DNA from: Geothrix sp.
GTDB taxonomy: Bacteria > Acidobacteriota > Holophagae > Holophagales > Holophagaceae
DNA length: 64,000 bases
Direction of reading: 5' to 3'
Assembly: GCA_030681515.1 (NCBI GenBank)
Contig: JAUXSE010000047.1
Span: forward strand, 1-64,000
Shown: in pieces, positions 1-64,000 of the stretch
Layout: each line of letters begins with the position of its first letter
Position numbering within the stretch: position 1 is the stretch's first letter
The notes under the pieces: model-generated
What the model was told of the DNA's origin: nothing
Databases searched by the model: none
What the model saw: the letters and a program-made list of their open reading frames with translations, nothing else
Position numbers and translations under genes: made by a program

Positions 1-85
1 TCGCCCGAGGCTTGAATCCCAACTCCAGCTTCGCCTGGATCATTGCTCGTTCCTCGCAACTCAGATGTGTGTAGTGTTTTCCCAT
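1..85 (-). CDS. IS30-family transposase, N-terminal fragment running off the window
   Basis: On the minus strand an ATG at 85-83 opens a frame that stays open to the window edge and gives 28 residues starting MGKHYTHLSCEERAMIQ. This N-terminus (GKHYxHLSxEER, then a helix-turn-helix region) is typical of IS30-family transposases, which carry a DDE catalytic domain further downstream, outside the window. The fragment is short, so the family assignment rests on this one motif. The gene faces away from the enoyl-CoA hydratase at 242, as expected for an element inserted just upstream of it. Confidence 0.7.
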   Translation of the reverse strand, partial: MGKHYTHLSCEERAMIQAKLELGFKPRA

Positions 86-131
86 GCAACCATTCTTTCT
101 GAAGAATGTTGCACTTGGGGATTGAGCGCGC
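1..131. mobile_element. Right-hand edge of an IS30-family insertion sequence
   Basis: The transposase start lies about 25-45 bp inside a probable terminal inverted repeat around 100-128, which contains GTTGCACTTGGGGATTGAG; IS30-family ends often carry a TTGCACTT-like word. The AT-rich word-array repeat begins directly after it, at about 133. The exact boundary cannot be set without the other end of the element, so the end coordinate is approximate. Confidence 0.5.
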
Positions 132-132
132 C

Positions 133-235
133 AGGATTAAAAACTTGATTAACAGGATTAAAGACAATGATTTTTAATCTTGAATCCTGTCAATCCTTCA
201 AAATCCCGTTAATCCTGTCCCTGTTTTTTGTTGGA
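133..235. repeat. AATCCTGTT word-array inverted repeat next to the IS edge
   Basis: The left arm (133-165) carries GGATTAA and AACAGGATTAA words. The right arm (172-235) carries the complement as imperfect 9-bp units (AATCCTGTC, AATCCTTCA, GTTAATCCTG). It is AT-rich compared with its surroundings, has no plausible gene, and ends just before the Shine-Dalgarno sequence of the crotonase gene at 242. The same word family occurs in the gap at 1031-1373. Confidence 0.75.
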
Positions 236-241
236 GTCTCC

Positions 242-1030
242 ATGTCCTCTCCCATCCGCTTCGAGATCCGCGACCGCATCGCCACGCTGACGCTGGACCG
301 GCCGGACAAGCTGAATGCGCTGGTGCCGGAGATGCGCGAGGGCTTTGATGAGGCCCTGGCGAAGGCGGCCGGGCCAGGCGTGAAGGCGCTACTGCTGCGG
401 GGAGTGGGACGGGCCTTCTGCGCGGGGGGCGACATCGGCTGGATGGCGAAGGCACTGGCCGAAGGCCGCTGGGACGAGATGGAAGCCCTGCTGGATCTGG
501 GCGTCGCCGTCGCTCACGGGTTGGCCACGCTCCCCAAGCCCGTGGTGGCCGTGATCCAGGGACCGGCGGCCGGCGCCGGCATGAGCCTGGCCCTCTGCGC
601 GGATCTGCGGATCGCCACCAGTGAGGCCCTGTTCGGCATGGCCTTCGTGAAGCTCGGCCTGCATCCCGATTGGGGCGGCAGCGTCATGCTATCGCGCCTG
701 GTGAATCCGGCCATCGCGGGGGAACTGATGCTGCTCGGCGATACCTTGGATGCGGCCCGGGCCCAGGCCCTGGGTCTCGTGAATCAGATCGTGCCCGCGG
801 ATCGCCTGGAGGCCGCCGTCGAAACCCTCAGCCACCGCCTCGCCGCCGGGCCCGCCGAGACCTTCGCCCGCATCAAGACCACCCTGCTGCGTAACCAGGG
901 CCTGGACGCCGGAAGCCTCCGCGCCCGCCTCGAAGCCGAAGGCGCCCAGATGAAGGCCGCCATGCGCCACCCCGATGCGAAGGAGGGCCTGGCCGCCTTC
1001 CTGGAGAAGCGGGCGCCGAGGTTCGCCTGA
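242..1030 (+). CDS. Enoyl-CoA hydratase/isomerase family protein (PaaG-like crotonase)
   Basis: 262 residues, the usual crotonase length. The CoA/oxyanion-hole segments are clear: RAFCAGGDIGWM and GPAAGAGMSLALCADLR. At the position of the two catalytic glutamates of true hydratases it reads AFVKLGLHPDWGGS, so the first Glu is missing and an Asp is present. That pattern is typical of PaaG and other enoyl-CoA isomerases rather than hydratases. It therefore probably moves a double bond or opens an epoxide on an acyl-CoA in fatty-acid or aromatic degradation; the substrate is unknown. The start at 242 is preferred over an in-frame ATG at 167 because TTGGAG lies 5-6 bases upstream and the extra segment would be encoded by repeat DNA. 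Confidence 0.88.
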   Translation: MSSPIRFEIRDRIATLTLDRPDKLNALVPEMREGFDEALAKAAGPGVKALLLRGVGRAFCAGGDIGWMAKALAEGRWDEMEALLDLGVAVAHGLATLPKPVVAVIQGPAAGAGMSLALCADLRIATSEALFGMAFVKLGLHPDWGGSVMLSRLVNPAIAGELMLLGDTLDAARAQALGLVNQIVPADRLEAAVETLSHRLAAGPAETFARIKTTLLRNQGLDAGSLRARLEAEGAQMKAAMRHPDAKEGLAAFLEKRAPRFA

Positions 1031-1379
1031 AAGCAGGGACAGGATTTACAGAATGAAATGCTGGATTAACAGGATTACCTAATTATCCGCGAGACTCAGC
1101 CATCACTTTTCAAGATCAAAAGCTGAAACCACAGATGACGGTGCCCACACCTGCGAAGCACCCACCAGAACAGTCCAGCGATTCGTGCATTTAATCTGTG
1201 TGAATCGGTGGAATCTGTGGATCCACGGTCCTTTCTGCGACATCTGCGGTTGAACGATTTCAAGGCTGAGCGTGGCCGACAATCAGGCAGGATTAAAGCC
1301 CAAAAAACAAGATCTGTCTTTGACGTTTTAATCCTGTTAATCCTTCAAATCCTGTTAATCCTGTCTCCGCTTTTCAGGC
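1026..1379. repeat. Nested double inverted repeat filling a convergent gap
   Basis: The 343-bp gap between two convergent genes holds no gene. Outer arms are 1026-1077 and about 1326-1379: both contain AACAGGATTA words and both end in CTGAAAGC / GCTTTTCAG, so they include the stop codons of the two flanking genes. Inner arms are 1119-1140 (AAAGCTGAAACCACAGATGA) and 1191-1252 (ATCTGTG, AATCTGTGG, ATCTGCGG). The word units are about 9 bp and imperfect. I infer a bidirectional 3'-end structure. Confidence 0.8.
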
Positions 1380-1682
1380 CTTCGGGAAGGCCCGGCTTTG
1401 CGCGGCTTCGATGAGCTCCTTGATGCGGCGGGCGTCGGCCTTGCTGTGGCCATGGCTGGTGAGGGGATCGCTGCCGCCGGTGCTCTCGACGAGGATGTCG
1501 GCCCAGAGCAGGCCCGTGTCGATGCGGACACTGGCCACCTTGGAGAGGTGGATGCTGATCTCGTTCACTGTGAACCAGGACCGCTTGCGGCGGATGACCG
1601 CGGCATCCGTGACCTCGATGACGGTCGAGAACAGGTGGTTGCCCTTGGTCCAGCGGCTGGTGTGAAACGTCTCGGTGGCCAT
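1374..1682 (-). CDS. Small PH-domain-like protein of unknown function
   Basis: 102 residues, cytoplasmic, no signal peptide. The pattern of short beta segments (LFSTVIEVTDAAVIRRKRSW, then VNEISIHLSKVASVRI) followed by a C-terminal helix (DARRIKELIEAAQS) resembles bacterial PH-like domains, which often read 'converts to a membrane or protein-binding patch'. That is a fold-level guess. Its ATG (1682-1680) overlaps the TGA of the upstream transketolase subunit by one base, so the two are probably translationally coupled. Its stop codon lies inside the outer arm of the convergent-gap repeat. Confidence 0.65.
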   Translation of the reverse strand: MATETFHTSRWTKGNHLFSTVIEVTDAAVIRRKRSWFTVNEISIHLSKVASVRIDTGLLWADILVESTGGSDPLTSHGHSKADARRIKELIEAAQSRAFPKA

Positions 1683-2650
1683 CAGAGAGCCTCCTTCGCG
1701 GCGGCGGCGACGGCCTGGGGCGTGATGCCGTAGGCCTCCAGCAGTTTCTCGGGCTTGCCGCTCTGGCCGAACAGATCCTGCACGCCCACGCGGCGGACGG
1801 GCATGGGATGGGCCTCGGACAGGATCTCCGCCACGATGCCGCCCAGGCCGCCATGGGCCTGGTGCTCCTCGCAGGTGACGACGGCCTTGTGGGCCTTCGC
1901 CAGTGAAATCAGGGTTTCGCGATCGAAGGGTTTGAGGGTGGGCGCGTGCAGCACCGTGGCCTCGATGCCATCCGCCGCCAGCAGCTCTGCAGCGTCGAGG
2001 CAGATGGAGGTGCCCAGGCCGCAGCCCACCAGCAGCACGTCGTGGCCCTCCCGCATCATCACGGCCTTGCCGATCTGGAACTTGTAGTCCGAACCATGGA
2101 TGCGGGGGAACTTGTCGCGGGTGAGGCGGACATAGACCGGGCCCTGGTGGGCATAGGCGGCGCGCACGGCCTGCCTGGTCTCCAGGGCGTCGGCCGGTGA
2201 GAGCACCGTCATGCCGGGGATCATGCGCATGAGGGCCAGATCCTCCAGGCACTGGTGGGTGCCGCCATCCTCGCCCACGGTGAGCCCCGCGTGGGTGGCC
2301 ACGATCTTCACGTTCTGGCGGCCCACGCCCACGGCCTGGCGCACGAACTCGTAGGCCCGCCCCGTGGCGAACATGGCGAAGGTGCTGACGAAGGGCACCA
2401 CGCCCGTGGTGGCGGCCCCGGCGGCGGCGGCCATCATGCCCTGTTCCGCGGCGCCCATGTTGAAGAACCGCTCCGGGAAGGCCTTGGCGAACTTGCTGGT
2501 GCGGGTGGAACCGGCCAGATCCGCGTCGAACACGATGAGGTTGGCGCCCTCGTTCCCCAGCTCCACCAGGGTGTCGCCGTAGGCATCCCGCAGGCTGTCC
2601 ATGACGCCGCCCACCTTGCCGCCCACGCCCGCCGTTTCCATGCCCGCCAT
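1682..2650 (-). CDS. Transketolase, C-terminal subunit (split enzyme)
   Basis: 322 residues carrying the pyrimidine-binding and C-terminal transketolase domains only. The catalytic Glu sits in FNMGAAEQGMMAAAAG, followed by the family segment THAGLTVGEDGGTHQ; the C-terminal domain has APTLKPFD. Split transketolases usually have the N-terminal (diphosphate-binding) half as the adjacent upstream gene. Here the upstream neighbour is the divergent hrpB, so the partner must be elsewhere or absent. Known role: transfer of two-carbon ketol units in the pentose phosphate pathway, with thiamine diphosphate bound between the two halves. Start ATG at 2650, with AAGGAGAT upstream. Confidence 0.93.
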   Translation of the reverse strand: MAGMETAGVGGKVGGVMDSLRDAYGDTLVELGNEGANLIVFDADLAGSTRTSKFAKAFPERFFNMGAAEQGMMAAAAGAATTGVVPFVSTFAMFATGRAYEFVRQAVGVGRQNVKIVATHAGLTVGEDGGTHQCLEDLALMRMIPGMTVLSPADALETRQAVRAAYAHQGPVYVRLTRDKFPRIHGSDYKFQIGKAVMMREGHDVLLVGCGLGTSICLDAAELLAADGIEATVLHAPTLKPFDRETLISLAKAHKAVVTCEEHQAHGGLGGIVAEILSEAHPMPVRRVGVQDLFGQSGKPEKLLEAYGITPQAVAAAAKEAL

Positions 2651-2687
2651 ATGATCTCCTTGGAGGTTTCATTCTACGCGAAGGAGG

Positions 2688-2709
2688 GGCGCCGCCGCCC
2701 TGCGGCGCC
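2688..2709. promoter_or_regulatory. Hairpin in the divergent tktC/hrpB region
   Basis: GGCGCCGC and GCGGCGCC form a perfect 8-bp stem around a 6-base loop. It lies between the starts of two divergent genes (108 bp apart), within the leader of the transketolase gene or upstream of hrpB. Function is unknown; it is not followed by a T run on either strand. Confidence 0.4.
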
Positions 2710-2758
2710 GATAGCGGGATCGCCAGAGGCGACCCCGCGGGTCCGGTAGTCTGAATGG

Positions 2759-5227
2759 ATGCGTGTACCTCTTCCTATTGATCCCCTGCTGCCGCAGATC
2801 ATCGAGAGCCTGCGCGGGAACCCGAACCTAGTGTTGCAGGCGGATCCCGGGGCGGGCAAGACCACGCGCGTGCCTCCGGCCCTGCTGGAGGCGGGCCTGC
2901 TGGGGGACGGCGAATGCTGGATCCTGGAGCCCCGCCGCCTCGCCGCCCGGCTGGCCGCCACCCGGGTGGCGGACGAGCTGGGTGAGGCCCTGGGCCAGCG
3001 GGCGGGCTACGCCGTGCGCTTCGAGCAGAAGGTCTCGAAGGGCACGCGGCTGCGCTTCGTCACCGAGGGACTGCTGCTGCGCCGCCTGCACGGCGATCCC
3101 CGGCTGGGCGGCATCGCCGCCGTGGTCCTGGACGAATTCCACGAACGACACCTGCACACGGACCTCGGTATCACGCTGCTGCGCCGCCTCCAGCGCGGGG
3201 CTCGGCCCGATTTGAAACTCCTGGTCATGTCCGCCACGCTGGATCCCGGCCCCGTGGCCGCCTACCTCGACGCCCCCGTGATGAAGAGCGAGGGCCGGGT
3301 CTTCCCGGTGGATACAGCCTTCCTGTCCCGCCCGGATGATCGGCCCGTCGAACAGCAGGTGGCCGACGCCCTGGACCGCCTCTACAACGAGGGACTGCGC
3401 GGCCACACGCTGGTCTTCCTGCCGGGGGCCGCCGAGATCCGCGCCTGCCTGAAGGGTTGCGAGGCGGTGGCGATCCGGCGGGGCCTGAGCCTGCGGCCCC
3501 TGCACGGCGAACTATCGCCGGATGCCCAGGCTCACGCCCTGGCACTCAGCGACACGCCCAAGGTCATCCTCAGCACCAACGTGGCCGAGAGTTCCGTCAC
3601 CCTCGATGGCATCGGAGCCGTGGTGGATTCGGGGCTGGGCCGCGAGGCCTCCCATTCGCCCTGGTCGGGCCTGTCGGGCCTGCGCACGGTGCGCATCAGC
3701 CGGGCCCGCTGCGTGCAGCGCACGGGCCGCGCGGGCCGCACGGGGCCGGGCCGCTGCCTGCGCCTCTACACCGAGGCCGACTTCGGGGCCCGTCCCGCCT
3801 TCGACACGCCGGAGCTGCAGCGGTCGGATCTCGCGGAATCCGTCCTGAGCCTCCACGGCATGGGCATCGCCGGACCCGGTGCCCTGGACTGGTTCGAGGC
3901 GCCACCCGCCGCTTCCCTGGCCGCCGCGGAGGCCCTGCTCACGCGCCTCGGCGCCCTGGAGAACGGAAGCCTCAGCGCCATCGGCCGTCGCATGGCGGAG
4001 CTGCCCCTGCATCCGCGCCTGACCCGGCTGGCGGTGGCGGGCCAGGACTTCGGCATTCCCCAAACGGCCCTGCGGGCTGCGGCCCTGCTGGAGACCGGCA
4101 ACCTCTCGGCGCGCCAGGGCCTGGACCGGGCACCTCTGAAAACGGGCCACGGCGCGGATTCGGATCTGCTGCTGCGCCTGGATCAGTTCGAGGAGGCGCA
4201 GGCCGCGGGTTTCGGTGCCAGCGCCTGCCGGGCCGCGGGGCTGGACGCCTTCGCCGTCCAGCGGGCGCGGCGGGCGGTGCCATCGCTCGCCCGGTTCCTG
4301 CCCTCCCCCGCCGAGCCCGCGGATGCGGAGGCTCGCCTGCTGAAGGCCCTGCTCCGGGCCTATCCGGATCGCGTGGGCCAGCTCTCCGCCAACGGCACCT
4401 GCGCCTTCGCCGGAGGCGGCGGAGCCAAGCTGGACCCCGCCAGCCGCGTGCGGCGACCGGGGCTGATCCTCGCCCTGGAAGCCGACGCCGTGAAGCAGGG
4501 CACCGGGGGGCAGACGCTCATCCGCCTGGCCTCCCGCTGCGAGGGGGACTGGCTGCTGGAGGCCTTTCCGGAACGCCTGGAGGATGTGGACGAGGTGGCC
4601 TTCAACGCCTCGGCGGGCCGGGTGGAACGGCGGTCCGAGATCCGCTATGAAGGGTTGAGCCTCGACGTCAGCCGGGGTCCCGCGGATCCTGCGGATCCGC
4701 GCGTGGCTCACCTGCTGGCGCAGGCCTTGCGGGAGCGCCCATTGGATGAGCTGCCCGCACGGTTCCTGGCGCGGCTGGCGTTCCTCCGCAGGCATCGGCC
4801 GGAGCTTGGTCTGCCGGAGGATCTGCTGGGCCCCCTGCTGGCCGGGGCCTGCGCGGGGCGGACGACCCTGCGCGAGGTGCAGGAGGTGGACTGGTCCGCG
4901 GCCCTGCGGCAGGCCTTCCCGGCCGAAACGCTGCGCCTCTTGGACGCCTGGGCGCCCGAGGCCATCCAGCTGCCCAAGGGCCGCCCCACGAAGATCCACT
5001 ACGAGGACGATCCCCCCTGGATCGCCTCCCGGCTCCAGGAGTTCTGGGGCCTGAAGAAGTCCCCCACCGTGGCCGGGGGCGCCGTGCCCCTGGTGCTGCA
5101 CCTGCTGGCCCCCAATATGCGGGCCGTGCAGGTCACCACCGACCTCGCGGGCTTCTGGCAGCGGGTCTACCAGGAGCTGCGACCGGGGCTGTCGCGGCGG
5201 TATCCGAAGCATCATTGGCCGGAGTGA
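2759..5227 (+). CDS. hrpB: ATP-dependent RNA helicase HrpB
   Basis: 822 residues, the usual HrpB length. DEAH-type helicase motifs appear in order: Walker A in QADPGAGKTTRVPP (about residue 29), DEFHERH as motif II (about 126), SATLD as motif III, TNVAESSVTLDG as motif V (about 277) and QRTGRAGRTGPG as motif VI (about 320). The helicase-associated and HrpB C-terminal domains follow, ending in the RRYPKHHWPE tail typical of the family. Its cellular role is not settled in most bacteria. ATG at 2759. The downstream GNAT gene follows after 17 bp and is probably co-transcribed. Confidence 0.95.
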   Translation: MRVPLPIDPLLPQIIESLRGNPNLVLQADPGAGKTTRVPPALLEAGLLGDGECWILEPRRLAARLAATRVADELGEALGQRAGYAVRFEQKVSKGTRLRFVTEGLLLRRLHGDPRLGGIAAVVLDEFHERHLHTDLGITLLRRLQRGARPDLKLLVMSATLDPGPVAAYLDAPVMKSEGRVFPVDTAFLSRPDDRPVEQQVADALDRLYNEGLRGHTLVFLPGAAEIRACLKGCEAVAIRRGLSLRPLHGELSPDAQAHALALSDTPKVILSTNVAESSVTLDGIGAVVDSGLGREASHSPWSGLSGLRTVRISRARCVQRTGRAGRTGPGRCLRLYTEADFGARPAFDTPELQRSDLAESVLSLHGMGIAGPGALDWFEAPPAASLAAAEALLTRLGALENGSLSAIGRRMAELPLHPRLTRLAVAGQDFGIPQTALRAAALLETGNLSARQGLDRAPLKTGHGADSDLLLRLDQFEEAQAAGFGASACRAAGLDAFAVQRARRAVPSLARFLPSPAEPADAEARLLKALLRAYPDRVGQLSANGTCAFAGGGGAKLDPASRVRRPGLILALEADAVKQGTGGQTLIRLASRCEGDWLLEAFPERLEDVDEVAFNASAGRVERRSEIRYEGLSLDVSRGPADPADPRVAHLLAQALRERPLDELPARFLARLAFLRRHRPELGLPEDLLGPLLAGACAGRTTLREVQEVDWSAALRQAFPAETLRLLDAWAPEAIQLPKGRPTKIHYEDDPPWIASRLQEFWGLKKSPTVAGGAVPLVLHLLAPNMRAVQVTTDLAGFWQRVYQELRPGLSRRYPKHHWPE

Positions 5228-5244
5228 GGCGCTACCCTTTCCCC

Positions 5245-5730
5245 ATGCTCACCTTTCGCCCCATCCGCCCCGAGGACAACCCCGCCGTGGCCGCCATCAT
5301 CCGCGCTGTCATGCCGGAGTTCGGCGCCGACGGCCCGGGCTTCGCCCTCCATGATCCCGAGGTGGATCACATGAGCCGCGCCTACACCATCCCCGGCGCC
5401 GCCTACTTCGTGGTGGAGGACGAGACCGGCAAGGCCGTGGGCGGTGGGGGCGTGGCGGCCCTGGATGGCGGCGAACTGGGCGTCTGCGAGCTCCGGAAGA
5501 TGTATTTCCTCCCGGAGGCGCGGGGCAAGGGCATGGGCGAAACCCTGCTGCGCCATTGCCTGGTGGTGGCTCAGAACCTGGGCTACCGGACCTGCTACCT
5601 GGAGACCCTCACGGGCATGGACCAGGCCATGCGTCTCTACCAGAAACTGGGGTTCAAACCCCTCTGTGCGCCCCTGGGACGGACCGGCCACGGCGGCTGC
5701 GACCGCTGGTTTGCGATGGATCTGAAATGA
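5245..5730 (+). CDS. GNAT-family N-acetyltransferase
   Basis: 161 residues forming a single GNAT domain. Motif A is clear: LRKMYFLPEARGKGMGETLL binds the acetyl-CoA pyrophosphate, and motif B follows as MRLYQKLGFKPL. The acceptor substrate cannot be read from the sequence. An in-frame ATG at 5215 would overlap the end of hrpB and add an unlikely basic stretch; 5245 aligns with the usual GNAT start (LTFRPIRPED). Confidence 0.88.
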   Translation: MLTFRPIRPEDNPAVAAIIRAVMPEFGADGPGFALHDPEVDHMSRAYTIPGAAYFVVEDETGKAVGGGGVAALDGGELGVCELRKMYFLPEARGKGMGETLLRHCLVVAQNLGYRTCYLETLTGMDQAMRLYQKLGFKPLCAPLGRTGHGGCDRWFAMDLK

Positions 5731-5754
5731 AAGCCCATCCCGGAATCATTGCTT

Positions 5755-5868
5755 TTCTCACTGTTCCTCACCGTTTCTCACCGGTTTATTTCTTGTTTCT
5801 TTCTCTGTGGTGCCTCTTCCCAAGAAAAGAAAGGCCAACCGGTGAGGAACAGTGAGAAACGGTGAGAA
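5755..5868. repeat. CTCACCGTTC word-array inverted repeat (family C, copy 1)
   Basis: The left arm (5755-5786) is three imperfect 10-bp units based on CTCACCGTTC, ending in ACCGGT. The right arm (5837-5868) is its complement, ACCGGTGAGGAACAGTGAG and on. The AT-rich loop is about 50 bp. A second copy of the same family, with a 13-base loop, lies at 42251-42330 inside a gene. The 210-bp gap between the GNAT gene and acpS contains nothing else that I can recognise. Confidence 0.85.
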
Positions 5869-5940
5869 GGACAACAACCTTGTCTCCGTGGTGAATCAGT
5901 TATTCGCTCCCCGGTGCCTCAGTTCGGTCTGGAGCCTGAA

Positions 5941-6309
5941 ATGATCCTTGGCCTGGGGACCGATATCTGTCCTCCCTCCCGCTGGCGGCATCTGGTGGAG
6001 CGGTTCGGGGCGGAGAAGTGCGCGGGGCGGATCCTCCATCCCGATGAGGCCGCCTACCTGCTGGGGGGGAACCGGGAGCGGCTGCCGGAGCGCCTGGCGG
6101 GACGCTGGGCCCTGCGGGAGGCCTTTGGCAAGGCCCTGGGCACGGGCCTGGAGGGCTGGTCCTGGAAGGAGCTGCGCTATGTGAATGGCCGGCTTTGGGC
6201 CGTGGGGGCCCTGGCCGATCGGCTGGCCTCCCGGGACATCCGGTCCCTGCATGGCAGCGTCAGCCACGATGGTGATCTGGCCCTGGCGGTGGTCCTCCTG
6301 GAACGGTAG
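5941..6309 (+). CDS. acpS: Holo-[acyl-carrier-protein] synthase
   Basis: 122 residues, the right size for AcpS. It opens with the family signature MILGLGTDICPPSRW, whose Asp binds Mg2+. The second metal/CoA segment is GRWALREAFGKALGTGL, in the place of the usual W-x-x-K-E-A-x-x-K-A motif but with REAFGKA. The C-terminal strand has LHGSVSHDGDLALAVV. It transfers 4'-phosphopantetheine from CoA to apo-ACP. The start at 5941 is chosen over an in-frame upstream ATG at 5914 because the family begins at this Met. Confidence 0.92.
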   Translation: MILGLGTDICPPSRWRHLVERFGAEKCAGRILHPDEAAYLLGGNRERLPERLAGRWALREAFGKALGTGLEGWSWKELRYVNGRLWAVGALADRLASRDIRSLHGSVSHDGDLALAVVLLER

Positions 6310-6365
6310 GGATCGGAAACTCAAGCCCTGGCCCCCGGCGCCGATCCCGGAGACAGGACGACTCC

Positions 6366-7223
6366 ATGGATCCCCTCCAGGCCAAGCAGCAGATGACCCT
6401 CGCCGAGTTCCGGAGCCTCCGGGACTTCATCTATGCCAAGTCCGGGATCTTCTTCAGCGAATCCAAGCAGTACTTCCTGGAGAACCGGCTGAGCAAGCCG
6501 ATCGGCGAGTTGAAGTTGCGGAGCTATGCCGACTACCTGTCCCTGCTCCAGGGGAGCCAGGGCGCGGCGGAACTGAAGCGGCTCTTCGTGGAGATCACCA
6601 CCAACGAAACCAGCTTCTGGCGCAACCCGCCCCAGATCGAAGCCTTCCAGAACATCGTGCTGGCCGATGCCGCCAAGCAGGCCCGGGAGCGGGGCCAGAG
6701 CCGCCTGCGCATCTGGTCCGCGGCCTGTTCCAGCGGCGAGGAACCCTACACCCTGGCCATGATCTGCCACGATTTGAAGGACACGGTCCTGCGGGGCTTC
6801 TCGGTGGAGATCCTGGGCACGGACATCAGCGAGAAGGTGCTGGCCCAGGCCCAGGACGGCGTCTACAACAGCTACACCCTGCGGAACCTGGCGCCGGAGC
6901 AGCTCCAGCGCCACTTCATCCCCCTGGGGAAGGATCTGTTCCAGGTGAAGCCTGACATCCAGCGGCTCACCAGCCTCCGGAACTTCAACCTGGTGGACTA
7001 CCCGGACTACCGGCAGCTGGGGACCTTTGACATCATCTTCTGCCGCAATGTGCTCATCTACTTCGACGAGAACGTGAAAATCCAGGTATTGAAAGGGTTC
7101 CACGGCCAGCTGCACCCCAAGGCCTACCTGCTGGTGGGACACAGCGAAAGCATCCATTCCTTCAACACCGGTTTTGAACTGCTGCACTTCAGCAAGGCCA
7201 TGGGATACCGGAAGCGGAACTGA
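6366..7223 (+). CDS. cheR: Chemotaxis protein methyltransferase CheR
   Basis: 285 residues with the standard two-domain build. The N-terminal all-helical domain is followed by the SAM-binding methyltransferase domain. Diagnostic segments are NETSFWRNPPQ (about residue 79), IWSAACSSGEEPYTLAM (SAM loop, about 118), LGTDIS and IIFCRNVLIYFD. It adds methyl groups to glutamates of chemoreceptors. It opens a seven-gene same-strand cluster that also contains cheB. No chemoreceptor, CheA or CheW is present in the window. Confidence 0.96.
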   Translation: MDPLQAKQQMTLAEFRSLRDFIYAKSGIFFSESKQYFLENRLSKPIGELKLRSYADYLSLLQGSQGAAELKRLFVEITTNETSFWRNPPQIEAFQNIVLADAAKQARERGQSRLRIWSAACSSGEEPYTLAMICHDLKDTVLRGFSVEILGTDISEKVLAQAQDGVYNSYTLRNLAPEQLQRHFIPLGKDLFQVKPDIQRLTSLRNFNLVDYPDYRQLGTFDIIFCRNVLIYFDENVKIQVLKGFHGQLHPKAYLLVGHSESIHSFNTGFELLHFSKAMGYRKRN

Positions 7224-7240
7224 ACGGCCAGGAGCGGAAC

Positions 7241-8089
7241 ATGCCCATCACCCCCCAAGAGCTCATCGCGAACCTCGGAGATCTGCCGCCCCTGCCCCAG
7301 GTGGCCTCCCAGGTGCTGCGGGTATCCGCCGATCCAGATGCCAACGCCGAGGATCTCCGCAAGATCATCGCCATGGACCAGGCCCTCACCAGCCAGATCC
7401 TGAAGATCTCGAACTCCGCGATGTTCGGCATGGTGCGCGAGGTCACCACCCTCACCCAGGCGATCATGACCCTCGGGTTCTCCACCATCAAGAGCGTGGT
7501 CATCGCCAGTTCGGCCAAGAATCTGTACCACCGCGGCACCGTGGGCCTGCAGGAGCGGCTGATCTGGGAGCACGCCCTGGTGGCGGCCATCGCCAGCCGG
7601 GCCTTCGCCAAGAGCCTGCGCTTCGCCCGGATCGAGGAGGCCTTCATCGGCGGCCTGCTGCACGACATCGGGAAGTCCGTCATGGGCGTGAAATTCCCCG
7701 AGCGGTACGGCGCCCTGTTGCGCAGCGTCTACAACGAGCAGGGGATCTGTCTCCAGCTCGAGTTGGATACCTTCGGTTTCGACCACGCCATGGTCGGCGA
7801 AGCCCTGGTGAGCCAGTGGAACCTGGCCCCCAGCCTCCAGGCGGCCGTGCGCTGGCACCACGATCCCCTCCAGGCGCCTCAAACTCATCAGGAACTGGCC
7901 GCCATCGTGGCCCTGGCCAACCACATGGCCCTGGAGGAGAAGGTGGGCATCGGCGATCCCCGCCACCTCGAAGACGCCTCCACCCAGGCCATGGCGATCC
8001 TGCAGCTCGGGCCCGAGGCCCTGGATGGCATCAAGGAAAGCGTCCGGAGCGCCATCGAGCAGGACAAGACGATGATCACGGAGTTTTAA
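7241..8089 (+). CDS. HDOD domain signalling protein (first of a tandem pair)
   Basis: 282 residues made of one HDOD domain, a catalytically inactive relative of HD phosphohydrolases. Family features are LPPLPQVASQVLRVSADPDA at the start, LTSQILKISNSAMFG, and GGLLHDIGKSVMG. HDOD proteins commonly act in signal transduction together with two-component or c-di-GMP systems; the partner here is unknown. It starts 17 bp after cheR. Its stop codon is followed by an extra 18-bp unit and then the second HDOD gene. Confidence 0.9.
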   Translation: MPITPQELIANLGDLPPLPQVASQVLRVSADPDANAEDLRKIIAMDQALTSQILKISNSAMFGMVREVTTLTQAIMTLGFSTIKSVVIASSAKNLYHRGTVGLQERLIWEHALVAAIASRAFAKSLRFARIEEAFIGGLLHDIGKSVMGVKFPERYGALLRSVYNEQGICLQLELDTFGFDHAMVGEALVSQWNLAPSLQAAVRWHHDPLQAPQTHQELAAIVALANHMALEEKVGIGDPRHLEDASTQAMAILQLGPEALDGIKESVRSAIEQDKTMITEF

Positions 8090-8107
8090 ATGATCGCGGA
8101 GTTCTAA
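8072..8107 (+). repeat. Tandem 18-bp duplication at the HDOD-HDOD junction
   Basis: Two adjacent 18-bp units, ATGATCACGGAGTTTTAA (8072-8089, the end of the first HDOD gene) and ATGATCGCGGAGTTCTAA (8090-8107), differ at two positions. Each runs from ATG to TAA. The second encodes a five-residue frame, MIAEF, and abuts the ATG of the second HDOD gene, which itself begins ATGATCAC. Confidence 0.85.
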
Positions 8108-8971
8108 ATGATCACCCGGGAGCAGTTCATCTCGCGCCTGAAGGCCAAATCCCTTCCAAGCCTCCCCCTCACGGTGGTGGCCCTGGGCCAGGCCGTGCAG
8201 GACGAGCACTGCACCGTGGACCGCATCCTCGGCATCCTTTCGAAGGATCCCTCCCTGTCCGCCACCCTGCTGCGCCTGGCCCATTCGGCGCTCTATGCCG
8301 GTGAAGGCTCCGTCATGGATCTGCGCACCGCCGTGCTGCGCCTGGGCTTCGACGCCGTGGCCAACCTCGGCACCGGCGCCGCCGTCATCCGCACGCTGAA
8401 GGGCGGGACCCACCTCGACGCCCTGAAGCTGTGGCAGCACAGCGTGGCAGTGGGCCTCACCGCCAAGGGCATCTGTATCCTGGCCCGCCGCCATGGCCAG
8501 GCGGAAACCGCCTTCCTCACGGGCCTGCTCCACGACATCGGCAAGATCGCCCTGGATACCTGCTACCCCGAGGCCTACGCCACGGTCCTCCAGAAGGTGG
8601 CCGAAGGGGCGTTCTTCGTGGACGCGGAGCGCGAGGCGCTGGGCATGGATCACGCCGAGGCCGGCTCCCTCCTGGCGGCGGACTGGTCCTTCCCCCCGGC
8701 GATCGCCGAGGTGATCCGCGATCATCACGATCCCAAACCCGGGGACTTCCTGCCCAATCTGATCCATCTGGCCGATCTGCTGGTGCGCACCCGGATTCCC
8801 ATGGGCCCGGCGGACGCGCGCCTGATGGTGTCCCTGGACGAGCTGCCGGCCTTCAGGGCCGTCCTGGCGGGCGCCCTCCAGAAGGATCTGGATGTGGAAC
8901 GGCTGACCTTCTCCATTGACGACGAACTGGATCACGCCCTGGCCTTCGTCGAAGTGGCCTTCCAGGCCTGA
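8108..8971 (+). CDS. HDOD domain signalling protein (second of a tandem pair)
   Basis: 287 residues, HDOD domain: LPSLPLTVVALGQAVQDE, LSATLLRLAHSALYAG and TGLLHDIGKIALDTCYPE match the same blocks in the preceding gene. Overall divergence between the two is large, so this is an old duplication or two independent family members. The role is inferred to be regulatory, in the chemotaxis/kinase cluster. GAGTTCTAA directly precedes the ATG, so a GGAG within the duplicated unit may serve as ribosome-binding site. Confidence 0.9.
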   Translation: MITREQFISRLKAKSLPSLPLTVVALGQAVQDEHCTVDRILGILSKDPSLSATLLRLAHSALYAGEGSVMDLRTAVLRLGFDAVANLGTGAAVIRTLKGGTHLDALKLWQHSVAVGLTAKGICILARRHGQAETAFLTGLLHDIGKIALDTCYPEAYATVLQKVAEGAFFVDAEREALGMDHAEAGSLLAADWSFPPAIAEVIRDHHDPKPGDFLPNLIHLADLLVRTRIPMGPADARLMVSLDELPAFRAVLAGALQKDLDVERLTFSIDDELDHALAFVEVAFQA

Positions 8972-8977
8972 GGGACG

Positions 8978-10057
8978 ATGATGACGATCCGGATACTGGT
9001 GGTGGACGACAGCCCCTTCATGCGGAAATCCCTTCAGAAGATGCTGGAGGAGGCGCCGGATCTGCGGGTGGTGGCCACGGCGCGGGATGGCCTGGATGCC
9101 CTCGAAAAGATCCAGGAGCACAAGCCCGATATCGTCACCCTGGATATCGAGATGCCGCGCATGGACGGGCTCACCTGCCTGCGGAAGATCATGGCGGACC
9201 ACCCCATGCCGGTGCTGATGGTGTCCAGCCTCACCCAGGAAGGGGCCCAGGCCACCCTCGACGCCCTTTCCATCGGGGCCCTCGACTTCATCCCCAAAGA
9301 GAACAGCTTCGCCAGCCTGAGCATCCTGCAGATCCAGCACGATCTGCAGGAGAAGGTGCGCCGGCTGGCCACGAGCCCCCGTTTCCACAGGCCGCCGCCG
9401 GCCCCATCGGCGGGCCGGCCCGCGACCTCGGCCAAGCCGCCCGCGCCACCGCCCCCCTCGGGTGCCGGGCTGGGATCCTCTCCCCAGGCGGAACTTCTGG
9501 TGATCGGCAGTTCCACCGGCGGCCCCAGGGCCCTGCAGGACATCCTTCCGGCCCTTCCGGCCAACCTGCCCGTGCCCTGCCTCATCGTCCAGCACATGCC
9601 GAGCACCTTCACCCGGCCCTTCGCCGATCGCCTGGACGGCCTTTGCCAGGTGCACGTGAAGGAGGCCGAGCAGGGCGAGCCGCTCCAGGCCGGCACGGTC
9701 TACATCGCCCCCGGCGGCATCCACATGACCTATGGAGCCCGGGGTCCGAAGGGCTGCATCGACCTGAGCCCCGAGCCCCTGTCCTCCCTGCATCGGCCCA
9801 GCGTGGACGTGCTGTTCCTGAGCGTGTCGGAATTGTTCCGGGGCCAGGTGCTGGCGGGGATCCTCACCGGCATGGGCGCGGACGGCGCCAAGGGCATGGA
9901 ACAGCTGAAGCGGAAGGGAGCCCACACCCTCGCCGAATCCGAAGAATCCTGCGTGGTGTACGGCATGCCCCGCGCCGCCGTGGAGCGGGGCTGCGTGGAT
10001 ATCATCGCCCCCCTGGCCGATATCCCCGGCCATCTGCGCCGCCACTTCAGGTTGTAA
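8978..10057 (+). CDS. cheB: Chemotaxis response regulator protein-glutamate methylesterase CheB
   Basis: 359 residues. The N-terminal receiver domain has acidic pair D10/D11, phospho-acceptor D56 in VTLDIEMPRMDGL, and a proline-rich linker at about 125-165. The C-terminal methylesterase domain shows IGSSTGGPRALQ (catalytic Ser), LIVQHMPSTFTRPFADRL (catalytic His) and ILTGMGADGAKGM (catalytic Asp). It removes receptor methyl groups or deamidates glutamines, opposing CheR. It lies 6 bp after the second HDOD gene and overlaps the next gene by one base (TAATG). Confidence 0.96.
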   Translation: MMTIRILVVDDSPFMRKSLQKMLEEAPDLRVVATARDGLDALEKIQEHKPDIVTLDIEMPRMDGLTCLRKIMADHPMPVLMVSSLTQEGAQATLDALSIGALDFIPKENSFASLSILQIQHDLQEKVRRLATSPRFHRPPPAPSAGRPATSAKPPAPPPPSGAGLGSSPQAELLVIGSSTGGPRALQDILPALPANLPVPCLIVQHMPSTFTRPFADRLDGLCQVHVKEAEQGEPLQAGTVYIAPGGIHMTYGARGPKGCIDLSPEPLSSLHRPSVDVLFLSVSELFRGQVLAGILTGMGADGAKGMEQLKRKGAHTLAESEESCVVYGMPRAAVERGCVDIIAPLADIPGHLRRHFRL

Positions 10058-10932
10058 TGCTGTCCCCCGCCATCCTGGGATCCCTGAGGATTCCGGCCAC
10101 CGCGGCACCGTTGGCCCCGGCGCTGTTCAACGCTGTCATGGGCCAGACCGTGGAAGCCACGCTGGAAGCCATCCTTCCCGAAGGGCTGCTCCTGCGCCTC
10201 GCGGATGGGAAGTCCCTGCAGGCCCAGGGCAGCCTGCCCTTCCCGCCCGGCAGCACCCTCACCCTGAAGGCCCTGCCGCTGCCGGAGGGAGCCGGGGTGC
10301 GCCTGCAGGTGATCCGCGCGACCCCGCCTCCCAGCCCGGCCCTGCTGGCCCCGCTGGTCCTGGGCGAGGCGGCCCCGCTGATGGCCCGGCTCCAGTCCGG
10401 CGGAGATCCGTCGCCCCTCGCGGTCCTGCTCCGCAGTCTCGTCCAGGCCGGCCTGGCCGTCGCCGAACAGCCGGAGGCCTGGTCCGCCTGGATGAAGGCG
10501 GCCATGAAGACCCTGGCGGATCCCGCCGCCTCCCCGGCGGAATCCACCTTCCACCGGCTCCAGGCCAAGGAGGGTACGGGCTGGTTCGAACTGCCCCTGC
10601 CCTGGGCTCCCGGGGTCGAACCCATGCGGATCTGGATCGAGGGGGATCGGGATCCGGCGGGCTGCGCATCCGAAACCGTGCATCGCGTGTTCCTGAGCGT
10701 CCCCTTCAGCGCCCTCGGCGATGTCCGGCTGGGATTGGAACAGCGCGATTCGGGACTGAGGGTCCGGCTGTGGCTCCAGGATCCCGGCCAGGTCGCGGCG
10801 CTCTCCGCCGGCCTCGAAGCGGAACTGGGCTCCCTGGGACGGCCCGTGGATCTCCAGGTGCTCGCCCTGCCCCCGGGCGCCCCCGATCTCCGGGCCCTCG
10901 CGGGGGGCTCCCCCCTCCAGGCCATGGGGTGA
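10057..10932 (+). CDS. FliK-like (hook-length control C-terminal domain) protein
   Basis: 291 residues. The N-terminal part (GQTVEATLEAILPEGLLLRL, then FPPGSTLTLKALPLPEGAGV) resembles the small beta domain seen in many FliK-related hypothetical proteins. The C-terminal part (SALGDVRLGLEQRDSGLRVR, then a helix with AALSAGLEAELGSLG) resembles the FliK/Flg_hook domain, which interacts with the flagellar export gate. The identification is structural in style, without an invariant motif. Start ATG at 10057 overlaps the cheB stop, so translation is probably coupled. Confidence 0.55.
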   Translation: MLSPAILGSLRIPATAAPLAPALFNAVMGQTVEATLEAILPEGLLLRLADGKSLQAQGSLPFPPGSTLTLKALPLPEGAGVRLQVIRATPPPSPALLAPLVLGEAAPLMARLQSGGDPSPLAVLLRSLVQAGLAVAEQPEAWSAWMKAAMKTLADPAASPAESTFHRLQAKEGTGWFELPLPWAPGVEPMRIWIEGDRDPAGCASETVHRVFLSVPFSALGDVRLGLEQRDSGLRVRLWLQDPGQVAALSAGLEAELGSLGRPVDLQVLALPPGAPDLRALAGGSPLQAMG

Positions 10933-10936
10933 GGCG

Positions 10937-12898
10937 ATGAGCACCTTCCCCCTCCCGCAGCCCCTGCCTGGCAGCGCATCGCCCGTCCCCCCACCGCCCC
11001 GCTGGCGGCGACCCCATCCCTTCGCCCTGGTGGGTGGCTACTGGGCCGCCTTCATCCTCCTCCACCTCGGCGCCACGGCCCTGCATTCCCGGGATGGCGC
11101 GTTCCTCTGGTACTTCCCGGCGGCCCTGAGCGTGGCGCTGCTGCTGATCCTCGGGCCGAGGTACCTCCCCGCCGTGATCCTCGCGCCCCTGCCCGTGGAT
11201 CTGTGGCTCAGACCCCTGGGCCTGCCGGCCTGGACCATCCTCGGGATGGCGGTGTCCTTTGCCTGCGGCCACGCCCTGGCGGTGATGGCCTTCCGCCGGG
11301 CCCGGCTCTCCCCCCGGCTGCGCCGGAACAAGGATGTGGCCGGGTTCCTGGCCCTGGCCTTCCTGGGCCCGCTGCTGGCGGCCCTGCCCGCCTACCTTCT
11401 GCTGCGGGGCTCCGGCGCCCTGCCCGCCCACCAGCTCATGGAAGCCGCCCGGACCAGCCTCCTCAGTGACGCCCTGGGCGTGCTGACCCTGGGACCGGTC
11501 CTGCTGCTATGGGTCCGGCCCCTCCTCAGCCTCGGGTGGCGGGCCCGGCCAGGGTGCCTCCCCTCCTTCCGCCCCCTGGAATTCCTGCTCCAGTGCGCCG
11601 GGCTCGCCCTGGCCGCGCTTGTGGTGGCGCGGTTCAGCGAACCGGGCACCCTCCATCTGAAATACCTGCTCTTCCTGCCCCTGTTCTGGATGGTCGTGCG
11701 GGGCGGGATGCGTGCGGCCAGCCTCGGGTTCCTGGTCCTGAGCCTGGCCCTGACCCTCACCCTCCTCCAGGGCGGCCCCACAGCGGACGCCATCCCCGGC
11801 ATCCAGGCCTTCCTGATGATGCTGTTCGGCGCGGCGCTCTTCCTGGGTTCCGCCGTGGATGCCCATGACCTGGCCCTGGACCTCCGTGACCGGGGCGCCC
11901 GCCGCCTGAACCAGCTGGTGGCGGGCACCGGCGCCATCCCCTGGGAGATGGATCTGGAAACGGGGCGCTGCGGCTACCTGGGCCCCGGGATCGAAGCCCT
12001 CCTCGGATGGCCCCAGGAGGCTTGGCGGAAGCAGCCCTTCTGGGGCGAGGTGATGCATCCGGACGATCAGCATGCCTTCCTCCGGTTCCTCCTTGATGTG
12101 AGCCGTCCCGGCGGCCACCACCAGCTCGAGTTCCGCCTCCGGACCCCCGAGGGCGGAGAACACTGGGTCCGGGCCGCCGGGGGCCTGGATCCGGGGCATG
12201 CCCAGGGCCGCGTGATGGGGTTCCTCTTCGATATCCACGCCCACAAGCGGGCCGAGGAGAACGCCCTCCGCGCCTCCCTGGACCAGAAGGATCTGCTGCT
12301 CCGGGAGATCCACCACCGGGTGAAGAACAACCTCCAGGTGGTGTCAAGCCTGCTCCGCCTCCAGGCCTCCACCCTGGAGGATCCCGCCCTCCGCCGGGCC
12401 CTGCAGGAGGCCCAGGAACGAATCCACGCCATCGCCCTCATCCATCAGAAGCTCAAGCACGCCCCCGATTTCTCCCGCCTGGACCTGCCCGGATATGTGC
12501 GGACCCTGGTTGAACGCCTGGTGCGAAGCTACGCCAGCGTCCCGGCCCTCATTGATCTCCAGGTGCGCGTGGCCGATGTGGAGATGGGTCCCGATGCCCC
12601 GGTGCCCCTGGGCCTCATCCTGAACGAACTGGTGGCCAATGCCCTCCAGCACGCCTTCCCCCCCGGCCAGGGCGGGAGCCTGGATATCGAGATCGCACCG
12701 GATGAACGGGGATGGATCGCCCTTCGCGTGGCGGATTCGGGCCAGGGCCTGCCGGAATCCGTGGATCTGGACCGGGGCGGGCTGGGATTCCAGCTGGTGC
12801 AGGCCCTGACCGATCAATTGGGAGGGACCCTGGAGCTGGAGCGGCGCCGGGGGGCCTCCTTCCTCATCCGTTTCCCACCCACCCCCCGGCACCCATGA
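10937..12898 (+). CDS. Membrane sensor histidine kinase (MASE1-like, PAS, HisKA_2)
   Basis: 653 residues. About residues 30-300 form an array of hydrophobic segments with a MASE1-like first loop (LWYFPAALSVALLLILGPRY). A PAS domain spans about 325-435 (EVMHPDDQHAF). The phosphorylation region is EIHHRVKNNLQVVSSLLRLQ (about 455), the HisKA_2/HWE type. The ATPase has LNELVANALQHAF (N box) and ADSGQGLPESVDL, and ends LGGTLELERRRGASFLIRFP. The input signal is unknown. It overlaps the following hybrid kinase by ATGA, so the two are probably made together and may act in one relay. Confidence 0.9.
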   Translation: MSTFPLPQPLPGSASPVPPPPRWRRPHPFALVGGYWAAFILLHLGATALHSRDGAFLWYFPAALSVALLLILGPRYLPAVILAPLPVDLWLRPLGLPAWTILGMAVSFACGHALAVMAFRRARLSPRLRRNKDVAGFLALAFLGPLLAALPAYLLLRGSGALPAHQLMEAARTSLLSDALGVLTLGPVLLLWVRPLLSLGWRARPGCLPSFRPLEFLLQCAGLALAALVVARFSEPGTLHLKYLLFLPLFWMVVRGGMRAASLGFLVLSLALTLTLLQGGPTADAIPGIQAFLMMLFGAALFLGSAVDAHDLALDLRDRGARRLNQLVAGTGAIPWEMDLETGRCGYLGPGIEALLGWPQEAWRKQPFWGEVMHPDDQHAFLRFLLDVSRPGGHHQLEFRLRTPEGGEHWVRAAGGLDPGHAQGRVMGFLFDIHAHKRAEENALRASLDQKDLLLREIHHRVKNNLQVVSSLLRLQASTLEDPALRRALQEAQERIHAIALIHQKLKHAPDFSRLDLPGYVRTLVERLVRSYASVPALIDLQVRVADVEMGPDAPVPLGLILNELVANALQHAFPPGQGGSLDIEIAPDERGWIALRVADSGQGLPESVDLDRGGLGFQLVQALTDQLGGTLELERRRGASFLIRFPPTPRHP

Positions 12899-14817
12899 CC
12901 CCCGCCCAGATCCTGATCGTCGAGGACGAGGCCATCGTGGCCATGGATCTCAAGCTGCACCTCCAGGACCTGGGGTACGGCGTAGCCGCGCTCGCCGCCA
13001 GCGGCGAGGAGGCCCTGGCCCTGGCCTCCCGCCTGAGGCCCGGCCTCGCGCTCATGGACATCTCGCTGGGATCAGGCATGGATGGCATCGAGGCCGCCCG
13101 GCGGCTCCAGGCCATGGGCGTGCCCGTCGTGTTCCTCACGGCCTTCGCCGACGAGACGACCCTGGCCCGGGCCAAGGAAAGCGGCCCCTACGGCTATCTC
13201 CTGAAGCCCTTCGACGAACGCACCCTCCACTCTACCATCGAGATGGCCCTGTACCGGCACCGCATGGAGCGGGAGCTGAAGGCCAGCGAATCCCGCCTCC
13301 GCGCCATCATCGAGCACGCCATTGACCTGGTGGTGATCCTCGACACGTCCGGATTGGTGTCCTACAGCAGCCCCGCCGCCGGGAGGCTCCTCGGATACGA
13401 GATCGGCGAACGGATCGGAACCCCCGCCCTCGATCTGGTCCATCCCGAGGACCGGGAGATCTGCGCGCAGACCCTCGCGGAGATCCTGCGGCACCCAGGA
13501 GAGTCCATCACCATCGAGATCCGCGTGATGCACAAGGACGGCACGCCGAGGCTCATGGAGGCGGTCTCCCACAATGCCCTTGAGGTTCCCGGCGTCCACG
13601 GCATCGTCGTGAACGCCCGCGATATCACCGAGCGGCGGCAGGCGGAGCTGGATCGCCAGCGGATGGACGCGAAGGTCCAGCAGGCCCAGAAGCTCGAAAG
13701 CCTGGGCGTGCTGGCCGGCGGCATCGCCCACGATTTCAACAACCTGCTCATGGGCATCATGGGGCACGCCGGCCTGGCCCTCATGGAGTCCGGGATCGAG
13801 CCGGGCATGCGCCGGCGCCTTCAGCAGATCGAGGTGGCCGCCACCCGCGCCGCGGATCTCACCAACCAGCTGCTGGCCTATTCCGGGCGCGGCAAGTTCC
13901 ATGTGGAGCCCCTTTCCCTTTCGCGCCTGGTGGACGAGATGGAGAACCTCCTGGAAACCGTCATCACCAAGAAGGCCCTCATCGAGCACCGCCACGCGCC
14001 GGATCTGCCGCCCATCGAAGGGGACGCCACCCAGATCCGCCAGGTGGTCATGAACCTGATCACCAACGCCTCCGACGCCCTGGGCGACCGCAGCGGCCGG
14101 ATCACCGTCACCACCGGGACCATGGAAAGCGGGCCCCTCACCCCCTGCCTGGCGGGCACGCCGCCGGATGGAGAGGCGGTCTTCCTGGAGGTGGCCGATA
14201 CGGGAGCCGGCATGGACCCGGACACGCTCCAGCGGATCTTCGACCCCTTCTTCACCACCAAGTTCACCGGCCGGGGCCTGGGGTTGGCCGCGGTCCTCGG
14301 CATCATGCGGGGCCATCGCGGCGCCGTGCAGGTGATCACCCGGCCCGGCCACGGCACCAGCTTCAGACTGCTGTTCCCGCGCTCGGACCGGGCCGCGGGG
14401 CAGGACACTCTGGAGGGCCAGCCTGCCCGGGCCTACCAAAGCCAGGGCGCCATCCTGGTGGTGGATGACGAGGAATCCGTGCGAAGCGTCGCCACCGCCA
14501 CCCTCGAGCGCTGCGGGTTCACGGTCCTTACCGCCACCCATGGCCGCGATGGGCTGGGGATCTACCGCGAGCAGGCCGCGGCGATCCGGGCCATCGTCCT
14601 CGACCTCACCATGCCCGTCATGGGCGGCGATGAAGTCCTGCAAGAGCTCCGCGCCGGTGAGGCCCCGGGAGCGACGGTCCCCGTGCTGCTTTCCAGCGGC
14701 TACAGCAGCGCCGAGGTGGCCGGCAACCTCCAGCGCCACGGCCCCCTGCACTTCCTGCAGAAGCCCTACAGCCCCGGCGACCTCATCTCGAAGATCCGGA
14801 GCTGCCTCGGGGAGTGA
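12895..14817 (+). CDS. Hybrid sensor: REC-PAS-HisKA-HATPase-REC
   Basis: 640 residues, no membrane segments. An N-terminal receiver ([15 protein letters not shown], acceptor Asp in [20 protein letters not shown]) is followed by PAS (about 140-250), HisKA with [19 protein letters not shown] (about 280-300), HATPase ([41 protein letters not shown]) and a second receiver ([13 protein letters not shown], acceptor in [14 protein letters not shown]). The upstream HisKA_2 kinase may phosphorylate the first receiver, which would let that kinase control this one. That link is inference from the four-base gene overlap. Confidence 0.92.
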
Positions 14818-14845
14818 GAGTTGGCGGTCAATCAGGGATAAAAGC

Positions 14846-15013
14846 GCTGGTCACGGAAGACACGGAAGAAAGCTGGAAACCACGGAACACTGCATAGGCG
14901 CCCGCTTCAACAGCACGGGCCTCATCCCCGGGGGCGCCGATGGCGGGCCCGTGCGGCGATGGCCACGGCCCCTTCTGCGTCTTCCGTGGAATTCCGTGTC
15001 TTCTGTGACCAGC
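14846..15013. repeat. CACGGAAGA word-array inverted repeat in a convergent gap
   Basis: Left arm 14846-14890: GCTGGT, two CACGGAAGA units, then AAAGCTGGAAACCACGGAAC. Right arm 14973-15013: GCGTCTTCCGTGGAATTCCG and on to GACCAGC, complementary to the left. It fills the 222-bp gap between the hybrid kinase and lpxD, which face each other. The interior (about 80 bp) has a GGCCCGTGC/GCACGGGCC-type stem and no gene. Confidence 0.82.
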
Positions 15014-15039
15014 CATTTCTTCAAGGGTGGCCCGGAGGC

Positions 15040-16041
15040 TCAGCCCTTCCGCAGCTGCTTCATGAACCGCGGCAGGCGGTTCAGGGCGGCCTGGGCCTCG
15101 GTCCATTCCCGGTGGGGGCGCGCCGGGAAGCCGGTGACGAAGCTGCCCTCGGGCAGGCTCTTGGCCACCACGCTGTTGCCGCCCACCACGCTGCGGCTGC
15201 CGATCTCGATGTGGCCCACCACGCCCACCTTGCCCGCCAGCGTGACGTAGTCGCCCAGCCTGGTGGAACCGCTGATGCCCGTCTGGCTCACCAGCAGGCA
15301 GTGCTTCCCCACCTGCACGTTGTGGCCCACCTGCACCTGGTTGTCTATCTTGGTGCCCTCGCCGATGCGCGTGGGGCCGAGGACGCCCCGGTCAATGCAG
15401 ACGCAGGCGCCGATCTCCACATCGTCGCCCACTTCCACCCAGCCCACCTGGGGGATCTTGGCGTGGCGGCCCTCCATCAGCACGTAGCCGTAGCCATCGC
15501 TGCCCACCACCGAGTTCGCGTGAATGGCCACGCGGTTCCCCAGCCGCGTCCGGCGGTACAGCACCGCGCCGGAAAACAGCTCACAACCGTCGCCCAGCGC
15601 GCAGTCCTCGCCAATGTGGACGCCCGGGTGCAGGACACAGCCCTTCCCCAGCACGGTACGGGCGCCCACCGTGGCGCTGGGCGCGAGGCGGCAGCCCTCC
15701 CCAAGCACCGCCGTGGGGTGCACCGGCGCCGCGCCCCAGGCGGGTTCTGGCTCCGGGTGCAGCCAGCCGATGGCCTGGGCAAAGGCCCCGTAGGGATGCT
15801 GCACCCGCAGGACGGGGTGGTCGCCCAGGTCCACCGTGGCCTCCACGAGGATCAGGCCGGCGGCGCTCTCCCGCGCCTTGGCCGCGTACTTGGGGTTGGC
15901 GAGGAAGCTCACGGATCCAGCGCCCGCCTCCTCCAGGGGCTTTACTTCGGAAATGACGCGATCCGGGGGACAATGCTCGAGAACGCCGCCCAGACGTTCG
16001 GCCAGATCCTGCGCGGTCAGGGTCACCAGGGTCCGGGACAT
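15040..16041 (-). CDS. lpxD: UDP-3-O-acylglucosamine N-acyltransferase LpxD
   Basis: 333 residues. The N-terminal uridine-binding domain (SVSFLANPKYAAKA) is followed by left-handed beta-helix hexapeptide repeats from about residue 105 (VHPTAVLGEGCRLAPSATVG and many more) and a C-terminal helix (FMKQLRKG). The catalytic His is in IDNQVQVGHNVQVGK. It adds the second acyl chain in lipid A synthesis, so the cell should make lipopolysaccharide. No other lpx gene lies beside it. Start ATG at 16041 with GGAGGCTC-like sequence on the leader side. Confidence 0.96.
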   Translation of the reverse strand: MSRTLVTLTAQDLAERLGGVLEHCPPDRVISEVKPLEEAGAGSVSFLANPKYAAKARESAAGLILVEATVDLGDHPVLRVQHPYGAFAQAIGWLHPEPEPAWGAAPVHPTAVLGEGCRLAPSATVGARTVLGKGCVLHPGVHIGEDCALGDGCELFSGAVLYRRTRLGNRVAIHANSVVGSDGYGYVLMEGRHAKIPQVGWVEVGDDVEIGACVCIDRGVLGPTRIGEGTKIDNQVQVGHNVQVGKHCLLVSQTGISGSTRLGDYVTLAGKVGVVGHIEIGSRSVVGGNSVVAKSLPEGSFVTGFPARPHREWTEAQAALNRLPRFMKQLRKG

Positions 16042-16055
16042 GGAGGCTCCTCAGC

Positions 16056-16094
16056 AGTCTTCAGTCTTCAGTCTTCAGTCTTCAGTTTCCAGTC
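16056..16094. repeat. AGTCTTC heptamer array between lpxD and lgt
   Basis: Four perfect head-to-tail copies of AGTCTTC (16056-16083) are followed by a fifth degenerate copy, AGTTTCC (16084-16090), and AGTC. The array fills most of the 71-bp gap between two divergent starts, so it lies in the promoter/leader space of both genes. Unlike the convergent-gap arrays it has no complementary arm. Confidence 0.9.
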
Positions 16095-16112
16095 ATCCGT
16101 TCGGAATCCATC

Positions 16113-16907
16113 ATGCATCCTGTCCTGTTCGAGATCGGTTCGTTTCCCCTGGGCACCTACGGGCTGCTGCTGGCCATCGCGTTCTTCGCGGGCACGGCCC
16201 TGGCCCAGCGGCAGGCGAAGCTGGACGGGCTGGCCCCGGCGGCCATCACGGACCTGGCCATCGCCATGCTCATCTCGGGCATCGTGGGCTCGAAGCTCCT
16301 GATGGTGGTGGTGAATCTCATCAACGGCGATCCGCTGCGCGAGGTCTTCTCCCTGGCCACCCTGCGGGCCGGGGGCGCCATCCACGGGGGAGTCATTGCC
16401 GCCGCAGCGGTGTTCTTCTGGAAGCTCCGCAAGGGCCAGGGCCTGCCCCTGCGGCTCACCGGCGACGCCATCGTGGCCGGCGTGGCCCTGGGCCAGGCCA
16501 TCGGGCGGCTGGGGTGCTTCTCCGCCGGCTGCTGCTACGGCACCGAAAGCCATGCGTCCTGGGCCGCCACCTTCACGGATCCCATCGCCCACGCCTTCAG
16601 CGGCACGCCCCTGGGCATCCCCCTCCATCCCGTCCAGCTCTACAACACCCTCGCCAACCTCGCGGTGATGGCGATCCTGCTGCTGGCCCGCCCCAAGCGG
16701 GCCTTCCAGGGCCAGGTCTTCGCCCTCTACTTCCTGGTGGAGGGCCTGGGCCGCGTCATCACGGAAACCTGGCGGGGCGACGTGGACCGCGGCACCGGCT
16801 GGCTGGGCTGGGCCTGGCTCAGCACGGGGCGCCTCACGGGCCTCGCCTTCATGTTGCTGGGTCTGGGCCTGTGGTTGGCCTGGAGCCGGCGTAAGGAGTC
16901 CAAGTGA
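16113..16907 (+). CDS. lgt: Prolipoprotein diacylglyceryl transferase (Lgt), GCCYG variant
   Basis: 264 residues with about seven membrane segments. The conserved loop RAGGAIHGGVI (about residue 90) contains the essential HGG, and ALGQAIGRLGCFSAGCCYGT (about 130) replaces the enterobacterial GRIGNFxNGE signature. The Cys-rich GCCYG form is common in several non-enterobacterial Lgt proteins. The enzyme moves diacylglycerol from phosphatidylglycerol to the lipobox Cys of prolipoproteins; a lipoprotein of this type is encoded at 44480-45031. Its TGA overlaps the GTG of the next gene. Confidence 0.9.
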   Translation: MHPVLFEIGSFPLGTYGLLLAIAFFAGTALAQRQAKLDGLAPAAITDLAIAMLISGIVGSKLLMVVVNLINGDPLREVFSLATLRAGGAIHGGVIAAAAVFFWKLRKGQGLPLRLTGDAIVAGVALGQAIGRLGCFSAGCCYGTESHASWAATFTDPIAHAFSGTPLGIPLHPVQLYNTLANLAVMAILLLARPKRAFQGQVFALYFLVEGLGRVITETWRGDVDRGTGWLGWAWLSTGRLTGLAFMLLGLGLWLAWSRRKESK

Positions 16908-17884
16908 TCCAGCTCATCGCCGAAGCCGGCGCCCCCCGTCTGGACCGCTTCCTGGCGGACCGCTTCCCCGAGATCCCCCGGGCCAAGTGGGACATCCATG
17001 TCCGCACGGGCGAGATCCAGGTGAACGGCGTGGCGGTGACCAAGGGCGGCGTGAAGCTGCGCCCGGGCGACCTGGTTGAAACGGAGCTGCCGGTGATCGC
17101 CATTCCGGCCGCACACCTGGATGCCGAAGACATCGCCCTGTCCACCCTGTTCGAGGACGCCCATCTGTGGATCGTGGACAAGCCCACCGGCATGGTGGTG
17201 CATCCGGGCCCGGGCCACGCCGGGGGCACCATCGTCAACGCGCTGCTGCACCGCCTCAAGGCGCCGGTGGTCCTCGAAGCCGACGAGGAGGCCTCGGAGG
17301 ACGCCGAGGAACTCGCCTCGGGCTGGCCGGGGCTCGTGCACCGTCTCGACCGCTACACCACGGGCTGCCTCTGCCTCGCCAAGACCGCCGAGGCCCAGCG
17401 CGCCATCCAGGACCAGTTCAAGGCCCGCACCGTGGAGAAGCGCTACCTGGCCCTGGTGCGCCATTCCCCCAAGCTGCCCCAGCTGGGCAGCCTGCTGGTG
17501 GACGAGCCCATCGCCCGCCACAAGCGGGACCGCCTGCGCATGGTGGTGGCGATGGGGGGGCGCTCCGCCCAGACCCGCGTTCGCGTACTGGCCCGTACCA
17601 CCAGCGCCGCCCTGGTGGAATGCGAACTCCTCACGGGCCGTACGCACCAGATCCGCGTGCATCTGGCCCACCTCCGGGCCCCGATCATGGGCGATCCCCT
17701 CTACGGCGGTCCCGGCCGCTGGAAGGATGTGGATGGCCTGGCCCTGCTGCTGCCCCATCCGGCCCTCCATGCCTGGAAGCTCTCCGTGGATCATCCGGTC
17801 ACCGGGGTACGCATCCACGCCGAGGCCCCCATCCCCGAGGCCTTCCGGGCCCTGGCCGCATCCCTGGGCTTGCCTGGGTTCTGA
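16904..17884 (+). CDS. RluD/RluC-type RNA pseudouridine synthase
   Basis: 326 residues. An N-terminal S4 RNA-binding domain (residues about 5-70, RLDRFLADRFPEIPRAKWD and VNGVAVTKGGVKLRPGD) is followed by the catalytic domain. The active-site Asp is in LVHRLDRYTTGCLCLAKT (about 148), the usual HRLDxxTSG motif with TTG. C-terminal LLTGRTHQIRVHLAHL is diagnostic. The target is a uridine in large-subunit rRNA by family precedent; the exact site cannot be told. GTG start, coupled to lgt by overlap. Confidence 0.93.
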   Translation: MIQLIAEAGAPRLDRFLADRFPEIPRAKWDIHVRTGEIQVNGVAVTKGGVKLRPGDLVETELPVIAIPAAHLDAEDIALSTLFEDAHLWIVDKPTGMVVHPGPGHAGGTIVNALLHRLKAPVVLEADEEASEDAEELASGWPGLVHRLDRYTTGCLCLAKTAEAQRAIQDQFKARTVEKRYLALVRHSPKLPQLGSLLVDEPIARHKRDRLRMVVAMGGRSAQTRVRVLARTTSAALVECELLTGRTHQIRVHLAHLRAPIMGDPLYGGPGRWKDVDGLALLLPHPALHAWKLSVDHPVTGVRIHAEAPIPEAFRALAASLGLPGF

Positions 17885-17927
17885 TGGGGGCGCATCATCC
17901 CGGCAGCACCCCCCTGCCGAGGAACCC

Positions 17928-18392
17928 ATGGCCTCCCCGCCCCCCGCCCCGACCACCCTCGTAGGCTGGATGCAGGCCTACCCTTTTCTGCCGGGCGCCC
18001 TGTTCGCCGCGATCTGCCTGCTGATCCTGTTGCTGGTGGCCCTGCCCCGCCTCGGCTCCTGGCGCCGGGGCCGGGGGCGTCCGGTGCTGGCTCCGGTGCA
18101 GGTGGAGGAGCTGCTGCTGGGATCCGGCGCCCTGGTGGTGGATCTGCGCGGCACCGAGGCCTTCCGTGCCGGTCACATCCGCGGCAGCCTTCATGTGCCC
18201 TTCGAGGAGCTGTCCTCCCGCTTCGCGGCCCCCGATCCCAACGCCCGCCGGGCCCTGATCCTGGTGGACGATACGGACGAGCTGTCCCACCGGGCCTACG
18301 ATCTGCTGATCCAGCGGGGCTTCAGCTGGCTGTACGTGATGAAGGGCGGCATGAAGGCCTGGCGCAGCGCCAGCCGGCCCCTGGCGAAGTAG
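17928..18392 (+). CDS. Membrane-anchored rhodanese-like protein
   Basis: 154 residues. One N-terminal membrane segment (PFLPGALFAAICLLILLLVA, about residues 18-40) is followed by a basic stretch RRGRGRP, so the rhodanese domain is predicted on the cytoplasmic side. The rhodanese core is recognisable (VVDLRGTEAFRAGHIRGSLH, MKGGMKAWRSA). The active-site loop Cys expected after a strand such as 'ivxyC' is replaced: the text reads ALILVDDTDELSHRAYD, with no Cys. It is therefore probably a non-catalytic sulfur-transferase relative. Confidence 0.85.
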   Translation: MASPPPAPTTLVGWMQAYPFLPGALFAAICLLILLLVALPRLGSWRRGRGRPVLAPVQVEELLLGSGALVVDLRGTEAFRAGHIRGSLHVPFEELSSRFAAPDPNARRALILVDDTDELSHRAYDLLIQRGFSWLYVMKGGMKAWRSASRPLAK

Positions 18393-18404
18393 GAGGGAAG
18401 CGGC

Positions 18405-19088
18405 TCACCGGGGCGCATTGGCTTCAAACGGCTGGCCGATGACCGGTTTCCATTCATTCCATTCAGCCACTTCCGGCGTGGGAAACAGCTGGTTCATGTC
18501 GAGCAGGATGCCAACTCCGTGGAAGGAGATGAAGACGCCCCGCCCGAGGTAGGGGATCTGGTCGAGGGCCACGCCCGAGAACGAACGGCTGCCCAGGTAG
18601 TTGGTAACGGTGGCGCTGCCCGCCGAGCTCTTGATGGACAGGACGCCGGGGTTGGTGTTCACGGTCACGAATCCCTTGGCGCCCTTGATGGTGAAGGTAT
18701 TGGCATTTCGCTCGAACACGACCGTGTCCTGGGGAGCATTCGATATCAAGGTGTGCCGGGCGTTCTGCGAACGCAAAGTCCAGGACTTCTCCTGCCACCG
18801 GATTTCGAGATCCGAGAAGTTGGTCTTGATCGTCAGAAGATCATTCCCGAAGCTCAGGCGATAGCCATTGACATCTGACCCAAGCACCTTCACCTCTCCG
18901 GCGCTGGACTTGATCCGGACTTCATCAACCTTGGATTCATACTGGTGGGATCCCATGGCCACGGGATCGTAGAAAAGGGTTCCCCAGGCGGTCCGCCTGA
19001 TCGTCGAGTGATTGGGGCCGGAAAGGTCATCCGCCGGGCACCACGGACTCCCGAACGCCAGCAGGGCCAGTATCAGAATGGGTTTCAT
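18405..19088 (-). CDS. Secreted protein of unknown function
   Basis: 227 residues with a signal peptide (MKPILILALLAFGSPWCPA). The mature part is rich in short beta strands with repeated KSSAG motifs (VRIKSSAGEVKV, LSIKSSAGSATV), suggesting a beta-structured periplasmic protein. I recognise no family. Its start overlaps the stop of the small membrane protein gene by ATGA, so the pair is coupled. Codon use is less GC-biased than the neighbours, which may indicate recent gain. Confidence 0.7.
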   Translation of the reverse strand: MKPILILALLAFGSPWCPADDLSGPNHSTIRRTAWGTLFYDPVAMGSHQYESKVDEVRIKSSAGEVKVLGSDVNGYRLSFGNDLLTIKTNFSDLEIRWQEKSWTLRSQNARHTLISNAPQDTVVFERNANTFTIKGAKGFVTVNTNPGVLSIKSSAGSATVTNYLGSRSFSGVALDQIPYLGRGVFISFHGVGILLDMNQLFPTPEVAEWNEWKPVIGQPFEANAPR

Positions 19089-19375
19089 GGGGATTGCCTC
19101 CTTTGAAACAGGCGCCCGAGTGGGATTGCGATCGCCCAGTAGGTGAGCGCCCAGAAGACGATGACGCATAGCCAACCAAGCGCATTGGGTGGAGGAATCA
19201 TCCATTGATCGCGCTGAAAAACAGGAAGGCCCAGTTTGCTCACCGGCCAGAGGGGGAGGTAGATGGTGCCTGCAACGATGGCTGACAACCTGTCGCTGCC
19301 CAGGACGGTGGAAACCATGGCCAGGCCAAGGTGAGTGGCGGAGAGGAGGGACCAGATCTGAAGGGTTTTCGGCAT
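19085..19375 (-). CDS. Small membrane protein of unknown function
   Basis: 96 residues with two or three hydrophobic segments: residues about 5-25 (IWSLLSATHLGLAMVSTVLG), about 30-50, and 67-88 (ALGWLCVIVFWALTYWAIAI). Ends in a basic tail FQRRQSP. No family recognised. Start ATG at 19375; the longer open frame upstream is unsupported. Coupled by a four-base overlap to the secreted protein that follows. Confidence 0.65.
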   Translation of the reverse strand: MPKTLQIWSLLSATHLGLAMVSTVLGSDRLSAIVAGTIYLPLWPVSKLGLPVFQRDQWMIPPPNALGWLCVIVFWALTYWAIAIPLGRLFQRRQSP

Positions 19376-19395
19376 GGGGATGGGGCGCTGCCCAA

Positions 19396-19971
19396 CTACT
19401 TCTTCGGCCCATCCAGCGTCGCCGCGAGCGCCGCGGTGGGCGCGCTCTGGAACTGGAGGTGGGTGATCCACCAGCGCTTGCCATCCCAGGCGCACTGCAG
19501 GGCGTTGACCCCCGTGTACAGCGCCGGCCCATCTGCGGCGAGGCGGATCTCGTAGGGCGACCAGACCTGGGCCACGCCGTCCTGCTTCTGGACGGTCAGG
19601 GCCGTGCCCCGCTCGAAGAAACCCCTCTCCCACTGCGGAATCGCGAAGGCGAGGAAGGCTTCCAGCTCCATGGGACGGATGAAGGCGCCCTTCTCGGGAT
19701 GCCTGGCCGCCACCATGATCCGGGCCTGCAGGTGGAACAGCGCGCGGATCTTCTCGCTGTCCCGCTTCTGATCCTTGGGGCCGGAAATGAAGGCATAGAG
19801 CGCGGCCGTGAGCGCCTCGGGGGTGCCAGTCTCGGCCGGACTCAGGTCCGCCCGGACCAGCTCCTTGATGGGACTCGAACTGGCCTTGGGGGCCTGGGGG
19901 GCCGCCCTGGGAGGCGGCGGCCCCTGGGCGACCAGGGACAGAGCGGTGAGGCAGAACAACGAACGGATCAC
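19396..19971 (-). CDS. Secreted protein, possible NTF2/SnoaL-like fold
   Basis: 191 residues. Signal peptide MIRSLFCLTALSLVAQG, then a proline/alanine linker and a domain from about residue 50. Its pattern, a helix with LTAALYAFISGPKDQKRDSE followed by strands with CAWDGKRWWITHLQFQSAP, resembles NTF2-like proteins, but I see no catalytic residues. It is 20 bp upstream of the small membrane protein gene and probably in the same transcript as the two genes after it. Confidence 0.7.
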   Translation of the reverse strand: MIRSLFCLTALSLVAQGPPPPRAAPQAPKASSSPIKELVRADLSPAETGTPEALTAALYAFISGPKDQKRDSEKIRALFHLQARIMVAARHPEKGAFIRPMELEAFLAFAIPQWERGFFERGTALTVQKQDGVAQVWSPYEIRLAADGPALYTGVNALQCAWDGKRWWITHLQFQSAPTAALAATLDGPKK

Positions 19972-19996
19972 GGGGCCTCCGGTGGGAATGATGGTG

Positions 19997-21238
19997 TCAT
20001 GCCTCCCCGCCTTCGGGCAGCCCCCAGCGGTCCCAGAGCAGCAGCAGCAGCAGGCCCGGGATGGCCGCCGCGGCGCAGACGAGGAAGTAGAGCTTCCAGC
20101 CGTACCAGTCGGCCATGAAGCCCGTCATCCCGGCGAAGAGGGTGCGCGGCAGCGCCATGAGGGCGCTGAAGAGGGCGTACTGGGTGCCGGTGTAGGCCCG
20201 GTTGCAACTGCCCATGAGCAGGGCGGCGAAGGCGCTGCCCCCCATGCCGTAGGCCAGGTTCTCCAGGGTGTTCGCGGCCACCAGCAGGGGCAGGTGGGCC
20301 CCCAGCAGGGAGATGGCCCAGAAGCCCAGGATGCTGCCCGCCTGAAGGAAGCCGCAGATCCAGAGGGCCTTCCGGAGACTCATGCGGGTCAGCATCCATC
20401 CGCCGATGAGCCCGCCCAGGATGATGGCCACCATGGCCGTGGTCTTCTGCACCGTGCCGATCTGCATCTTGGTGAAACCCATGCCCCGCAGCAGGAAGGG
20501 GATGGTCATGGATTCCGCCAGCCAGTCGCCCAGCTTGTAGAACACGGCGAAGGCCAGGAGGTAGCCGATGCCCTTGCGCTGGAGCAGATCCTTTAGGGGC
20601 CCGGCGATGGCCTCCTGGAGGGTGCGTGGCGCCTTCGCCACCGCGTCCGTGTTGGTGGCCAGCCAGGTGCCGGCCATGCCCAGCAGGGTAAGCACCGCCA
20701 TGCCCAGGTAGGTGGTCCGCCATCCGAAGACCTGGGCCAGGATCAGGGCCAGCCCGCCGCTCACCAGCATGGCCACGCGGTAGGTCGCGATGTGGATGCT
20801 GTTGCCCAGCCCCAGCTGCTTCTGCTCCAGGGCTTCGGCCCGCCAGGCATCCACGGCGATGTCGAAGGTGGCGCTGGTGACGGCCACGGCCAGGGCCAGG
20901 ATCACCACCCTCATGAGATCCAGGTGCGGCTGCGTGAAGGCCAGCATGGCGAGCGCCAGGGCCATCCCGCCCTGCATGGCCAGCATCCAGCCCCGCCGGC
21001 GGCCCAGCCCCGGCAATGCATAGCGGTCCAGGAAGGGCGCCCAGAAGACCTTCAGACTGTAGGGCAGCGTCACGAAGCTGAAGAGGCCGATGGTGGCCAG
21101 GCTCAGCCCCTCGTCCGTCATCCAGGCCTTCAGCGTGGATCCCGTCAGATAGAGCGGCAGCCCCGAGGCGAAGCCGAGGAGCAGCAGCGAGGCAAGCAGG
21201 CGCGGAGGCATGGGAGATGGTAGCGGGAATGGGCACAT
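19997..21238 (-). CDS. MFS permease, AmpG-like (muropeptide uptake)
   Basis: 413 residues with about 12 membrane segments. AmpG-type features include the N-terminal LLLGFASGLPLYLTGSTLKAWM, LKVFWAPFLDRYALPGLGRR, and SATFDIAVDAWRAE (AmpG family: ATQDIAxDAWR). Known AmpG proteins import anhydromuropeptides from the periplasm for cell-wall recycling. A second Met nine codons in (21211, MPPRLLAS) is an equally good start. No ampD or ampC is nearby. Confidence 0.82.
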   Translation of the reverse strand: MCPFPLPSPMPPRLLASLLLLGFASGLPLYLTGSTLKAWMTDEGLSLATIGLFSFVTLPYSLKVFWAPFLDRYALPGLGRRRGWMLAMQGGMALALAMLAFTQPHLDLMRVVILALAVAVTSATFDIAVDAWRAEALEQKQLGLGNSIHIATYRVAMLVSGGLALILAQVFGWRTTYLGMAVLTLLGMAGTWLATNTDAVAKAPRTLQEAIAGPLKDLLQRKGIGYLLAFAVFYKLGDWLAESMTIPFLLRGMGFTKMQIGTVQKTTAMVAIILGGLIGGWMLTRMSLRKALWICGFLQAGSILGFWAISLLGAHLPLLVAANTLENLAYGMGGSAFAALLMGSCNRAYTGTQYALFSALMALPRTLFAGMTGFMADWYGWKLYFLVCAAAAIPGLLLLLLWDRWGLPEGGEA

Positions 21239-21249
21239 GAACGCGTTCC

Positions 21250-21474
21250 GGCGCCGGTCCTATCGCGGCCACCCGACAGCAAGCTCGGATCCGGGGGGAG
21301 GCTCTGCCTCCGCGAGCCACAGGCGAGTGGGAGCTACGCAACGCGTAGCGTCAGGCGGAGGCGCGCAGCGCGGAACCCCCGGAAGACAAGGGAAGGTTCA
21401 AGCGAGGCACGGCTTTGCCGGGCCGAGCGCGGGGGTCCGGGGGTGTGCGCGCAGCGCGGAACCCCCGGAGAGCA
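21250..21474. repeat. Hairpin-rich spacer between acsA and the AmpG-like gene
   Basis: Several short stems follow each other: GGAGGCTCTGCCTCC, CTACGCAACGCGTAG and CGGCTTTGCCG. A block GCGCGCAGCGCGGAACCCCC occurs twice (about 21363 and 21449). No convincing gene is present. The two flanking genes are both on the minus strand, so this is the acsA 3' region plus the leader of the AmpG-like gene. Confidence 0.6.
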
Positions 21475-23406
21475 TTAATCCGCCAATGTACTGAGATCCC
21501 CCGGATCCTGCCCCAGGGCCTCGGCCTTGAGGGCGCGGCGGACGATCTTGCCGGAGCGGGTCTTGGGGAGGCTGGCGCGGATCTCGATGTCGCTGGGCAT
21601 GGCGATGCCGCCGAGATCCTCGCGGACGTGGTCCTTGAGGCTGGCGATGAGGCCAGGGCCCGTGGAGACGCCGGCCTTGACGACCACGAAGGCCATGATG
21701 CGCTCGCCCTTGATGGGATCGGGCAGGCCGATCACGGCGCTTTCGGCCACGGCCGGGTGGCGGATGAGCGAGCCTTCCACATCGGAGGTGCCGATGCGGT
21801 GGCCCGCCACATTCAGCACGTCGTCCGAGCGGCCCAGCACGGCGAAGTAGCCGTCGGCATCCTTCACGGCCACGTCGCCCACCGTGTAGTAGCCCGGGAT
21901 CTCGTTCCAGTAGTCCTCATAGCGTTTGTGGTCGTTCCAGACGGTGCGCAGCATGTAGGGCAGCGGGAACTTGATGACCAGCAGGCCGCCCTGGCCATCG
22001 GGCACCGGGGAACCGTCCTTGTTCACCACCGCCAGCTGGGCCCCGGGCAGGGCCTTGCCGGCCTTGCCGGGCCGGGCCTCGAAGGTGGGCAGCGTGCCGA
22101 TCACCGGGCCCGCGATCTCCGTCTGCCACCAGTTGTCCACCACCTGGCCGTTGCCCTGGCCGACGAGATGCTTCTGGGCCCAACGATGGGCTTCGGGATT
22201 CAACGGTTCGCCGGCGCAGGCCATGAGGCGCAGCTTGCTGAGGTCGAACTTCCCGGGGGCCTCGGCCCCGTGGCTCATCCACATGCGTACCGCGGTGGGC
22301 GCCGTGAACATCACGTTCACGCCGAAGCGCTCGCAAATCTCCCAGGTGACTTCCGGGCTCGGGTAGTCCGGCGCGCCTTCGCGACAGAGCACCGTGGCGC
22401 CGATGCTGAGCGGGCCATAGACGATGAAGCTGTGGCCCACCACCCACCCGATGTCCGAAGTGCTCCAGTAGATGTCCCGTTCCTGGATCTGGTAGAAGGC
22501 CTTGCTCAGGTAGTTCACGCCCACCAGGTAGCCGCCGGTGGTATGAACGACACCCTTCGGTTTCCCTGTCGTTCCGCTGGTGTAGAGGATGAACAGCGGG
22601 TGTTCGGCATCCACCATCTCGGGATCGCAGTGGATCTCCCGGCCCTGCTGGATGTCGTAGAAGTCCTTTTCGCGCTCGCTGGCGAAGGTCACGGGCGCAT
22701 CGCCGGGGCGGGAACCCCGCCGGTGGACGATGACGTGATCCACGGAGGCCAGGTCGCGCACGGCCTCGTCCACGATGGGCTTCAGGGCGATGGCCTTCCC
22801 CCGGCGGTAGGTGAAATCGGAACAGACCACCACCTTGGCGCCGGCATCCTCGATGCGGGTGCGCAGAGCCGCCTGGCCCATGCCCGCGTAGACCACGCTG
22901 TGGATGGCGCCGATGCGGGCGCAGGCCAGCATGGAGATGATGCCTTCCGGCGTGAGCGGCATGTAGAGGATGACCCGGTCGCCCTTCTTCACCCCCAGGC
23001 GCTTGAGCGTATTGGCGAAGCGGTTCATCTCGCGGTAGAGGCGGTTGTAGGTGTAGGCGCGCTCGTCGCCGTCCTCGCCCACCCACAACAGGGCCGCCTT
23101 GTTGCGCCGGTCGCTGTGCACATGGCGGTCAATGCAGTTCACGGTGGCGTTGAGCTTGCCGCCGATGAACCAGGCATGGTTGGGCGCCTTGAATTCGAAG
23201 ACCTTGGTCCAGGGTTCGGCCCAGTCCAGGGCCTTGGCCTTGTCGCCCCAGAAGGCCGCCGGGTCCTCCTCGGCCAGAGCCCGCTCCACCTCGTAGTTGA
23301 TGGCCGCCTGCTTGGCCAGCCACCCGCGCATGGGAATCGGGGCCTCTCCTTTCTGGAGGGCCTGGATGGTGGCCTGCTGGGTGATGCTGATGTCCACATC
23401 GCTCAT
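21475..23406 (-). CDS. acsA: Acetyl-coenzyme A synthetase
   Basis: 643 residues, full length. ANL-family motifs: LYTSGTTGKPKGVVHTTGGY (A3), TWWQTE-equivalent DNWWQTEIAG (A5), YTVGDVAVKDADGYF and GRSDDVLNVAGHRIGTSDVE (A7-A8), and the C-terminal LPKTRSGKIVRRALK, whose Lys is the residue acetylated in the regulated enzyme. It converts acetate, ATP and CoA to acetyl-CoA, feeding the TCA cycle that includes AcnB at 31647. No GNAT-type Pat or deacetylase is adjacent. Confidence 0.97.
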   Translation of the reverse strand: MSDVDISITQQATIQALQKGEAPIPMRGWLAKQAAINYEVERALAEEDPAAFWGDKAKALDWAEPWTKVFEFKAPNHAWFIGGKLNATVNCIDRHVHSDRRNKAALLWVGEDGDERAYTYNRLYREMNRFANTLKRLGVKKGDRVILYMPLTPEGIISMLACARIGAIHSVVYAGMGQAALRTRIEDAGAKVVVCSDFTYRRGKAIALKPIVDEAVRDLASVDHVIVHRRGSRPGDAPVTFASEREKDFYDIQQGREIHCDPEMVDAEHPLFILYTSGTTGKPKGVVHTTGGYLVGVNYLSKAFYQIQERDIYWSTSDIGWVVGHSFIVYGPLSIGATVLCREGAPDYPSPEVTWEICERFGVNVMFTAPTAVRMWMSHGAEAPGKFDLSKLRLMACAGEPLNPEAHRWAQKHLVGQGNGQVVDNWWQTEIAGPVIGTLPTFEARPGKAGKALPGAQLAVVNKDGSPVPDGQGGLLVIKFPLPYMLRTVWNDHKRYEDYWNEIPGYYTVGDVAVKDADGYFAVLGRSDDVLNVAGHRIGTSDVEGSLIRHPAVAESAVIGLPDPIKGERIMAFVVVKAGVSTGPGLIASLKDHVREDLGGIAMPSDIEIRASLPKTRSGKIVRRALKAEALGQDPGDLSTLAD

Positions 23407-23505
23407 GGAAGACTCCGAGAACGGGATGAGGTGGATGGAATGGGGTAGGTTGGGAGGGAAGGTAGCACGGCGCCCGGCTCACCTGCGGGGAAACGATGAC
23501 GGGGA

Positions 23506-23997
23506 TCACACCCGATGCGAGGAAATCGCCACGCTCACCCGGTTGATCTTCAGCACCCGCTCCAGATCCTTCGGATCCAGCCCCACGAGGAAGCCCCGGC
23601 TGCCGCCATTGAGGTAGATGCGCGGCAGGTCGAAGATCGTAGCCTCGGCGTGAATGGGCAGGGGCTTCTTCGTGCCCAGGGGACTGGTACCGCCCACGAG
23701 GTAGCCGCTGTGCCGGTTCGCCACCTCGGGCTTGCAGGGCTGGATGGACTTGGCGCCGAGCTGGCGGGCCAGTTCCTTGGTGCTCACCTCGCGGTCGCCA
23801 TGCATGAGGATGATGAGTGGCGCGGCCCGCTCGTCCTCCATCACCAGGGTCTTGATGACGGCGTGCTCGTCCACGCCCAGTTCCCGGGCACTCAGGGCCG
23901 TGCCGCCGCGTTCCTCGTACCTGTAGATGTGTTCGCTGAAGGCGATGCCGGCCTGTTTCAGGGCCCGCGTCGCGTTGGTGCCTGGAATCCCGCCCAT
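23506..23997 (-). CDS. ybaK: Cys-tRNA(Pro)/aminoacyl-tRNA deacylase, YbaK family
   Basis: 163 residues, one YbaK/ProX editing domain. Conserved parts: TNATRALKQAGIAFSEHIYR near the start, VIKTLVMEDE with the active-site Lys, and YLVGGTSPLGTKKPLPIHAE with the GxxPxG-type loop. It hydrolyses mischarged Cys-tRNA(Pro). It lies 99 bp upstream of acsA on the same strand. Confidence 0.92.
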   Translation of the reverse strand: MGGIPGTNATRALKQAGIAFSEHIYRYEERGGTALSARELGVDEHAVIKTLVMEDERAAPLIILMHGDREVSTKELARQLGAKSIQPCKPEVANRHSGYLVGGTSPLGTKKPLPIHAEATIFDLPRIYLNGGSRGFLVGLDPKDLERVLKINRVSVAISSHRV

Positions 23998-24034
23998 GTC
24001 CGGCCACCCCTTTCAGCCTGCCGCCACCGGGCGA

Positions 24035-26857
24035 TCAGGCCCCATTCCCATCCTGGGTGGAAGGCCCGTTTCCAGGCGGCAGCTTCTGATCGGCCTCCTC
24101 CAACACCTCCGCGACGGCGCGCTGCAGATCCTGCAAGCCGAAAGGCTTGGGGAGATAGACCCGCCGCTCCCCCCGATCGCAGGCGGAGCAGGATTCTCGC
24201 ACCACGGGGAGCGTCGCCGTGCCGCTGCAGTGGATGATGCGCACCTCCCGGGAATGCTCTGTCATCGCCTTGCAGGCCGCGAATCCATCCAGCTTGGGCA
24301 TGAGCACATCCATCAGGACGAGGTCGAAGGGCCCCTCGGTCTGGAAGCACTCGACGCCCTCCTGTCCGTCCCTGGCCTCCCGGACCTCGAAACCCAGCGC
24401 CTCCATGAGCCCCACCGAGGTCCTGCGGATCTCGGCATCGTCCTCGACCACCAGGGCTCGCCCGGAATAGCGGGCCGTGTGCAGAGTCGCGGGCGCCTCG
24501 GCCCGTCTCTCCCCTTCCCAGGCGGGCAGGTAGATCCTGAAGGTCGTGCCGATGCCGAGGGCGCTTTCCACCTGGATGCCCGCATGGTGGCTCCTGAGGA
24601 TCCCCAGCATGGCGCTGAGGCCCAGCCCCCGGCCCTGGGCCTTGGTGGTGTAGAAGGGATCGAAGATCCGGGCCAGGGTCTCGGGCGTCATCCCGCACCC
24701 CGAGTCGGCCACTTCCAGCAGCACATGGGGGCCCGGCGCCACGGGCTGCCCGGGCAGGGTCCGCGAGATGGCCTCCTCGTCCAGTGCCAGCAGCCCGGTC
24801 CTGATCTGGATCGTGCCTGGCTGATCCCCGATGGCATCGTTCCCGTTGATGACCAGGTTCATGGCCACCTGCTGGAGCTGGGCTGGATCCCCCCCGACGC
24901 CGGGCAGGCCCTCGCCCAGGTGGTAGGAGATCGCCACCTTCTTGGACAGGCTCACGGACAGGAGCGCGGCCATTTCGGAGACGAGGGCGTTGAGATCCAC
25001 GGATTTGATGTCGAAGGTGCCCTTCCCGGCGTACGACATGAGCTGCCGGGTGAGGTCCGAGGCCCGGTCCACGATGACCTTGATGTTGTGGCAGTTCGCA
25101 TCGGGGGACTGGCCTGATTCCCGTTTGAGTTGGGCCAGATCCACGTTGCCCCGGATGGCGCCCAGCAGGTTGTTGAAGTCATGGGCGATGCCACTCGCGA
25201 GCAGCCCGAGGCTCTCCAGTTTCTGCGTCTGGCGCAGCGTCTCCTCGGATTTCTTCCGCTCGGTGATGTCTCGCTCGATGGAGATCCAGTGGGAAAGGGC
25301 TCCTCTCTCATCCCGGATGGGCTGGACGCTCAAAGCGACCCAGAAGGGCCGGCCAGTTTTCGCATGATTCTGGATCTCGGCACTGAACCCCTCCCCGGCC
25401 TGGAGGTGGTCGCGCATGATCTGGATGACGGCGGGATCGGAGTCGGGCCCCTGGAGCAATCCCCCCACTTTCCGCCCCCGGGCCTCCTCCAGGGAATAGC
25501 CCGTGATGCGCGTGAAAGCCTCGTTGACCCACTCGATGCGGGTCTGGGCGTCCGTGATGATCACGGAGTTGTCGGTGTGGCTGGCCACCAGGGCCAGTTT
25601 CCGTGCCTCCACCTCGCTGGCCTGGAGGGCCGCTTCCATCTGCTTGCGGATGGTGATCTCCTTGACGGTCCCGGCCATCCGCAAGGGCCGGCCCCGGCCA
25701 TCCCGCTGGACCACCCGCCCCTGGTCCAGCACCCAGATCCAGCGCCCATCCTGGGTGCGGCACCGGTACTCGGCCTTGTAGCGGGGGGTCCCGCCCTCCA
25801 GGTGCTCCTGCATGGCGGCCTGGATCTCCGGGAGTGCCTCGGGGTCCATCAGCCGGGCCATGAAATCCAGGGTGGCTTCCGCCTCCTCGGGAAAGTAGCC
25901 GAACATGGACAGGGCGCCGGGGCTGCGGTAGACCTTCCCGGCCCTCAGATCCCAGTCCCAGTAGCCCTCCTCCGCCCCCTCGAAGGCCAGTTGGAGCCGC
26001 TCTTCCCGGGCCTGGGATTCGGCCCGGGAGCGGCTCAATTCCAGGAAGGGCTGCTGGAAGGCCGCCTTGAACACGGCCCCGTGGGTGAGAATGGCCGCGA
26101 CCAGAAAATAGCCATGCCCGAGCAGGCCCATCGGACCAAAGGGCACGGGGTTCTGGGCGTGGCTGAACTCCCCCGCCGACCAGGCCAGCGAGGCTGCCCC
26201 GAGCCAGGCGATCGGAGCCTGGGACCGCCGCTCCTTGGGCCAGAGAAAACCCATGGCGCACAGGAGAAACCCGCCCCCCAGCACCAGATGACCCCCCTGC
26301 TTGACCCAGGAGAATCGTGAGCCGTCCATGAAGAGGCTGGACGGCCCCCAGGGCTCGAACCACAGCGCCAGGGCCGCCAGGAGAGCGAACAGGAGCGACA
26401 GGATGACGAGGCGGTTTCCCGTCCGGGGAGTGGCGGTCCGGTCCGCGGGCGCGAGGGCCACGGCCAGGAACCCCGCCGCCACGACCAATCTTGAAAGGGT
26501 CGTGGATAGCGCGAGCCGTTCCATTCCGAGATGGCCGGGATCCATGGCCAGGGCCACCAGGTGGGTCAGCTTGAGGAGGGCCAAGGCCAGGAAGACCGGC
26601 CCCAGCACAGTCAACATCCAGGAGCGGCTGTTCCCGTGGGCCAATCGCGCGGCCCCGAAGGTCATGGCGGCCACCATGGCCGTGGGCAGCGCCAGGGATA
26701 TGTACACGGCCTCCCCGGCCTTCGAGGCGGAGGAGGGGACGGAGAAGAAACCCGGAGCCGCCAGGAACAGGATCAGGGGCGCGGCGAGCAGGAGCCCCAG
26801 GCCGAAGGGCCACATCCATCCCATCCAATCGGACGAAAAACGGGGCCCTGCCCGCAT
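24035..26857 (-). CDS. Membrane hybrid histidine kinase (7TM, PAS-PAS, HisKA, HATPase, REC)
   Basis: 940 residues. An N-terminal bundle of about eight hydrophobic segments (to residue 270) resembles MASE-type sensors. Then come a PAS/PAC pair (YRCRTQDGRWIWVLDQGRVV and THTDNSV-type VASHTDNSVIITDAQTRIEW), HisKA with [20 protein letters not shown], HATPase (MNLVINGNDAIGD, ADSGCGMTPETLARIFDPFY) and a C-terminal receiver (ALVVEDDAEIRRTS, acceptor in LVLMDVLMPKLDG). Kinase core and domain order resemble the hybrid kinase at 12895. ATG 26857 has GAGG six bases upstream and is preferred to a TTG at 26917. Confidence 0.9.
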   Translation of the reverse strand: MRAGPRFSSDWMGWMWPFGLGLLLAAPLILFLAAPGFFSVPSSASKAGEAVYISLALPTAMVAAMTFGAARLAHGNSRSWMLTVLGPVFLALALLKLTHLVALAMDPGHLGMERLALSTTLSRLVVAAGFLAVALAPADRTATPRTGNRLVILSLLFALLAALALWFEPWGPSSLFMDGSRFSWVKQGGHLVLGGGFLLCAMGFLWPKERRSQAPIAWLGAASLAWSAGEFSHAQNPVPFGPMGLLGHGYFLVAAILTHGAVFKAAFQQPFLELSRSRAESQAREERLQLAFEGAEEGYWDWDLRAGKVYRSPGALSMFGYFPEEAEATLDFMARLMDPEALPEIQAAMQEHLEGGTPRYKAEYRCRTQDGRWIWVLDQGRVVQRDGRGRPLRMAGTVKEITIRKQMEAALQASEVEARKLALVASHTDNSVIITDAQTRIEWVNEAFTRITGYSLEEARGRKVGGLLQGPDSDPAVIQIMRDHLQAGEGFSAEIQNHAKTGRPFWVALSVQPIRDERGALSHWISIERDITERKKSEETLRQTQKLESLGLLASGIAHDFNNLLGAIRGNVDLAQLKRESGQSPDANCHNIKVIVDRASDLTRQLMSYAGKGTFDIKSVDLNALVSEMAALLSVSLSKKVAISYHLGEGLPGVGGDPAQLQQVAMNLVINGNDAIGDQPGTIQIRTGLLALDEEAISRTLPGQPVAPGPHVLLEVADSGCGMTPETLARIFDPFYTTKAQGRGLGLSAMLGILRSHHAGIQVESALGIGTTFRIYLPAWEGERRAEAPATLHTARYSGRALVVEDDAEIRRTSVGLMEALGFEVREARDGQEGVECFQTEGPFDLVLMDVLMPKLDGFAACKAMTEHSREVRIIHCSGTATLPVVRESCSACDRGERRVYLPKPFGLQDLQRAVAEVLEEADQKLPPGNGPSTQDGNGA

Positions 26858-26933
26858 GACTGCCTCACGCAAAGAGAGTTCTTGATCACTATCTCCCGGG
26901 CTGGCCCGGCTTGGCAATGGGCCGTGGGAGCCT

Positions 26934-27711
26934 TCACCCCTCGAAGGCCCTGAACCGCGTTCCCTCGGGCACCTCGATGCCGAAGACCTCCCGCAGGGTC
27001 GGGATGAGAGCTTCCAGGGGCAGTTCCCGGCCCTCGGCGCCGTTCCCGCGGAGCTCCGCGTAGGCGCGGTTGCGGAGGATGCGGCGCACCTCGGGGCCGG
27101 GCAGCTGGGCCGTGAGGGTCTTCACGAACCGCGACTCCGGATGGGTGCTGGTGTAGTGGTTGGCCATTTCGAAATCCACCGGGAACCGGGGCTCGGGCTG
27201 GAAGGCGTAGAGGTCCTCCCAGGCGCCGAGGTGGCGGGACTGGAGCACGCGCAGGCGCCCCTCCTCCGCCACGCGGTAGGTGTTCTGGAACTGGGTGTGG
27301 GCCTCGCCGTCCATGGGCACCGGGTGCAGCAGCCCCTCGCCGCCGAAGCCCACATCGGCCAGCCAGAGGGCCCCGTCCAGCCGCACCAGCAGCAGCATGT
27401 GGGTGCGGGGCAGCATCTCCGGAGCCCCCAGGCGCACCCGGGCCTCGCATGGGATGGCCTCGAAACCGAGGGTCTTCAGGCCGACCAGGAACAGCGTGTT
27501 GTGCTCGAAGCAGTAGCCGCCGCACCAGCTTGTCCTGCAGCGAAGCCAGATCCAGGCGGATGGGCAGACCCATCTGGATATCCAGGTTCTCGAAGGGGAT
27601 CGTGGTGGCATGGGCCAGGTGCAGGGCCCGCAGACCCGCCAGATCCGCGGCGGGCCTGGCTTCCAGCCCGATGCGCCGCAGGTAGGCCTCCAGATCCAGC
27701 TCAGTGGACAT
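26934..27711 (-). pseudogene. Arylamine N-acetyltransferase interrupted by a frameshift
   Basis: The first part (from ATG 27711) reads MSTELDLEAYLRRIGLEARP and continues to SLQDKLVRR, a normal NAT N-terminus. At about 27522-27530 the frame changes: the next frame continues CGGYCFEHNTLFLVGLKTLG to a stop at 26934. The family expects an arginine-rich RRGGYCFE here, so 2, 5 or 8 bases of a CGG-rich run seem to be missing. Catalytic Cys (GGYCFE), His (RTHMLLLV) and Asp (LADVGFGG) are all intact but downstream of the break. It is either a recent pseudogene or an assembly error. The 5' end overlaps the tautomerase gene by 11 bases. Confidence 0.82.
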
Positions 27712-28081
27712 ACTGGGCTATCCCGTTGCCGAAGGACCAGTCCGCCAGATCGTTCTCCACCAGGCAGATCAGCACGTCCTCGGGGCGGAGACCGGGATGC
27801 TTCGCCAGGTTCTCCACGATGCGGCGGTAGAGGGCCTGCTTCATCTCCACGGTGCGCCCCTTCCGCAGGGTGATCTGGATGGCCACCCACTCCGGCGACC
27901 GCTCGATGCCCAGGTAGTGCGCGTCGGAGATCAGGCCCGCGGCATGTTCCGTGAGGATGTGGAAGCGGTCGTCGGCGGGCACATTCACCGTCGCGGCCAT
28001 GGCCTCCTGCACGCCATCCGACAGGGCCTGCCGGTAGGCATCCGTCACGCCAGCGCGGTGGGAGATGCGGACGAGGGGCAT
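27701..28081 (-). CDS. Tautomerase-superfamily protein (4-oxalocrotonate tautomerase-like)
   Basis: 126 residues, about the length of the long fused-type tautomerases. It starts MPLVRISHRAG, so Pro is exposed as the catalytic N-terminal residue after Met removal. The rest has VAIQITLRKGRTVEMKQALY and RRIVENLAKHPGLRPEDVLI, as in the family. The natural substrate is unknown. ATG 28081 is chosen over a far upstream ATG because AGGAG precedes it by nine bases and because Pro must follow Met. Confidence 0.88.
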   Translation of the reverse strand: MPLVRISHRAGVTDAYRQALSDGVQEAMAATVNVPADDRFHILTEHAAGLISDAHYLGIERSPEWVAIQITLRKGRTVEMKQALYRRIVENLAKHPGLRPEDVLICLVENDLADWSFGNGIAQYVH

Positions 28082-28212
28082 GGGGGACTCCTGGGCAGCG
28101 CCATCATAAGGACAGGGAACACCTCGCTTCAGCATGATCCCCTGTCCCCGGAATTGAAGCCTCACTTTGCGAGGCAATCGTGGTTTCATGGAAGACCTTC
28201 CCCGGAGGTTCC

Positions 28213-29910
<1,698 letters not shown>

Positions 29911-29949
29911 TGACCTACCCGCTTATCGGCTTGCCTCAGCCTGAAAAGC

Positions 29950-30197
29950 CCACCACGAATGCCACGAAGACGCCCTGTGGGCGCACGAAAGGCCACAAAG
30001 GGGCGCCGACCCAACAAGGCCATCCCTTTGCGGGCGGCGACCAGGACGGCTTCTGGGGGCCGCCGGTGTCGCCGCCCGCAAAGCCGGTCGCGTTTTTCGC
30101 GACCGGGGGCCGAAGGCCCGGATGACCCGCATCGACGCGCTGGGGCCTACCTTCGTGTCCTTCCTTCAGTCATTCGTGTCCTTCGTGGAGGCCTTGA
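29950..30197. repeat. CACGAAGG word-array inverted repeat in a convergent gap
   Basis: The 333-bp gap between ggt and the HD-GYP gene (convergent) has no gene. Left arm about 29950-30004: ACCACGAATGCCACGAAGAC with further CACGAAAGG. Right arm 30150-30192: CTTCGTGTCCTTCC, then ATTCGTGTCCTTCGTGGAGG, units of about 9 bp. The middle (30005-30130) has a GGGCGGCGAC...GTCGCCGCCC stem. The same word is used in the compact element at 49265-49316. Confidence 0.82.
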
Positions 30198-30243
30198 AGG
30201 CCCTTCGATCAGGCTGAGGCTCACCGACAAGAAACAGGACTGG

Positions 30244-31446
30244 TTAGAGGAACGACGCCGTATCCAGCCCCCACTCCGCGGGGTCTTCGTAGTCCGCGAT
30301 CTGCTCGGTGCCCTGGGCCAGATGCAGATCCCAGGGCCGGAGAAGGACCTTCCTGTCGGCGTCGTACACCACGCGCACCATGGGCCGCAGCAGATCCTCG
30401 CCCTGCTCCACCACCACGGCCAGCCGGCCGCCGGACAGGCGCACCAGCGAGCCCACCGGATAGATGCCCAGGGTGCGGATGAACTGCTGCACCAGATCGC
30501 CATCCAGGTGGGATCCGCTCCACTCCAGCAGCTTCTTCAGCACCTCCGACGGCTCCATGCCCTTGTGGTAGACCCGGTTCGAGGTCAGCGCGTCGTAGAC
30601 ATCCACGATGGCGGTCATCCGGCCGATCTGCGAGATCTCCGGACCGGCGATGCCCCGGGGATAGCCACCACCACCCATCTTTTCGTGATGCTCCCCCGCG
30701 ATCTGGATGACCATCTCCGAGATGCCCGGCACGCCACTGAGGAGATCCCGGCTCAGGGATGCGTGGGACTTCATCACCTTGAATTCCTCCTCCGTGAGGC
30801 GGCCCGGCTTGTTCAGGATCTCCGAGGGGATCTTCATCTTGCCCACGTCATGGAGCAGGCCGCCGAGCCCGGCTTCATGCACCGTGGCCGCGTCCATGCC
30901 CAGGGCGTGCGTGAAGGACACCAGCAGCGCGCAGATGCTCACGGAATGCTGGAAGGTGTAGGTGTCCGCCTCCTTGATCCGGCAGAGGCTGAGGAGGGCA
31001 CCGGGGTTCCGCAGCACCGAGGCGTTGATCTCCTTCACCAGGGGACCTGTCTTGGCGGTGTCCACCTGCTTTCCCAGGCGCACATCCTGGAGCAGCCCCG
31101 CCATCACATCGGTGGCTTCGCCCAGGATGCGCTTCGCGACGGCGGATTCCTCCTGCTGGGAGACCCGCGCCGGCGCCAGGGCCGCGCCCACGGAAGCCGA
31201 ATCCTTCAGCTGCCGGTCCAGGCCCTGCTCGATCTCCGCCTGGGTCGGGGCCCCGGCCACATCCTCGCCCCGGTCCGTATCTATGTAGATCTCGTCCAGC
31301 CCCTGATCCCGCATCTTCTGGATCTGACCCGTGTGCCGCAGCAGGAACTGCTGGCGCAGGAAGCCGTGCTGGAGCCACCCGCAATTGAGGTCGTGGACAT
31401 ACATCCCCACCCTCAGTTCCTCGATCCGCACCCGCTTGATCGTCAT
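30244..31446 (-). CDS. HD-GYP domain c-di-GMP phosphodiesterase-type protein
   Basis: 400 residues. The N-terminal part (MTIKRVRIEELRVGMYVHDL) is a DUF3391-type domain, often paired with HD-GYP. The HD-GYP domain runs from about 180 to 345: QHSVSICALLVSF, GGLLHDVGKMKIPSEILNKP, GRLTEEEFKVMKSH and EHHEKMGGGGYPRG, the GYP signature in a GGGYP form. It probably hydrolyses c-di-GMP. The ATG at 31446 begins a typical N-terminus. An upstream in-frame start at 31557 is possible but adds an unconserved Pro/Gly tract. Confidence 0.93.
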   Translation of the reverse strand: MTIKRVRIEELRVGMYVHDLNCGWLQHGFLRQQFLLRHTGQIQKMRDQGLDEIYIDTDRGEDVAGAPTQAEIEQGLDRQLKDSASVGAALAPARVSQQEESAVAKRILGEATDVMAGLLQDVRLGKQVDTAKTGPLVKEINASVLRNPGALLSLCRIKEADTYTFQHSVSICALLVSFTHALGMDAATVHEAGLGGLLHDVGKMKIPSEILNKPGRLTEEEFKVMKSHASLSRDLLSGVPGISEMVIQIAGEHHEKMGGGGYPRGIAGPEISQIGRMTAIVDVYDALTSNRVYHKGMEPSEVLKKLLEWSGSHLDGDLVQQFIRTLGIYPVGSLVRLSGGRLAVVVEQGEDLLRPMVRVVYDADRKVLLRPWDLHLAQGTEQIADYEDPAEWGLDTASFL

Positions 31447-31646
31447 GGCGTCCCCGGCCCCCTCCCCCGCATCGGTCCAGGTCCCCGCAGGGATGAGCCG
31501 TGGAGCGGCCTTCCCCCTTTCCGCCCCGGCCCCTCCCGCGGGAACCGGCCACGGCACTGCGGAAGATGACCTCGCCGTGCCCGGGGCGCCGGGATGTAGA
31601 ATGGGGGTTCGGACCGCGCCCAGCGGCGCTCTCAGGGGGGTTGACC

Positions 31647-34235
31647 GTGCTGAATGCCTATCTCCAACATGTGGCCGAACGTGCTGCCCTGGGCATCCCG
31701 CCCCTTCCCCTGACCGAGGCGCAGACTTCCGAACTGGCCGATCTGCTGGCCCATCCTCCCGCCGGCGAGGAGAAGGCCCTCCTGGACCTCCTGACCCACC
31801 GGGTTCCCGCCGGGGTGGATGACGCGGCCCGCGTGAAGGCCGCCTTCCTGGCCAGCGTGGCCAAGGGCGCTGAGAAGGTGGCCCTGGTTCCCCGCGAAAA
31901 GGCCACGGAACTGCTGGGCACCATGCTGGGCGGCTTCAACGTCCAGCCCCTCATTGACCTGCTGGACGATGCCGAGTACGGGGCCCAGGTGGCCGCCCTC
32001 GCCGCCGAAGGACTGAAGAAGACCCTGCTGGTCTTCGACGCCTTCGCCGACGTGAAGGCCAAGGCCGATGCCGGCAACGCCCACGCCCAGGCCGTGCTGA
32101 AGTCCTGGGCCGAGGCCGAGTGGTTCACCCGCCGCCCCGAAGTGCCCCAGAGCCTCACGCTGACGGTCTTCAAGGTGACGGGCGAAACCAATACCGATGA
32201 TCTCTCCCCGGCGCCGGATGCCTGGAGCCGCCCCGACATCCCCCTCCATGCCCTGGCCATGCTCAAGAATGCCCGTCCCGGCATCCTTCCCGACGAGCCC
32301 GGCAAGGTCGGCCCGCTGAACCAGCTCGAAGCCCTCAAGGCCAAGGGCCACCTCATCGCCTACGTGGGAGATGTGGTGGGCACGGGATCCTCCCGCAAGT
32401 CCGCCACCAACTCGGTGCTGTGGTTCACCGGCCAGGACATTCCCTTCGTGCCCAACAAGCGCTTCGGCGGCGTGTGCCTGGGCGCCAAGATCGCCCCCAT
32501 CTTCTACAACACCATGGAGGACGCCGGCGCCCTGCCCATCGAGCTGGATGTCAATGGCATGGACATGGGCGATGTCATCGAGCTCCGCCCCTACGAAGGC
32601 AAGGCCCTGAAGAACGGCCAGGTCATCGCCGAGTTCCAGGTGAAGTCCGACGTAATCTTCGACGAGGTCCGGGCCGGCGGCCGCATCCCGCTCATCATCG
32701 GCCGTGGCCTCACCGCCAAGGCCCGCGCCGCGCTCGGACTGCCCGCCTCCACGGCCTTCCGCCTGCCCAGGATCCCCGCCGACACCGGCAAGGGTTACAC
32801 GCTGGCCCAGAAGATGGTGGGCCGCGCCTGTGGCGTGACGGGCATCCGTCCCGGCACCTACTGCGAACCCCACATGACCACCGTGGGCTCCCAGGACACC
32901 ACGGGCCCCATGACCCGCGACGAGCTGAAGGATCTGGCCTGCCTCCAGTTCTCCGCCGATATGGTGATGCAGTCCTTCTGCCACACGGCCCCCTACCCCA
33001 AGCCCGTGGACGTGAAGACCCACCGGGAACTGCCGCCCTTCATCACCAACCGCGGCGGCGTCTCCCTGAAGGTGGGCGACGGCATCATCCACTCCTGGCT
33101 GAACCGCCTGCTGCTGCCGGATACCGTGGGCACCGGCGGCGATTCCCACACCCGCTTTCCCATCGGCATCTCCTTCCCCGCGGGCTCGGGCCTGGTGGCC
33201 TTCGCCGCCGCCACGGGCGTGATGCCCCTGGACATGCCGGAATCCGTGCTGGTGCGCTTCAAGGGCGAACTGCAACCGGGCGTGACCCTGCGCGACCTGG
33301 TGAACGCCATCCCCTACTACGCCATCCAGCAGGGCCTGCTCACGGTGGAGAAGAAGGGCAAGAAGAACGTCTTCAGCGGCCGCATCCTCGAGATCGAGGG
33401 CCTGCCCAGGCTCAAGGTGGAGCAGGCCTTCGAGCTCTCCGATGCCTCGGCTGAACGCTCCGCCGCGGGCTGCACTGTGCGCTTGGACCAGGAACCGATC
33501 ATCGAGTACATGACCTCGAACATCACGCTCATGAAATGGATGATCGCCAACGGCTATGAGCACCGGCAGACCCTGGAGAACCGCATCCACGCCATGCAGG
33601 CCTGGATCGCCAGGCCCGAGCTGCTTGCGCCCGATGCTGACGCCGAGTACGCCACCATCATCGAGATCAACCTGGCCGACGTGAAGGAACCCCTGCTGGC
33701 CTGCCCCAACGATCCGGACGACATCAAGCCCCTGTCCGCGGTGGCCGGCGACACCATTGACGAGGTGTTCATCGGCTCCTGCATGACCAACATCGGCCAC
33801 TTCCGCGCCGCCGGGAAGCTGCTGGATGGCAAGACCGACCTCCCCACGCGTCTGTGGATCGCCCCGCCCACCAAGATGGACGAATACGTCCTCACCCAGG
33901 AGGGCTACTACGGCATCCTCGGCCGCACCGGCGCCCGCATGGAGATGTCCGGCTGCTCGCTGTGCATGGGCAACCAGGCGCAGATCCGCAAGGGCGCCAC
34001 GGCCATGTCCACCTCCACCCGCAACTTCCCCAACCGCCTGGGCATTGATACCCGCGTCTACCTGGGATCGGCCGAGCTGGCCGCCGTCTGCGCGCTGCTC
34101 GGGAGGCTCCCCACCGTGGCCGAGTACATGGCCCAGATCGGCATCGTGGACGCGAAGGCCAAGGACATCTACCGCTACATGAACTTCGATCAGATTCCCG
34201 ATTTCCGCAACATTGCGGACACCGTAACCGTCTAG
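31647..34235 (+). CDS. acnB: Bifunctional aconitate hydratase 2 / 2-methylisocitrate dehydratase AcnB
   Basis: 862 residues, the AcnB size. Order: helical HEAT-like N-terminal domain (1-160), swivel domain ([20 protein letters not shown], about 240), then the catalytic core. [4Fe-4S] ligands are C712 ([16 protein letters not shown]), C770 and C773 ([13 protein letters not shown]). It interconverts citrate and isocitrate. The start is GTG 31647 with AGGGGGG about seven bases upstream; the frame remains open further upstream without a better start. A strong hairpin terminator follows at 34243. Confidence 0.96.
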
Positions 34236-34242
34236 TTGCCTG

Positions 34243-34287
34243 CTCAGAAAAGGGCCCGGGGGCTCTGCCCCCGGGCCCTTTTCTGAG
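34243..34287 (+). terminator. Hairpin terminator after acnB
   Basis: CTCAGAAAAGGGCCCGGGGG pairs perfectly with the complementary half across a TCTG loop, giving a stem of about 20 bp that includes A- and T-rich outer pairs. It starts 8 bp after the acnB stop and works in either direction by sequence. The T run forms part of the stem. Confidence 0.85.
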
Positions 34288-34349
34288 TGACCGCTGGCGC
34301 GGTGTATGGTAGTGTCATCAGTTCTTACGCCACCTTTCGGGGGGTTCCC

Positions 34350-34835
34350 ATGGGGATCTTTGAGGGCCACATCCGCGTTCACGAGGGCGACCGTTTCGCC
34401 CTGGTGGCTTCGCGATGGAATGATTTCATCGTCGAACGCCTCATCGAGGGCGCGAAGGATTGCATCCTCCGCCACGGCGGCAGCGAAGATCAGATGGACC
34501 TCATCCGCGTCCCCGGGAGCTTCGAGCTGCCCCAGGCGGCCAAGCTGGCGGCCCAGAGCGGCCGCTACGCCGGCGTCATCGTGCTCGGCGCGGTGATCCG
34601 CGGCGGTACCCCCCACTTCGACCTGATCGCCGCCGAGGTCACCAAGGGCGCCGCCCAGGTGGCCCTCGACACGGGCCTGCCGCTCGCCTTCGGCGTGTTG
34701 ACCACCGACAGCGTGGAGCAGGCCATTGACCGCGCCGGCGCCAAGATGGGCAACAAGGGCTGGGAGGCCGCCCAGAGCGTGCTCGAGATGGTGGATCTGG
34801 CCCACACCCTCGGCGGGAAGAAGAAGGGCAAATAG
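34350..34835 (+). CDS. ribH: 6,7-dimethyl-8-ribityllumazine synthase
   Basis: 161 residues. Family motifs: [59 protein letters not shown] (active-site loop; the usual His-Phe-Asp/Glu is HFD) and [17 protein letters not shown]. It makes lumazine in riboflavin biosynthesis, as a 60-mer or pentamer. ATG 34350 has GGGGGG upstream. No FMN riboswitch is visible in the 60-bp leader. The stop codon abuts the ATG of nusB with no gap, a common ribH-nusB arrangement. Confidence 0.97.
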
Positions 34836-35303
34836 ATGGGAGTTCGCCGCCGGGGGCGCGAGTACGCCCTCCAGATGCTGTACGCCATGGACCTGACCGG
34901 CTACCAGCCGGACCAGGTGTTCGCCGGTTTCTACGCCATCCAGGACCTGAACCGCGATGCCTTCTACTATGCCCGGCGGCTGGTGGACGGCGTCCACGGC
35001 CACCTGGAAGAGATTGACGGCGCGCTGGCCAAGTACGCCGAGCACTGGAAGATCCACCGCATGGCCGCCGTGGACCGGAACCTCCTCCGGCTGGGCCTCT
35101 ACGAATTGATGTTCGTGAAGGAAGTCCCCTTCCCCATCGTCATCAACGAGGCCCTGGAGATCGTGAAGGAATTCAGCGATCACGAAGGCACACAATTCCT
35201 CAATGGCATCCTGGATGCTGCCCGCAAAGAATTCCGCCCGGAAGAAACCGGCCCCAGGGCCAAAAAGAAGGTCCCCACGGCGGAGCCCTCCGAAGAATCC
35301 TGA
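34836..35303 (+). CDS. nusB: Transcription antitermination factor NusB
   Basis: 155 residues, all-helical NusB domain: RRRGREYALQMLYAMDLTGY at the N-terminus, MAAVDRNLLRLGLYELMFVK and VVINEALEIVKEFS-type VINEALEIVKEFSDHEGTQF in the core. It binds boxA RNA with NusE (S10) for rRNA antitermination. A Lys/Glu-rich tail (GPRAKKKVPTAEPSEES) extends past the core. Directly linked to ribH. Confidence 0.96.
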   Translation: MGVRRRGREYALQMLYAMDLTGYQPDQVFAGFYAIQDLNRDAFYYARRLVDGVHGHLEEIDGALAKYAEHWKIHRMAAVDRNLLRLGLYELMFVKEVPFPIVINEALEIVKEFSDHEGTQFLNGILDAARKEFRPEETGPRAKKKVPTAEPSEES

Positions 35304-35372
35304 CCTGACCGGTCCCCGCTGGTTTGCTATGCTCGTTCCCTTCCCCAGCCTGACCCGACCGTTGGAGCCTTG

Positions 35373-35987
<615 letters not shown>

Positions 35988-35990
35988 GCC

Positions 35991-37421
35991 ATGGGCGCAG
36001 CCATCAAACGCAAGGCGTCCCCCGCTTCGGCGGTCCCCGTTGACGCGCCGCCCTTCAAGAAGATCCTCATCGCCAATCGCGGCGAGATCGCGCTCCGCGT
36101 GATCCTGGCCTGCAAGGAGATGGGCATCCAGACCGTGGCGGTGTATTCCGAGGCCGACCGCAACGCCCTCCACGTGCGCTTCGCCGACGAGGAAGTCTGC
36201 ATCGGACCCGCGCCATCGTCGAAGTCCTACCTGAACATCCCCCAGGTGATCGCCGCCGCCGAGGTCACCGGCGCCGAGGCCATCCATCCCGGCTACGGCT
36301 TCCTCAGCGAGAACGCGCATTTCGTGGAAGTCTGCCTCGCCTGCGGCATCACCTTCATCGGCCCCAGCGCCGAGATCATCCGCAAGATGGGCCACAAGGC
36401 CCAGGCCAAGGCCACCATGCTGGCCGCGGGCGTGCCCCTCATGCCCGGCAGCAACGGCCTCGTGGAAACGGTCGAAGAGGCCCTGGTGGTGGCCGAGCAG
36501 ATCGGCTATCCCGTCATCGTCAAGGCCAGCGCGGGCGGCGGCGGGCGCGGCATGCGCATCGTCAACAACCCCGAGGAATTGCCGGATCTCTACAACACCG
36601 CCCGCAGCGAATCGAAGATCGCCTTCGGCGACGATAGCGTCTACATGGAGAAGTACCTCCTGGAGCCCCGCCACATCGAAGTCCAGATCATGGGCGATCT
36701 CTTCGGCAATGTGGTGCACCTGGGCGAGCGCGAATGCTCGATCCAGCGCCGCCACCAGAAGCTCATCGAGGAAAGCCCCAGCGCCGTGCTTGAGCCCGCC
36801 TTGCGCCAGCGCATCTGCGACATGGCCGTCCGCGCGGCGAAGTCCGTCGGCTACTACAACGCGGGCACCATCGAGTTCCTGCTCGACAAGCGCGGCGACT
36901 TCTTCTTCATGGAGATGAACACCCGCGTCCAGGTGGAGCATCCCGTCACCGAGCTGGTCACGGGCATTGACATCGTGAAGGAACAGCTCCGCATCGCCGC
37001 CGGGCAGAAGCTCAGCTTCACCCAGGAGGACGTGGTCCAGCGGGGCCACGCCATCGAGTGCCGCATCAATGCCGAGGATCCCTTCAAGTTCACGCCCAGT
37101 CCCGGCCGCATCACCGCCCTGCACTTCCCCGGCGGCCCCGGCATCCGCGTGGACACCGCCATGCACCAGGACGCGGTCATCCCCCCCCACTACGACTCCA
37201 TGGTGGCCAAGCTCATCGCGTACGGCGCCGATCGCACCGAAGCCATCGCCCGCATGCGCCGCGCCCTGGACACCCTGGTGATCGAGGGCATCAAGACCAC
37301 CGCCCCCCTGCATCGCCGCATCATGGACCACCCCGACTTCATCGCCGGCACCTTCTCCACCAACTGGATGGATGGATTCCTGGAAGAGCTGAAGCGGAAC
37401 CCGGCGGGGGATCCGCGTTAG
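35991..37421 (+). CDS. accC: Acetyl-CoA carboxylase, biotin carboxylase subunit
   Basis: 476 residues, slightly longer than E. coli AccC because of an N-terminal extension (about 20 residues, basic/proline-rich) before the usual [18 protein letters not shown]-grasp elements: [14 protein letters not shown] (glycine-rich loop), [38 protein letters not shown] and [16 protein letters not shown]. It carboxylates biotin on AccB using bicarbonate and ATP. The carboxyltransferase subunits accA/accD are not in this cluster. A hairpin element follows at 37431. Confidence 0.97.
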
Positions 37422-37430
37422 CGAAACGGA

Positions 37431-37482
37431 TGCGGGTCAATTTTCAGGCGACTAGATGTCGCCTGAAAATTGGGGCCCCGCA
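37431..37482. terminator. GGGTC-hairpin-GGGGCCCC element after accC (copy 1)
   Basis: TGCGGGTC, then a perfect stem (CAATTTTCAGGCGAC, 15 bp, 37438-37452) around a TAGAT loop, then GGGGCCCCGCA. The layout and the TAGAT loop recur at 52797-52847, and a reversed copy with a different loop lies at 37741-37786. Placed directly after accC, it is a likely factor-independent or structure-dependent terminator, without a classical U tract. Confidence 0.78.
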
Positions 37483-37527
37483 CCGCTGAGAGTCACACCC
37501 CGGTTGGCCAGAACGTTCCCAACGCAG

Positions 37528-37556
37528 TTCAGCGATCCCGTCTCTTCCGATAGACT
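37528..37556 (+). promoter_or_regulatory. Putative promoter of tRNA-Thr
   Basis: TTCAGC (37528-37533), a 17-base spacer and TAGACT (37551-37556) give a sigma70-like arrangement. The -10 ends ten bases before the first base of the mature tRNA. The same -10 hexamer TAGACT precedes the acyl-CoA dehydrogenase gene. Sequence-only prediction. Confidence 0.45.
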
Positions 37557-37565
37557 GGTCCCCGT

Positions 37566-37641
37566 GCCGCCTTAGCTCAGTTGGTAGAGCTCCAGCTTTG
37601 TAATCTGGAGGTCGCCGGTTCGATTCCGGCAGGCGGCTCCA
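37566..37641 (+). tRNA. tRNA-Thr (anticodon TGT)
   Basis: 76 bases with encoded CCA. Acceptor stem GCCGCCT/AGGCGGC pairs fully; D arm GCTC/GAGC; anticodon arm with loop TTTGTAA, giving anticodon TGT; T arm GCCGG-TTCGATT-CCGGC. The pair next to the anticodon loop (C/T) is a mismatch, but the rest of the stem is intact. The last 33 bases, running to just past the CCA, are repeated 183 bp downstream. Confidence 0.95.
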
Positions 37642-37740
37642 GTCTTCCTATCCCCATTTCCGATTGGGGTTGCAGATCCCCTGAACCGCGACCCACGGGC
37701 GGGGGTTTGGTTCCCTTGGCCACACGATGCTCATCCGTGT

Positions 37741-37786
37741 GGGGCCCCGCTCTCAGGCCTGCAGTGCAGGCCTGAACCGCGACCCA
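37741..37786 (-). terminator. GGGTC-hairpin-GGGGCCCC element, reversed copy (copy 3)
   Basis: On the plus strand GGGGCCCCGC (37741-37750) is followed by the stem TCAGGCCTGC/GCAGGCCTGA around AGT and then ACCGCGACCC. Read on the minus strand this is GGGTCGCG, a stem and GGGGCCCC, the same layout as the elements at 37431 and 52797. It lies between the tRNA gene and its duplicated 3' end. Confidence 0.6.
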
Positions 37787-37794
37787 CATCGGAC

Positions 37795-37827
37795 TCGCCG
37801 GTTCGATTCCGGCAGGCGGCTCCAGTC
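37795..37827 (+). repeat. Duplicated 3' end of tRNA-Thr (att-like direct repeat)
   Basis: 33 bases identical to 37612-37644, covering the T arm, the 3' acceptor strand, CCA and three bases beyond. The copy lacks the 5' half of a tRNA, so it is not a gene. Direct repeats of a tRNA 3' end are the usual trace of site-specific integration. Only about 150 bp lies between the copies, with hairpins and no integrase. Confidence 0.88.
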
Positions 37828-37844
37828 CACGCTATCCTCGGACC

Positions 37845-38621
37845 ATGTTCCTCCCCCTCTACCTGGGCGTGCTGCACGCCGTCGAGCCCGACCATGTGGC
37901 CGTGGTGACGGGGGTTTCGCTTTCGGGGAACCGCCGGGGAGCCTGGAAGGTGGGGCTCGCTTTCGGCCTATCGCACATGCTGGCGGTGGCCCTCCTGGCG
38001 GTGCTGGCCACGGTGCTTGGCAAGACCCTGCTGGGTGATGGCTTCTTCCTGTGGATGGACCGCCTGGCCTGGACCCTGGTGCTGCTGCTGGGCCTGTGGA
38101 ACCTGGCCGCCGCCCTGGGCCTGCGCCGCATCGCCATCCACCATCACGCGCACCGGCACGGCCCCCTGGAGCATGACCACCCGCACCCGCACGCCCATGC
38201 CGCCGTGAAGACCCGGATGCACAGGACGGGGAAGCCACGCCCCTCCCATATAGGGCTCCGCCGCCCCGCCCGGACGCCCTTCCCGCCCCTGGCGCGTTCC
38301 ACCCCGAGGCATCGCGCCAGCGGCCCCGCCGCCCACACCTTCCACCACGCCGCCGCCTGGATGGGCGCCTTCTTCGGGCTGGGCGGCGTGCGGGGCTTCA
38401 CCACGCTCATGCGGGACACGGGCATCAGCGGGCAGCTCCAGTTCATCGAGGCCCTGCTGCTCTTCGGGCTGGGCATCACCGCCATGTTCACCCTGCTGAG
38501 CGCCCTCTCCGGCTGGCTGGCCGCGAAACTCGGCAACCAGCGCCGCTTCCGCCGGTCCCTCTACGCGCTGTCCGGCGTGGGCAACGTCGCCGTGGGCCTC
38601 TACCTGCTGCTCAGGGCATGA
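37845..38621 (+). CDS. NicO/RcnA- or UreH-like metal transport membrane protein
   Basis: 258 residues. Membrane segments lie at about 1-20, 28-60, 65-95 and, after a loop, at 165-258. The first segment contains LGVLHAVEPDHVAVVTG, resembling the HAxDADH/HALEPxH motif of nickel/cobalt permeases, and GLSHMLAV follows in segment two. The central loop is His-rich (HHHAHRHGPLEHDHPHPHAH), a likely metal-binding stretch. It also carries an unusual Arg/Pro tract (RRPARTPFPPLARSTPRHRA). The substrate (Ni or Co) is inferred from the family. Its stop overlaps the murJ start. Confidence 0.75.
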   Translation: MFLPLYLGVLHAVEPDHVAVVTGVSLSGNRRGAWKVGLAFGLSHMLAVALLAVLATVLGKTLLGDGFFLWMDRLAWTLVLLLGLWNLAAALGLRRIAIHHHAHRHGPLEHDHPHPHAHAAVKTRMHRTGKPRPSHIGLRRPARTPFPPLARSTPRHRASGPAAHTFHHAAAWMGAFFGLGGVRGFTTLMRDTGISGQLQFIEALLLFGLGITAMFTLLSALSGWLAAKLGNQRRFRRSLYALSGVGNVAVGLYLLLRA

Positions 38622-40219
38622 GCGACGCGCCACGCAAACCCAGCCTGCTGCGCTCGGCGGCCGTGGTGTCCTTCATGACGCTGCTGAGCCGGATCACGGG
38701 GCTGGCCCAGACCTTCTTCCTCAGCCATGTGCTGGGCGCGGGCCCGGCGGCGGATGCCTTTTTCGTGGCCATCCGCCTGCCGAACCTGCTGCGCCGTTTC
38801 ACCGCCGAAGGCACCATGACCTCGGCCTTCCTGCCCACGCTCTCCGAGGCCGAGGCCGCCGAGGGCGAGGCCGCCGTGAAGGCCGTGGCGGCGCGCTTCA
38901 TGGGCGCCCTGCTGCTCATCCTGTTGCTGGGCGTGGCCGTGGTGCTGCTGTTCATGGGGCCCCTGGCGAGCTTCCTGACCCTGGGGCGCCCCGAAGCCCA
39001 GGGCGAACTCACGGCGAAACTGGGCCGCATCATGTTCCCCTACCTGGCCCTGGTGAGCCTCACGGCGGGCTTCGCGGGCCTGCTGAACCTCCGCCACCGC
39101 TTCGCCCTGGCCGCCTCCGTCTCCGTGTTCTGGAACCTGGCCTTCATCGCCTTCGGCTGGACCACCCTCCGGGTGCTGGAACGGAAGGGCGCCGTCCCCC
39201 TGGAAACCGTGGCGGTCGTGTGCGCCTTCTCCGTGCTGGCCGGCGGCATGCTCCAGCTGCTCGTGATCCTGCCCGCCGTGCGGAAGGAGGGCTTCGGCCT
39301 GTCCTTCGGACTGCATCTGCGGGATCCGTGGGTGCGCAAGACCCTCAAGCGCATGGGGCCGGGGATGCTGGCGGCGGGCATCTACCCCATCAATGCCCTC
39401 ATCAGCGCCATGCTGGCCTCCATGCTGCCCAACGGCGCCCAGACGGTGCTCTTCAACAGCGGCATGATGAGCGAAATGGTGATGGGGCTCTTCGCCATGA
39501 GCCTCGCCACCGCCGGGCTGCCCCTGCTGTCGCGGCAGGCGGAAGCCCGCGACTGGCCCGCCGTGAATCGCAGCCTCACCCAGTCCCTCTCGGCCTCGGC
39601 CCTGCTGGTGCTGCCGGCCTCCGTGGGCCTCGCGGTCCTCGCCCGGCCCATCTGCGCCCTGCTCTTCCGCACCGGCGCCTACACGCCCGCCGCCGCGGAC
39701 TGGACGGCCCTCACGCTGGTGTTCGGGTCCGTCGGTCTGGTCTTCGTGGCCTCCCAGCGCTTAGGGAACCAGGCCCTCTACGCCCTCAAGGACTACCGCG
39801 GCCCCGCGGTCCTGGCGGGCGGCACCCTGCTGCTGAACGTGGCCCTCAGCCTCGCCCTGCTGAAGCCCCTGGGTACCGGCGGCCTGGCCCTGGCCAATGG
39901 CCTCGCCAGCCTCGTGGGCCTCGTGGGCGTGCTGTCGCGCCTGCGCCCCCGCCTGCCCGGCCTGGACCTGCGCCCCCTCCTGAAGGCCACTGGATTGGCC
40001 CTCGGCGCCGCCATCCTCATGGGCCTGCTGGCCTGGGGCGGCGCGCGGGCCCTGGGGCTGGATGCCCCCCACGCCTTCACCCGCATGGCTCTGGCCCTCC
40101 GGCTGCTGCCCCTGGTGGCCCTGTGCGCCGTGATCTACGGTGCGGCCGCCGCGGGCTTCGGGCACCCCGAGGCGCGGGAACTGGCGGGAAAGATCCGGCG
40201 GAAGGTGGGGGGGAGCTGA
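38618..40219 (+). CDS. murJ: Lipid II flippase MurJ
   Basis: 533 residues with about 14 membrane segments. N-terminal family signature: SLLRSAAVVSFMTLLSRITG, then LGAGPAADAFFVAIRLPNLL and RRFTAEGTMTSAFLPTLSEA. Downstream: RMGPGMLAAGIYPINALISA. It flips lipid-linked peptidoglycan precursor across the inner membrane. ATG 38618 overlaps the end of the permease gene by ATGA. The MmeI-like gene starts 21 bp later on the same strand. Confidence 0.95.
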   Translation: MSDAPRKPSLLRSAAVVSFMTLLSRITGLAQTFFLSHVLGAGPAADAFFVAIRLPNLLRRFTAEGTMTSAFLPTLSEAEAAEGEAAVKAVAARFMGALLLILLLGVAVVLLFMGPLASFLTLGRPEAQGELTAKLGRIMFPYLALVSLTAGFAGLLNLRHRFALAASVSVFWNLAFIAFGWTTLRVLERKGAVPLETVAVVCAFSVLAGGMLQLLVILPAVRKEGFGLSFGLHLRDPWVRKTLKRMGPGMLAAGIYPINALISAMLASMLPNGAQTVLFNSGMMSEMVMGLFAMSLATAGLPLLSRQAEARDWPAVNRSLTQSLSASALLVLPASVGLAVLARPICALLFRTGAYTPAAADWTALTLVFGSVGLVFVASQRLGNQALYALKDYRGPAVLAGGTLLLNVALSLALLKPLGTGGLALANGLASLVGLVGVLSRLRPRLPGLDLRPLLKATGLALGAAILMGLLAWGGARALGLDAPHAFTRMALALRLLPLVALCAVIYGAAAAGFGHPEARELAGKIRRKVGGS

Positions 40220-40240
40220 AGCATCCCCTAAGATGAACCC

Positions 40241-43200
40241 ATGCCCCTGACGCTTCCCGCTTTCATCGCCCGCTGGCAGGCCGCGAACGGCCCCGAGCGG
40301 GGCAACATGCAGCTCTTCCTCCAGGAGCTGACCCAGGTGCTGGGGCTGCCCACCCCCGAGCCCACGGGCCCCGCCAGCGGGTACTGTTTCGAGAAGCAGG
40401 TGCCGAACTATTCGCCCGAGGGCAAGTTCACCAAGAACTACATGGATCTCTACAAGGCCGGGTGCTTCATCCTGGAAGCCAAGCGCACACCGGATGCCCT
40501 GCGGGCGAAAAGCGGACCCGGCACCGGCGCGGGCGGCGGGGGCGCCGCAGGTGGCAAGGGCGGCAGGCGGCCCACGGTCCACGCGCCGTCATTGCCCGGC
40601 CTGGTGGAAGAACCCCGCGTCGAGGGCTACCGTGCCCACGCCACCTACGATGCCCGGCTCGAAACGGCCTTCATCCAGGGCATCCGCTACGCCATGGCCC
40701 TGGGCTTCCAAGGGCCCCCGCCGCCATTCCTCATCGTGTGCGACATCGGCCACAGCTTCCACCTCTGGAACCGCTACGACCCCAGGGCCGGGGGCGGGTA
40801 CGGCGGCTTCGGCGCCCGGCGCACCATCCTGCTCGACGAGCTGGAACGGCCGGAGATCCAACAGCTGTTCCGCGATATCTGGACGAACCCCGCGGCCCTC
40901 GACACCAGCCGCCGCATCGCCTCGGTGACCCGGGGCATCGCCGAAGAGCTGGGCGGCCTCGCCATGGAACTGCGCAGCACCACGCGAAGCAAAGAAGAAA
41001 TCGCGCACTTCCTCATGCGCTGCGTCTTCACCTGCTTCGCCGAGGATATCAACCTGCTGCCGGGCAAGCCCTTCTCCGAGGGCCTGCGCCAACTGGAAAA
41101 GGATCCCGGCCAGGCCGTGGCCTTCCTCCAGGACTGGTGGAAGGTCATGGACGAGGGCGGCAAGTGGGGCTGGCAACGCGTCCTGCGCTTCAATGGAACG
41201 CTGTTCAAGGATCTCTCCGTGCCGCCCCTTTCCCAGCGGCAGCTCGCCCTGCTGCGCATGGCCGCCGAAAAGGACTGGCAGGAAGTGGAACCCGCCATCT
41301 TCGGCACCCTGCTGGAAAGCGCCCTGGACGAGGACGAGCGCCACCGCCTGGGCGCCCACTACACCCCCCGGGCCTACATCCAGCGGCTGGTGGACGCCAC
41401 CTTCGGCCAGACCCTGCGCGAGCGCTGGACGGCCATCGAGGCCGATCTCGCCCGGTTGCTGGAGCCGGGCCATGGGCCGGGCGCCGTGACGGAAGCCAAG
41501 GCGAAGCTGCACGCCTTCCACGGCGAGCTGGCCTCGCTGACCTTCCTCGATCCCGCCTGTGGCAGCGGCAACTTCCTCTACGTGGCCTTCGACACGCTCA
41601 AGCGGCTCGAAGGCGAGGTCCTGCAGCGCCTGGAGGACCTGGGCGAAGGGTTCTCGGCCTTCGATCTGTCCCACGAGATCATCTCCCCGGCCCAGTTCAG
41701 GGGCATCGAGCTGGATCCCTGGGCCGCGGGCATCGCCGAGCTGGTGCTATGGATCGCGCACCTGCAGTGGTTCCGCCGCCGCCACCCGGCGGGCGATCCC
41801 CCCGAGCCCGTGCTGCAGAACTACGGCAGCATCGCGCAGCGCGACGCGGTGCTGGCCTGGGATGACGAAGAAGGCACCGGCGCCAGCCGCTGGGATGGCA
41901 AGACCTTCAAGACCGATGCCCGGGGCCGCGAGGTGCCCGATGGCCGCGCCCAGGTGGCCTCCACCCGGCTGCTGAATCCCCGGCCCGCGACCTGGCCCCA
42001 GGCGGACTACATCATCGGCAACCCGCCCTTCCTGGGCAACGCCTCGATGCTCGGCGACCTGGGCGTGGGCTACACGGAAGCCCTGCGCGCCGCCTATCCC
42101 GACGTGCCCGATACCGTGGACTTCGTCCTCTACTGGTGGCACCGGGCCGCGCTGGAAGTGCGGACCGGCCGCGCCCGCCGCTTCGGCCTCATCACCACCA
42201 ACAGCCTGCGCCAGGTGCGCCAGCGCGGCGTGCTGGCCCACCATTGCTCCGTTCCTCTCACCGTTCCTCACCGTTCCTCACCGGTGAAAAAGAAAAGGAC
42301 CGGTGAGGAACGGGGAGAAACGGTGAGAAAGCATGAGGGGCTGTCGCCGCTCAAATTGCTCTGGGCCATTGCCGATCATCCCTGGCAGGGCGGCGCGGCG
42401 GTGCGCATCGCCATGACCGTGGGCGGGCTAGAGGGTCCGCCGGTGCTGGCGCGCGTCACCGCTGAATCCCGGATGCCCGATCCCGAACACGCCGCCGAAG
42501 GCCTGGTGATCGAGGAATTCCCCGTGGACCGCATCCATGAGGACTTGAGCGGTGGTGCTCGCGTGGCAGGCGCCGTGGCCCTGAAGGCCAACGATGGCCT
42601 TTGCTCGCCGGGCATGAAGCTCCACGGCAACGGTTTCATCGTCACGCCTGAGCAATGGAAGGACTGGGGGCGGCCCAACCTGGTGCATCCCTATCGCAAC
42701 GGCCGCGACCTCACGGATCAGCCCCGGAATGTCATGGTCATTGATCTCTACGGGCTGACGGAAGAACAGGTCCGCAAGTCGTACCCGGCGATCTACCAGC
42801 ACCTGCTCCAGACCGTGAAGCCCGAGCGGGAACAGAACAATCGTGCGGTCTATCGGGATCTCTGGTGGATCTTCGGCGAACCGCGGTCATCGCTTCGCCC
42901 CGCATTGAAGGGCCTGCCCCGCTACATCGCCACCGTGGAAACCGCCAAGCACCGCGTCTTCCAGTTCCTCGACGGCGCCACGGTGCCCGACAACATGATC
43001 ATCGCCATCGCCAGCGCCGATGCCTATCATCTGGGCGTCCTCAGCAGCCGCATCCATGTCGTCTGGGCCTTGGCGGCAGGCGGGTTGTTGGAAGACCGTC
43101 CCCGCTACAACAAGACCCGCTGCTTCGATCCCTTCCCGTTCCCGGATGCATCGAAGGCCCAGGCCGCCCACATCCGTGACCTGGCCGAAGAGCTGGACCA

Positions 43201-43504
43201 GCACCGCAAGCGGGCACAGGAATCAGGCCTGGGCCTCACGGCCCAGTACAACCTGCTGGAACGCCTGCGCGGCGGCGAGGCGCTCACGGACCAGGAGCAG
43301 GCGCTGGACACCAAGGGGCTGGTGAGCCTGCTCCTCGACCTGCACCGGAAGCTGGACGCCACCGTGGCCCAGGCCTACGGCTGGCCCGAGGATCTCTCCG
43401 ACGCCGTCATCCTGGAACGCCTGGTGGCCCTCAACCACGAACGCGCCGCTGAAGAGGCCCAAGGCCGGATCCGCTGGCTGCGACCCGAGTACCAGGCCAG
43501 GTGA
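40241..43504 (+). CDS. MmeI-type (type IIL) restriction-modification enzyme with an in-frame repeat insertion
   Basis: 1087 residues. The N-terminal nuclease motif is D69-x9-E79-A-K81, the same D-x9-ExK spacing described for MmeI. The methyltransferase has motif I LDPACGSGNFLYVAF (about 437) and motif IV IIGNPPFLGN (about 593, NPPF), followed by a C-terminal target-recognition region and helical end. One protein should cut and methylate. At residues about 670-697 the usual short link between GLITTNSLRQ-type and IADHPW-type blocks is lengthened by SVPLTVPHRSSPVKKKRTGE and more, encoded entirely by a word-array palindrome. The frame stays open, so activity may survive. No separate methylase or protection gene is adjacent. 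Confidence 0.88.
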   Translation: MPLTLPAFIARWQAANGPERGNMQLFLQELTQVLGLPTPEPTGPASGYCFEKQVPNYSPEGKFTKNYMDLYKAGCFILEAKRTPDALRAKSGPGTGAGGGGAAGGKGGRRPTVHAPSLPGLVEEPRVEGYRAHATYDARLETAFIQGIRYAMALGFQGPPPPFLIVCDIGHSFHLWNRYDPRAGGGYGGFGARRTILLDELERPEIQQLFRDIWTNPAALDTSRRIASVTRGIAEELGGLAMELRSTTRSKEEIAHFLMRCVFTCFAEDINLLPGKPFSEGLRQLEKDPGQAVAFLQDWWKVMDEGGKWGWQRVLRFNGTLFKDLSVPPLSQRQLALLRMAAEKDWQEVEPAIFGTLLESALDEDERHRLGAHYTPRAYIQRLVDATFGQTLRERWTAIEADLARLLEPGHGPGAVTEAKAKLHAFHGELASLTFLDPACGSGNFLYVAFDTLKRLEGEVLQRLEDLGEGFSAFDLSHEIISPAQFRGIELDPWAAGIAELVLWIAHLQWFRRRHPAGDPPEPVLQNYGSIAQRDAVLAWDDEEGTGASRWDGKTFKTDARGREVPDGRAQVASTRLLNPRPATWPQADYIIGNPPFLGNASMLGDLGVGYTEALRAAYPDVPDTVDFVLYWWHRAALEVRTGRARRFGLITTNSLRQVRQRGVLAHHCSVPLTVPHRSSPVKKKRTGEERGETVRKHEGLSPLKLLWAIADHPWQGGAAVRIAMTVGGLEGPPVLARVTAESRMPDPEHAAEGLVIEEFPVDRIHEDLSGGARVAGAVALKANDGLCSPGMKLHGNGFIVTPEQWKDWGRPNLVHPYRNGRDLTDQPRNVMVIDLYGLTEEQVRKSYPAIYQHLLQTVKPEREQNNRAVYRDLWWIFGEPRSSLRPALKGLPRYIATVETAKHRVFQFLDGATVPDNMIIAIASADAYHLGVLSSRIHVVWALAAGGLLEDRPRYNKTRCFDPFPFPDASKAQAAHIRDLAEELDQHRKRAQESGLGLTAQYNLLERLRGGEALTDQEQALDTKGLVSLLLDLHRKLDATVAQAYGWPEDLSDAVILERLVALNHERAAEEAQGRIRWLRPEYQAR
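42251..42330. repeat. CTCACCGTTC word-array palindrome inside a coding sequence (family C, copy 2)
   Basis: Left arm 42251-42285 has CTCACCGTTC units ending in ACCGGT; right arm 42299-42330 is complementary (ACCGGTGAGGAACGGGGAGA); loop of 13 bases rich in A. Same family as 5755-5868. It adds about 27 codons without a stop or frameshift to the MmeI-like enzyme. Confidence 0.88.
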
Positions 43505-43570
43505 TCGGCTAGGCAGGTCGCTCGAACAGCGGAACTCAGCGCTCACCGGCGAAAGACAAAACCCTTTGCA

Positions 43571-43890
43571 ACCACCGATGAACACCGATGAACACCGATG
43601 AACTCCGATAAAGCCATGCCTGGTTTTCGGGGAACCTCAGCCCAACCCTTTTCAATACAAAAAGCTGGAACCACAGATTCCACAGAATTCACAGATTCGG
43701 CGCCGCCCCAACGCGCATGGGCCCGCCAAAGGCGGCTTCCGGCCTCGCCGGAAGTGATCCCAGGGGCTCCTGCATCGCGTCCCAAAAAGCGCGGGTCAGG
43801 CGCCCCCGGGATACAGCCCATGCTTCCGAAGCGGACGATCCAAGCTTGATCGGTGTTCATCAGCTTTGATCGGTGTTCATCGGTGTTAAG
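43571..43890. repeat. ACACCGATGA word-array inverted repeat in a convergent gap
   Basis: The 411-bp gap (43505-43915) holds no gene. Left arm 43571-43612: three to four 10-bp CACCGATGAA units. Right arm 43844-43890: GATCGGTGTTCATC twice and CATCGGTGTT. Between them, 43661-43700 is a second array, AAAGCTGGAACCACAGATTC followed by CACAGAATTCACAGATT, without a matching right arm that I can find. The remaining interior has no clear structure. Confidence 0.85.
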
Positions 43891-43915
43891 CCCTTTTCTT
43901 TGAGCCCAAAGAAAG

Positions 43916-44437
43916 TCAGACCTTCGGCGCCTCCACCCCGAACGCAGCCCAGCCTTCTTTGGTCGGTCCGTAGGTGCTGGGGACGTGCAGGCCGGCCTGG
44001 CGCATGAGGACGGTCATCTGGCCCCGGTGGTGGGTCTGGTGGCTCACGAGGACGAAGAGGGCGAAGGCGCCGGTCCAGGTTTCGCCGTAGAGGGTGAAGT
44101 TGCGGCCCAGCTCGGTATTGCTCCAGCTGCCGATGTGATCCAGCAGGGAATCGCTCACGGCGCCGTAGGCGGCGGCAATCTCGGCCATGGTGGGCGGCGG
44201 CGGCGTGGCGATGAAGCCGTCAGGGCCGAGGCCCACGGTCCCCTTCACCTTCAGTCCCAGGTTCTGGGGCAGTTCCAGCACGGTCTCCACCAGGTGCCAG
44301 GCCAGCCGCCGCAGATCCCGGTGCTGGGCGTCCACGGCCTGGTGGGCCGCCGCATCGGGAATGGCCGCGAAGACCGCCAGGGTCTTGCCGGCCTCCTGCT
44401 GCCAGATGGTCTTGAAATCCTCCACGCGACGGAACAT
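43916..44437 (-). CDS. DinB-family protein
   Basis: 173 residues, a four-helix-bundle DinB domain. The metal-binding pattern is present: an early His in RRLAWHLVETVLELP and SHQTHHRGQMTVLMRQAG, with the H-x3-H of the family. DinB proteins are often metal-dependent enzymes of thiol transfer or stress; the reaction here is not known. Start ATG 44437. The lipoprotein gene is 42 bp upstream on the same strand. Confidence 0.9.
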   Translation of the reverse strand: MFRRVEDFKTIWQQEAGKTLAVFAAIPDAAAHQAVDAQHRDLRRLAWHLVETVLELPQNLGLKVKGTVGLGPDGFIATPPPPTMAEIAAAYGAVSDSLLDHIGSWSNTELGRNFTLYGETWTGAFALFVLVSHQTHHRGQMTVLMRQAGLHVPSTYGPTKEGWAAFGVEAPKV

Positions 44438-44479
44438 GGGGCCTCCCGGAAAGGGTCCTGGATCAATTCCCGCGGGCCA

Positions 44480-45031
44480 TCAGATCGAGGGGGCGACGGT
44501 CACGATGGCGAGACCGGACAGGGTGGGATCGGCCACGCTGGTGGCCACCACGTGGTAGGTGCCGCTCACCAGGGGGGCCGTGTACTCGCCCGCGGCGGTG
44601 ATGCTCCCCCCGGCGGCGCCTTCCTGGATGGACCAGGTCACGTTGGTATCGCCGGTGGCGGCCACCACGGCCGTGAAGGTCTGGATGGCGCCGGGGATGA
44701 TGTTCACCTGGTTGGGCGTGATGACGACCGGGGCCACGACGGATACGGTGGCGGTGGCGGTCTTCGCGGGATCGGCCTGGCTGGTGGCCGTCACGTAGCA
44801 GATGCCGGGCAACGCGGGCGCCGTGAACAGGCCCGCGGGCGACACGGTGCCGCCGGTGGCGGACCAGGCCACGTCCTTGTTTCCGGCATTGTCCACGCTG
44901 GCGGAGAACTGGACCTGGCCGTTGGCGTTCACCGTGGCCTCGCGGGGCGCGATGGAGATGCTGATCTCGCTGATCCCGCATCCGAGCAGGGCCATCAGGA
45001 GCAGCACGGGGATCGTCTTCAGGGCACGCAT
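44480..45031 (-). CDS. Lipoprotein with two Ig-like (Big_2) domains
   Basis: 183 residues. Signal sequence with lipobox LLMALLGC, so Cys18 is expected to be lipidated by Lgt. Two repeats of an Ig-like domain follow: TVNANGQVQFSASVDNAGNK, then VAWSATGGTVSPAGLFTAP; and QVNIIPGAIQTFTAVVAATG, then VTWSIQEGAAGGSITAAGEY. These usually mediate surface adhesion or scaffolding. ATG 45031 with GGAGGA upstream; the frame upstream is not protein-like. Confidence 0.9.
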   Translation of the reverse strand: MRALKTIPVLLLMALLGCGISEISISIAPREATVNANGQVQFSASVDNAGNKDVAWSATGGTVSPAGLFTAPALPGICYVTATSQADPAKTATATVSVVAPVVITPNQVNIIPGAIQTFTAVVAATGDTNVTWSIQEGAAGGSITAAGEYTAPLVSGTYHVVATSVADPTLSGLAIVTVAPSI

Positions 45032-45101
45032 GGTTCCTCCGGGGCAGGGTGTGGGGCCATTATGCGCCCGGGCGGAAGGCCCGGCGGCCGGTTTTCTCGA
45101 A

Positions 45102-46625
45102 TCAGACCGGCGTGACGGCGCGGCGCTTGGCGGGCCAGACGTCGCGGCGGCGGGCGCGGCCCAGGCGGGTGATGATCTCGCCACGGAGATCCGCGGGATC
45201 CACGATGGCGTCCACATGCAGATCCGCGCCCAGCTTCTTCAGATTGATGTCCTCGTTGTACTCGTCCCGGAGCTGCTGCACGTAGGCGGCGCGTTCGTCT
45301 TCGGGCTTCTCCGCGATCTTGTTGGCGAAGACGGCGTTCACGGCGGCCTCGGCCCCCATGACGGCGATGCTGGCGGTGGGCAGGGCCAGGGTGGCGTCGG
45401 GATCGAAGCCCGGCCCGCTCATGGCGTAGAGGCCCGCGCCGTAGGCCTTGCGCACCAGCACGCAGATGCGCGGCGTGCTGCAACCGGCCATGGCGCTGAT
45501 CATCTTGGCGCCGTGGCGGATGATGCCCTGCTTCTCCACGGCGCTGCCGATCATGAAGCCCGGCACGTCGCTGAGGAACACCAGGGGCAGGCCGAAGGCG
45601 TCGCAGAGCGTGATGAAGCGCGTGGCCTTGTCGGCGCTGTCCACGAAGAGCACGCCGCCCTTCACCCGGGGCTGGTTGGCGAGGATGCCCACGGGCCTGC
45701 CATCCAGGCGCGCCAGGCCCGTGATGATCTCGCCGGCGAAAAGCTTCTTGATTTCGAGGAAGCTGCCCTCGTCCACCAGGCCCTCGATGAAATCCTTCAT
45801 CTGGAAGGGGGCCATGATGTCGCTCGGGACGATGGCGCCCAAAGCTTTCGCTTTGGGCGATACCGCCTTCGGCGGAACCACGGGAAGCGCGTCTTCGCAA
45901 TGCTGGGGGAAGTACGACAGGTACTGGCGGCAGAGTTCGATGGCCTCGGCTTCGGTTTTGCAGAGGAAGTCGCCACAGCCGCTCACGGAGCAGTGCATGC
46001 GCGCGCCGCCGAGGTCTTCGAGGCTGATCTTTTCGCCGATGACCATCTCGGCCATGCGGGGCGAGCCCAGGTACATGCTGGCGTTGCCCTCCACCATGAT
46101 CACCACGTCGCAGAAGGCGGGGATGTAGGCGCCGCCCGCCGCCGAGGGTCCGAAGAGCAGGCAGACCTGGGGCACCAGGCCCGACAGCGCCACCTCCATG
46201 TGGAAGATGGTGCCGGCGTGGCGGCGGCCCGGGAACATATCGAGCTGATCGGTGATGCGGGCCCCGGCGCTGTCCACCAGGTAGAGCATGGGGATCTTCA
46301 TGCGCAGGGCCACTTCCTGGATGCGGATGATCTTCTCCACCGTGCGGGCGCCCCAGCTCCCGGCCTTGATGGTGCTGTCGTTGGCCATGAGCGCAACCGC
46401 GCGGCCGCCCACCGTGGCCGTGCCCGTGATCACGCCATCGGCAGGCAGATCCTTGTGCATGGCGTTGGCGAACAGCCCGTCCTCCACGAAGCTGCCCTCG
46501 TCCACCAGCAGGCGGATGCGCTCCCGGGCGAAGAGCTTGCCGGCCTCCGCGTTCTTTTCGTGGGCCTTCGCCGAGCCGCCTTTCTTGATGCGCTCGACTT
46601 CGGTATGGAATTGATCCAGCTGCAT
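45102..46625 (-). CDS. Acyl-CoA carboxylase, carboxyltransferase (beta) subunit
   Basis: 507 residues, the size of PccB/MccB proteins. N-terminal half: LFARERIRLLVDEGSF, LYLVDSAGARITDQLDMFPG and GPSAAGGAYIPAFCDVVIMV. C-terminal half: PFQMKDFIEGLVDEGSFLEI, FLSDVPGFMIGSAVEKQGII and AYGAGLYAMSGPGFDP. It transfers CO2 from biotin to an acyl-CoA; propionyl- or methylcrotonyl-CoA are the likely substrates, but I cannot separate them. At about residues 250-262, PPKAVSPKAKALG is encoded by two tight hairpins (45836-45859, 45863-45875), which looks like a small in-frame insertion. No biotin carboxylase is adjacent; small biotin carriers lie at 60.9-61.6 kb. Confidence 0.92.
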   Translation of the reverse strand: MQLDQFHTEVERIKKGGSAKAHEKNAEAGKLFARERIRLLVDEGSFVEDGLFANAMHKDLPADGVITGTATVGGRAVALMANDSTIKAGSWGARTVEKIIRIQEVALRMKIPMLYLVDSAGARITDQLDMFPGRRHAGTIFHMEVALSGLVPQVCLLFGPSAAGGAYIPAFCDVVIMVEGNASMYLGSPRMAEMVIGEKISLEDLGGARMHCSVSGCGDFLCKTEAEAIELCRQYLSYFPQHCEDALPVVPPKAVSPKAKALGAIVPSDIMAPFQMKDFIEGLVDEGSFLEIKKLFAGEIITGLARLDGRPVGILANQPRVKGGVLFVDSADKATRFITLCDAFGLPLVFLSDVPGFMIGSAVEKQGIIRHGAKMISAMAGCSTPRICVLVRKAYGAGLYAMSGPGFDPDATLALPTASIAVMGAEAAVNAVFANKIAEKPEDERAAYVQQLRDEYNEDINLKKLGADLHVDAIVDPADLRGEIITRLGRARRRDVWPAKRRAVTPV

Positions 46626-46666
46626 GGAGACCCCGGGGCAAAGCTCTGATTTTACGCCGGAAAACG

Positions 46667-46831
46667 TCAGAACTCCGATGGATCCCCGGTGTCCTTGAAG
46701 ACTTCTTCCCGGATGATGCGCTCGGTGGCCTCGTTGAGGTATTCCATCAGGGCGTCCGCCAACTGGGTGAATTCGGGCCAGAGGATACCGTTCGCGAAGC
46801 CCGGCACGACGTGGAGCATCACGGTCGTCAT
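46667..46831 (-). CDS. Small hypothetical protein (54 aa)
   Basis: 54 residues: MTTVMLHVVPGFANGILWPE, then a predicted helix ending in KDTGDPSEF. It has normal amino-acid composition for the genome and sits 41 bp upstream of the carboxyltransferase gene, same strand. No family recognised. The case for it being a gene rests on composition and position. Start ATG 46831 is the last Met before the conserved-looking helix. Confidence 0.5.
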   Translation of the reverse strand: MTTVMLHVVPGFANGILWPEFTQLADALMEYLNEATERIIREEVFKDTGDPSEF

Positions 46832-46906
46832 GATCAGTCCATGGTAGCAACCCTGCCGAAGGGGAAGGCCCCGGGATGAATCCTCTGCCCATGCGATCCT
46901 GAAGCC

Positions 46907-48109
46907 ATGGCGGATGCGTGCGAATCCAGGCGCGGCGGGTTCCTCACGGCGCCCTTCGTGCTCCTGTGGTCCTTCTACTTCCTGGTCTTCGCGGCGGGCT
47001 ACCAGCTCTTTCCCGTGGTGCCCCTGCACCTGCGGGACATGGGCGCAAGCCTGGCGGAAAGCGGCCGTTTCCAGACGGCCTTCATGCTGGGATCCGGGTT
47101 CGGTTCGCTGTTCACGGGCCCCCTGGGGGACCGCCTGGGCCAGCGCCGGGTGCTGCGGGTGGCCTCCCTGGCCCTGGTGGGGATCCTGGCGGCCTATGCC
47201 CTGCTGAAGGCGCGCTGGGTGTTCTACCTGCTGGCGCCGCTCCATGGCGTGCTGTGGTCGGCCCTGCGCACGGCCTCCATCGCCAAGGTGGGCGGCATCC
47301 TCGAACCCCGGCACCGGGCCCAGGGCATGTCGCTGTTCGGCCTCGCGGGGCCCGGGGGCGTGGCCCTGGGGCCCCTGGCGGGATTGTGGCTGATGCCCCA
47401 CCTGGGCTTCGCCTGGATGCTGGCCATCCTGGCCTCGGTGTTCGCCGTGCTGCACGTGCTCATCGGATCCCTCCCCCGGGAGGCGGTGCGGGAGATCGCC
47501 CCCGAGGCCTCCTTCCGGCTGCCGGACCGGGCCGTATGGGGACCGGTGGCCCTGCTGCTCCTGCTGGGCCTCGGGTTTGGTCCCATGCCGCCCTACAGCG
47601 CCCAGGAAGCGAAGGCCCTGGGCATGGCCTGGCCCTCGGCCTTCCTCACCTGCTTCGCCCTCGGCATGATGGGCCTCCGGGCCATCCTGGGTCTGACGGG
47701 CATGGGGCGCCGGCCCGTGGCGATGCTCCCCGCCATGCTGGCCCTGGCGGTCCTGGGCTCGGTGCTGCTCGCCTTCCTGCCCGGCGGCACGGGGCGGCAC
47801 CTCGCGGCGGGACTCGTCTACGGCGCGGGCTACGGCATGGCGCACACGCTGCTCTTCATGCACATCATCGAGATCAGCCCCCCCGAGCGCCGGGGCGCCG
47901 GCGTGGGCGCCCTCTTCTTCGCCTTCGACGTGGGCACGGCCCTGGGCGCCCTGGCCCTGGGCTGGGTCATGGAGGTCGGCGGCTTCCGCTGGGGCTGGGC
48001 GGCCGGCGCCGTTCTGCTGGTGCTGGCCATTCCCGTGGCCCGGCGCATCGTCCGGAACGGCCCCCCCGTGACACCCGGACCGGACCCCTCTGCCATCCTG
48101 GACCCATGA
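46907..48109 (+). CDS. MFS transporter (first of a tandem pair)
   Basis: 400 residues with about 12 membrane segments. Start MADACESRRGGFLTAPFVLL; then LRDMGASLAESGRFQTAFML and LFTGPLGDRLGQRRVLRVAS, the MFS loop 2-3 motif in a GPLGDRxGxRR form. It ends in PVARRIVRNGPPV plus a short Pro-rich tail. Substrate unknown. The next gene is a paralogue with the same blocks (AESGRF, GPLGDR, LFGLA, PEERRGA-type). ATGA overlap couples the two. Confidence 0.88.
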   Translation: MADACESRRGGFLTAPFVLLWSFYFLVFAAGYQLFPVVPLHLRDMGASLAESGRFQTAFMLGSGFGSLFTGPLGDRLGQRRVLRVASLALVGILAAYALLKARWVFYLLAPLHGVLWSALRTASIAKVGGILEPRHRAQGMSLFGLAGPGGVALGPLAGLWLMPHLGFAWMLAILASVFAVLHVLIGSLPREAVREIAPEASFRLPDRAVWGPVALLLLLGLGFGPMPPYSAQEAKALGMAWPSAFLTCFALGMMGLRAILGLTGMGRRPVAMLPAMLALAVLGSVLLAFLPGGTGRHLAAGLVYGAGYGMAHTLLFMHIIEISPPERRGAGVGALFFAFDVGTALGALALGWVMEVGGFRWGWAAGAVLLVLAIPVARRIVRNGPPVTPGPDPSAILDP

Positions 48110-49251
48110 CGGATCTTTCTCTCCCCAAGCCCCGGCTTATCACGCGCCAGTTCGCCCTGGTCTGGGCCCTGACCTTCGTGACGTTCTTCGCGGCCTTCCA
48201 GCTCTTCCCCACGGTGCCGCTGCGCCTGCGGGAACTGGGTGGGAGTCTGGCGGAAAGCGGCCGTTTCATGAGCCTCTTCACCCTGGGCAGCGCCCTGGGC
48301 GCGCTGTTCACGGGGCCCCTGGGCGATCGCGTGGGGCACCGCCGCCTGGTGATCGCCTGCGCCGTGCTCTTCGCGGGCTTCCTCGGCGCCTACGCCGTCA
48401 TCTCCACCCGCTGGGGCTTCTACCTCCTGGCCTTCCCCCACGGCATCGCGTGGTCGGGCCTGCTGACGGCCACCATGGCGTCCATCGCCCACGTGCTGCC
48501 GGACGACCGCCGGGCCGACGGCCTCAGCCTCTTTGGACTGGCCAGCCCCGGCGGCGTCATCGTGGGCCCCCTGCTGGGCCTGTGGATCTTCCAGCGCTGG
48601 GGCTTCGCGCCCATCGGCGGGTACCTGGCCCTGCTGTTCCTTCTGCTGGGCGCCCTCGCCACCATCCTGCCGGAGGATCACCCCCACGGCCGCGCCGAGG
48701 GCTTCCAGTGGCCCGACGCCACGGTGTTCGCGCCCAGCCTGGTGCTCTTCTGCGTGGCCCTGGGCTACGGCGCCCTGGGCACCTACACGGCCCAGGAGGC
48801 CCTGGCCCTGGGGATGCCGCTGCCCTCGGCCTTCCTCTCCTCCATGGCCGTGGGCATGGTGCTCATGCGCCTGGCCATGCTCCGACGCGGCTTCGGGAAG
48901 CGCCCCATCCGCAAGCTGCCGGCCATGCTGCTGGGGGCGGTCGCGGGCCTGGCCCTGCTGGCCTCCCTGCCCGGCGGCACCACCCGGCACGTGGTGTCGG
49001 CCCTGCTCTACGGCGCGGGCTACAGCATGATGCATACCCTCATCAACGCCAGGCTGCTGGAGTCCGTGGATCCCAGGCGGCGGGGCGCGGCCTTCGGCAC
49101 CTTGCTCTTCGCCTTTGATGCCGGCATCGGCCTGGGCAGCTTCAGCCTGGGCTGGGTCATCGGCCACCACAGCTACCGCCTGGGCTGGGCCCTGGGCGCC
49201 CTCGCCATGCTCGCGGCGCTGCCGTTGGCCCTGAAATTGAGCCGGGACTGA
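48106..49251 (+). CDS. MFS transporter (second of a tandem pair)
   Basis: 381 residues, about 12 membrane segments. It matches the preceding gene in block order: TFFAAFQLFPTVPLRLRELG, GGSLAESGRFMSLFTLG, LFTGPLGDRVGHRRLVIA, GLSLFGLASPGGVIVGPLLG and SALLYGAGYSMMHTLINARL. ATG 48106 overlaps the stop of the first copy. The pair could form a heterodimeric or dual-specificity system, or be simple duplicates. Substrate unknown. Confidence 0.88.
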   Translation: MTDLSLPKPRLITRQFALVWALTFVTFFAAFQLFPTVPLRLRELGGSLAESGRFMSLFTLGSALGALFTGPLGDRVGHRRLVIACAVLFAGFLGAYAVISTRWGFYLLAFPHGIAWSGLLTATMASIAHVLPDDRRADGLSLFGLASPGGVIVGPLLGLWIFQRWGFAPIGGYLALLFLLLGALATILPEDHPHGRAEGFQWPDATVFAPSLVLFCVALGYGALGTYTAQEALALGMPLPSAFLSSMAVGMVLMRLAMLRRGFGKRPIRKLPAMLLGAVAGLALLASLPGGTTRHVVSALLYGAGYSMMHTLINARLLESVDPRRRGAAFGTLLFAFDAGIGLGSFSLGWVIGHHSYRLGWALGALAMLAALPLALKLSRD

Positions 49252-49264
49252 AGTTCCATCCAGA

Positions 49265-49316
49265 CGAAAAGACCTCCACGAAGGACATCTTCGTGTCCTT
49301 CGTGGAGATCTTTTCC
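49265..49316. terminator. Compact CACGAAGGA palindrome in a convergent gap
   Basis: Arms 49265-49287 (CGAAAAGACCTCCACGAAGG, then ACA) and 49294-49316 are complementary over 23 bases with two mismatches and a 6-base loop. It lies between the stops of the second MFS gene and the SDR gene (72-bp gap) and is the only structure there, so a bidirectional terminator is a reasonable reading. Same word family as 29950-30197. Confidence 0.72.
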
Positions 49317-49323
49317 TGGAATT

Positions 49324-50091
49324 TCAGACCCTGCGGTGGACCTTGTGGACGCTGGCCTGGTCGAGGCACTTCACGAGGATCTCGTCAATATTCACGTGGT
49401 CGGGCAGCATGAGGCACCAGCGCACGCATTCGGCCACGTCGAAAGCGGTGAGGGGCTTCACGCCCTGGTAGACGGCCCTGGCCTTGGCATCGTCCTTCAG
49501 GCGCACGTTGGAGAACTCGGTTTCGGCCATGCCGGGATCCACGGAGGTGACGCGGATCGGTTCGCCGTTCAGCTCCAGGCGCAGGCTCTGGGCCATGGCC
49601 TTCACGCCGAACTTGGAGGCGCAGTAGACGCCGCCGCCCTCGTAGGGCTGGTGGCCCGCAGTGGAGCCGATGAAGAACACGTGGCCCCAGCCGGCCTTGC
49701 GCAGGTGCGGCAGGCCGGCGCGGATGGTCTTCACCACACCTTCCACGTTGGTGCGGAGCATCGCCTCCATATCCTCATCCGGAATCTCCCACAGCTTGTG
49801 GGTGCCACTGGCCAGGCCTGCGTTGGCCACCACCACATGAAGGCCGCCGAGGGCCGCCGCGGCGGCTTCCACGAAGGCGTCCACGCTGGCGGTATCGCGG
49901 GTGTCCATGGCCCCGGCGTAGACCTTCACGCCGTGGGCCCTGGTCAGCTCCTCCGCCAGGGCCTCCACGCGTTCCGCGCGGCGGGCGCCCAGGGCCAGAC
50001 GGCAGCCCTGGGAGGCCAGCAGCCGCGCCATGGCTTCGCCAAACCCGCTGGACGCGCCGGTGATGAGGACGATGGGATGCTCGGGACGCAT
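49324..50091 (-). CDS. Short-chain dehydrogenase/reductase (YdfG-like)
   Basis: 255 residues, classical SDR. NAD(P)-binding TGASSGFGEAMARLLASQG with Arg residues in ALGARRAERVE favouring NADP. NAG motif VVVANAGLASG, then catalytic Ser in FIGSTAGHQPYEGGG and YCASKFGVKAMAQ (YxxxK). C-terminal VDPGMAETEFSNVR resembles YdfG-type enzymes (3-hydroxy acid/serine dehydrogenase). Substrate unknown. The ATG 50091 begins 17 bp after the aminotransferase stop (50109), so they may be co-transcribed. Confidence 0.93.
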   Translation of the reverse strand: MRPEHPIVLITGASSGFGEAMARLLASQGCRLALGARRAERVEALAEELTRAHGVKVYAGAMDTRDTASVDAFVEAAAAALGGLHVVVANAGLASGTHKLWEIPDEDMEAMLRTNVEGVVKTIRAGLPHLRKAGWGHVFFIGSTAGHQPYEGGGVYCASKFGVKAMAQSLRLELNGEPIRVTSVDPGMAETEFSNVRLKDDAKARAVYQGVKPLTAFDVAECVRWCLMLPDHVNIDEILVKCLDQASVHKVHRRV

Positions 50092-50108
50092 GCTGTCTCC
50101 GTGGTGAA

Positions 50109-51464
50109 TCATTTGAAGGTGCGGTGGAACTCGGCCAGATCCTTCACCACCTGCTGGATCTTCTCCGTGGGCGGCAGGATGGTGGTGCGGAAGTGGGCGG
50201 TGCCCTCCACCTGGCCGAAGCCCGATCCTGGCACCACGCAGATGCCCGTCTGCTCCAGCAGGGCCATGGCGTAGTCGGAGTCCGTGCGGCCAGGCGGCAG
50301 CGCGATGCTGGGGAAGGCGTACATGGCCCCGGCGATCACGTTGCAGGTGATGCCTCCGATGCGGTTCAGGCCCTCGGCCAGCAGGATGGCGCGCTGTTTC
50401 AGGGTGTCGAGGATGGCGCCCTTTTCCGCGGCATAGGTCGCGTACGAGGGCATCCCGGGTTTGGGCGGACGCACCATGGCGAAGGTGGCGGCCTGGCCGG
50501 GAAGGTTGGCGCAGAGGTTCACGCTCTGGAGCTTCAGGATCTGGGCGGCCACATCGTCCGGCACATTCCGGAATTCGAAGTAGCCGCCGCGCACGCCGCA
50601 TTCGCCCAGGAAGCCCTTGGAGCAGGAGTGGAAGCTGAAGAGGGAGACCTCCTTCACCTCCATCTGGTGCAGCACCCTGGCGAAGGACACGAACGCGTCC
50701 GCGGGCAGGTAGATGTTCTCCTGGTAGACCTCGTCGGCCAGGATCGAAAGCCCGTGGGCCTTCGCGAAGTCAATGATCATCGCGATATTGGCTTCGTCCA
50801 GCACCCCGCCGGTGGGGTTGCCGGGGTTGATCACGCAGATGGCCTTCACGCGGGTGCCCTCGGCTTTGGCCTGAGCCAACGAAGCTTCCAGCATGGCGCG
50901 GCTCAGCTTCCAGCCGTTGGCCTCGTCCAGATAGTAGGGCGCCATGCGGCCTTCGTAGAGCGTGATGGTGGCCGAATAGAGCGGGTACTGGGGGATGGGG
51001 ACCATGATGCCGTCCTGGGGTCCGCCGATGAGCAGCCGCAGGATCGTCTGCACGCCCTTGCTGGCGCCGTCGGTGAGGAAGATGGCGTCGGGATCCACGC
51101 CGATGTGGTCGCGCTCCAGGATGAACTCCGCCACGGCCTCGCGGATGAAACACACGCCGCGGCTTTCGCTGTAGGCGCCGAGCCCGTGTTTGGTCCCGGC
51201 GAGGATGGCCCTGGCGGTCGCGATCGCGTCCGCGGGAAAGGCGCCGGGCGCCAGGTCCATGAGGGCCGGGTACTCGCAGAGGGCGAGGATCTGCCGGTTC
51301 CAGGTGAGGGCCTTCTGGCCGAGGGATTGCGGGTTGCCGATGTTGCAGTAGATGATCTCGCGGCCCTGCTTCTCCAGTTCCGCGGCCCGGGCCACGATGG
51401 GCCCCCGCACCGCGTATTCGGTGTCGAGGACGGCCTTCCCCAGGTCGGTCAATCGGATGGTCAT
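50109..51464 (-). CDS. Alanine aminotransferase-type class I aminotransferase
   Basis: 451 residues, longer than typical AspC-type enzymes. PLP-binding Lys is in SFHSCSKGFLGECGVRGGYF, the same block as in plant and animal alanine/glyoxylate aminotransferases. Other blocks: YCNIGNPQSLGQKALTWNRQ at the N-terminus, CVINPGNPTGGVLDE and LADEVYQENIYLP. It is expected to interconvert alanine/2-oxoglutarate with pyruvate/glutamate. The ATG at 51464 has GGGAG six bases upstream; a GTG six bases further upstream is a weaker choice. Confidence 0.92.
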   Translation of the reverse strand: MTIRLTDLGKAVLDTEYAVRGPIVARAAELEKQGREIIYCNIGNPQSLGQKALTWNRQILALCEYPALMDLAPGAFPADAIATARAILAGTKHGLGAYSESRGVCFIREAVAEFILERDHIGVDPDAIFLTDGASKGVQTILRLLIGGPQDGIMVPIPQYPLYSATITLYEGRMAPYYLDEANGWKLSRAMLEASLAQAKAEGTRVKAICVINPGNPTGGVLDEANIAMIIDFAKAHGLSILADEVYQENIYLPADAFVSFARVLHQMEVKEVSLFSFHSCSKGFLGECGVRGGYFEFRNVPDDVAAQILKLQSVNLCANLPGQAATFAMVRPPKPGMPSYATYAAEKGAILDTLKQRAILLAEGLNRIGGITCNVIAGAMYAFPSIALPPGRTDSDYAMALLEQTGICVVPGSGFGQVEGTAHFRTTILPPTEKIQQVVKDLAEFHRTFK

Positions 51465-51543
51465 GGGCACTCCCGCCGCTCAGTGTACCCCCGCTCCCCC
51501 CTGTGATCCGCGTCATCCTACCCGGCGTCAGGGACTCCGGCCT

Positions 51544-51571
51544 TTGGCGGAGCGGGGCCCGGCGATAGACT
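51544..51571 (+). promoter_or_regulatory. Putative promoter of the acyl-CoA dehydrogenase gene
   Basis: TTGGCG (51544-51549), a 16-base spacer, TAGACT (51566-51571). The leader to the ATG at 51629 is about 50 bases. The hexamers fit a sigma70 pattern and the same -10 occurs before tRNA-Thr. Sequence-only prediction. Confidence 0.42.
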
Positions 51572-51628
51572 GGACCTTCCGGATCCTTCCAGCCCAGTCA
51601 CTCCCATCCCTTTCCCGAAGAGGTCTTC

Positions 51629-52774
51629 ATGCTCGGTTTCACGCTGTCCCCCGAACAACTGGCCGACAAAGAACGCGCCCACACCTTCGCCGAAAAGATC
51701 ATGCGCCCCGTGGCCCGCAAGTACGACGAAACCGGCGAGTGGGCCACGGATGTCTACAAGGCCGCCTGGGATCAGGGCTACCTGCAGGCCCTGGTGCCTG
51801 AGGACTGCGGCGGTCCCGGCGCTTCCCAGGTGGACGAAGCCATCGTGTGCGAGGAACTGGCCTGGGGCTGCGCCGGCCTCTACACCTCCATCATGGCCAA
51901 CGGCCTCGCCATGACCCCGGTGCTCGTCGCCGGCAGCCCGGAACAGAAGAAGAAGTGGCTGGGCATGATGGCGGAGGAACCCAAGTTCGCGGCCTTCTCC
52001 CTTTCCGAACCCAATGCGGGATCCGACGCCGGCGGCATGACCTGCCGCGCCGAGCGGAAGGGCGACAAGTACATCATCAACGGCACCAAGTGCTACTGCA
52101 CCAACGGCGGCTACGCCGACTGGTACTCGCTCTTCTGCAGCACCGATCCCACCAAGGGCGCCCGCGGCACCAGCTGCATCATCGTGCCCCGCGATACGCC
52201 GGGCCTGGTGGTGGGCAAGGCCATGGACAAGATGGGCCAGCGGGCTTCGAACCAGGTGGAGATCTACTTCAACGACGCCGAGGTGCCCGTGGAGAACGTC
52301 CTCGGCAGGGAAGGCATGGGCTTCGTCATCGCCATGAAGACCCTGGACCAGACCCGCGCCGCCGTGGCCGCCGGGGGTGTGGGCGTGGCCCGCGCCGCCT
52401 TCGAGATCGCCCTGGAATATGCCAAGACCCGCATCCAGTTCGGCCAGCCCATCTTCGCCAATCAGGCCATCAGCTTCATGCTGGCGGACATGTCCAAGAA
52501 GATCGAGGCCAGCCGCCTGCTCACCTGGCAGGCCGCCTGGATGACCGACAACGGCATCAAGAACTCCAAGCAGAGCGCCATCGCCAAGACCTTCGCCACG
52601 GACACCGCCATGGAAGTCACCACCGACGCCGTGCAGATCCTCGGCGGCAACGGCTACAGCCGCGACTACCTCGTCGAGAAGTGCATGCGCGACGCCAAGC
52701 TCCTCCAGATCTATGAGGGAACCAACCAGATCCAAAGGCTGGTGATCGCGAAAGAGATCCAGCAAGGCAACTGA
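51629..52774 (+). CDS. Acyl-CoA dehydrogenase
   Basis: 381 residues, standard ACAD build. FAD/substrate signature AAFSLSEPNAGSDAGGM, then TNGGYADWYSLFCST-type middle domain, RIQFGQPIFANQAISFMLAD, QILGGNGYSRDYLVEKCMRD, and the catalytic Glu in LQIYEGTNQIQRLVI. It oxidises an acyl-CoA to the 2-enoyl-CoA. Chain length is not clear; short-chain enzymes share this architecture. The C-terminus IQQGN is followed by a 50-bp segment that recurs 133 bp further on, including this end. Confidence 0.94.
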   Translation: MLGFTLSPEQLADKERAHTFAEKIMRPVARKYDETGEWATDVYKAAWDQGYLQALVPEDCGGPGASQVDEAIVCEELAWGCAGLYTSIMANGLAMTPVLVAGSPEQKKKWLGMMAEEPKFAAFSLSEPNAGSDAGGMTCRAERKGDKYIINGTKCYCTNGGYADWYSLFCSTDPTKGARGTSCIIVPRDTPGLVVGKAMDKMGQRASNQVEIYFNDAEVPVENVLGREGMGFVIAMKTLDQTRAAVAAGGVGVARAAFEIALEYAKTRIQFGQPIFANQAISFMLADMSKKIEASRLLTWQAAWMTDNGIKNSKQSAIAKTFATDTAMEVTTDAVQILGGNGYSRDYLVEKCMRDAKLLQIYEGTNQIQRLVIAKEIQQGN

Positions 52775-52940
52775 CCGGAAGAGAACGAACCTGCCCGCGG
52801 GTCGCGAGCGGACGCGCCTAGATGGCGCGTCCCGAGCGGGGCCCCGCTGGTTGGTTCAAACGCACGCGTGGGCCGAGTCCATCGGCAGAATCCAGCAGGG
52901 CAACTGACCGGAAAGAAGCGAACTTCCGCGCGGGTCGCGG
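52758..52940. repeat. Imperfect direct duplication of the acyl-CoA dehydrogenase 3' end
   Basis: 52758-52807 (the last codons, stop and 33 bp of flank) reappears at 52891-52940 with about eight differences in 50 bp; both contain CAACTGACCGGAA and GCGGGTCGCG. Between the copies lies the GGGTC-hairpin-GGGGCCCC element (52797-52847) and GTTGGTTCAAACGCACGCGT. No gene in the gap. The pattern resembles the duplicated tRNA end at 37.6-37.8 kb. Confidence 0.8.
52797..52847. terminator. GGGTC-hairpin-GGGGCCCC element after the acyl-CoA dehydrogenase (copy 2)
   Basis: GCGGGTC, then GGACGCGCC-TAGAT-GGCGCGTCC (perfect 9-bp core, longer with mismatches), then GGGGCCCCGC. The TAGAT loop and both flanks match the element after accC, although the stem sequence is unrelated. 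It lies in a convergent gap. Confidence 0.78.
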
Positions 52941-52944
52941 CTCC

Positions 52945-54003
52945 CTAGGCCGGTGGCTCGCCCTTCAGCAGGGCCAGCTTGGCGTCGAAGCGGGCCTGCA
53001 TCTCCGGCATGGCCCATTTCCGGGCCTTCTCCAGGGCCTTGATGGCTTCATTCCTGTGTCCCTGGGCCAGGCTGATGCGAGCCTGGATCAGGTGGAAATC
53101 GGGCTCCTGCGGAAACAGCTTGATGGCCATCTTGATGCGCTTCTCCGCCTCCGCCCACTGGTTTTCCTGGAGCGCCTCCTCAGCGAGAAAGGCGTTGAAG
53201 AAAGGATCCCGCTTCCGGATCTCCAGGCCCCGTTCGCGGTAGGTCCTGGCCTCGGTTTCACGCCCCTGGGCCCGGAGGAGGTTTTCGAGGTTCCCGCAGG
53301 GGGCGCCATCCTTCGGATCCGCCTCGATGGCCTTGAGGAAGGACTTTTCCGCCTCTGCGTCCAGCCCCTGGTTCCGCTGGACCACGCCCAGGATGTTCCA
53401 CCCCACACCCAGGCTGGGATCCATGCGGATGGACTGATGGGCGGACACGAGGGCCTCGCCGGCACGGGATTCCGCCAGCAGTTCCACCGCGCGGTTGCTG
53501 TGGAACAGGGCCAACACCCGCTTCGGCTCCAGCGGCGCGATGAGCTGGACATCCCGGCGGATCTCGGGCAGGAAATCGGCCACCAGTTCCTGCCCGATGG
53601 TGGCGGACGGCACCACCGCCACAAGGTGCCGCTCGTAGCGCACGGTGGTGCCCACGCGGCGCCACCGGCTGATCCGGAGGGATTCGCCATACCGGGCCTC
53701 AAGGCCGATGGATTTGCAGGCGGCCACGTAGAGCGCCGTCAGCGTCAGACAGTTGGCCTTGCGGTCCCGCCAGCCCTCCATGGGGGTCCGGGTGTACGCA
53801 TTGTCATAGGTGATGCCCAGCCCGCCCGCTTCCGGGGCCGCGAAGAAAGCCTTCAGCAGGGCGCCGACTTTCGCGGCAACGCTCTGGTGATTCAGGGTGT
53901 GCTGGCGGCTGAAGGCCTTCAGTTCGGGGGGAGCCTCGAAGGGATCCTCCCCCGCCGCCAGAAGGGCCGCGCCGAACAGGAGGGGAAGGATTCGCAGACG
54001 CAC
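52945..54003 (-). CDS. Exported protein with transglutaminase-like and TPR domains
   Basis: 352 residues. Signal peptide RLRILPLLFGAALLAAG. Residues about 55-160 look like a transglutaminase-type cysteine domain: GWRDRKANCLTLTALYVAAC with the candidate Cys, and YERHLVAVV with a possible His. Residues about 165-330 hold TPR units (ILGVVQRNQGLDAEAEKSFL; EEALQENQWAEAEKRIKMAI). Function unknown; such proteins often process or bind cell-wall or peptide partners. GTG 54003 is preferred over ATG 54024 because it has GGGAG upstream and starts at a basic residue before the hydrophobic core. Confidence 0.78.
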   Translation of the reverse strand: MRLRILPLLFGAALLAAGEDPFEAPPELKAFSRQHTLNHQSVAAKVGALLKAFFAAPEAGGLGITYDNAYTRTPMEGWRDRKANCLTLTALYVAACKSIGLEARYGESLRISRWRRVGTTVRYERHLVAVVPSATIGQELVADFLPEIRRDVQLIAPLEPKRVLALFHSNRAVELLAESRAGEALVSAHQSIRMDPSLGVGWNILGVVQRNQGLDAEAEKSFLKAIEADPKDGAPCGNLENLLRAQGRETEARTYRERGLEIRKRDPFFNAFLAEEALQENQWAEAEKRIKMAIKLFPQEPDFHLIQARISLAQGHRNEAIKALEKARKWAMPEMQARFDAKLALLKGEPPA

Positions 54004-54082
54004 GGGAGGCTCCCGACACAACATAGGTCTACGGACAGGGAATTCAAACGATTATGCGATGCTTGTGGAATCCGGGGAAACC

Positions 54083-55003
54083 ATGTCCAAACCGATGGCG
54101 GTGGTCTGTGCCTATTCCAGCGTGGGAACCGCGGCCCTGGAGGGGCTGCTGGAGGCGGGCGTGGCGGTGCGCGCCCTCTACACCTACGGCCAGGGCGCCG
54201 ATGAGCGGTGGTTCACGCCCCCGGAGGCGGTGGCCCGGGCCCACGGCATTCCCGTGCACATGGCCCAGGCGTTCAATGACGATGCCGTGTACGACGCCAT
54301 CCGCGCCCACCGGCCGGATTTCCTCTTCAGCTTCTACTTCCGGGAGATGATCCAGGCCCGGATCCTGGAGATTCCCCGGCTGGGCGCCTACAACCTGCAC
54401 GGCAGCCTGCTGCCGAAGTATCGCGGCCGGGCCCCCATCAACTGGGTGCTGGTGAAGGGCGAGGCGGAAACCGGCATCACTCTCCACGCCATGACCCCCA
54501 AACCCGATGACGGCCACATCGTGGCCCAGGCCCGCCTGCCCATCGCCTGGGATGAGACCGCCCTGAGCCTCACGGACAAGGCCGCGGCCGCGGGGCGGGA
54601 GCTGGTGCGCGACGCCATTCCCGGCCTGGTGGACGGCACCGTCCAGCGGGTGGACCAGAAGACCCTCGGGCCCTCCACCTACTTCGGTGGCCGCAAGCCC
54701 GCGGATTCCCGGCTGGGCTTCGCCATGGGCGCCCAGGAAGCCTTCAACCAGATCCGCGCCGTGGCGGATCCCTGGCCCAACGCGTTCCTGGAAACCCCGT
54801 CGGGGACCGTGAAGATCGCCTGGGCCCTGCCGAGTGCCGAGCCCTGCCCTCCCGGGTGTTTCCGCATGACCCGGGAGGGGCTCCTGCTGGGATTCTCGGA
54901 CGGCGCCCTGCGTCTGCACACCTTGAAAGCCCAGGGCCTGAGGATTGAACGCCCCAGCGAACAGGCGGAGCTCCTGCGCGGACTGGGGCTGATGGAGGCC
55001 TGA
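54083..55003 (+). CDS. ArnA/Fmt-type formyltransferase
   Basis: 306 residues. Formyl-THF enzyme signature: LGAYNLHGSLLPKYRGRAPI with Asn and His in place, then MTPKPDDGHIVAQ with the catalytic Asp. ArnA's formyltransferase half reads very similarly (SLLPKYRGRAPxNW). C-terminal residues about 205-306 form an Fmt_C-like domain. An acceptor amino-sugar is likely, for instance in lipid A or glycan modification, but that is inference. It is not Fmt of tRNA by motif. ATG 54083 has GGGGAAA upstream; an upstream ATG at 54059 in the same frame is weaker. Confidence 0.85.
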   Translation: MSKPMAVVCAYSSVGTAALEGLLEAGVAVRALYTYGQGADERWFTPPEAVARAHGIPVHMAQAFNDDAVYDAIRAHRPDFLFSFYFREMIQARILEIPRLGAYNLHGSLLPKYRGRAPINWVLVKGEAETGITLHAMTPKPDDGHIVAQARLPIAWDETALSLTDKAAAAGRELVRDAIPGLVDGTVQRVDQKTLGPSTYFGGRKPADSRLGFAMGAQEAFNQIRAVADPWPNAFLETPSGTVKIAWALPSAEPCPPGCFRMTREGLLLGFSDGALRLHTLKAQGLRIERPSEQAELLRGLGLMEA

Positions 55004-55135
55004 GGCCCGCCACCGCAAGGACGGGTGGGCGGTCTCGCAGGGGGACGCTAAGCTGGACTCCGGCGTGGTCATGACCTCCCTGCGGCGGGTCGGGTTCCCG
55101 CTATCCTGATCCACACCCCGATTCCTGGAGCCACC

Positions 55136-56191
55136 TTGCGAAGCGTCATCACTGGAACCGGCATCGGCGTGCCCCCGCATGTCATCACGAATGAGGCCCT
55201 GTCCAGGCTCATGGACACCTCGGACGAGTGGATCCGCGTGCGCAGCGGCATCCAGGAGCGCCGCTATGCGGAGCTGGGCCAGGGCTCCACGGACCTGGGC
55301 GTGATCGCCAGCCGGAATGCCATCGCCGATGCGGGGCTGGCGCCCGGAGACATGGACGCGGTCATCTTCGCCACCATGACCCCGGATCATGTGCTGCCGG
55401 GAAACGGCCCCCTGCTCCAGACGGCCCTGGGCCTGGGGGACATCCCCACCTTCGACATCCGCCAGCAGTGCAGCGGTTTCCTCTATGGCCTGGAACTGGC
55501 GGATCTGTTCATCCAGAGTGGCCGCTACCGGCGCGTCCTGCTGGTGGGCGCCGAGGTCCACACCGCCTTCATGCCCTGGCACCTGGGCTGGGACACCCTC
55601 ATCGGCCAGTCCACGCGGGAGATCACCGAAGCCGAACGCGCCGAGAACACCCTGAGCCGGGACCGGACGGTGCTCTTCGGCGATGGCGCGGGCGCCGTGG
55701 TGATCGAGGCCCGGGAGGGCGAGGCCGGCCTGGGGACCATCCGCCTCCACACGGATGGCGCCGGCGCGGGGGTGCTGACCATGACGGGCGCTAGCTTCAA
55801 GCGGCGGCCCTTCGTGACGGTGGAACAGATCCAGGCGGGCGAGACCGTCCCCGTCATGTCCGGCAAGGAGGTCTTCAAGTCCGCGGTGACGCTGATGCCG
55901 CAGTCCGTCCGCGAAGTCTGCGCAGCCTCGGGACTGGCCGTGGAGGACCTGGACCTGGTGCTGGTCCACCAGGCCAACCTGAGGATCATCGAGGGCGTGC
56001 AGAAGGCCCTGGGCCTGCCGCCGGAGAAGGTGCCTCACAACATCGAGCGCTACGGCAACACCACCGCCGCCACCCTGCCCATCCTCTTCCATGAGTGCCG
56101 CCAGCAGGGCCTCGTCCGCCCCGGCATGAACCTCGTGTTCACGGCGCTGGGATCCGGCCTCCACTGGGGGGCGGCGCTGTACCGGACCTGA
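55136..56191 (+). CDS. 3-oxoacyl-[acyl-carrier-protein] synthase III (FabH-like)
   Basis: 351 residues, thiolase fold. Catalytic C112 in FDIRQQCSGFLYGLEL, His in LDLVLVHQANLRIIEG and Asn in YGNTTAATLPILF. It is longer than E. coli FabH because of an insertion after HTAFMPWHLGWDT (about 150-180). It may start fatty-acid chains or make a special ketone/lipid. TTG start at 55136, with CTGGAG upstream. The ATG of DUF819 follows after 41 bp. Confidence 0.88.
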   Translation: MRSVITGTGIGVPPHVITNEALSRLMDTSDEWIRVRSGIQERRYAELGQGSTDLGVIASRNAIADAGLAPGDMDAVIFATMTPDHVLPGNGPLLQTALGLGDIPTFDIRQQCSGFLYGLELADLFIQSGRYRRVLLVGAEVHTAFMPWHLGWDTLIGQSTREITEAERAENTLSRDRTVLFGDGAGAVVIEAREGEAGLGTIRLHTDGAGAGVLTMTGASFKRRPFVTVEQIQAGETVPVMSGKEVFKSAVTLMPQSVREVCAASGLAVEDLDLVLVHQANLRIIEGVQKALGLPPEKVPHNIERYGNTTAATLPILFHECRQQGLVRPGMNLVFTALGSGLHWGAALYRT

Positions 56192-56232
56192 CCCGAAGCC
56201 GCCATCGGACCGAACCCTGCCGAGGAGCCGCC

Positions 56233-57435
56233 ATGACGCTCATCCAGCCCGAGGACACCTGGTCGCTCTGGGCCTTCCTGTTCGCGTGGGCAGCCGTCAG
56301 CATCCACCTCGAGCAGCGCTACAAGTGGGCCTCGGCTGTCTCAGGCTGCATCCTGGCGCTTGGTGGCGGATTGCTGTTCGCCAACCTGGGGGTCGTGCCC
56401 ACGGCGAGTCCCGTCTATGACAGCGTCTGGACCTACGTGGTCCCCATGGCGGTGCCCCTTCTGCTCTTCACGGCTGATATCCGCAAGATCTGGCGGGAGA
56501 GCGGCCGAATGCTCGGGGCCTTCCACATCTCGGCCTTCGGGACGGTCCTGGGAACCATTCTCGCCACCGCGCTGCTGGGCCGGAGGATCCCCGAAATCGG
56601 CGGGATCTCGGCCATGTTCTCTGGAAGCTACATCGGCGGGAGCGTCAACTACGTGGCCATGTCCGAGGCGTTCCGGGTCTCCCCCGGCCTCATCAATGCC
56701 GGTCTCGTGGCCGACAACCTGCTGATGGCCCTTTTCTTCGGTTTGCTCACGGCACTGCCGGGGGTGGCGTTCATCCGGCGCCGGTTCCGGACGCCATTGC
56801 TCGACCAGCAGGAAACCCTGAAGGGATCATCCGCGGAAAATCCCGCCGCCAGCTACTGGGGCCGGAGCGAGGTCTCGCTCAAGGATCTTTCCGCCGCGCT
56901 GGCCTGCTCCATCCTCATTGTCACCGTTTCGATCAAACTCGCAGGCGCCATTGGGGCCAGTGGTCTTCCACCCTTCCTGAAGGGCCTCATCGGCCAGAAA
57001 TACCTCCTGATCACCGCCCTGACCGTTGGCCTCGCCTCGGCCTTCCCCCGCTTCTTTTCGAACATCCGGGGCGCCCGGGAGATCGGAACGCTCCTCATCT
57101 ACTTGTTCTTCGTGGTGATCGGCGTGCCCGCCTCGATATCGAGCGTCGTGCGCGAGAGCCCGATCCTCCTGGCCTATGCGGCCATCATCCTGGCGGTCAA
57201 TCTGCTCGTCACGCTGGTACTCGGCAAGCTGACCGGCCATGACCTGGAAGTGCTGCTCGTGGCCTCCAACGCCAACGTCGGCGGCCCCACGACCGCCGCG
57301 GCCATGGCCATCGGCAAGGGCTGGAATGAACTGGTCCTGCCGGCGATCCTCACCGGTGTCTGGGGCTACGTCATCGCCAACTACATCGGCTACTACATCG
57401 GCGTGAACGTGCGGGCCCTTTTCGGTGGGTCCTGA
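56233..57435 (+). CDS. DUF819-family membrane protein
   Basis: 400 residues with about ten membrane segments. Family blocks: VPMAVPLLLFTADIRKIWRE, FSGSYIGGSVNYVAMSEAF and LLVASNANVGGPTTAAAMAI, which make a symmetrical pair of broken helices typical of carboxylate or dicarboxylate-type transporters. No substrate is known. ATG 56233 with GAGGAG upstream. A short gap of 121 bp to the next gene holds a promoter. Confidence 0.9.
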   Translation: MTLIQPEDTWSLWAFLFAWAAVSIHLEQRYKWASAVSGCILALGGGLLFANLGVVPTASPVYDSVWTYVVPMAVPLLLFTADIRKIWRESGRMLGAFHISAFGTVLGTILATALLGRRIPEIGGISAMFSGSYIGGSVNYVAMSEAFRVSPGLINAGLVADNLLMALFFGLLTALPGVAFIRRRFRTPLLDQQETLKGSSAENPAASYWGRSEVSLKDLSAALACSILIVTVSIKLAGAIGASGLPPFLKGLIGQKYLLITALTVGLASAFPRFFSNIRGAREIGTLLIYLFFVVIGVPASISSVVRESPILLAYAAIILAVNLLVTLVLGKLTGHDLEVLLVASNANVGGPTTAAAMAIGKGWNELVLPAILTGVWGYVIANYIGYYIGVNVRALFGGS

Positions 57436-57503
57436 TGGACTGAAACCGCCGTCCCCCGGGCCAGTCAGGGTCGCCACGGCATGCGCGGGGAGCCTTGGAC
57501 CGG

Positions 57504-57533
57504 TTGCGGGAAGGAGCAGGACATGTCTAGAAT
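57504..57533 (+). promoter_or_regulatory. Putative promoter of the small exported protein
   Basis: TTGCGG (57504-57509), an 18-base spacer, TAGAAT (57528-57533). The -10 is close to consensus. The ATG lies 23 bases after it with GGGAG in between, so the transcript would have a short leader. Prediction only. Confidence 0.45.
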
Positions 57534-57556
57534 GCGGGCACACTTTGGGAGTAATT

Positions 57557-57913
57557 ATGCGATCCCGCCATCTGGCCCTTGGACTTGCCTTGTCGCTGGT
57601 CCCCGCCCTTGTCCTTTCGGCCGGAACCACCAAATCCCGGAAACAGGCCTCAGGTGCCGTGAAAACCGCGGGGGATGCCAAGGCCATCGCCGAGCGGGAG
57701 ACTGGCGGCAAGGCCATCACGGCCCGGCGCATCCCCCTCAACGGTGCCTCCGGCGGGTGGGAGGTGGAGCTGCGGATGCCCCACGACGAAAAGGGCTGGC
57801 GCTGCGTCATTGACGCGGATACCCGCACGGTCCACACCAAGACCCGTATTGACCAGCCCGGCGCCAAGGGCAGGGCGGAGGGGCCGGTGCGCATGATCAA
57901 GGGGACGCGCTGA
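57557..57913 (+). CDS. Small exported protein, PepSY-like
   Basis: 118 residues. Signal peptide RSRHLALGLALSLVPALVLS. The mature part reads AKAIAERETGGKAITARRIP, then GWEVELRMPHDEKGWRCVID and DTRTVHTKTRIDQ, a PepSY-like pattern of helix and strands with a final basic tail. PepSY domains are often inhibitors or membrane-linked modules. Assignment is moderate. ATG 57557 with GGGAG upstream. Confidence 0.7.
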   Translation: MRSRHLALGLALSLVPALVLSAGTTKSRKQASGAVKTAGDAKAIAERETGGKAITARRIPLNGASGGWEVELRMPHDEKGWRCVIDADTRTVHTKTRIDQPGAKGRAEGPVRMIKGTR

Positions 57914-57975
57914 AGGCGGCTGCCCGATCCACCGTGACCGTTCGCCGGTTTTTCCCGCCGGACACCCTGCCCGGC

Positions 57976-58003
57976 TTGACAGCCCGGCCTAGAATCGTAC
58001 CTG
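57976..58003 (+). promoter_or_regulatory. Possible promoter of the SPFH gene
   Basis: TTGACA (57976-57981) matches the -35 consensus exactly. A TACCTG lies after a 16-base spacer (57998-58003) and is a poor -10; a better hexamer, TAGAAT, is only 8 bases away and so too close. Weak overall. Confidence 0.3.
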
Positions 58004-58030
58004 TGGCCGGTGCCACTAGGAGAACGACAC

Positions 58031-59077
58031 ATGGGTCTGATGGACTGGGGCAAAGCCCAATTCCTCGACATCCTCGAATGGCTGGATGATTCCAATGACA
58101 CGCTGGCCTGGCGCTTCCCCATGCGGGGCCAGGAGATCCAGACCGGTGGCCAGCTGGTGGTGCGCGAAAGCCAGGAGGCGGTCTTCATCAACGAAGGCCA
58201 GCTGGCGGACGTGTTCAAGCCCGGCACCCACCGGCTGACCACCCAGAACCTGCCGATCCTCGCCACCCTGAAGGGCTGGAAATTCGGGTTCGAAAGCCCC
58301 TTCAAGAGCGATGTCTACTTCATCTCCACCAGGCTCTACAACGACCTGAAGTGGGGCACTTCCAACCCGATCATGATGCGCGATGCCGATTTCGGCATGT
58401 TGCGCATCCGGGCCTTCGGCATCTACTCCATCAAGGTGGTGGACAGCGGCACCTTCCTCAAGCAGCTCGTCGGCACCAACGGCGTCTACACCGTGCCCGA
58501 CATCTCCGAGCAGCTGCGCAAGACCATCATGAGCCGCTTCACGGACGCCCTGGGCGAGGCCAAGATCCCCGCCCTGGACCTGGCCGCGAAGTACGACGAG
58601 ATCTCGGACTTCGTGAAGCAGAAGCTCCAGGACGAGTTCAAGACCATGGGCCTGGAGCTCTCCAAGTTCTTCGTGGAGAACATCAGCCTCCCCGAGGAAG
58701 TGGAAGCCATGATGGACAAGCGCACCGGCGTGGGCATGATGGCCCCCGTCATGGGCGCCTACACGCAGATGCAGGTGGCGGATGCCATCCCCCTCGCGGC
58801 AGCGAACCCCGGCGGCGTCGCCGGCATGGGCATGGGCGTGGGCCTGGGCTTCGGCATGGGCAACATGATGGGCCAGCAGATGGCCGGCGCCTCCCAGCAG
58901 ATGGGCCAGCAGTCCTTCCCCGCCGGCGCTGCCGCCGCCCCGGCCGCGGCCCCCGCGAAGTCGCTCAAGGAGGACTTGACCGATCTCAAGGAGCTCTTCG
59001 ACGGCCAGCTCATCACCCAGGCCGAGTACGACACGCAGCGCGCCGCCATCATGAAGAAGAACGGGATGGGGAATTAG
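58031..59077 (+). CDS. SPFH domain protein with C-terminal SHOCT motif
   Basis: 348 residues. N-terminal part reads QLVVRESQEAVFINEGQLAD and GTHRLTTQNLPILATLKGWK, as in the SPFH/YdjI 'virion core' family, with a helical region at about 190-230. A Gly/Met/Ala-rich linker (about 255-300; GMGMGVGLGFGMGNMMGQQM) precedes a SHOCT motif (LKELFDGQLITQAEYDTQRA). Possible role in membrane microdomain scaffolding or envelope stress; not shown. ATG 58031 with AGGAG eight bases upstream. Confidence 0.88.
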   Translation: MGLMDWGKAQFLDILEWLDDSNDTLAWRFPMRGQEIQTGGQLVVRESQEAVFINEGQLADVFKPGTHRLTTQNLPILATLKGWKFGFESPFKSDVYFISTRLYNDLKWGTSNPIMMRDADFGMLRIRAFGIYSIKVVDSGTFLKQLVGTNGVYTVPDISEQLRKTIMSRFTDALGEAKIPALDLAAKYDEISDFVKQKLQDEFKTMGLELSKFFVENISLPEEVEAMMDKRTGVGMMAPVMGAYTQMQVADAIPLAAANPGGVAGMGMGVGLGFGMGNMMGQQMAGASQQMGQQSFPAGAAAAPAAAPAKSLKEDLTDLKELFDGQLITQAEYDTQRAAIMKKNGMGN

Positions 59078-59079
59078 GC

Positions 59080-59168
59080 TTCAGGCTCTAGGCTCCGGGC
59101 TTCAAGAAAGGGCGGCGCAGCCGCCCTTTTTGCGTTTACTGAGGCCTGGAGCCTGAAGCCCGGAGCCT
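59080..59168. terminator. Heptamer-array palindrome with an internal terminator hairpin
   Basis: Left arm 59080-59106: four 7-bp units (GGCTTCA, GGCTCTA, GGCTCCG, GGCTTCA). Right arm 59142-59169: TGGAGCC, TGAAGCC, CGGAGCC, TAG. Between them AAGGGCGGC-GCA-GCCGCCCTTTTT is a standard intrinsic terminator for the plus-strand SPFH gene. The element fills the convergent gap to the CDF gene. Confidence 0.85.
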
Positions 59169-60117
59169 AGTCGTGATGATGCTCATGCCCCTCCACCTCG
59201 TGCTGGTGGAGGAACCGGTGGTGGTGGCGCTCGGCCATGGCCGGGGTCTCGAAGTGCACGGTGAGGTGGCGGACACCGTGCCGTTCCCGCAGCAGCCGCT
59301 CGACGGGCTCCAAAAAGGCCTCGGTGTCCTCCAGCCGGTCGGCCGCCACGATGATGTGGGCGGTGGCAATGGTCAGGTGGCTGCACATCTTCCAGCTGCG
59401 GAAATCTTCCACGCCCAGGACCCCCGGAAGGCCCATCAGTTCGGCCTTCACGGCCTCGTGTTCGAAGGCGGCGCGGTGCATGAGGATGCCCACCGCGTCG
59501 CGGAGCAGCAGCACCGCCCCCCGCAGGATCACCACCAGGATCACCAGGGCGATGGCCGGATCCACCCAGCGCCAGCCCGTGAGGCGGATGAGGATCATGC
59601 TCACCACCAGCGCGACGCTGGTGAGGCTGTCGGCGAAGGCGTGGAGGTAGGCGACCCGGAGATTCGCGTCGCGCTCCAGCAGGCTGCGGTCCCGCGGCAC
59701 CAGCACCAGCGTGGCGAGGACATTCAGGACGAGCCCGATGCCGGCGAACACCAGCACCCATCCCGTCTGGATGGGCACGGGATGGCGGAGCCGGTCCAGG
59801 GCCTCCCAGCCCACGGCTCCGGCGAGGAACATCAGGAACCCGACGCCCACCAGGCTGTTGAACACCTCCAGACGGTGCCATCCGAAGGTCCAGCGGTCAT
59901 CGGGATCCCGCCGGTTGGCCAGCCATAGGCTCAGGATCCCCAGGCTGTTCACCATCACATCGTTCAGGTTCTCCAGGCTGTCGCTGACGAGGCCGATGGA
60001 TCCCGTCCAGAGGCCACCGAGCCCCTGGAGGACGAAGCTGGCGAAGAAGATCGCGGCACTCCAGGCCAGGCGGCCCGTGGTGCTGGGCCCGTGATGGTGG
60101 TGCCCACCCGCCATCAT
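59167..60117 (-). CDS. Cation diffusion facilitator (CDF) metal exporter
   Basis: 316 residues. Six membrane segments at about 15-205. The N-terminus is His-rich (MMAGGHHHHGPS) and the C-terminus ends HQHEVEGHEHHHD, both metal-binding. Membrane motifs SIGLVSDSLENLNDVMVNSL (D and N instead of the usual HxxxD at this site) and YLHAFADSLTSVALVVSMIL (H and D). The C-terminal domain from about 215 is the CDF cytoplasmic fold. Zn2+, Co2+ or Fe2+ could be the substrate. The start overlaps the hydratase stop (ATGA). Confidence 0.9.
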   Translation of the reverse strand: MMAGGHHHHGPSTTGRLAWSAAIFFASFVLQGLGGLWTGSIGLVSDSLENLNDVMVNSLGILSLWLANRRDPDDRWTFGWHRLEVFNSLVGVGFLMFLAGAVGWEALDRLRHPVPIQTGWVLVFAGIGLVLNVLATLVLVPRDRSLLERDANLRVAYLHAFADSLTSVALVVSMILIRLTGWRWVDPAIALVILVVILRGAVLLLRDAVGILMHRAAFEHEAVKAELMGLPGVLGVEDFRSWKMCSHLTIATAHIIVAADRLEDTEAFLEPVERLLRERHGVRHLTVHFETPAMAERHHHRFLHQHEVEGHEHHHD

Positions 60118-60899
60118 TCGCCCCGGTACTGTGGCCGGCGCTTCTCCCGGAAGGCCGCCAGACCCTCCAGGCGGTCCTTCGTGGGGATCACCTGGGCGTA
60201 GCAGGCCTGCTCGAAGGCCAGTCCGGAATCCCGGTCCAGATCCAGGCCCCGGTTCACCGCCAGCTTGGCCATGCGCAGCGCCACGGGCCCGTTCGGAAGG
60301 ATCTCCCGGGCCAGTCCGAGGGCCGCCTCCAGGGCCCCGCCAGCGGGCGCCACGTGATCCACGAGGCCCAGGTGTTCCGCCTCCGCCGCGCCGATGCGCC
60401 GGGCGGTGAAGATCAGTTCCTTGGCCCGGGCGCTTCCGATGAGCCTCGGCAGGCGCTGGGTGCCGCCGGCGCCGGGAATGATGGCGAGCGAGGTCTCCAC
60501 CAGGCCCAGCTTCGCGCCCGCCCCGGCCACCCGCAGATCCGCGGCCAGGGCCAGTTCCAATCCACCCCCGAAGGCCGCGCCTTCGAGGGCCGCGATCACG
60601 GGCATGGGCAGATCCTCCAGCTCCGTGAAGGCGCACCGGAGGCCGTGGACGAAGGCCCCCGCCTCGGAGGGCGACATCTCCGCCCGTTCCTTCAGGTCAG
60701 CGCCGGCGCAGAAGACCCCGGGAACGTGGCTGTGCAGCACCACGATCCGGGCCGAGGTATCGGAACGAAGGTCCGCCAGGGCCTGCCGGAATTCGGCCAT
60801 GAGCTGGCGGCCCAGGGCATTCCGGGCGGCGGGACGGTCCAGCCCCAGCAGGACGAGGCCGGCGTCGGAACCCTCCAGGCGTTCGAGCCGGATCTCCAT
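60114..60899 (-). CDS. Enoyl-CoA hydratase, AUH (methylglutaconyl-CoA hydratase) type
   Basis: 261 residues, crotonase fold: VFCAGADLKERAEM (oxyanion hole) and EGAAFGGGLELALAADLR. From LGLVETSLAIIPGAGGTQRL to CYAQVIPTKDRLEGLAAFRE it follows human AUH almost block for block. AUH hydrates 3-methylglutaconyl-CoA in leucine degradation and also binds AU-rich RNA. The glutamate in GLVET is present, as in true hydratases. It is coupled to a truncated biotinyl gene upstream (TGATG). This suggests a leucine/isovalerate pathway, also consistent with a carboxyltransferase at 45.1-46.6 kb. Confidence 0.92.
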   Translation of the reverse strand: MEIRLERLEGSDAGLVLLGLDRPAARNALGRQLMAEFRQALADLRSDTSARIVVLHSHVPGVFCAGADLKERAEMSPSEAGAFVHGLRCAFTELEDLPMPVIAALEGAAFGGGLELALAADLRVAGAGAKLGLVETSLAIIPGAGGTQRLPRLIGSARAKELIFTARRIGAAEAEHLGLVDHVAPAGGALEAALGLAREILPNGPVALRMAKLAVNRGLDLDRDSGLAFEQACYAQVIPTKDRLEGLAAFREKRRPQYRGE

Positions 60900-61072
60900 C
60901 AGCTCAGCTCGACGATGGGATCCCCTTCGTTGAGGAACTGGTCGGGGGCCACGAAGACCTTTTTGACCGTTCCCTCCTCGGGGCTGCCCACGGGGATCTG
61001 CATCCTCTTGGTATCCCCTTCGGGGATACGCAAGGCCTCAGCACCAATCGTTTTGAGCACGAGAAGCCTCAC
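60899..61072 (-). CDS. Truncated biotinyl-domain duplicate without biotinylation site
   Basis: 57 residues from a GTG at 61072. The last about 35 residues, from MQIPVGSPEEGTVKKVFVAP onward, match the carrier encoded immediately upstream almost exactly. The first 20 (RLLVLKTIGAEALRIPEGDT) are unrelated, and the biotin-Lys block (ESMKM) is replaced by DTKRM. A perfect stem GTATCCCC-TTC-GGGGATAC marks the junction. The GTG overlaps the stop of the full copy, and its TGA overlaps the ATG of the hydratase (TGATG). It may be no more than a coupling remnant. Confidence 0.6.
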   Translation of the reverse strand: MRLLVLKTIGAEALRIPEGDTKRMQIPVGSPEEGTVKKVFVAPDQFLNEGDPIVELS

Positions 61073-61281
61073 GAAAGTTCAACGATGGGATCCCCTTCGT
61101 TGAGGAACTGGTCGGGGGTCACGAAGACCCGTTTGACCGTTCCCTCCTCGGGGCTGCCCACGGGGATCTGCATCTTCATGGACTCGATGATGACGAGGTC
61201 CTGGTCCTCCCCTACCGCATCGCCTTCGGCGACACAGACCTCCAGCACTTTCCCGGCCATCTCGGCCCGCACCACAGCCAT
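61069..61281 (-). CDS. Small stand-alone biotin carboxyl carrier protein
   Basis: 70 residues, the minimum size for a biotinyl domain. AVVRAEMAGKVLEVCVAEGD and DLVIIESMKMQIPVGSPEEG contain the accepting Lys (K36, in ESMKM); the end is DQFLNEGDPIVELS. Such carriers serve multi-subunit carboxylases (propionyl-, methylcrotonyl- or other). The required biotin carboxylase may be AccC at 36 kb or an unlinked one. It is 46 bp downstream of a related carrier-like gene. ATG 61281. Confidence 0.92.
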   Translation of the reverse strand: MAVVRAEMAGKVLEVCVAEGDAVGEDQDLVIIESMKMQIPVGSPEEGTVKRVFVTPDQFLNEGDPIVELS

Positions 61282-61326
61282 CGGTCACCTCATCAGGACA
61301 ACGGCCCCAGTGTAGCGGCCAGGCTC

Positions 61327-61563
61327 CTAGTCGTCCCGGTCCGAGTCGCCGATCACCACCAGATCGTCATCCTCGTAGGCGAAGTCGCCTTCCTCGATGA
61401 GGACTTCACGGACTTTTCCGCCCTCGGGCGCGTTGATGTAGAAGGAGGTGCGGGAGGAATCCGTGCCCTCAAGGATCATCAGGGGCTCGTCCTCCTCCAC
61501 TTCCTGGCCGGGACGGACGAGGACATCCACCACATAGCCCGGCCATTCCGCCCGCACGATCAT
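61327..61563 (-). CDS. Biotinyl/lipoyl-fold protein lacking the attachment lysine
   Basis: 78 residues with the beta-barrel plan of biotinyl/lipoyl domains: [20 protein letters not shown], then [20 protein letters not shown] and [20 protein letters not shown]. At the position of ESMKM in the next gene it reads EGTDS, so the Lys is absent and cannot carry biotin or lipoate. It is acid-rich (about [14 protein letters not shown] at the end). Possibly a structural partner of the active carrier, or a diverged duplicate. First gene of the operon; the ATG is at 61563. Confidence 0.72.
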
Positions 61564-61691
61564 GCCACCTCCCCGGTCATCCCGTGACCATGGCGGGGAG
61601 AGTATGGCGCACGGGGGCCCCGCGCAAGCCCCGGAAGCAGTTCTTTTCGTCACATATCGGGTACGCGATACTGGAGGGCTTGGAGGTTGGA

Positions 61692-62792
61692 ATGGCTGTC
61701 ACCTGTGGCATCGTGGGTCTTCCCAATGTTGGGAAGTCCACCCTTTTCAATGCTCTTACCCGTGCGGGCGCGGCTTCGGCCAACTACCCCTTCTGCACCA
61801 TCGAGCCCAATACGGGCGTGGTGGACGTGCCGGATCCGCGGCTGGCGCCCCTGGCGGAGATCGTGAAACCCCAGCGCATCCTGCCCGCCGCCCAGGAGTT
61901 CGTGGACATCGCAGGCCTGGTGCGCGGCGCCAGCAAGGGGGAGGGTTTGGGCAACGCCTTCCTGGGCCACATCCGGGAGACCGACGCCATCGTCCAGGTG
62001 GTGCGCTGCTTCGAGGACGGCAATGTCACCCATGTGGAGGGCAGCGTGAGCCCCGAGCGGGATCTCGGCATCATCGAGACCGAACTGGTCATCAAGGATC
62101 TGGACGCGGTCGAAAAGGGGCTGGAGCGCCACCGGAAGATCGCCAAACTCGGCAACAAGGAATCCCAGGCCCTGGTCGCGGTCCTGGAGCGGGTATTCAT
62201 CCAGCTGGATCAGGGCCAGTGGGCCAGCACGGCGGGCCTGTCCGCCGAGGACCGCGCCCTCATCAAGTCCTACGGCCTGCTCACCCTGAAGCCCACCCTC
62301 TTCGTGGGCAACATCGGGGAGGAGGACATCCGGAACCCCGAAGGCAACGCCCACTACCGGCAGCTCCAGGCGTTGGCCGCCGGCCGGGGAGCGCCCTGCA
62401 TCCCCATCTGCTCCAAGCTCGAGGCCGAGATCCAGGATCTGCCGGAGGAGGACCGCCCCCTGTTCCTGGAGGAGGCCGGCCTCGCCGAGCCGGGCCTGAA
62501 TGTCCTCATCCACGCCAGCTACGACCTGCTGGGCCTCCAGACCTACTTCACCGCCGGCGTGAAGGAAGTCCGCGCCTGGACCATCCACAAGGGGGACACC
62601 GCCCCCCAGGCCGCAGGCGTGATCCACACCGACTTCGAAAAGGGCTTCATCCGAGCCCAGGTCATCGCCTACGACGACTTCATCCAGTGCCGGGGCGAGC
62701 AGGGGGCCAAGGACGCGGGCAAGATGAGGACCGAGGGGAAGGACTATGTCGTGAAAGACGGCGACCTGATGAACTTCCTCTTCAACGTCTAG
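61692..62792 (+). CDS. ychF: Ribosome-binding ATPase YchF
   Basis: 366 residues, full length. Walker [15 protein letters not shown] (G1) at the N-terminus and [20 protein letters not shown] (G3) follow; a helical hairpin and C-terminal TGS domain come last ([33 protein letters not shown]). Obg-family member that prefers ATP. ATG 61692 with GGAGG upstream; a start at 61584 overlaps another gene's leader. The stop overlaps the htpX stop on the other strand by four bases. Confidence 0.97.
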
Positions 62793-63628
62793 CGGGCCTC
62801 GATGGGCATGCGCCGGAGGCGCTCCACCCGGACTTCCATGGGGGGATGGGTGGAGAAGAGGCTCATGAGGCCGCCGCCACGGAGGGGGTTCACGATCATC
62901 ATGTGGGCCGTGGCGGGCTGGGCGGATGACATGGGCAGCTGCTGGTTGTAGCTGTGGAGCCGCTCCAGGGCCGTGGCCAGCATATCGGGGCGGCCCGTCA
63001 GACGGGCGCTGTAGTCGTCCGCCATGTACTCCCGGGAGCGGCTCAGGGCCATCTGGAGCAGCATGGCCGCCAGGGGGCCCAGGATCATGATGGCGATGCC
63101 GGCGATGGGGTTGGACCGGCCCTCCTCGTCCCGGGCGCCGAACCACCCCGCAAGGTGGGATAGGAACATGATGGCCTGGGCCAGCACGGCCGCGAGGCTG
63201 CCGATGAGGATGTCGCGGTTCTTCACGTGGCCCAGCTCATGGGCGATGACGGCCTCCAGCTCGGGGCGGCTGAGGATCCGCATGATGCCCTCCGTCACCG
63301 CCACCACGGCGTGCTCGGGGTCCCGGCCCGTGGCGAACGCGTTCGGGGTGTCCTCGGGGATGATGGCGACCCGGGGCATGGGCAGCCCCGCCCGCTGGGC
63401 CAGGTTGGCCACGATGGCGTGCAGCTCCGGCGCCTCGGCCTGAGTGACGGGCCGGGCCCCGTAGCTGGCCAGCACGATCCTGTCGGAAAAGAAGTAGCTC
63501 ACGCCATTCATGACGAGGCCGATGACGAGCGCCAGGATCATGCCGGACCGGCCCCCGGCCATGCCGCCGATCCAGACCAGCAGTCCGGTCATGGCCACGA
63601 TGAGGAGTAGGGTTTTCGTCCGGTTCAT
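62789..63628 (-). CDS. htpX: Membrane protease HtpX
   Basis: 279 residues. Two N-terminal membrane segments ([35 protein letters not shown]) and two further ones at about 150 and 185. The M48 zinc motif is [14 protein letters not shown] (HExxH), and the third ligand is in [14 protein letters not shown]. It degrades damaged membrane proteins. ATG 63628. It faces ychF with overlapping 3' ends and no room for any terminator there. Confidence 0.95.
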
Positions 63629-63662
63629 GAAAGGTTCTCCAGCTTCCAGGATACGGTTGCCA

Positions 63663-64000
63663 TCAAGCGCCCATCCGCTTGATGACCACCAGCGTCACGT
63701 CATCGCGGAACTTGCCGTCTTCGAGATGCCGGAAGGCTTCCACCAGGAGGGCCTCTAGCAGGCCGTCCGCGCCGGCCTGCGGACGGCGAAGCACCACGTC
63801 GGCCAGGGGGCCGTCGCCCAGGTCCTCACCCGCGGCGTTCTCGGCCTCGATGAGACCGTCCGTGAAGATCACCAGGACATCCCCCTGGTCCATGTGGGCC
63901 CGGCCTTCGCTGAAGCTGACCCCCGGGAGCAGGCCCACCATGGGGCCCGTGGGGGCGAGCCGTGCCACCTCGCCCGTTGCCCTCACCAGCAGAGGCGGGT
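63663..64000 (-). CDS. PP2C/SpoIIE-type protein phosphatase, C-terminal part
   Basis: 112 residues to the window edge; the gene continues beyond it. GDVLVIFTDGLIEAENAAGE and GKFRDDVTLVVIKR are the metal-binding aspartate blocks of SpoIIE-type phosphatases. The N-terminal sensor part, if any, is outside the window. Such proteins usually dephosphorylate an anti-sigma-factor antagonist. 34 bp upstream of htpX on the same strand. Confidence 0.88.
   Translation of the reverse strand, partial: PPLLVRATGEVARLAPTGPMVGLLPGVSFSEGRAHMDQGDVLVIFTDGLIEAENAAGEDLGDGPLADVVLRRPQAGADGLLEALLVEAFRHLEDGKFRDDVTLVVIKRMGA

What the first reader, a model, noticed from the sequence alone, without database searches (positions are those of the whole stretch)
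1026..59168. Every roomy convergent gap holds a word-array palindrome, each with its own word
Seven gaps between convergent genes are at least 50 bp. Six (1031-1373, 14818-15039, 29911-30243, 43505-43915, 49252-49323, 59078-59166) contain an inverted repeat built from imperfect tandem copies of a 7, 9 or 10-bp word: AACAGGATT, CACGGAAGA, CACGAAGG, ACACCGATGA, CACGAAGGA, GGCTTCA. The seventh (52775-52944) has a different conserved hairpin. The two convergent pairs without such a gap have only 12 bp or overlapping ends. The constant part is architecture and location; the word itself varies. I infer a class of bidirectional terminators or nucleoid/replication-type marks that spreads by copying arms, not by transposition. 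I do not know a name for it.
Basis: partly seen in the sequence, partly recalled or inferred. Interest (0 to 1): 0.85.

Follow-up and report, generated by a model that had tools for sequence, protein, structure and literature searches.

The report
Nuclease-linked word-array palindromes between genes
The repeated palindromes between these bacterial genes look like gene-less copies of a small, apparently mobile piece of DNA whose full version carries a little-studied nuclease gene, and the same pairing of gene and repeat turns up in many other bacterial groups.

Summary
The six palindromes are real, but neither confined to convergent gaps nor unique. In a 741-kb sample of the genome their words recur in tandem, convergent and, less often, divergent gaps. 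In congeners two of the same gene pairs mostly (nearly) abut: those gaps are roomy because something was inserted. One palindrome sits in frame inside a window gene (about 42,249-42,330), missing from three of four aligned orthologues.
The arms belong to a unit that also carries a GxxExxY gene (TIGR04256/PF13366, predicted PD-(D/E)XK nuclease). Of 110 such genus genes with full flanks, 94 lie between inverted arms (score 16), 80 of those arm pairs with a clear 7-12 bp period; 0 of 59 displaced controls and 0 of 200 other genes do. From a scan across phyla 53 of 79 do (0 of 140 controls). Word and nuclease lineage change together (Mantel r = 0.69, 0 of 2000 permutations). Five of seven window gaps match particular nuclease clades; four of those five have a matching gene in this genome.
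Best reading: gene-less copies of an apparently undescribed family of putatively mobile elements, working like REPIN-RAYT with an unrelated nuclease. Mobility and word recognition are inferred, not shown.

The parts
1037..1076 (+). left arm, word AACAGGATT (GxxExxY clade of L361/L379/L385)
   Evidence: score 27.5 to the L385 arm; best of 20 shuffles 11
1326..1373 (-). right arm of the same element
   Evidence: L361 21.0, L379 19.0
1202..1251 (-). nested arms with words CACAGATT (L267 clade) and CGCAGATG (L380 clade) inside the AACAGGATT palindrome
   Evidence: scores 18.5 and 18.0
14841..14889 (+). left arm, word CACGGAAGA (GxxExxY clade of L041/L383)
   Evidence: one search score 26 against shuffle maximum 12.5
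14972..15018 (-). right arm, CACGGAAGA
29946..29969 (+). left arm, word CACGAAGG (degenerate)
   Evidence: 12.5, equal to the shuffle maximum, so not significant by itself
30026..30120 (.). GC-rich three-hairpin core, second sequence type ('core B'), between the arms; end approximate
   Evidence: fold; inspection
30151..30195 (-). right arm, CACGAAGGA (GxxExxY clade of L280/L362)
   Evidence: score 19 against 12.5
42249..42330 (.). word-array palindrome (CACCGTTCCT, L397-type), ends approximate, in frame in an MmeI-like type IIG restriction-modification gene (40241-43504); orthologues without it are 28-29 codons shorter here
   Evidence: absent from L153, L154, L155, present in L158; gene identity
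43570..43612 (+). left arm, word CACCGATGAA (GxxExxY clade of L265/L374/L405)
43671..43697 (+). nested single arm, word CACAGATT (L267 clade)
   Evidence: score 22
43714..43823 (-). three-hairpin core A copy
   Evidence: E 2.8e-14; structure and covariation
43846..43887 (-). right arm, CACCGATGAA
49266..49287 (+). left arm, CTCCACGAAGGACA (L280/L362 clade)
49289..49315 (-). right arm
   Evidence: score 22 against 10.5
132..232 (.). further AACAGGATT-type palindrome, not in the finding
5754..5901 (.). CACCGTTCCT-type palindrome in a tandem gap, not in the finding
59078..59166 (.). heptamer (GGCTTCA) arms round a GGGCGGC/GCCGCCC hairpin that most congeners share; not matched to GxxExxY arms
   Evidence: (inspection)

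Best explanation
The word-array palindromes are gene-less members of a family of small interspersed elements whose full form is [array of an 8-10 bp word] - GxxExxY nuclease gene - [inverted array of the same word]. SHOWN: inverted arms flank the nuclease gene in most genus copies examined and in about two thirds of those kept from a scan across phyla; the word follows the nuclease lineage; gene-less copies of the same words lie mainly in gene gaps; some orthologous sites exist with and without the element. INFERRED: the elements multiply by a cut, copy or repair process in which the PD-(D/E)XK nuclease acts on its own arrays; gene-less copies are moved in trans or are deletion products; they survive mainly at gene 3' edges, because little else is tolerated in a compact genome. 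Any terminator effect is secondary.
For: (1) Linkage in the genus: PF13366 search of 37 genomes gave 132 matches; 113 loci examined, 110 with full flanks, inverted arms at score 16 or more in 94 (13 or more in 100). The same loci with the gene position shifted by 800 bp: 0 of 59 (2 of 59 at 13). Other genes of 330-800 bp in the sample: 0 of 200 (5 of 200 at 13). Of the 94 arm pairs 80 show 7-12 bp periodicity beyond their own shuffles (p <= 0.05); three of the other 14 (L363, L119, L120) are core hairpins, not word arrays. (2) Linkage across phyla: 80 loci kept from one capped genome-contig scan, 79 with full flanks, 53 at 16 or more (64 at 13) against 0 (8) of 140 displaced controls; 50 of the 53 periodic. 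(3) Word tracks protein: Mantel r = 0.69, n = 91 (the 94 less those three), 0 of 2000 permutations; r = 0.45 across phyla, n = 53, 0 of 2000. (4) Five of seven window gaps match arms of particular clades beyond shuffles; this genome carries GxxExxY genes with arms of the same words for gaps 1,031, 14,818, 29,911 and 49,252 (L361, L041, L362). (5) Filled and empty sites: gap 14,818 is 0 bp in 9 of 14 orthologous pairs and holds differently worded palindromes in four genomes; gap 29,911 is -4 to 32 bp in 17 of 17 congeners with the pair. Between hpt and lptE 9 of 28 usable loci hold the gene. In-frame insert in the MmeI-like gene. (6) In the 741-kb sample the pairs that join one word have short gene-less loops or a GxxExxY interior of about 400 bp; pairs enclosing other genes join different words (by inspection; one such pair read). 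(7) D63, E73, K75, Q87 each conserved in 190-192 of 192 proteins; AlphaFold2 pLDDT 95.6.
Against: No transposition was observed. No target-site duplication: 7 of 94 show a direct repeat of 4 bp or more at the arms, as expected by chance (7.6). 10 of 110 genus genes and 15 of 79 others lack detectable arms even at 13; of six loci of an LCDQ/LCDR-type clade four lack them. Arms of L041 and L383, the clade of gap 14,818, are not significantly periodic by the shuffle test. Eight genomes without a clade-7 gene among the fetched loci still hold 10-32 copies of its word (19 of 132 gene matches were not examined, and a partial gene lies near such an arm in G020). Nothing shows that the nuclease binds its word; linkage alone would produce co-phylogeny. 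Fold matches are weak (no Foldseek E at or below 0.001; best VIA Z 9.3). Gap 43,505 had no informative orthologue; gaps 52,775 and 59,078 show no match to these arms.
Confidence: 0.78

Rival explanations
1. The arrays are bidirectional terminators or gene insulators under selection, made in place; the nuclease gene is incidental.
For: 3'-side bias in tandem gaps; large hairpins; gap 59,078 keeps a GGCGGC/GCCGCC-type hairpin in most of 29 pairs (inspection).
Against: In-frame copy inside a coding gene; copies in divergent gaps and between hpt and lptE; for gaps 14,818, 29,911 and 49,252 many congeners have the same convergent pair with no or almost no gap; inverted arms flank one gene family across phyla.
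Confidence: 0.08
2. The arms are a mobile element but GxxExxY is only cargo or a resident; an unlinked transposase (for example a RAYT) moves them.
For: No target-site duplication and no direct proof of nuclease action; word copies occur in genomes without a detected matching gene.
Against: In the sample the only gene I recognised between same-word arms is GxxExxY; word and nuclease lineage stay coupled; active site conserved. RAYT genes were not searched for.
Confidence: 0.14
3. Arrays grow in place by slippage and template switching at tiny palindromes such as the abutting stops TGATCA.
For: Empty convergent sites at gap 14,818 are tiny palindromes (TGA|TCA); imperfect tandem words.
Against: The same long words occur at tens of places in some genomes, and related words beside the same gene family across phyla.
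Confidence: 0.03

Closest known systems
REP / REPIN-RAYT systems (PMC3733652: abstract and outline seen; PMC3116915, PMC2817692, PMC8266576: listings with the start of the abstract only)
   Same: A solitary gene flanked by the repeat plus many gene-less palindromic copies; per the PMC3733652 abstract REPs lie mainly between unidirectional and convergent genes, downstream of coding regions, and some lie inside genes.
   Different: The gene is a predicted PD-(D/E)XK nuclease of the GxxExxY family, not a tyrosine transposase; no GTAG tag (1 of 94); arms are arrays of a clade-specific 8-10 bp word instead of one 20-40 bp palindrome.
MITEs of DNA transposons (recalled)
   Same: Short gene-less copies with inverted ends of an autonomous element.
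   Different: No transposase seen between the arms, no target-site duplication detected, ends are word arrays.
Homing endonuclease elements (recalled)
   Same: A stand-alone nuclease gene as cargo.
   Different: Many sites, palindromic arrays, many gene-less copies, empty sites without the word.
GxxExxY protein family TIGR04256 / PF13366 PDDEXK_3
   Same: The gene inside the arms is a member.
   Different: Only 3 papers of the held library contain the names; I saw one passage of PMC8934634, which mentions a GxxExxY gene beside a reverse transcriptase and no arrays; the other two were seen as listings only.

Membership tests
GxxExxY / PDDEXK_3 (TIGR04256, PF13366), for the gene | profile score over the curated cut-off | tested here: met
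   4 of 4 proteins 128.6-153.2 bits against cut-off 35; PF13366 148.7 against 22
GxxExxY / PDDEXK_3 (TIGR04256, PF13366), for the gene | PD-(D/E)XK residues D, E-x-K conserved | tested here: met
   D63 192/192, E73 190/192, K75 191/192
GxxExxY / PDDEXK_3 (TIGR04256, PF13366), for the gene | nuclease activity | not testable with these tools
   needs biochemistry
REP / REPIN-RAYT | GTAG (or CGTC) tag at one end of the palindrome | tested here: not met
   GTAG only: 1 of 94 elements; CGTC not tested
REP / REPIN-RAYT | flanked gene is a tyrosine transposase | tested here: not met
   the flanked gene tested here is TIGR04256/PF13366
REP / REPIN-RAYT | RAYT encoded elsewhere in the genome | not tested
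   no search was made
MITE of a DDE transposon | target-site duplication | tested here: not met
   7 of 94 against 7.6 expected from random pairs; short, degenerate or distant duplications could be missed
Intrinsic bidirectional terminators | confined to transcript 3' ends | tested here: not met
   in-frame copy in a gene; 6 of 69 divergent gaps
Intrinsic bidirectional terminators | RNA 3' ends at the hairpin | not testable with these tools
   needs Term-seq
Known RNA families (Rfam 15) | match over the gathering score | tested here: not met
   only a tRNA in the window

The most novel reading that the evidence does not exclude
A widespread, undescribed class of mobile DNA in which each GxxExxY nuclease lineage recognises its own short word, keeps arrays of that word as inverted ends, and spreads or overwrites arrays in trans, so that nuclease and word co-evolve and the same genomic site is re-occupied or rewritten with different words in different species (gap 14,818; gap 49,252; the insert in the MmeI-like gene, whose two arms differ together between G000 and G010). 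Transposition- or conversion-driven turnover of gene 3' boundaries would then be a major shaper of compact genomes.
Probability: 0.4. Interest if true: 0.95.

Novelty: categorically new. Interest (0 to 1): 0.85.

Why it matters
It would tie an abundant kind of intergenic repeat to a gene family that has almost no literature in the library searched, give a cross-phylum prediction (find the word, find its nuclease), and turn GxxExxY from a name into a testable nuclease with a predicted DNA substrate. It would also explain why some convergent gaps are wide although the same genes abut in relatives. 'Categorically new' is meant for membership: each named repeat or element family considered failed at least one tested feature, apart from homing elements, which were not tested. 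The working principle resembles REPIN-RAYT.

Tried and rejected
Convergent-gap specificity: rejected; with the window left out convergent gaps (5 of 28) are no richer than tandem ones (30 of 175). Rfam: only a tRNA in the window. Retron-like reading of the three-hairpin core (small, medium and long hairpin inside a closing stem): dropped as recalled resemblance; no reverse transcriptase was searched for. The core has covariation (15 of 41 pairs with both sides changed in 25 copies), but DNA-level palindrome correction would give the same pattern. Integron-like cassette array in G006/G025: the spaced copies lie in successive gaps between genes, with a GxxExxY gene between two of them. Solved relatives by sequence: one chain, E 0.53, taken as chance. 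PADLOC: no hit for the three GxxExxY proteins given. Fold search: a family absent from the VIA list is not excluded. Literature: ten searches. No listing pointed to GxxExxY elements or these words; one search listed one paper holding CACGAAGACACGAAG, by its title an eDNA study of fishes, not opened; one search listed a paper on heptameric repeats (PMC4692102), not opened. The library lacks most subscription papers and all preprints, so absence is weak evidence. The random-gene control failed and was run.
Full report
WHAT IS IN THE WINDOW. The window is C27:1-64000 of a 3.2-Mb, 66-contig genome. A home-made dicodon gene caller gave 564 genes and 76 convergent, 75 divergent and 396 tandem neighbour pairs; starts are less certain than stops, and some genes are surely missed (coding fraction 0.82 over the sample). 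The seven roomy convergent gaps exist as described, and six hold inverted arms.

NOT ONLY CONVERGENT, NOT ONE WORD PER SITE. Tandem arrays of 7-12 bp words are five to ten times denser between genes than inside them, with none in shuffles of the gaps. GGTCACGGAAGACACGG occurs 45 times at up to 2 mismatches, including 13 plus-then-minus pairs 64-494 bp apart. Arm-like sites (score 17 or more) number 152 in the sample, 20 of them in called genes. By gap class (50-800 bp, score 16): 10 of 35 convergent, 31 of 191 tandem, 6 of 69 divergent; 7 of 300 coding segments; dinucleotide-shuffled gaps 0, 3 and 0.

ANATOMY. Many copies have a core of three GC-rich hairpins in a closing stem, inside one or more layers of word arrays. 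Core A has about 28 places in this genome (30 listed matches, some overlapping); the 30 listed copies sit in 23 tandem, 6 convergent and 1 divergent gaps. It was found in 24 of 36 congeners and in none of 23 more distant genomes. Its cloverleaf shows 15 of 41 pairs with changes on both sides. Words are mixed and nested: window 43,505-43,915 has a CACCGATGAA palindrome enclosing one CACAGATT arm and core A.

THE GAPS WERE OPENED. I took orthologous convergent pairs from up to 36 congeners. Gap 14,818: in 9 of 14 pairs the stops abut exactly (TGA|TCA); G000, G036, G019 and G004 hold palindromes with CACGGAAGA, CGCGGAAGG, CACAAAGG-like and CGCGAAAGA words, and G028 has 408 bp without a clear array (by inspection). 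Gap 29,911: 17 of 17 congeners have -4 to 32 bp, G000 has 333 bp. Gap 49,252: 9 of 24 pairs have -4 to 1 bp; several others hold differently worded palindromes, and five have 448 bp or more that is largely other sequence. Gap 59,078: all 29 pairs have 42-139 bp, with a GGCGGC/GCCGCC-type hairpin in most and heptamer arms in some. Gap 43,505: none of six loci tested had the orthologous neighbour. Gaps 1,031 and 52,775 were not compared. A further site speaks against a pure terminator role: a CACCGTTCCT palindrome in frame inside the MmeI-like gene at about 42,249-42,330. Three of the four orthologues that I aligned across it lack 28-29 codons there; G010 has an insert with both arms changed to CACCGTTCAT. 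G010 is the most distant of the four in protein identity, so shared ancestry with losses, independent insertion and gene mosaicism are all open.

THE NUCLEASE. One CACGGAAGA copy (L041) encloses an ORF that scores as GxxExxY, TIGR04256. A PF13366 search of 37 genus genomes gave 132 matches. I examined 113 (19 were not examined, mostly weak, partial or contig-edge): of 110 with full flanks, 94 lie between inverted arms at score 16 or more (100 at 13), against 0 (2) of 59 displaced controls and 0 (5) of 200 other genes. Of the 94 pairs, 80 are periodic beyond shuffles; three of the rest are core hairpins. By record titles the positives at 16 cover 12 bacterial phyla, as I assign them, and one archaeon (L350, whose ORF has a stop); another archaeon (L284) and a cyanobacterium (L302) lack arms. 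The query came from nine genus proteins, so this is not a census.

WORD FOLLOWS NUCLEASE. Arm similarity rises with protein identity: at most 2% of pairs under 45% identity have similar arms, 84% of pairs at 70-85% do; Mantel r = 0.69, n = 91, 0 of 2000 permutations; r = 0.57 with only pairs under 80% identity. Examples: AACAGGATT with GRVIGAAMRVHS; CACGGAAGA with LTEAVIGAAIRVQRALG; CTCCACGAAGGACACGAAG with DEVFAIVGAAIEVHRALG. This shows that gene and arms are inherited as one unit; it does not show recognition. Five of seven window gaps match such arms beyond shuffles. For four of the five this genome has a GxxExxY gene with the same word (L361, L041, L362); for 43,505 the matching genes found are in congeners. 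Genomes with a clade-7 gene carry more GACAGGATTAACAGGATT (6-34 copies, n = 7) than the others (0-32, median 1.5, n = 30; p = 0.0006), but eight of those others hold 10 or more.

SITES OF THE GENE-BEARING FORM. Between hpt and lptE, 9 of 28 usable congener loci carry the gene; arms were detected (13 or more) in the seven whose arms I could test, starting within about 15 bp of the hpt stop. Others have hpt and lptE overlapping or nearly abutting, or a stretch resembling one right arm, clearest in G004 (partly by inspection). No target-site duplication and no GTAG tag. The predicted fold is confident. Its best structural neighbour is SSO0001 (Z 9.3, rmsd 3.2, 95 residues), which I recall as a Cas4 nuclease; the archaeal Holliday-junction resolvase Hjc (Z 7.0, rmsd 3.0, 82 residues) and restriction enzymes follow, in a range where chance arrangements also score.

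MECHANISM. Shown: one unit of gene and arms, clade-specific words, many gene-less copies, filled and empty sites. Inferred: a DNA break or nick by the nuclease at its arrays, followed by copying or repair, spreads gene-bearing and gene-less forms; selection leaves them at gene 3' edges. The nested words suggest insertion into older palindromes or rewriting of them; neither was tested. That the genome is a Geothrix-like Holophagaceae is recalled impression, not a result.

VERDICT.

Noticed in passing
window about 42249-42330: In-frame word-array palindrome inside an MmeI-like type IIG restriction-modification gene; absent from three of four aligned orthologues, present in G010 with a changed word on both arms.
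   Followed up: partly
L012:1105-1458; L023:13300-13572; similar sequence in the G008 gap of L178: A different GC-rich repeat whose outer arms are copy-specific palindromes (AGATCTCATATCAAA..., GGGCTCCTAATTAAA...), as if it had entered pre-existing hairpins.
   Followed up: no
window 16055-16093 and 59078-59166; L010:5505-5591; L014:7401-7525: Heptamer arrays (CCTGAAG, CAGTCTT, GCTATCA), sometimes as arms round a terminator-like hairpin; the one tested (59078-59166) has no match to GxxExxY arms.
   Followed up: partly
L400, L426, L436, L439 against L432, L437: An LCDQ/LCDR-type GxxExxY clade: four of six loci without detectable arms; the other two have CACAAAGAA arms.
   Followed up: no
L119, L120 (G006, G025): Core A copies lie in several successive gene gaps of what looks like the same neighbourhood in two species, one in opposite orientation, with a GxxExxY gene between two copies.
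   Followed up: partly
L441, hpt-lptE junction: In G000 the right arm appears to supply the start of the lptE-like reading frame (start as called by my own gene caller).
   Followed up: partly

Follow-up and report, generated by a model that had tools for sequence, protein, structure and literature searches.

Positions 1025 to 1379 of the window, by which we mean the whole 64,000-nucleotide stretch of Geothrix DNA analyzed here, span the gap between two convergent genes, one for an enoyl-CoA hydratase/isomerase (crotonase) on the plus strand and one for a bacterial PH-domain protein on the minus strand. The gap holds a long palindrome whose outer arms (1025 to 1077 and 1288 to 1379) are inverted arrays of the 9-nt word AACAGGATT, and we refer to this dispersed element as type A. 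The left arm (1025 to 1077, plus strand) is defined by the inverted pairs I1, I5, and I9 and by the genome-wide count of its words against a reversed control. The AATCCTGTT words of the right arm (1329 to 1379, minus strand) are defined by inverted pairs and by the fold of the joined flanks, which also places the original loop of the outer hairpin at 1296 to 1328. The outer pairing of 1030 to 1054 with 1349 to 1373 is 84% complementary, the inner pairing of 1063 to 1077 with 1329 to 1343 is perfect, and either strand folds as one long nested hairpin (z, −5.7 for the plus strand and −7.2 for the minus strand; 0/100 shuffles equal). The nested inverted repeat described in the original prediction, which had proposed folding both strands, is therefore real. 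When two arm words in tandem (ACAGGATTAACAGGATT) were searched in the genome with up to 3 mismatches, 54 matches were obtained versus 3 for the reversed control, and these cluster, as palindromes or inverted pairs, at numerous sites. A search of the window for known RNA families returned a tRNA as the sole match.

Both stop codons lie in the outermost bases of the arms, as had been predicted: the TGA of the crotonase gene at 1028 to 1030 on the left, and the TCA of the minus-strand PH-domain gene, which ends at 1374, at 1374 to 1376 on the right. Relatives without the hairpin end the crotonase gene near the same position, and hence the stop codons inside the arms are best read as an element that abuts two gene ends.

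A second palindrome of the same family (133 to 230) lies upstream of the crotonase gene. Its left side is interrupted by the end of an IS30-like element (1 to 132; HTH_38 and rve domains), which directly abuts the type A palindrome at position 132. All five ends that we saw of the IS30-like element (window 1 to 132, L012, L026, L010, and L019) abut halves of type A palindromes, so the element seems to prefer these palindromes as targets.

An IS1595-type MITE inside the type A palindrome

The original prediction recognized an outer and an inner word array correctly but missed a third layer between them. This is a 210-bp insert (1078 to 1287) with the ends CCTAATTATCCGCGAGACTCAGCC and GGCTGAGCGTGGCCGACAATCAGG, flanked by two exact copies of the 8-bp sequence CAGGATTA (1070 to 1077 and 1288 to 1295). 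The insert has no coding capacity; congeners yielded a transposase gene. In one of them (G027), the same ends enclose a 1.15-kb element (L300) with an IS1595-family transposase (PF12760, PF12762, and NF033547), which in that copy is split over two reading frames. Related inserts occur across Geothrix, and 16 of the 22 copies with readable flanks in the genus have an 8-bp duplication that matches at 7 or 8 of the 8 bases, compared with 1 of 440 shifted controls; full copies without matching flanks (L251, L252, L253, and L300) were retained in this count. The copies of the insertion sequence in G023 have an 8-bp duplication as well. IS1595 family members duplicate 8 bp of their target. Because of the ends shared with the IS1595-family element and the 8-bp duplications, we assign the insert to the IS1595-type MITEs.

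The duplicated sequence is the outer arm's own, and the insert lies within the inner left arm. Removing the MITE and one duplicate yields a 139-nt hairpin with a z of −11.7, and the target of the MITE was therefore a complete type A palindrome. Several other MITE copies also sit in type A palindromes, with the duplications TAACAGGA, TCCTGTTA, or CAGGATTA.

The second, different word array that had been predicted inside the outer one is present within the MITE. Its CACAGAT-type word ACCACAGAT lies at 1128 to 1136 with inverted relatives at 1213 and 1242; it is not enriched in the window (10 matches versus 8.5 expected) and stands out by its arrangement only. The left arm AACCACAGATGACG (1127 to 1140, plus strand) and the right arm CGACATCTGCGGTT (1238 to 1251, minus strand) form the inverted pair I12, and the inverted words AATCTGTGTGAATCGGTGGAATCTGTGGATCCA lie between them (1193 to 1225, minus strand; direct repeat D7 and inverted pair I17). 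The array recurs in other MITE copies; it is an internal part of the MITE, which moved as a unit, and it arrived aboard it. Stepwise insertion, as first proposed, thus holds for the nesting, given the exact 8-bp duplication and the hairpin restored on removal, but not for an array inserted on its own, the vehicle being the MITE.

In the other copies a GC-rich palindrome often occupies the center, which is absent from the window copy. This palindrome (GCATGGGCCCGCCGAAGGCGG ... GCCCATGC; L200, L392, L394, and L250 to L259) is central in many copies and also lies beside GxxExxY genes with ATCACCG arms, adding a further nested layer. Elsewhere in the window, positions 29921 to 29941 match the MITE-end pattern with 3 mismatches, and positions 43570 to 43690 hold a word array of CACCGATGAA repeats followed by a piece that resembles the interior of an IS1595-type MITE with CACAGATT words.

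Nuclease genes between inverted word arrays

Word arrays of this kind also flank genes. All five GxxExxY (PF13366) genes in the genome of the window (G000) lie between inverted word arrays, and one of them (G000:C60:14636-15175) has the very word of the palindrome described here. We scored a locus as armed when its 5′ flank matched the reverse complement of its 3′ flank with a score of at least 35, and we compared these loci with cross pairs, i.e., mismatched flank pairs. In Geothrix, 31 of 34 GxxExxY loci were armed versus 2.3% of cross pairs, from which orthologous loci were excluded. In 16 distant genomes, picked because type A hairpins had already been found in them, arms were present at 20 of 30 loci versus 2.7% of cross pairs, and the remaining 10 genes had no arms at the threshold used. 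This set includes Gammaproteobacteria, Burkholderiales, Chloroflexi, KSB1, Spirosoma, Chthoniobacterales, Neomarinimicrobiota, and an archaeon. The residues expected of a PD-(D/E)XK nuclease, the E of GxxE, the D, and ExK, do not vary among the 31 proteins that we examined; as the GxxExxY and ELK motifs had helped in picking them, independent confirmation comes from the D alone.

Genes for S23 proteins (PF05635), which form a four-helix bundle, occur in the same setting. Both S23 genes in the genome of the window lie between inverted words, as do 11 of 21 matches in Geothrix, some of them truncated at the end of a contig and some entered twice. The S23 arms (L203, L204, and L234 to L249) are made of other words (TATCAGC-, TTCAGTC-, and GGCAGTT-like), and therefore this cargo seems to have its own word set. 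The counts establish statistically that the association of word arms with GxxExxY genes holds in several phyla and that the association with S23 genes is less regular. In one further case (L015, 1035 to 1720), type A arms enclose an open reading frame of about 178 codons (G000:C7:49040-49707) without a match in Pfam or NCBIfam, perhaps another kind of cargo.

The arm word follows the clade of the protein. A tree of 121 GxxExxY proteins required 38 changes of arm word, compared with a minimum of 75 in 500 shuffles. After thinning to below 75% identity (n = 51) there were 17 changes versus a shuffled minimum of 26, and after thinning to below 60% identity (n = 32) there were 13 versus 15, values reached by none of 2,000 shuffles in either case; sorting into word classes was done with a simple script, and some classes are broad. 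The AACAGGATT-armed proteins of Geothrix, Spirosoma, Allochromatium, a gammaproteobacterium, and Chthoniobacterales stand near each other in the thinned tree, at only about 46 to 59% identity; in two further loci classed with this word (L291 and L214), the words are mixed. In DNA free of constraint, a 9-nt word would hardly survive such protein divergence, and it is a reasonable inference from these sequences that the word is recognized by the GxxExxY protein or a partner. The agreement between word and clade could partly stem from joint inheritance.

The number of type A words also varies with the gene. Congeners contain between 0 and 44 of these words per genome. An A-armed gene is present in seven genomes (G000, G004, G005, G010, G022, G028, and G031); these contain 19 to 44, a count that includes about 4 to 5 words in the arms of the gene-carrying copy itself, versus a median of 2 in the other 40 (Mann-Whitney P = 4e−5). 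Five genomes (G026, G027, G013, G020, and G039) are exceptions, with many A words and no A-armed gene found; most of these are fragmented assemblies in which part of the GxxExxY loci is readable.

Occupied and empty slots across the genus

The slot between the crotonase and PH-domain genes is filled differently among Geothrix species. A type A word is present in the genome of the window and in G004, a CACCGATG-type word in G025, and another word in G032; none was found in others, and many congeners have no hairpin of any kind there. In the comparison with related strains that had been suggested at the outset, stepwise nesting is supported by G004, in which the outer hairpin stands without the MITE. 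We considered G004 as the plain, unfilled version of the window site and rejected this reading, as the tree does not place G004 sister to G000. The two species may therefore have acquired their A hairpins at this slot independently, and slot S3 (on C20 in G000) offers a cleaner pair: it holds a plain A hairpin in G000, G001, G002, G003, G005, and G010 and, in G004, an A hairpin filled by the MITE with the duplication TAACAGGA.

Between ftsA and ftsZ (L198, L356, and L357), which are an essential pair of cell-division genes, CACGGAGA arms with a GxxExxY gene are present in G000 and G030, the same arms only in G004, and nothing in ten others. At slots S1 and S2 (L320 to L331 and L340 to L351), many congeners have palindromes of differing words (CACAGATT, CGCAGATG, CACGGAGA, CGCGAATG, CGCAGAGG, and others) and some have none. 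The two arms match more within than between species, the observed sum being reached by 2 of 40,320 and 5 of 5,040 permutations. In empty congeners the genes directly adjoin or overlap, and the empty S2 is an overlapping ATGA stop/start. The word palindromes at the four slots thus differ in presence or absence between species, and we found neither exact ends nor a target duplication for them. This pattern may reflect repeated insertion at favored slots or the replacement of one word palindrome by another.

Origin of the palindromes and comparison with known systems

Several other readings of the outer palindrome have to be weighed. It might serve mainly as a two-way transcription terminator for the convergent genes, with the hairpin under selection, and a strong hairpin at such a place, with an A-rich outer end (GAAAGC) and a T-rich one (GCTTTTC), is what one would look for. 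We regard this as quite unlikely: a scan for consensus terminators returned no site at the outer arms, many congeners do without a hairpin at the slot, and the orientation of neighboring genes shows no convergent enrichment (12 convergent, 50 codirectional, and 9 divergent, versus a background of 39, 84, and 32). It is very hard to maintain that the word palindromes belong to the REP or REPIN elements that a RAYT (Y1) transposase mobilizes. They share with these a short length, a scattered intergenic distribution, and a use as targets by insertion sequences, but the genome has no match to Y1_Tnp (PF01797) in a search that was positive in E. coli and four other controls.

The palindromes could also be passive repeats that are kept symmetrical by template switching or slippage at quasi-palindromes and that lie near GxxExxY genes because both share tolerated intergenic DNA. 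Mutual correction of the arms would give just what is seen at the same slot in different species, namely, arms that match within a species and words that differ between species. It would not lead one to expect the recurrence of a single word at numerous unrelated places within a genome and across distant phyla, GxxExxY genes between matching arms far above the level of cross pairs, a word that follows the protein clade, or a copy number of A words that follows the A-armed gene. For these reasons we consider passive repeats an improbable explanation.

We think it probable that the feature belongs to an undescribed family of nuclease-associated palindromic elements, as a member that lacks cargo and was split by an IS1595 MITE. 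The word arrays resemble the terminal parts of a mobile element of a kind not yet described, and we infer from their association with GxxExxY genes that the nuclease mobilizes them. We hypothesize that each element family has a nuclease that recognizes the family's word within the arms of the palindrome and that its action there would carry copies with and without the gene into intergenic slots, whether new or already occupied. The chemistry could be cleavage of the hairpin, copying during repair, or some other route. The window palindrome would be a gene-free copy spread in this way: a type A palindrome of inverted AACAGGATT words presumably came to occupy the gap exactly between the two convergent genes. 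An IS1595-type MITE then landed in its inner left arm, duplicating CAGGATTA. Nested repeats of this sort are explained by the palindromes serving as targets into which IS1595 MITEs and IS30-like elements insert.

More tentatively, the elements may represent a widespread and undescribed class of mobile palindromes, in which arms of 9- to 10-nt words are read by the element's own GxxExxY PD-(D/E)XK nuclease, which would drive the copying of gene-carrying and gene-free hairpins, including cases in which one word palindrome takes the place of another at a fixed intergenic slot. Our literature search with the word strings and family names, which covered few subscription journals, returned no account of word arrays or of GxxExxY mobility, and on MITEs it yielded nothing beyond general statements. 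In the literature searched, GxxExxY proteins are catalogued without a role, and the intergenic word arrays of environmental microbes are likewise without an account. Linking the two makes both testable, in the form of a compact mobile palindrome that pairs a nuclease with the word it recognizes.

Judging by its sequence, the inner insert is of a known kind. Like other IS1595-family MITEs, it has the ends of the genus's IS1595 element, an 8-bp duplication, no gene, and many copies; unlike them, it carries a word palindrome inside, and several of its copies lie within type A palindromes. In the long form, including a copy with the arms of our palindrome, the gene belongs to the GxxExxY proteins (TIGR04256; Pfam PDDEXK_3, PF13366), which have been catalogued as a protein family only, with neither word arrays nor mobility in the literature searched. 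The intervening sequences of 23S rRNA carry a gene (S23) in a stem loop. Geothrix S23 genes resemble them in lying between inverted word arrays (11/21 matches), but these copies are in intergenic DNA and have other words, and the feature in the window has no gene. In outline, the system is also like REPIN/RAYT: the genome has short, gene-free palindromes in its intergenic DNA together with the gene of a cognate enzyme that is proposed to move them. It differs in that there is no RAYT gene, the gene between the arms is of the PD-(D/E)XK type, and the stems consist of arrayed 9-nt words, different from family to family.
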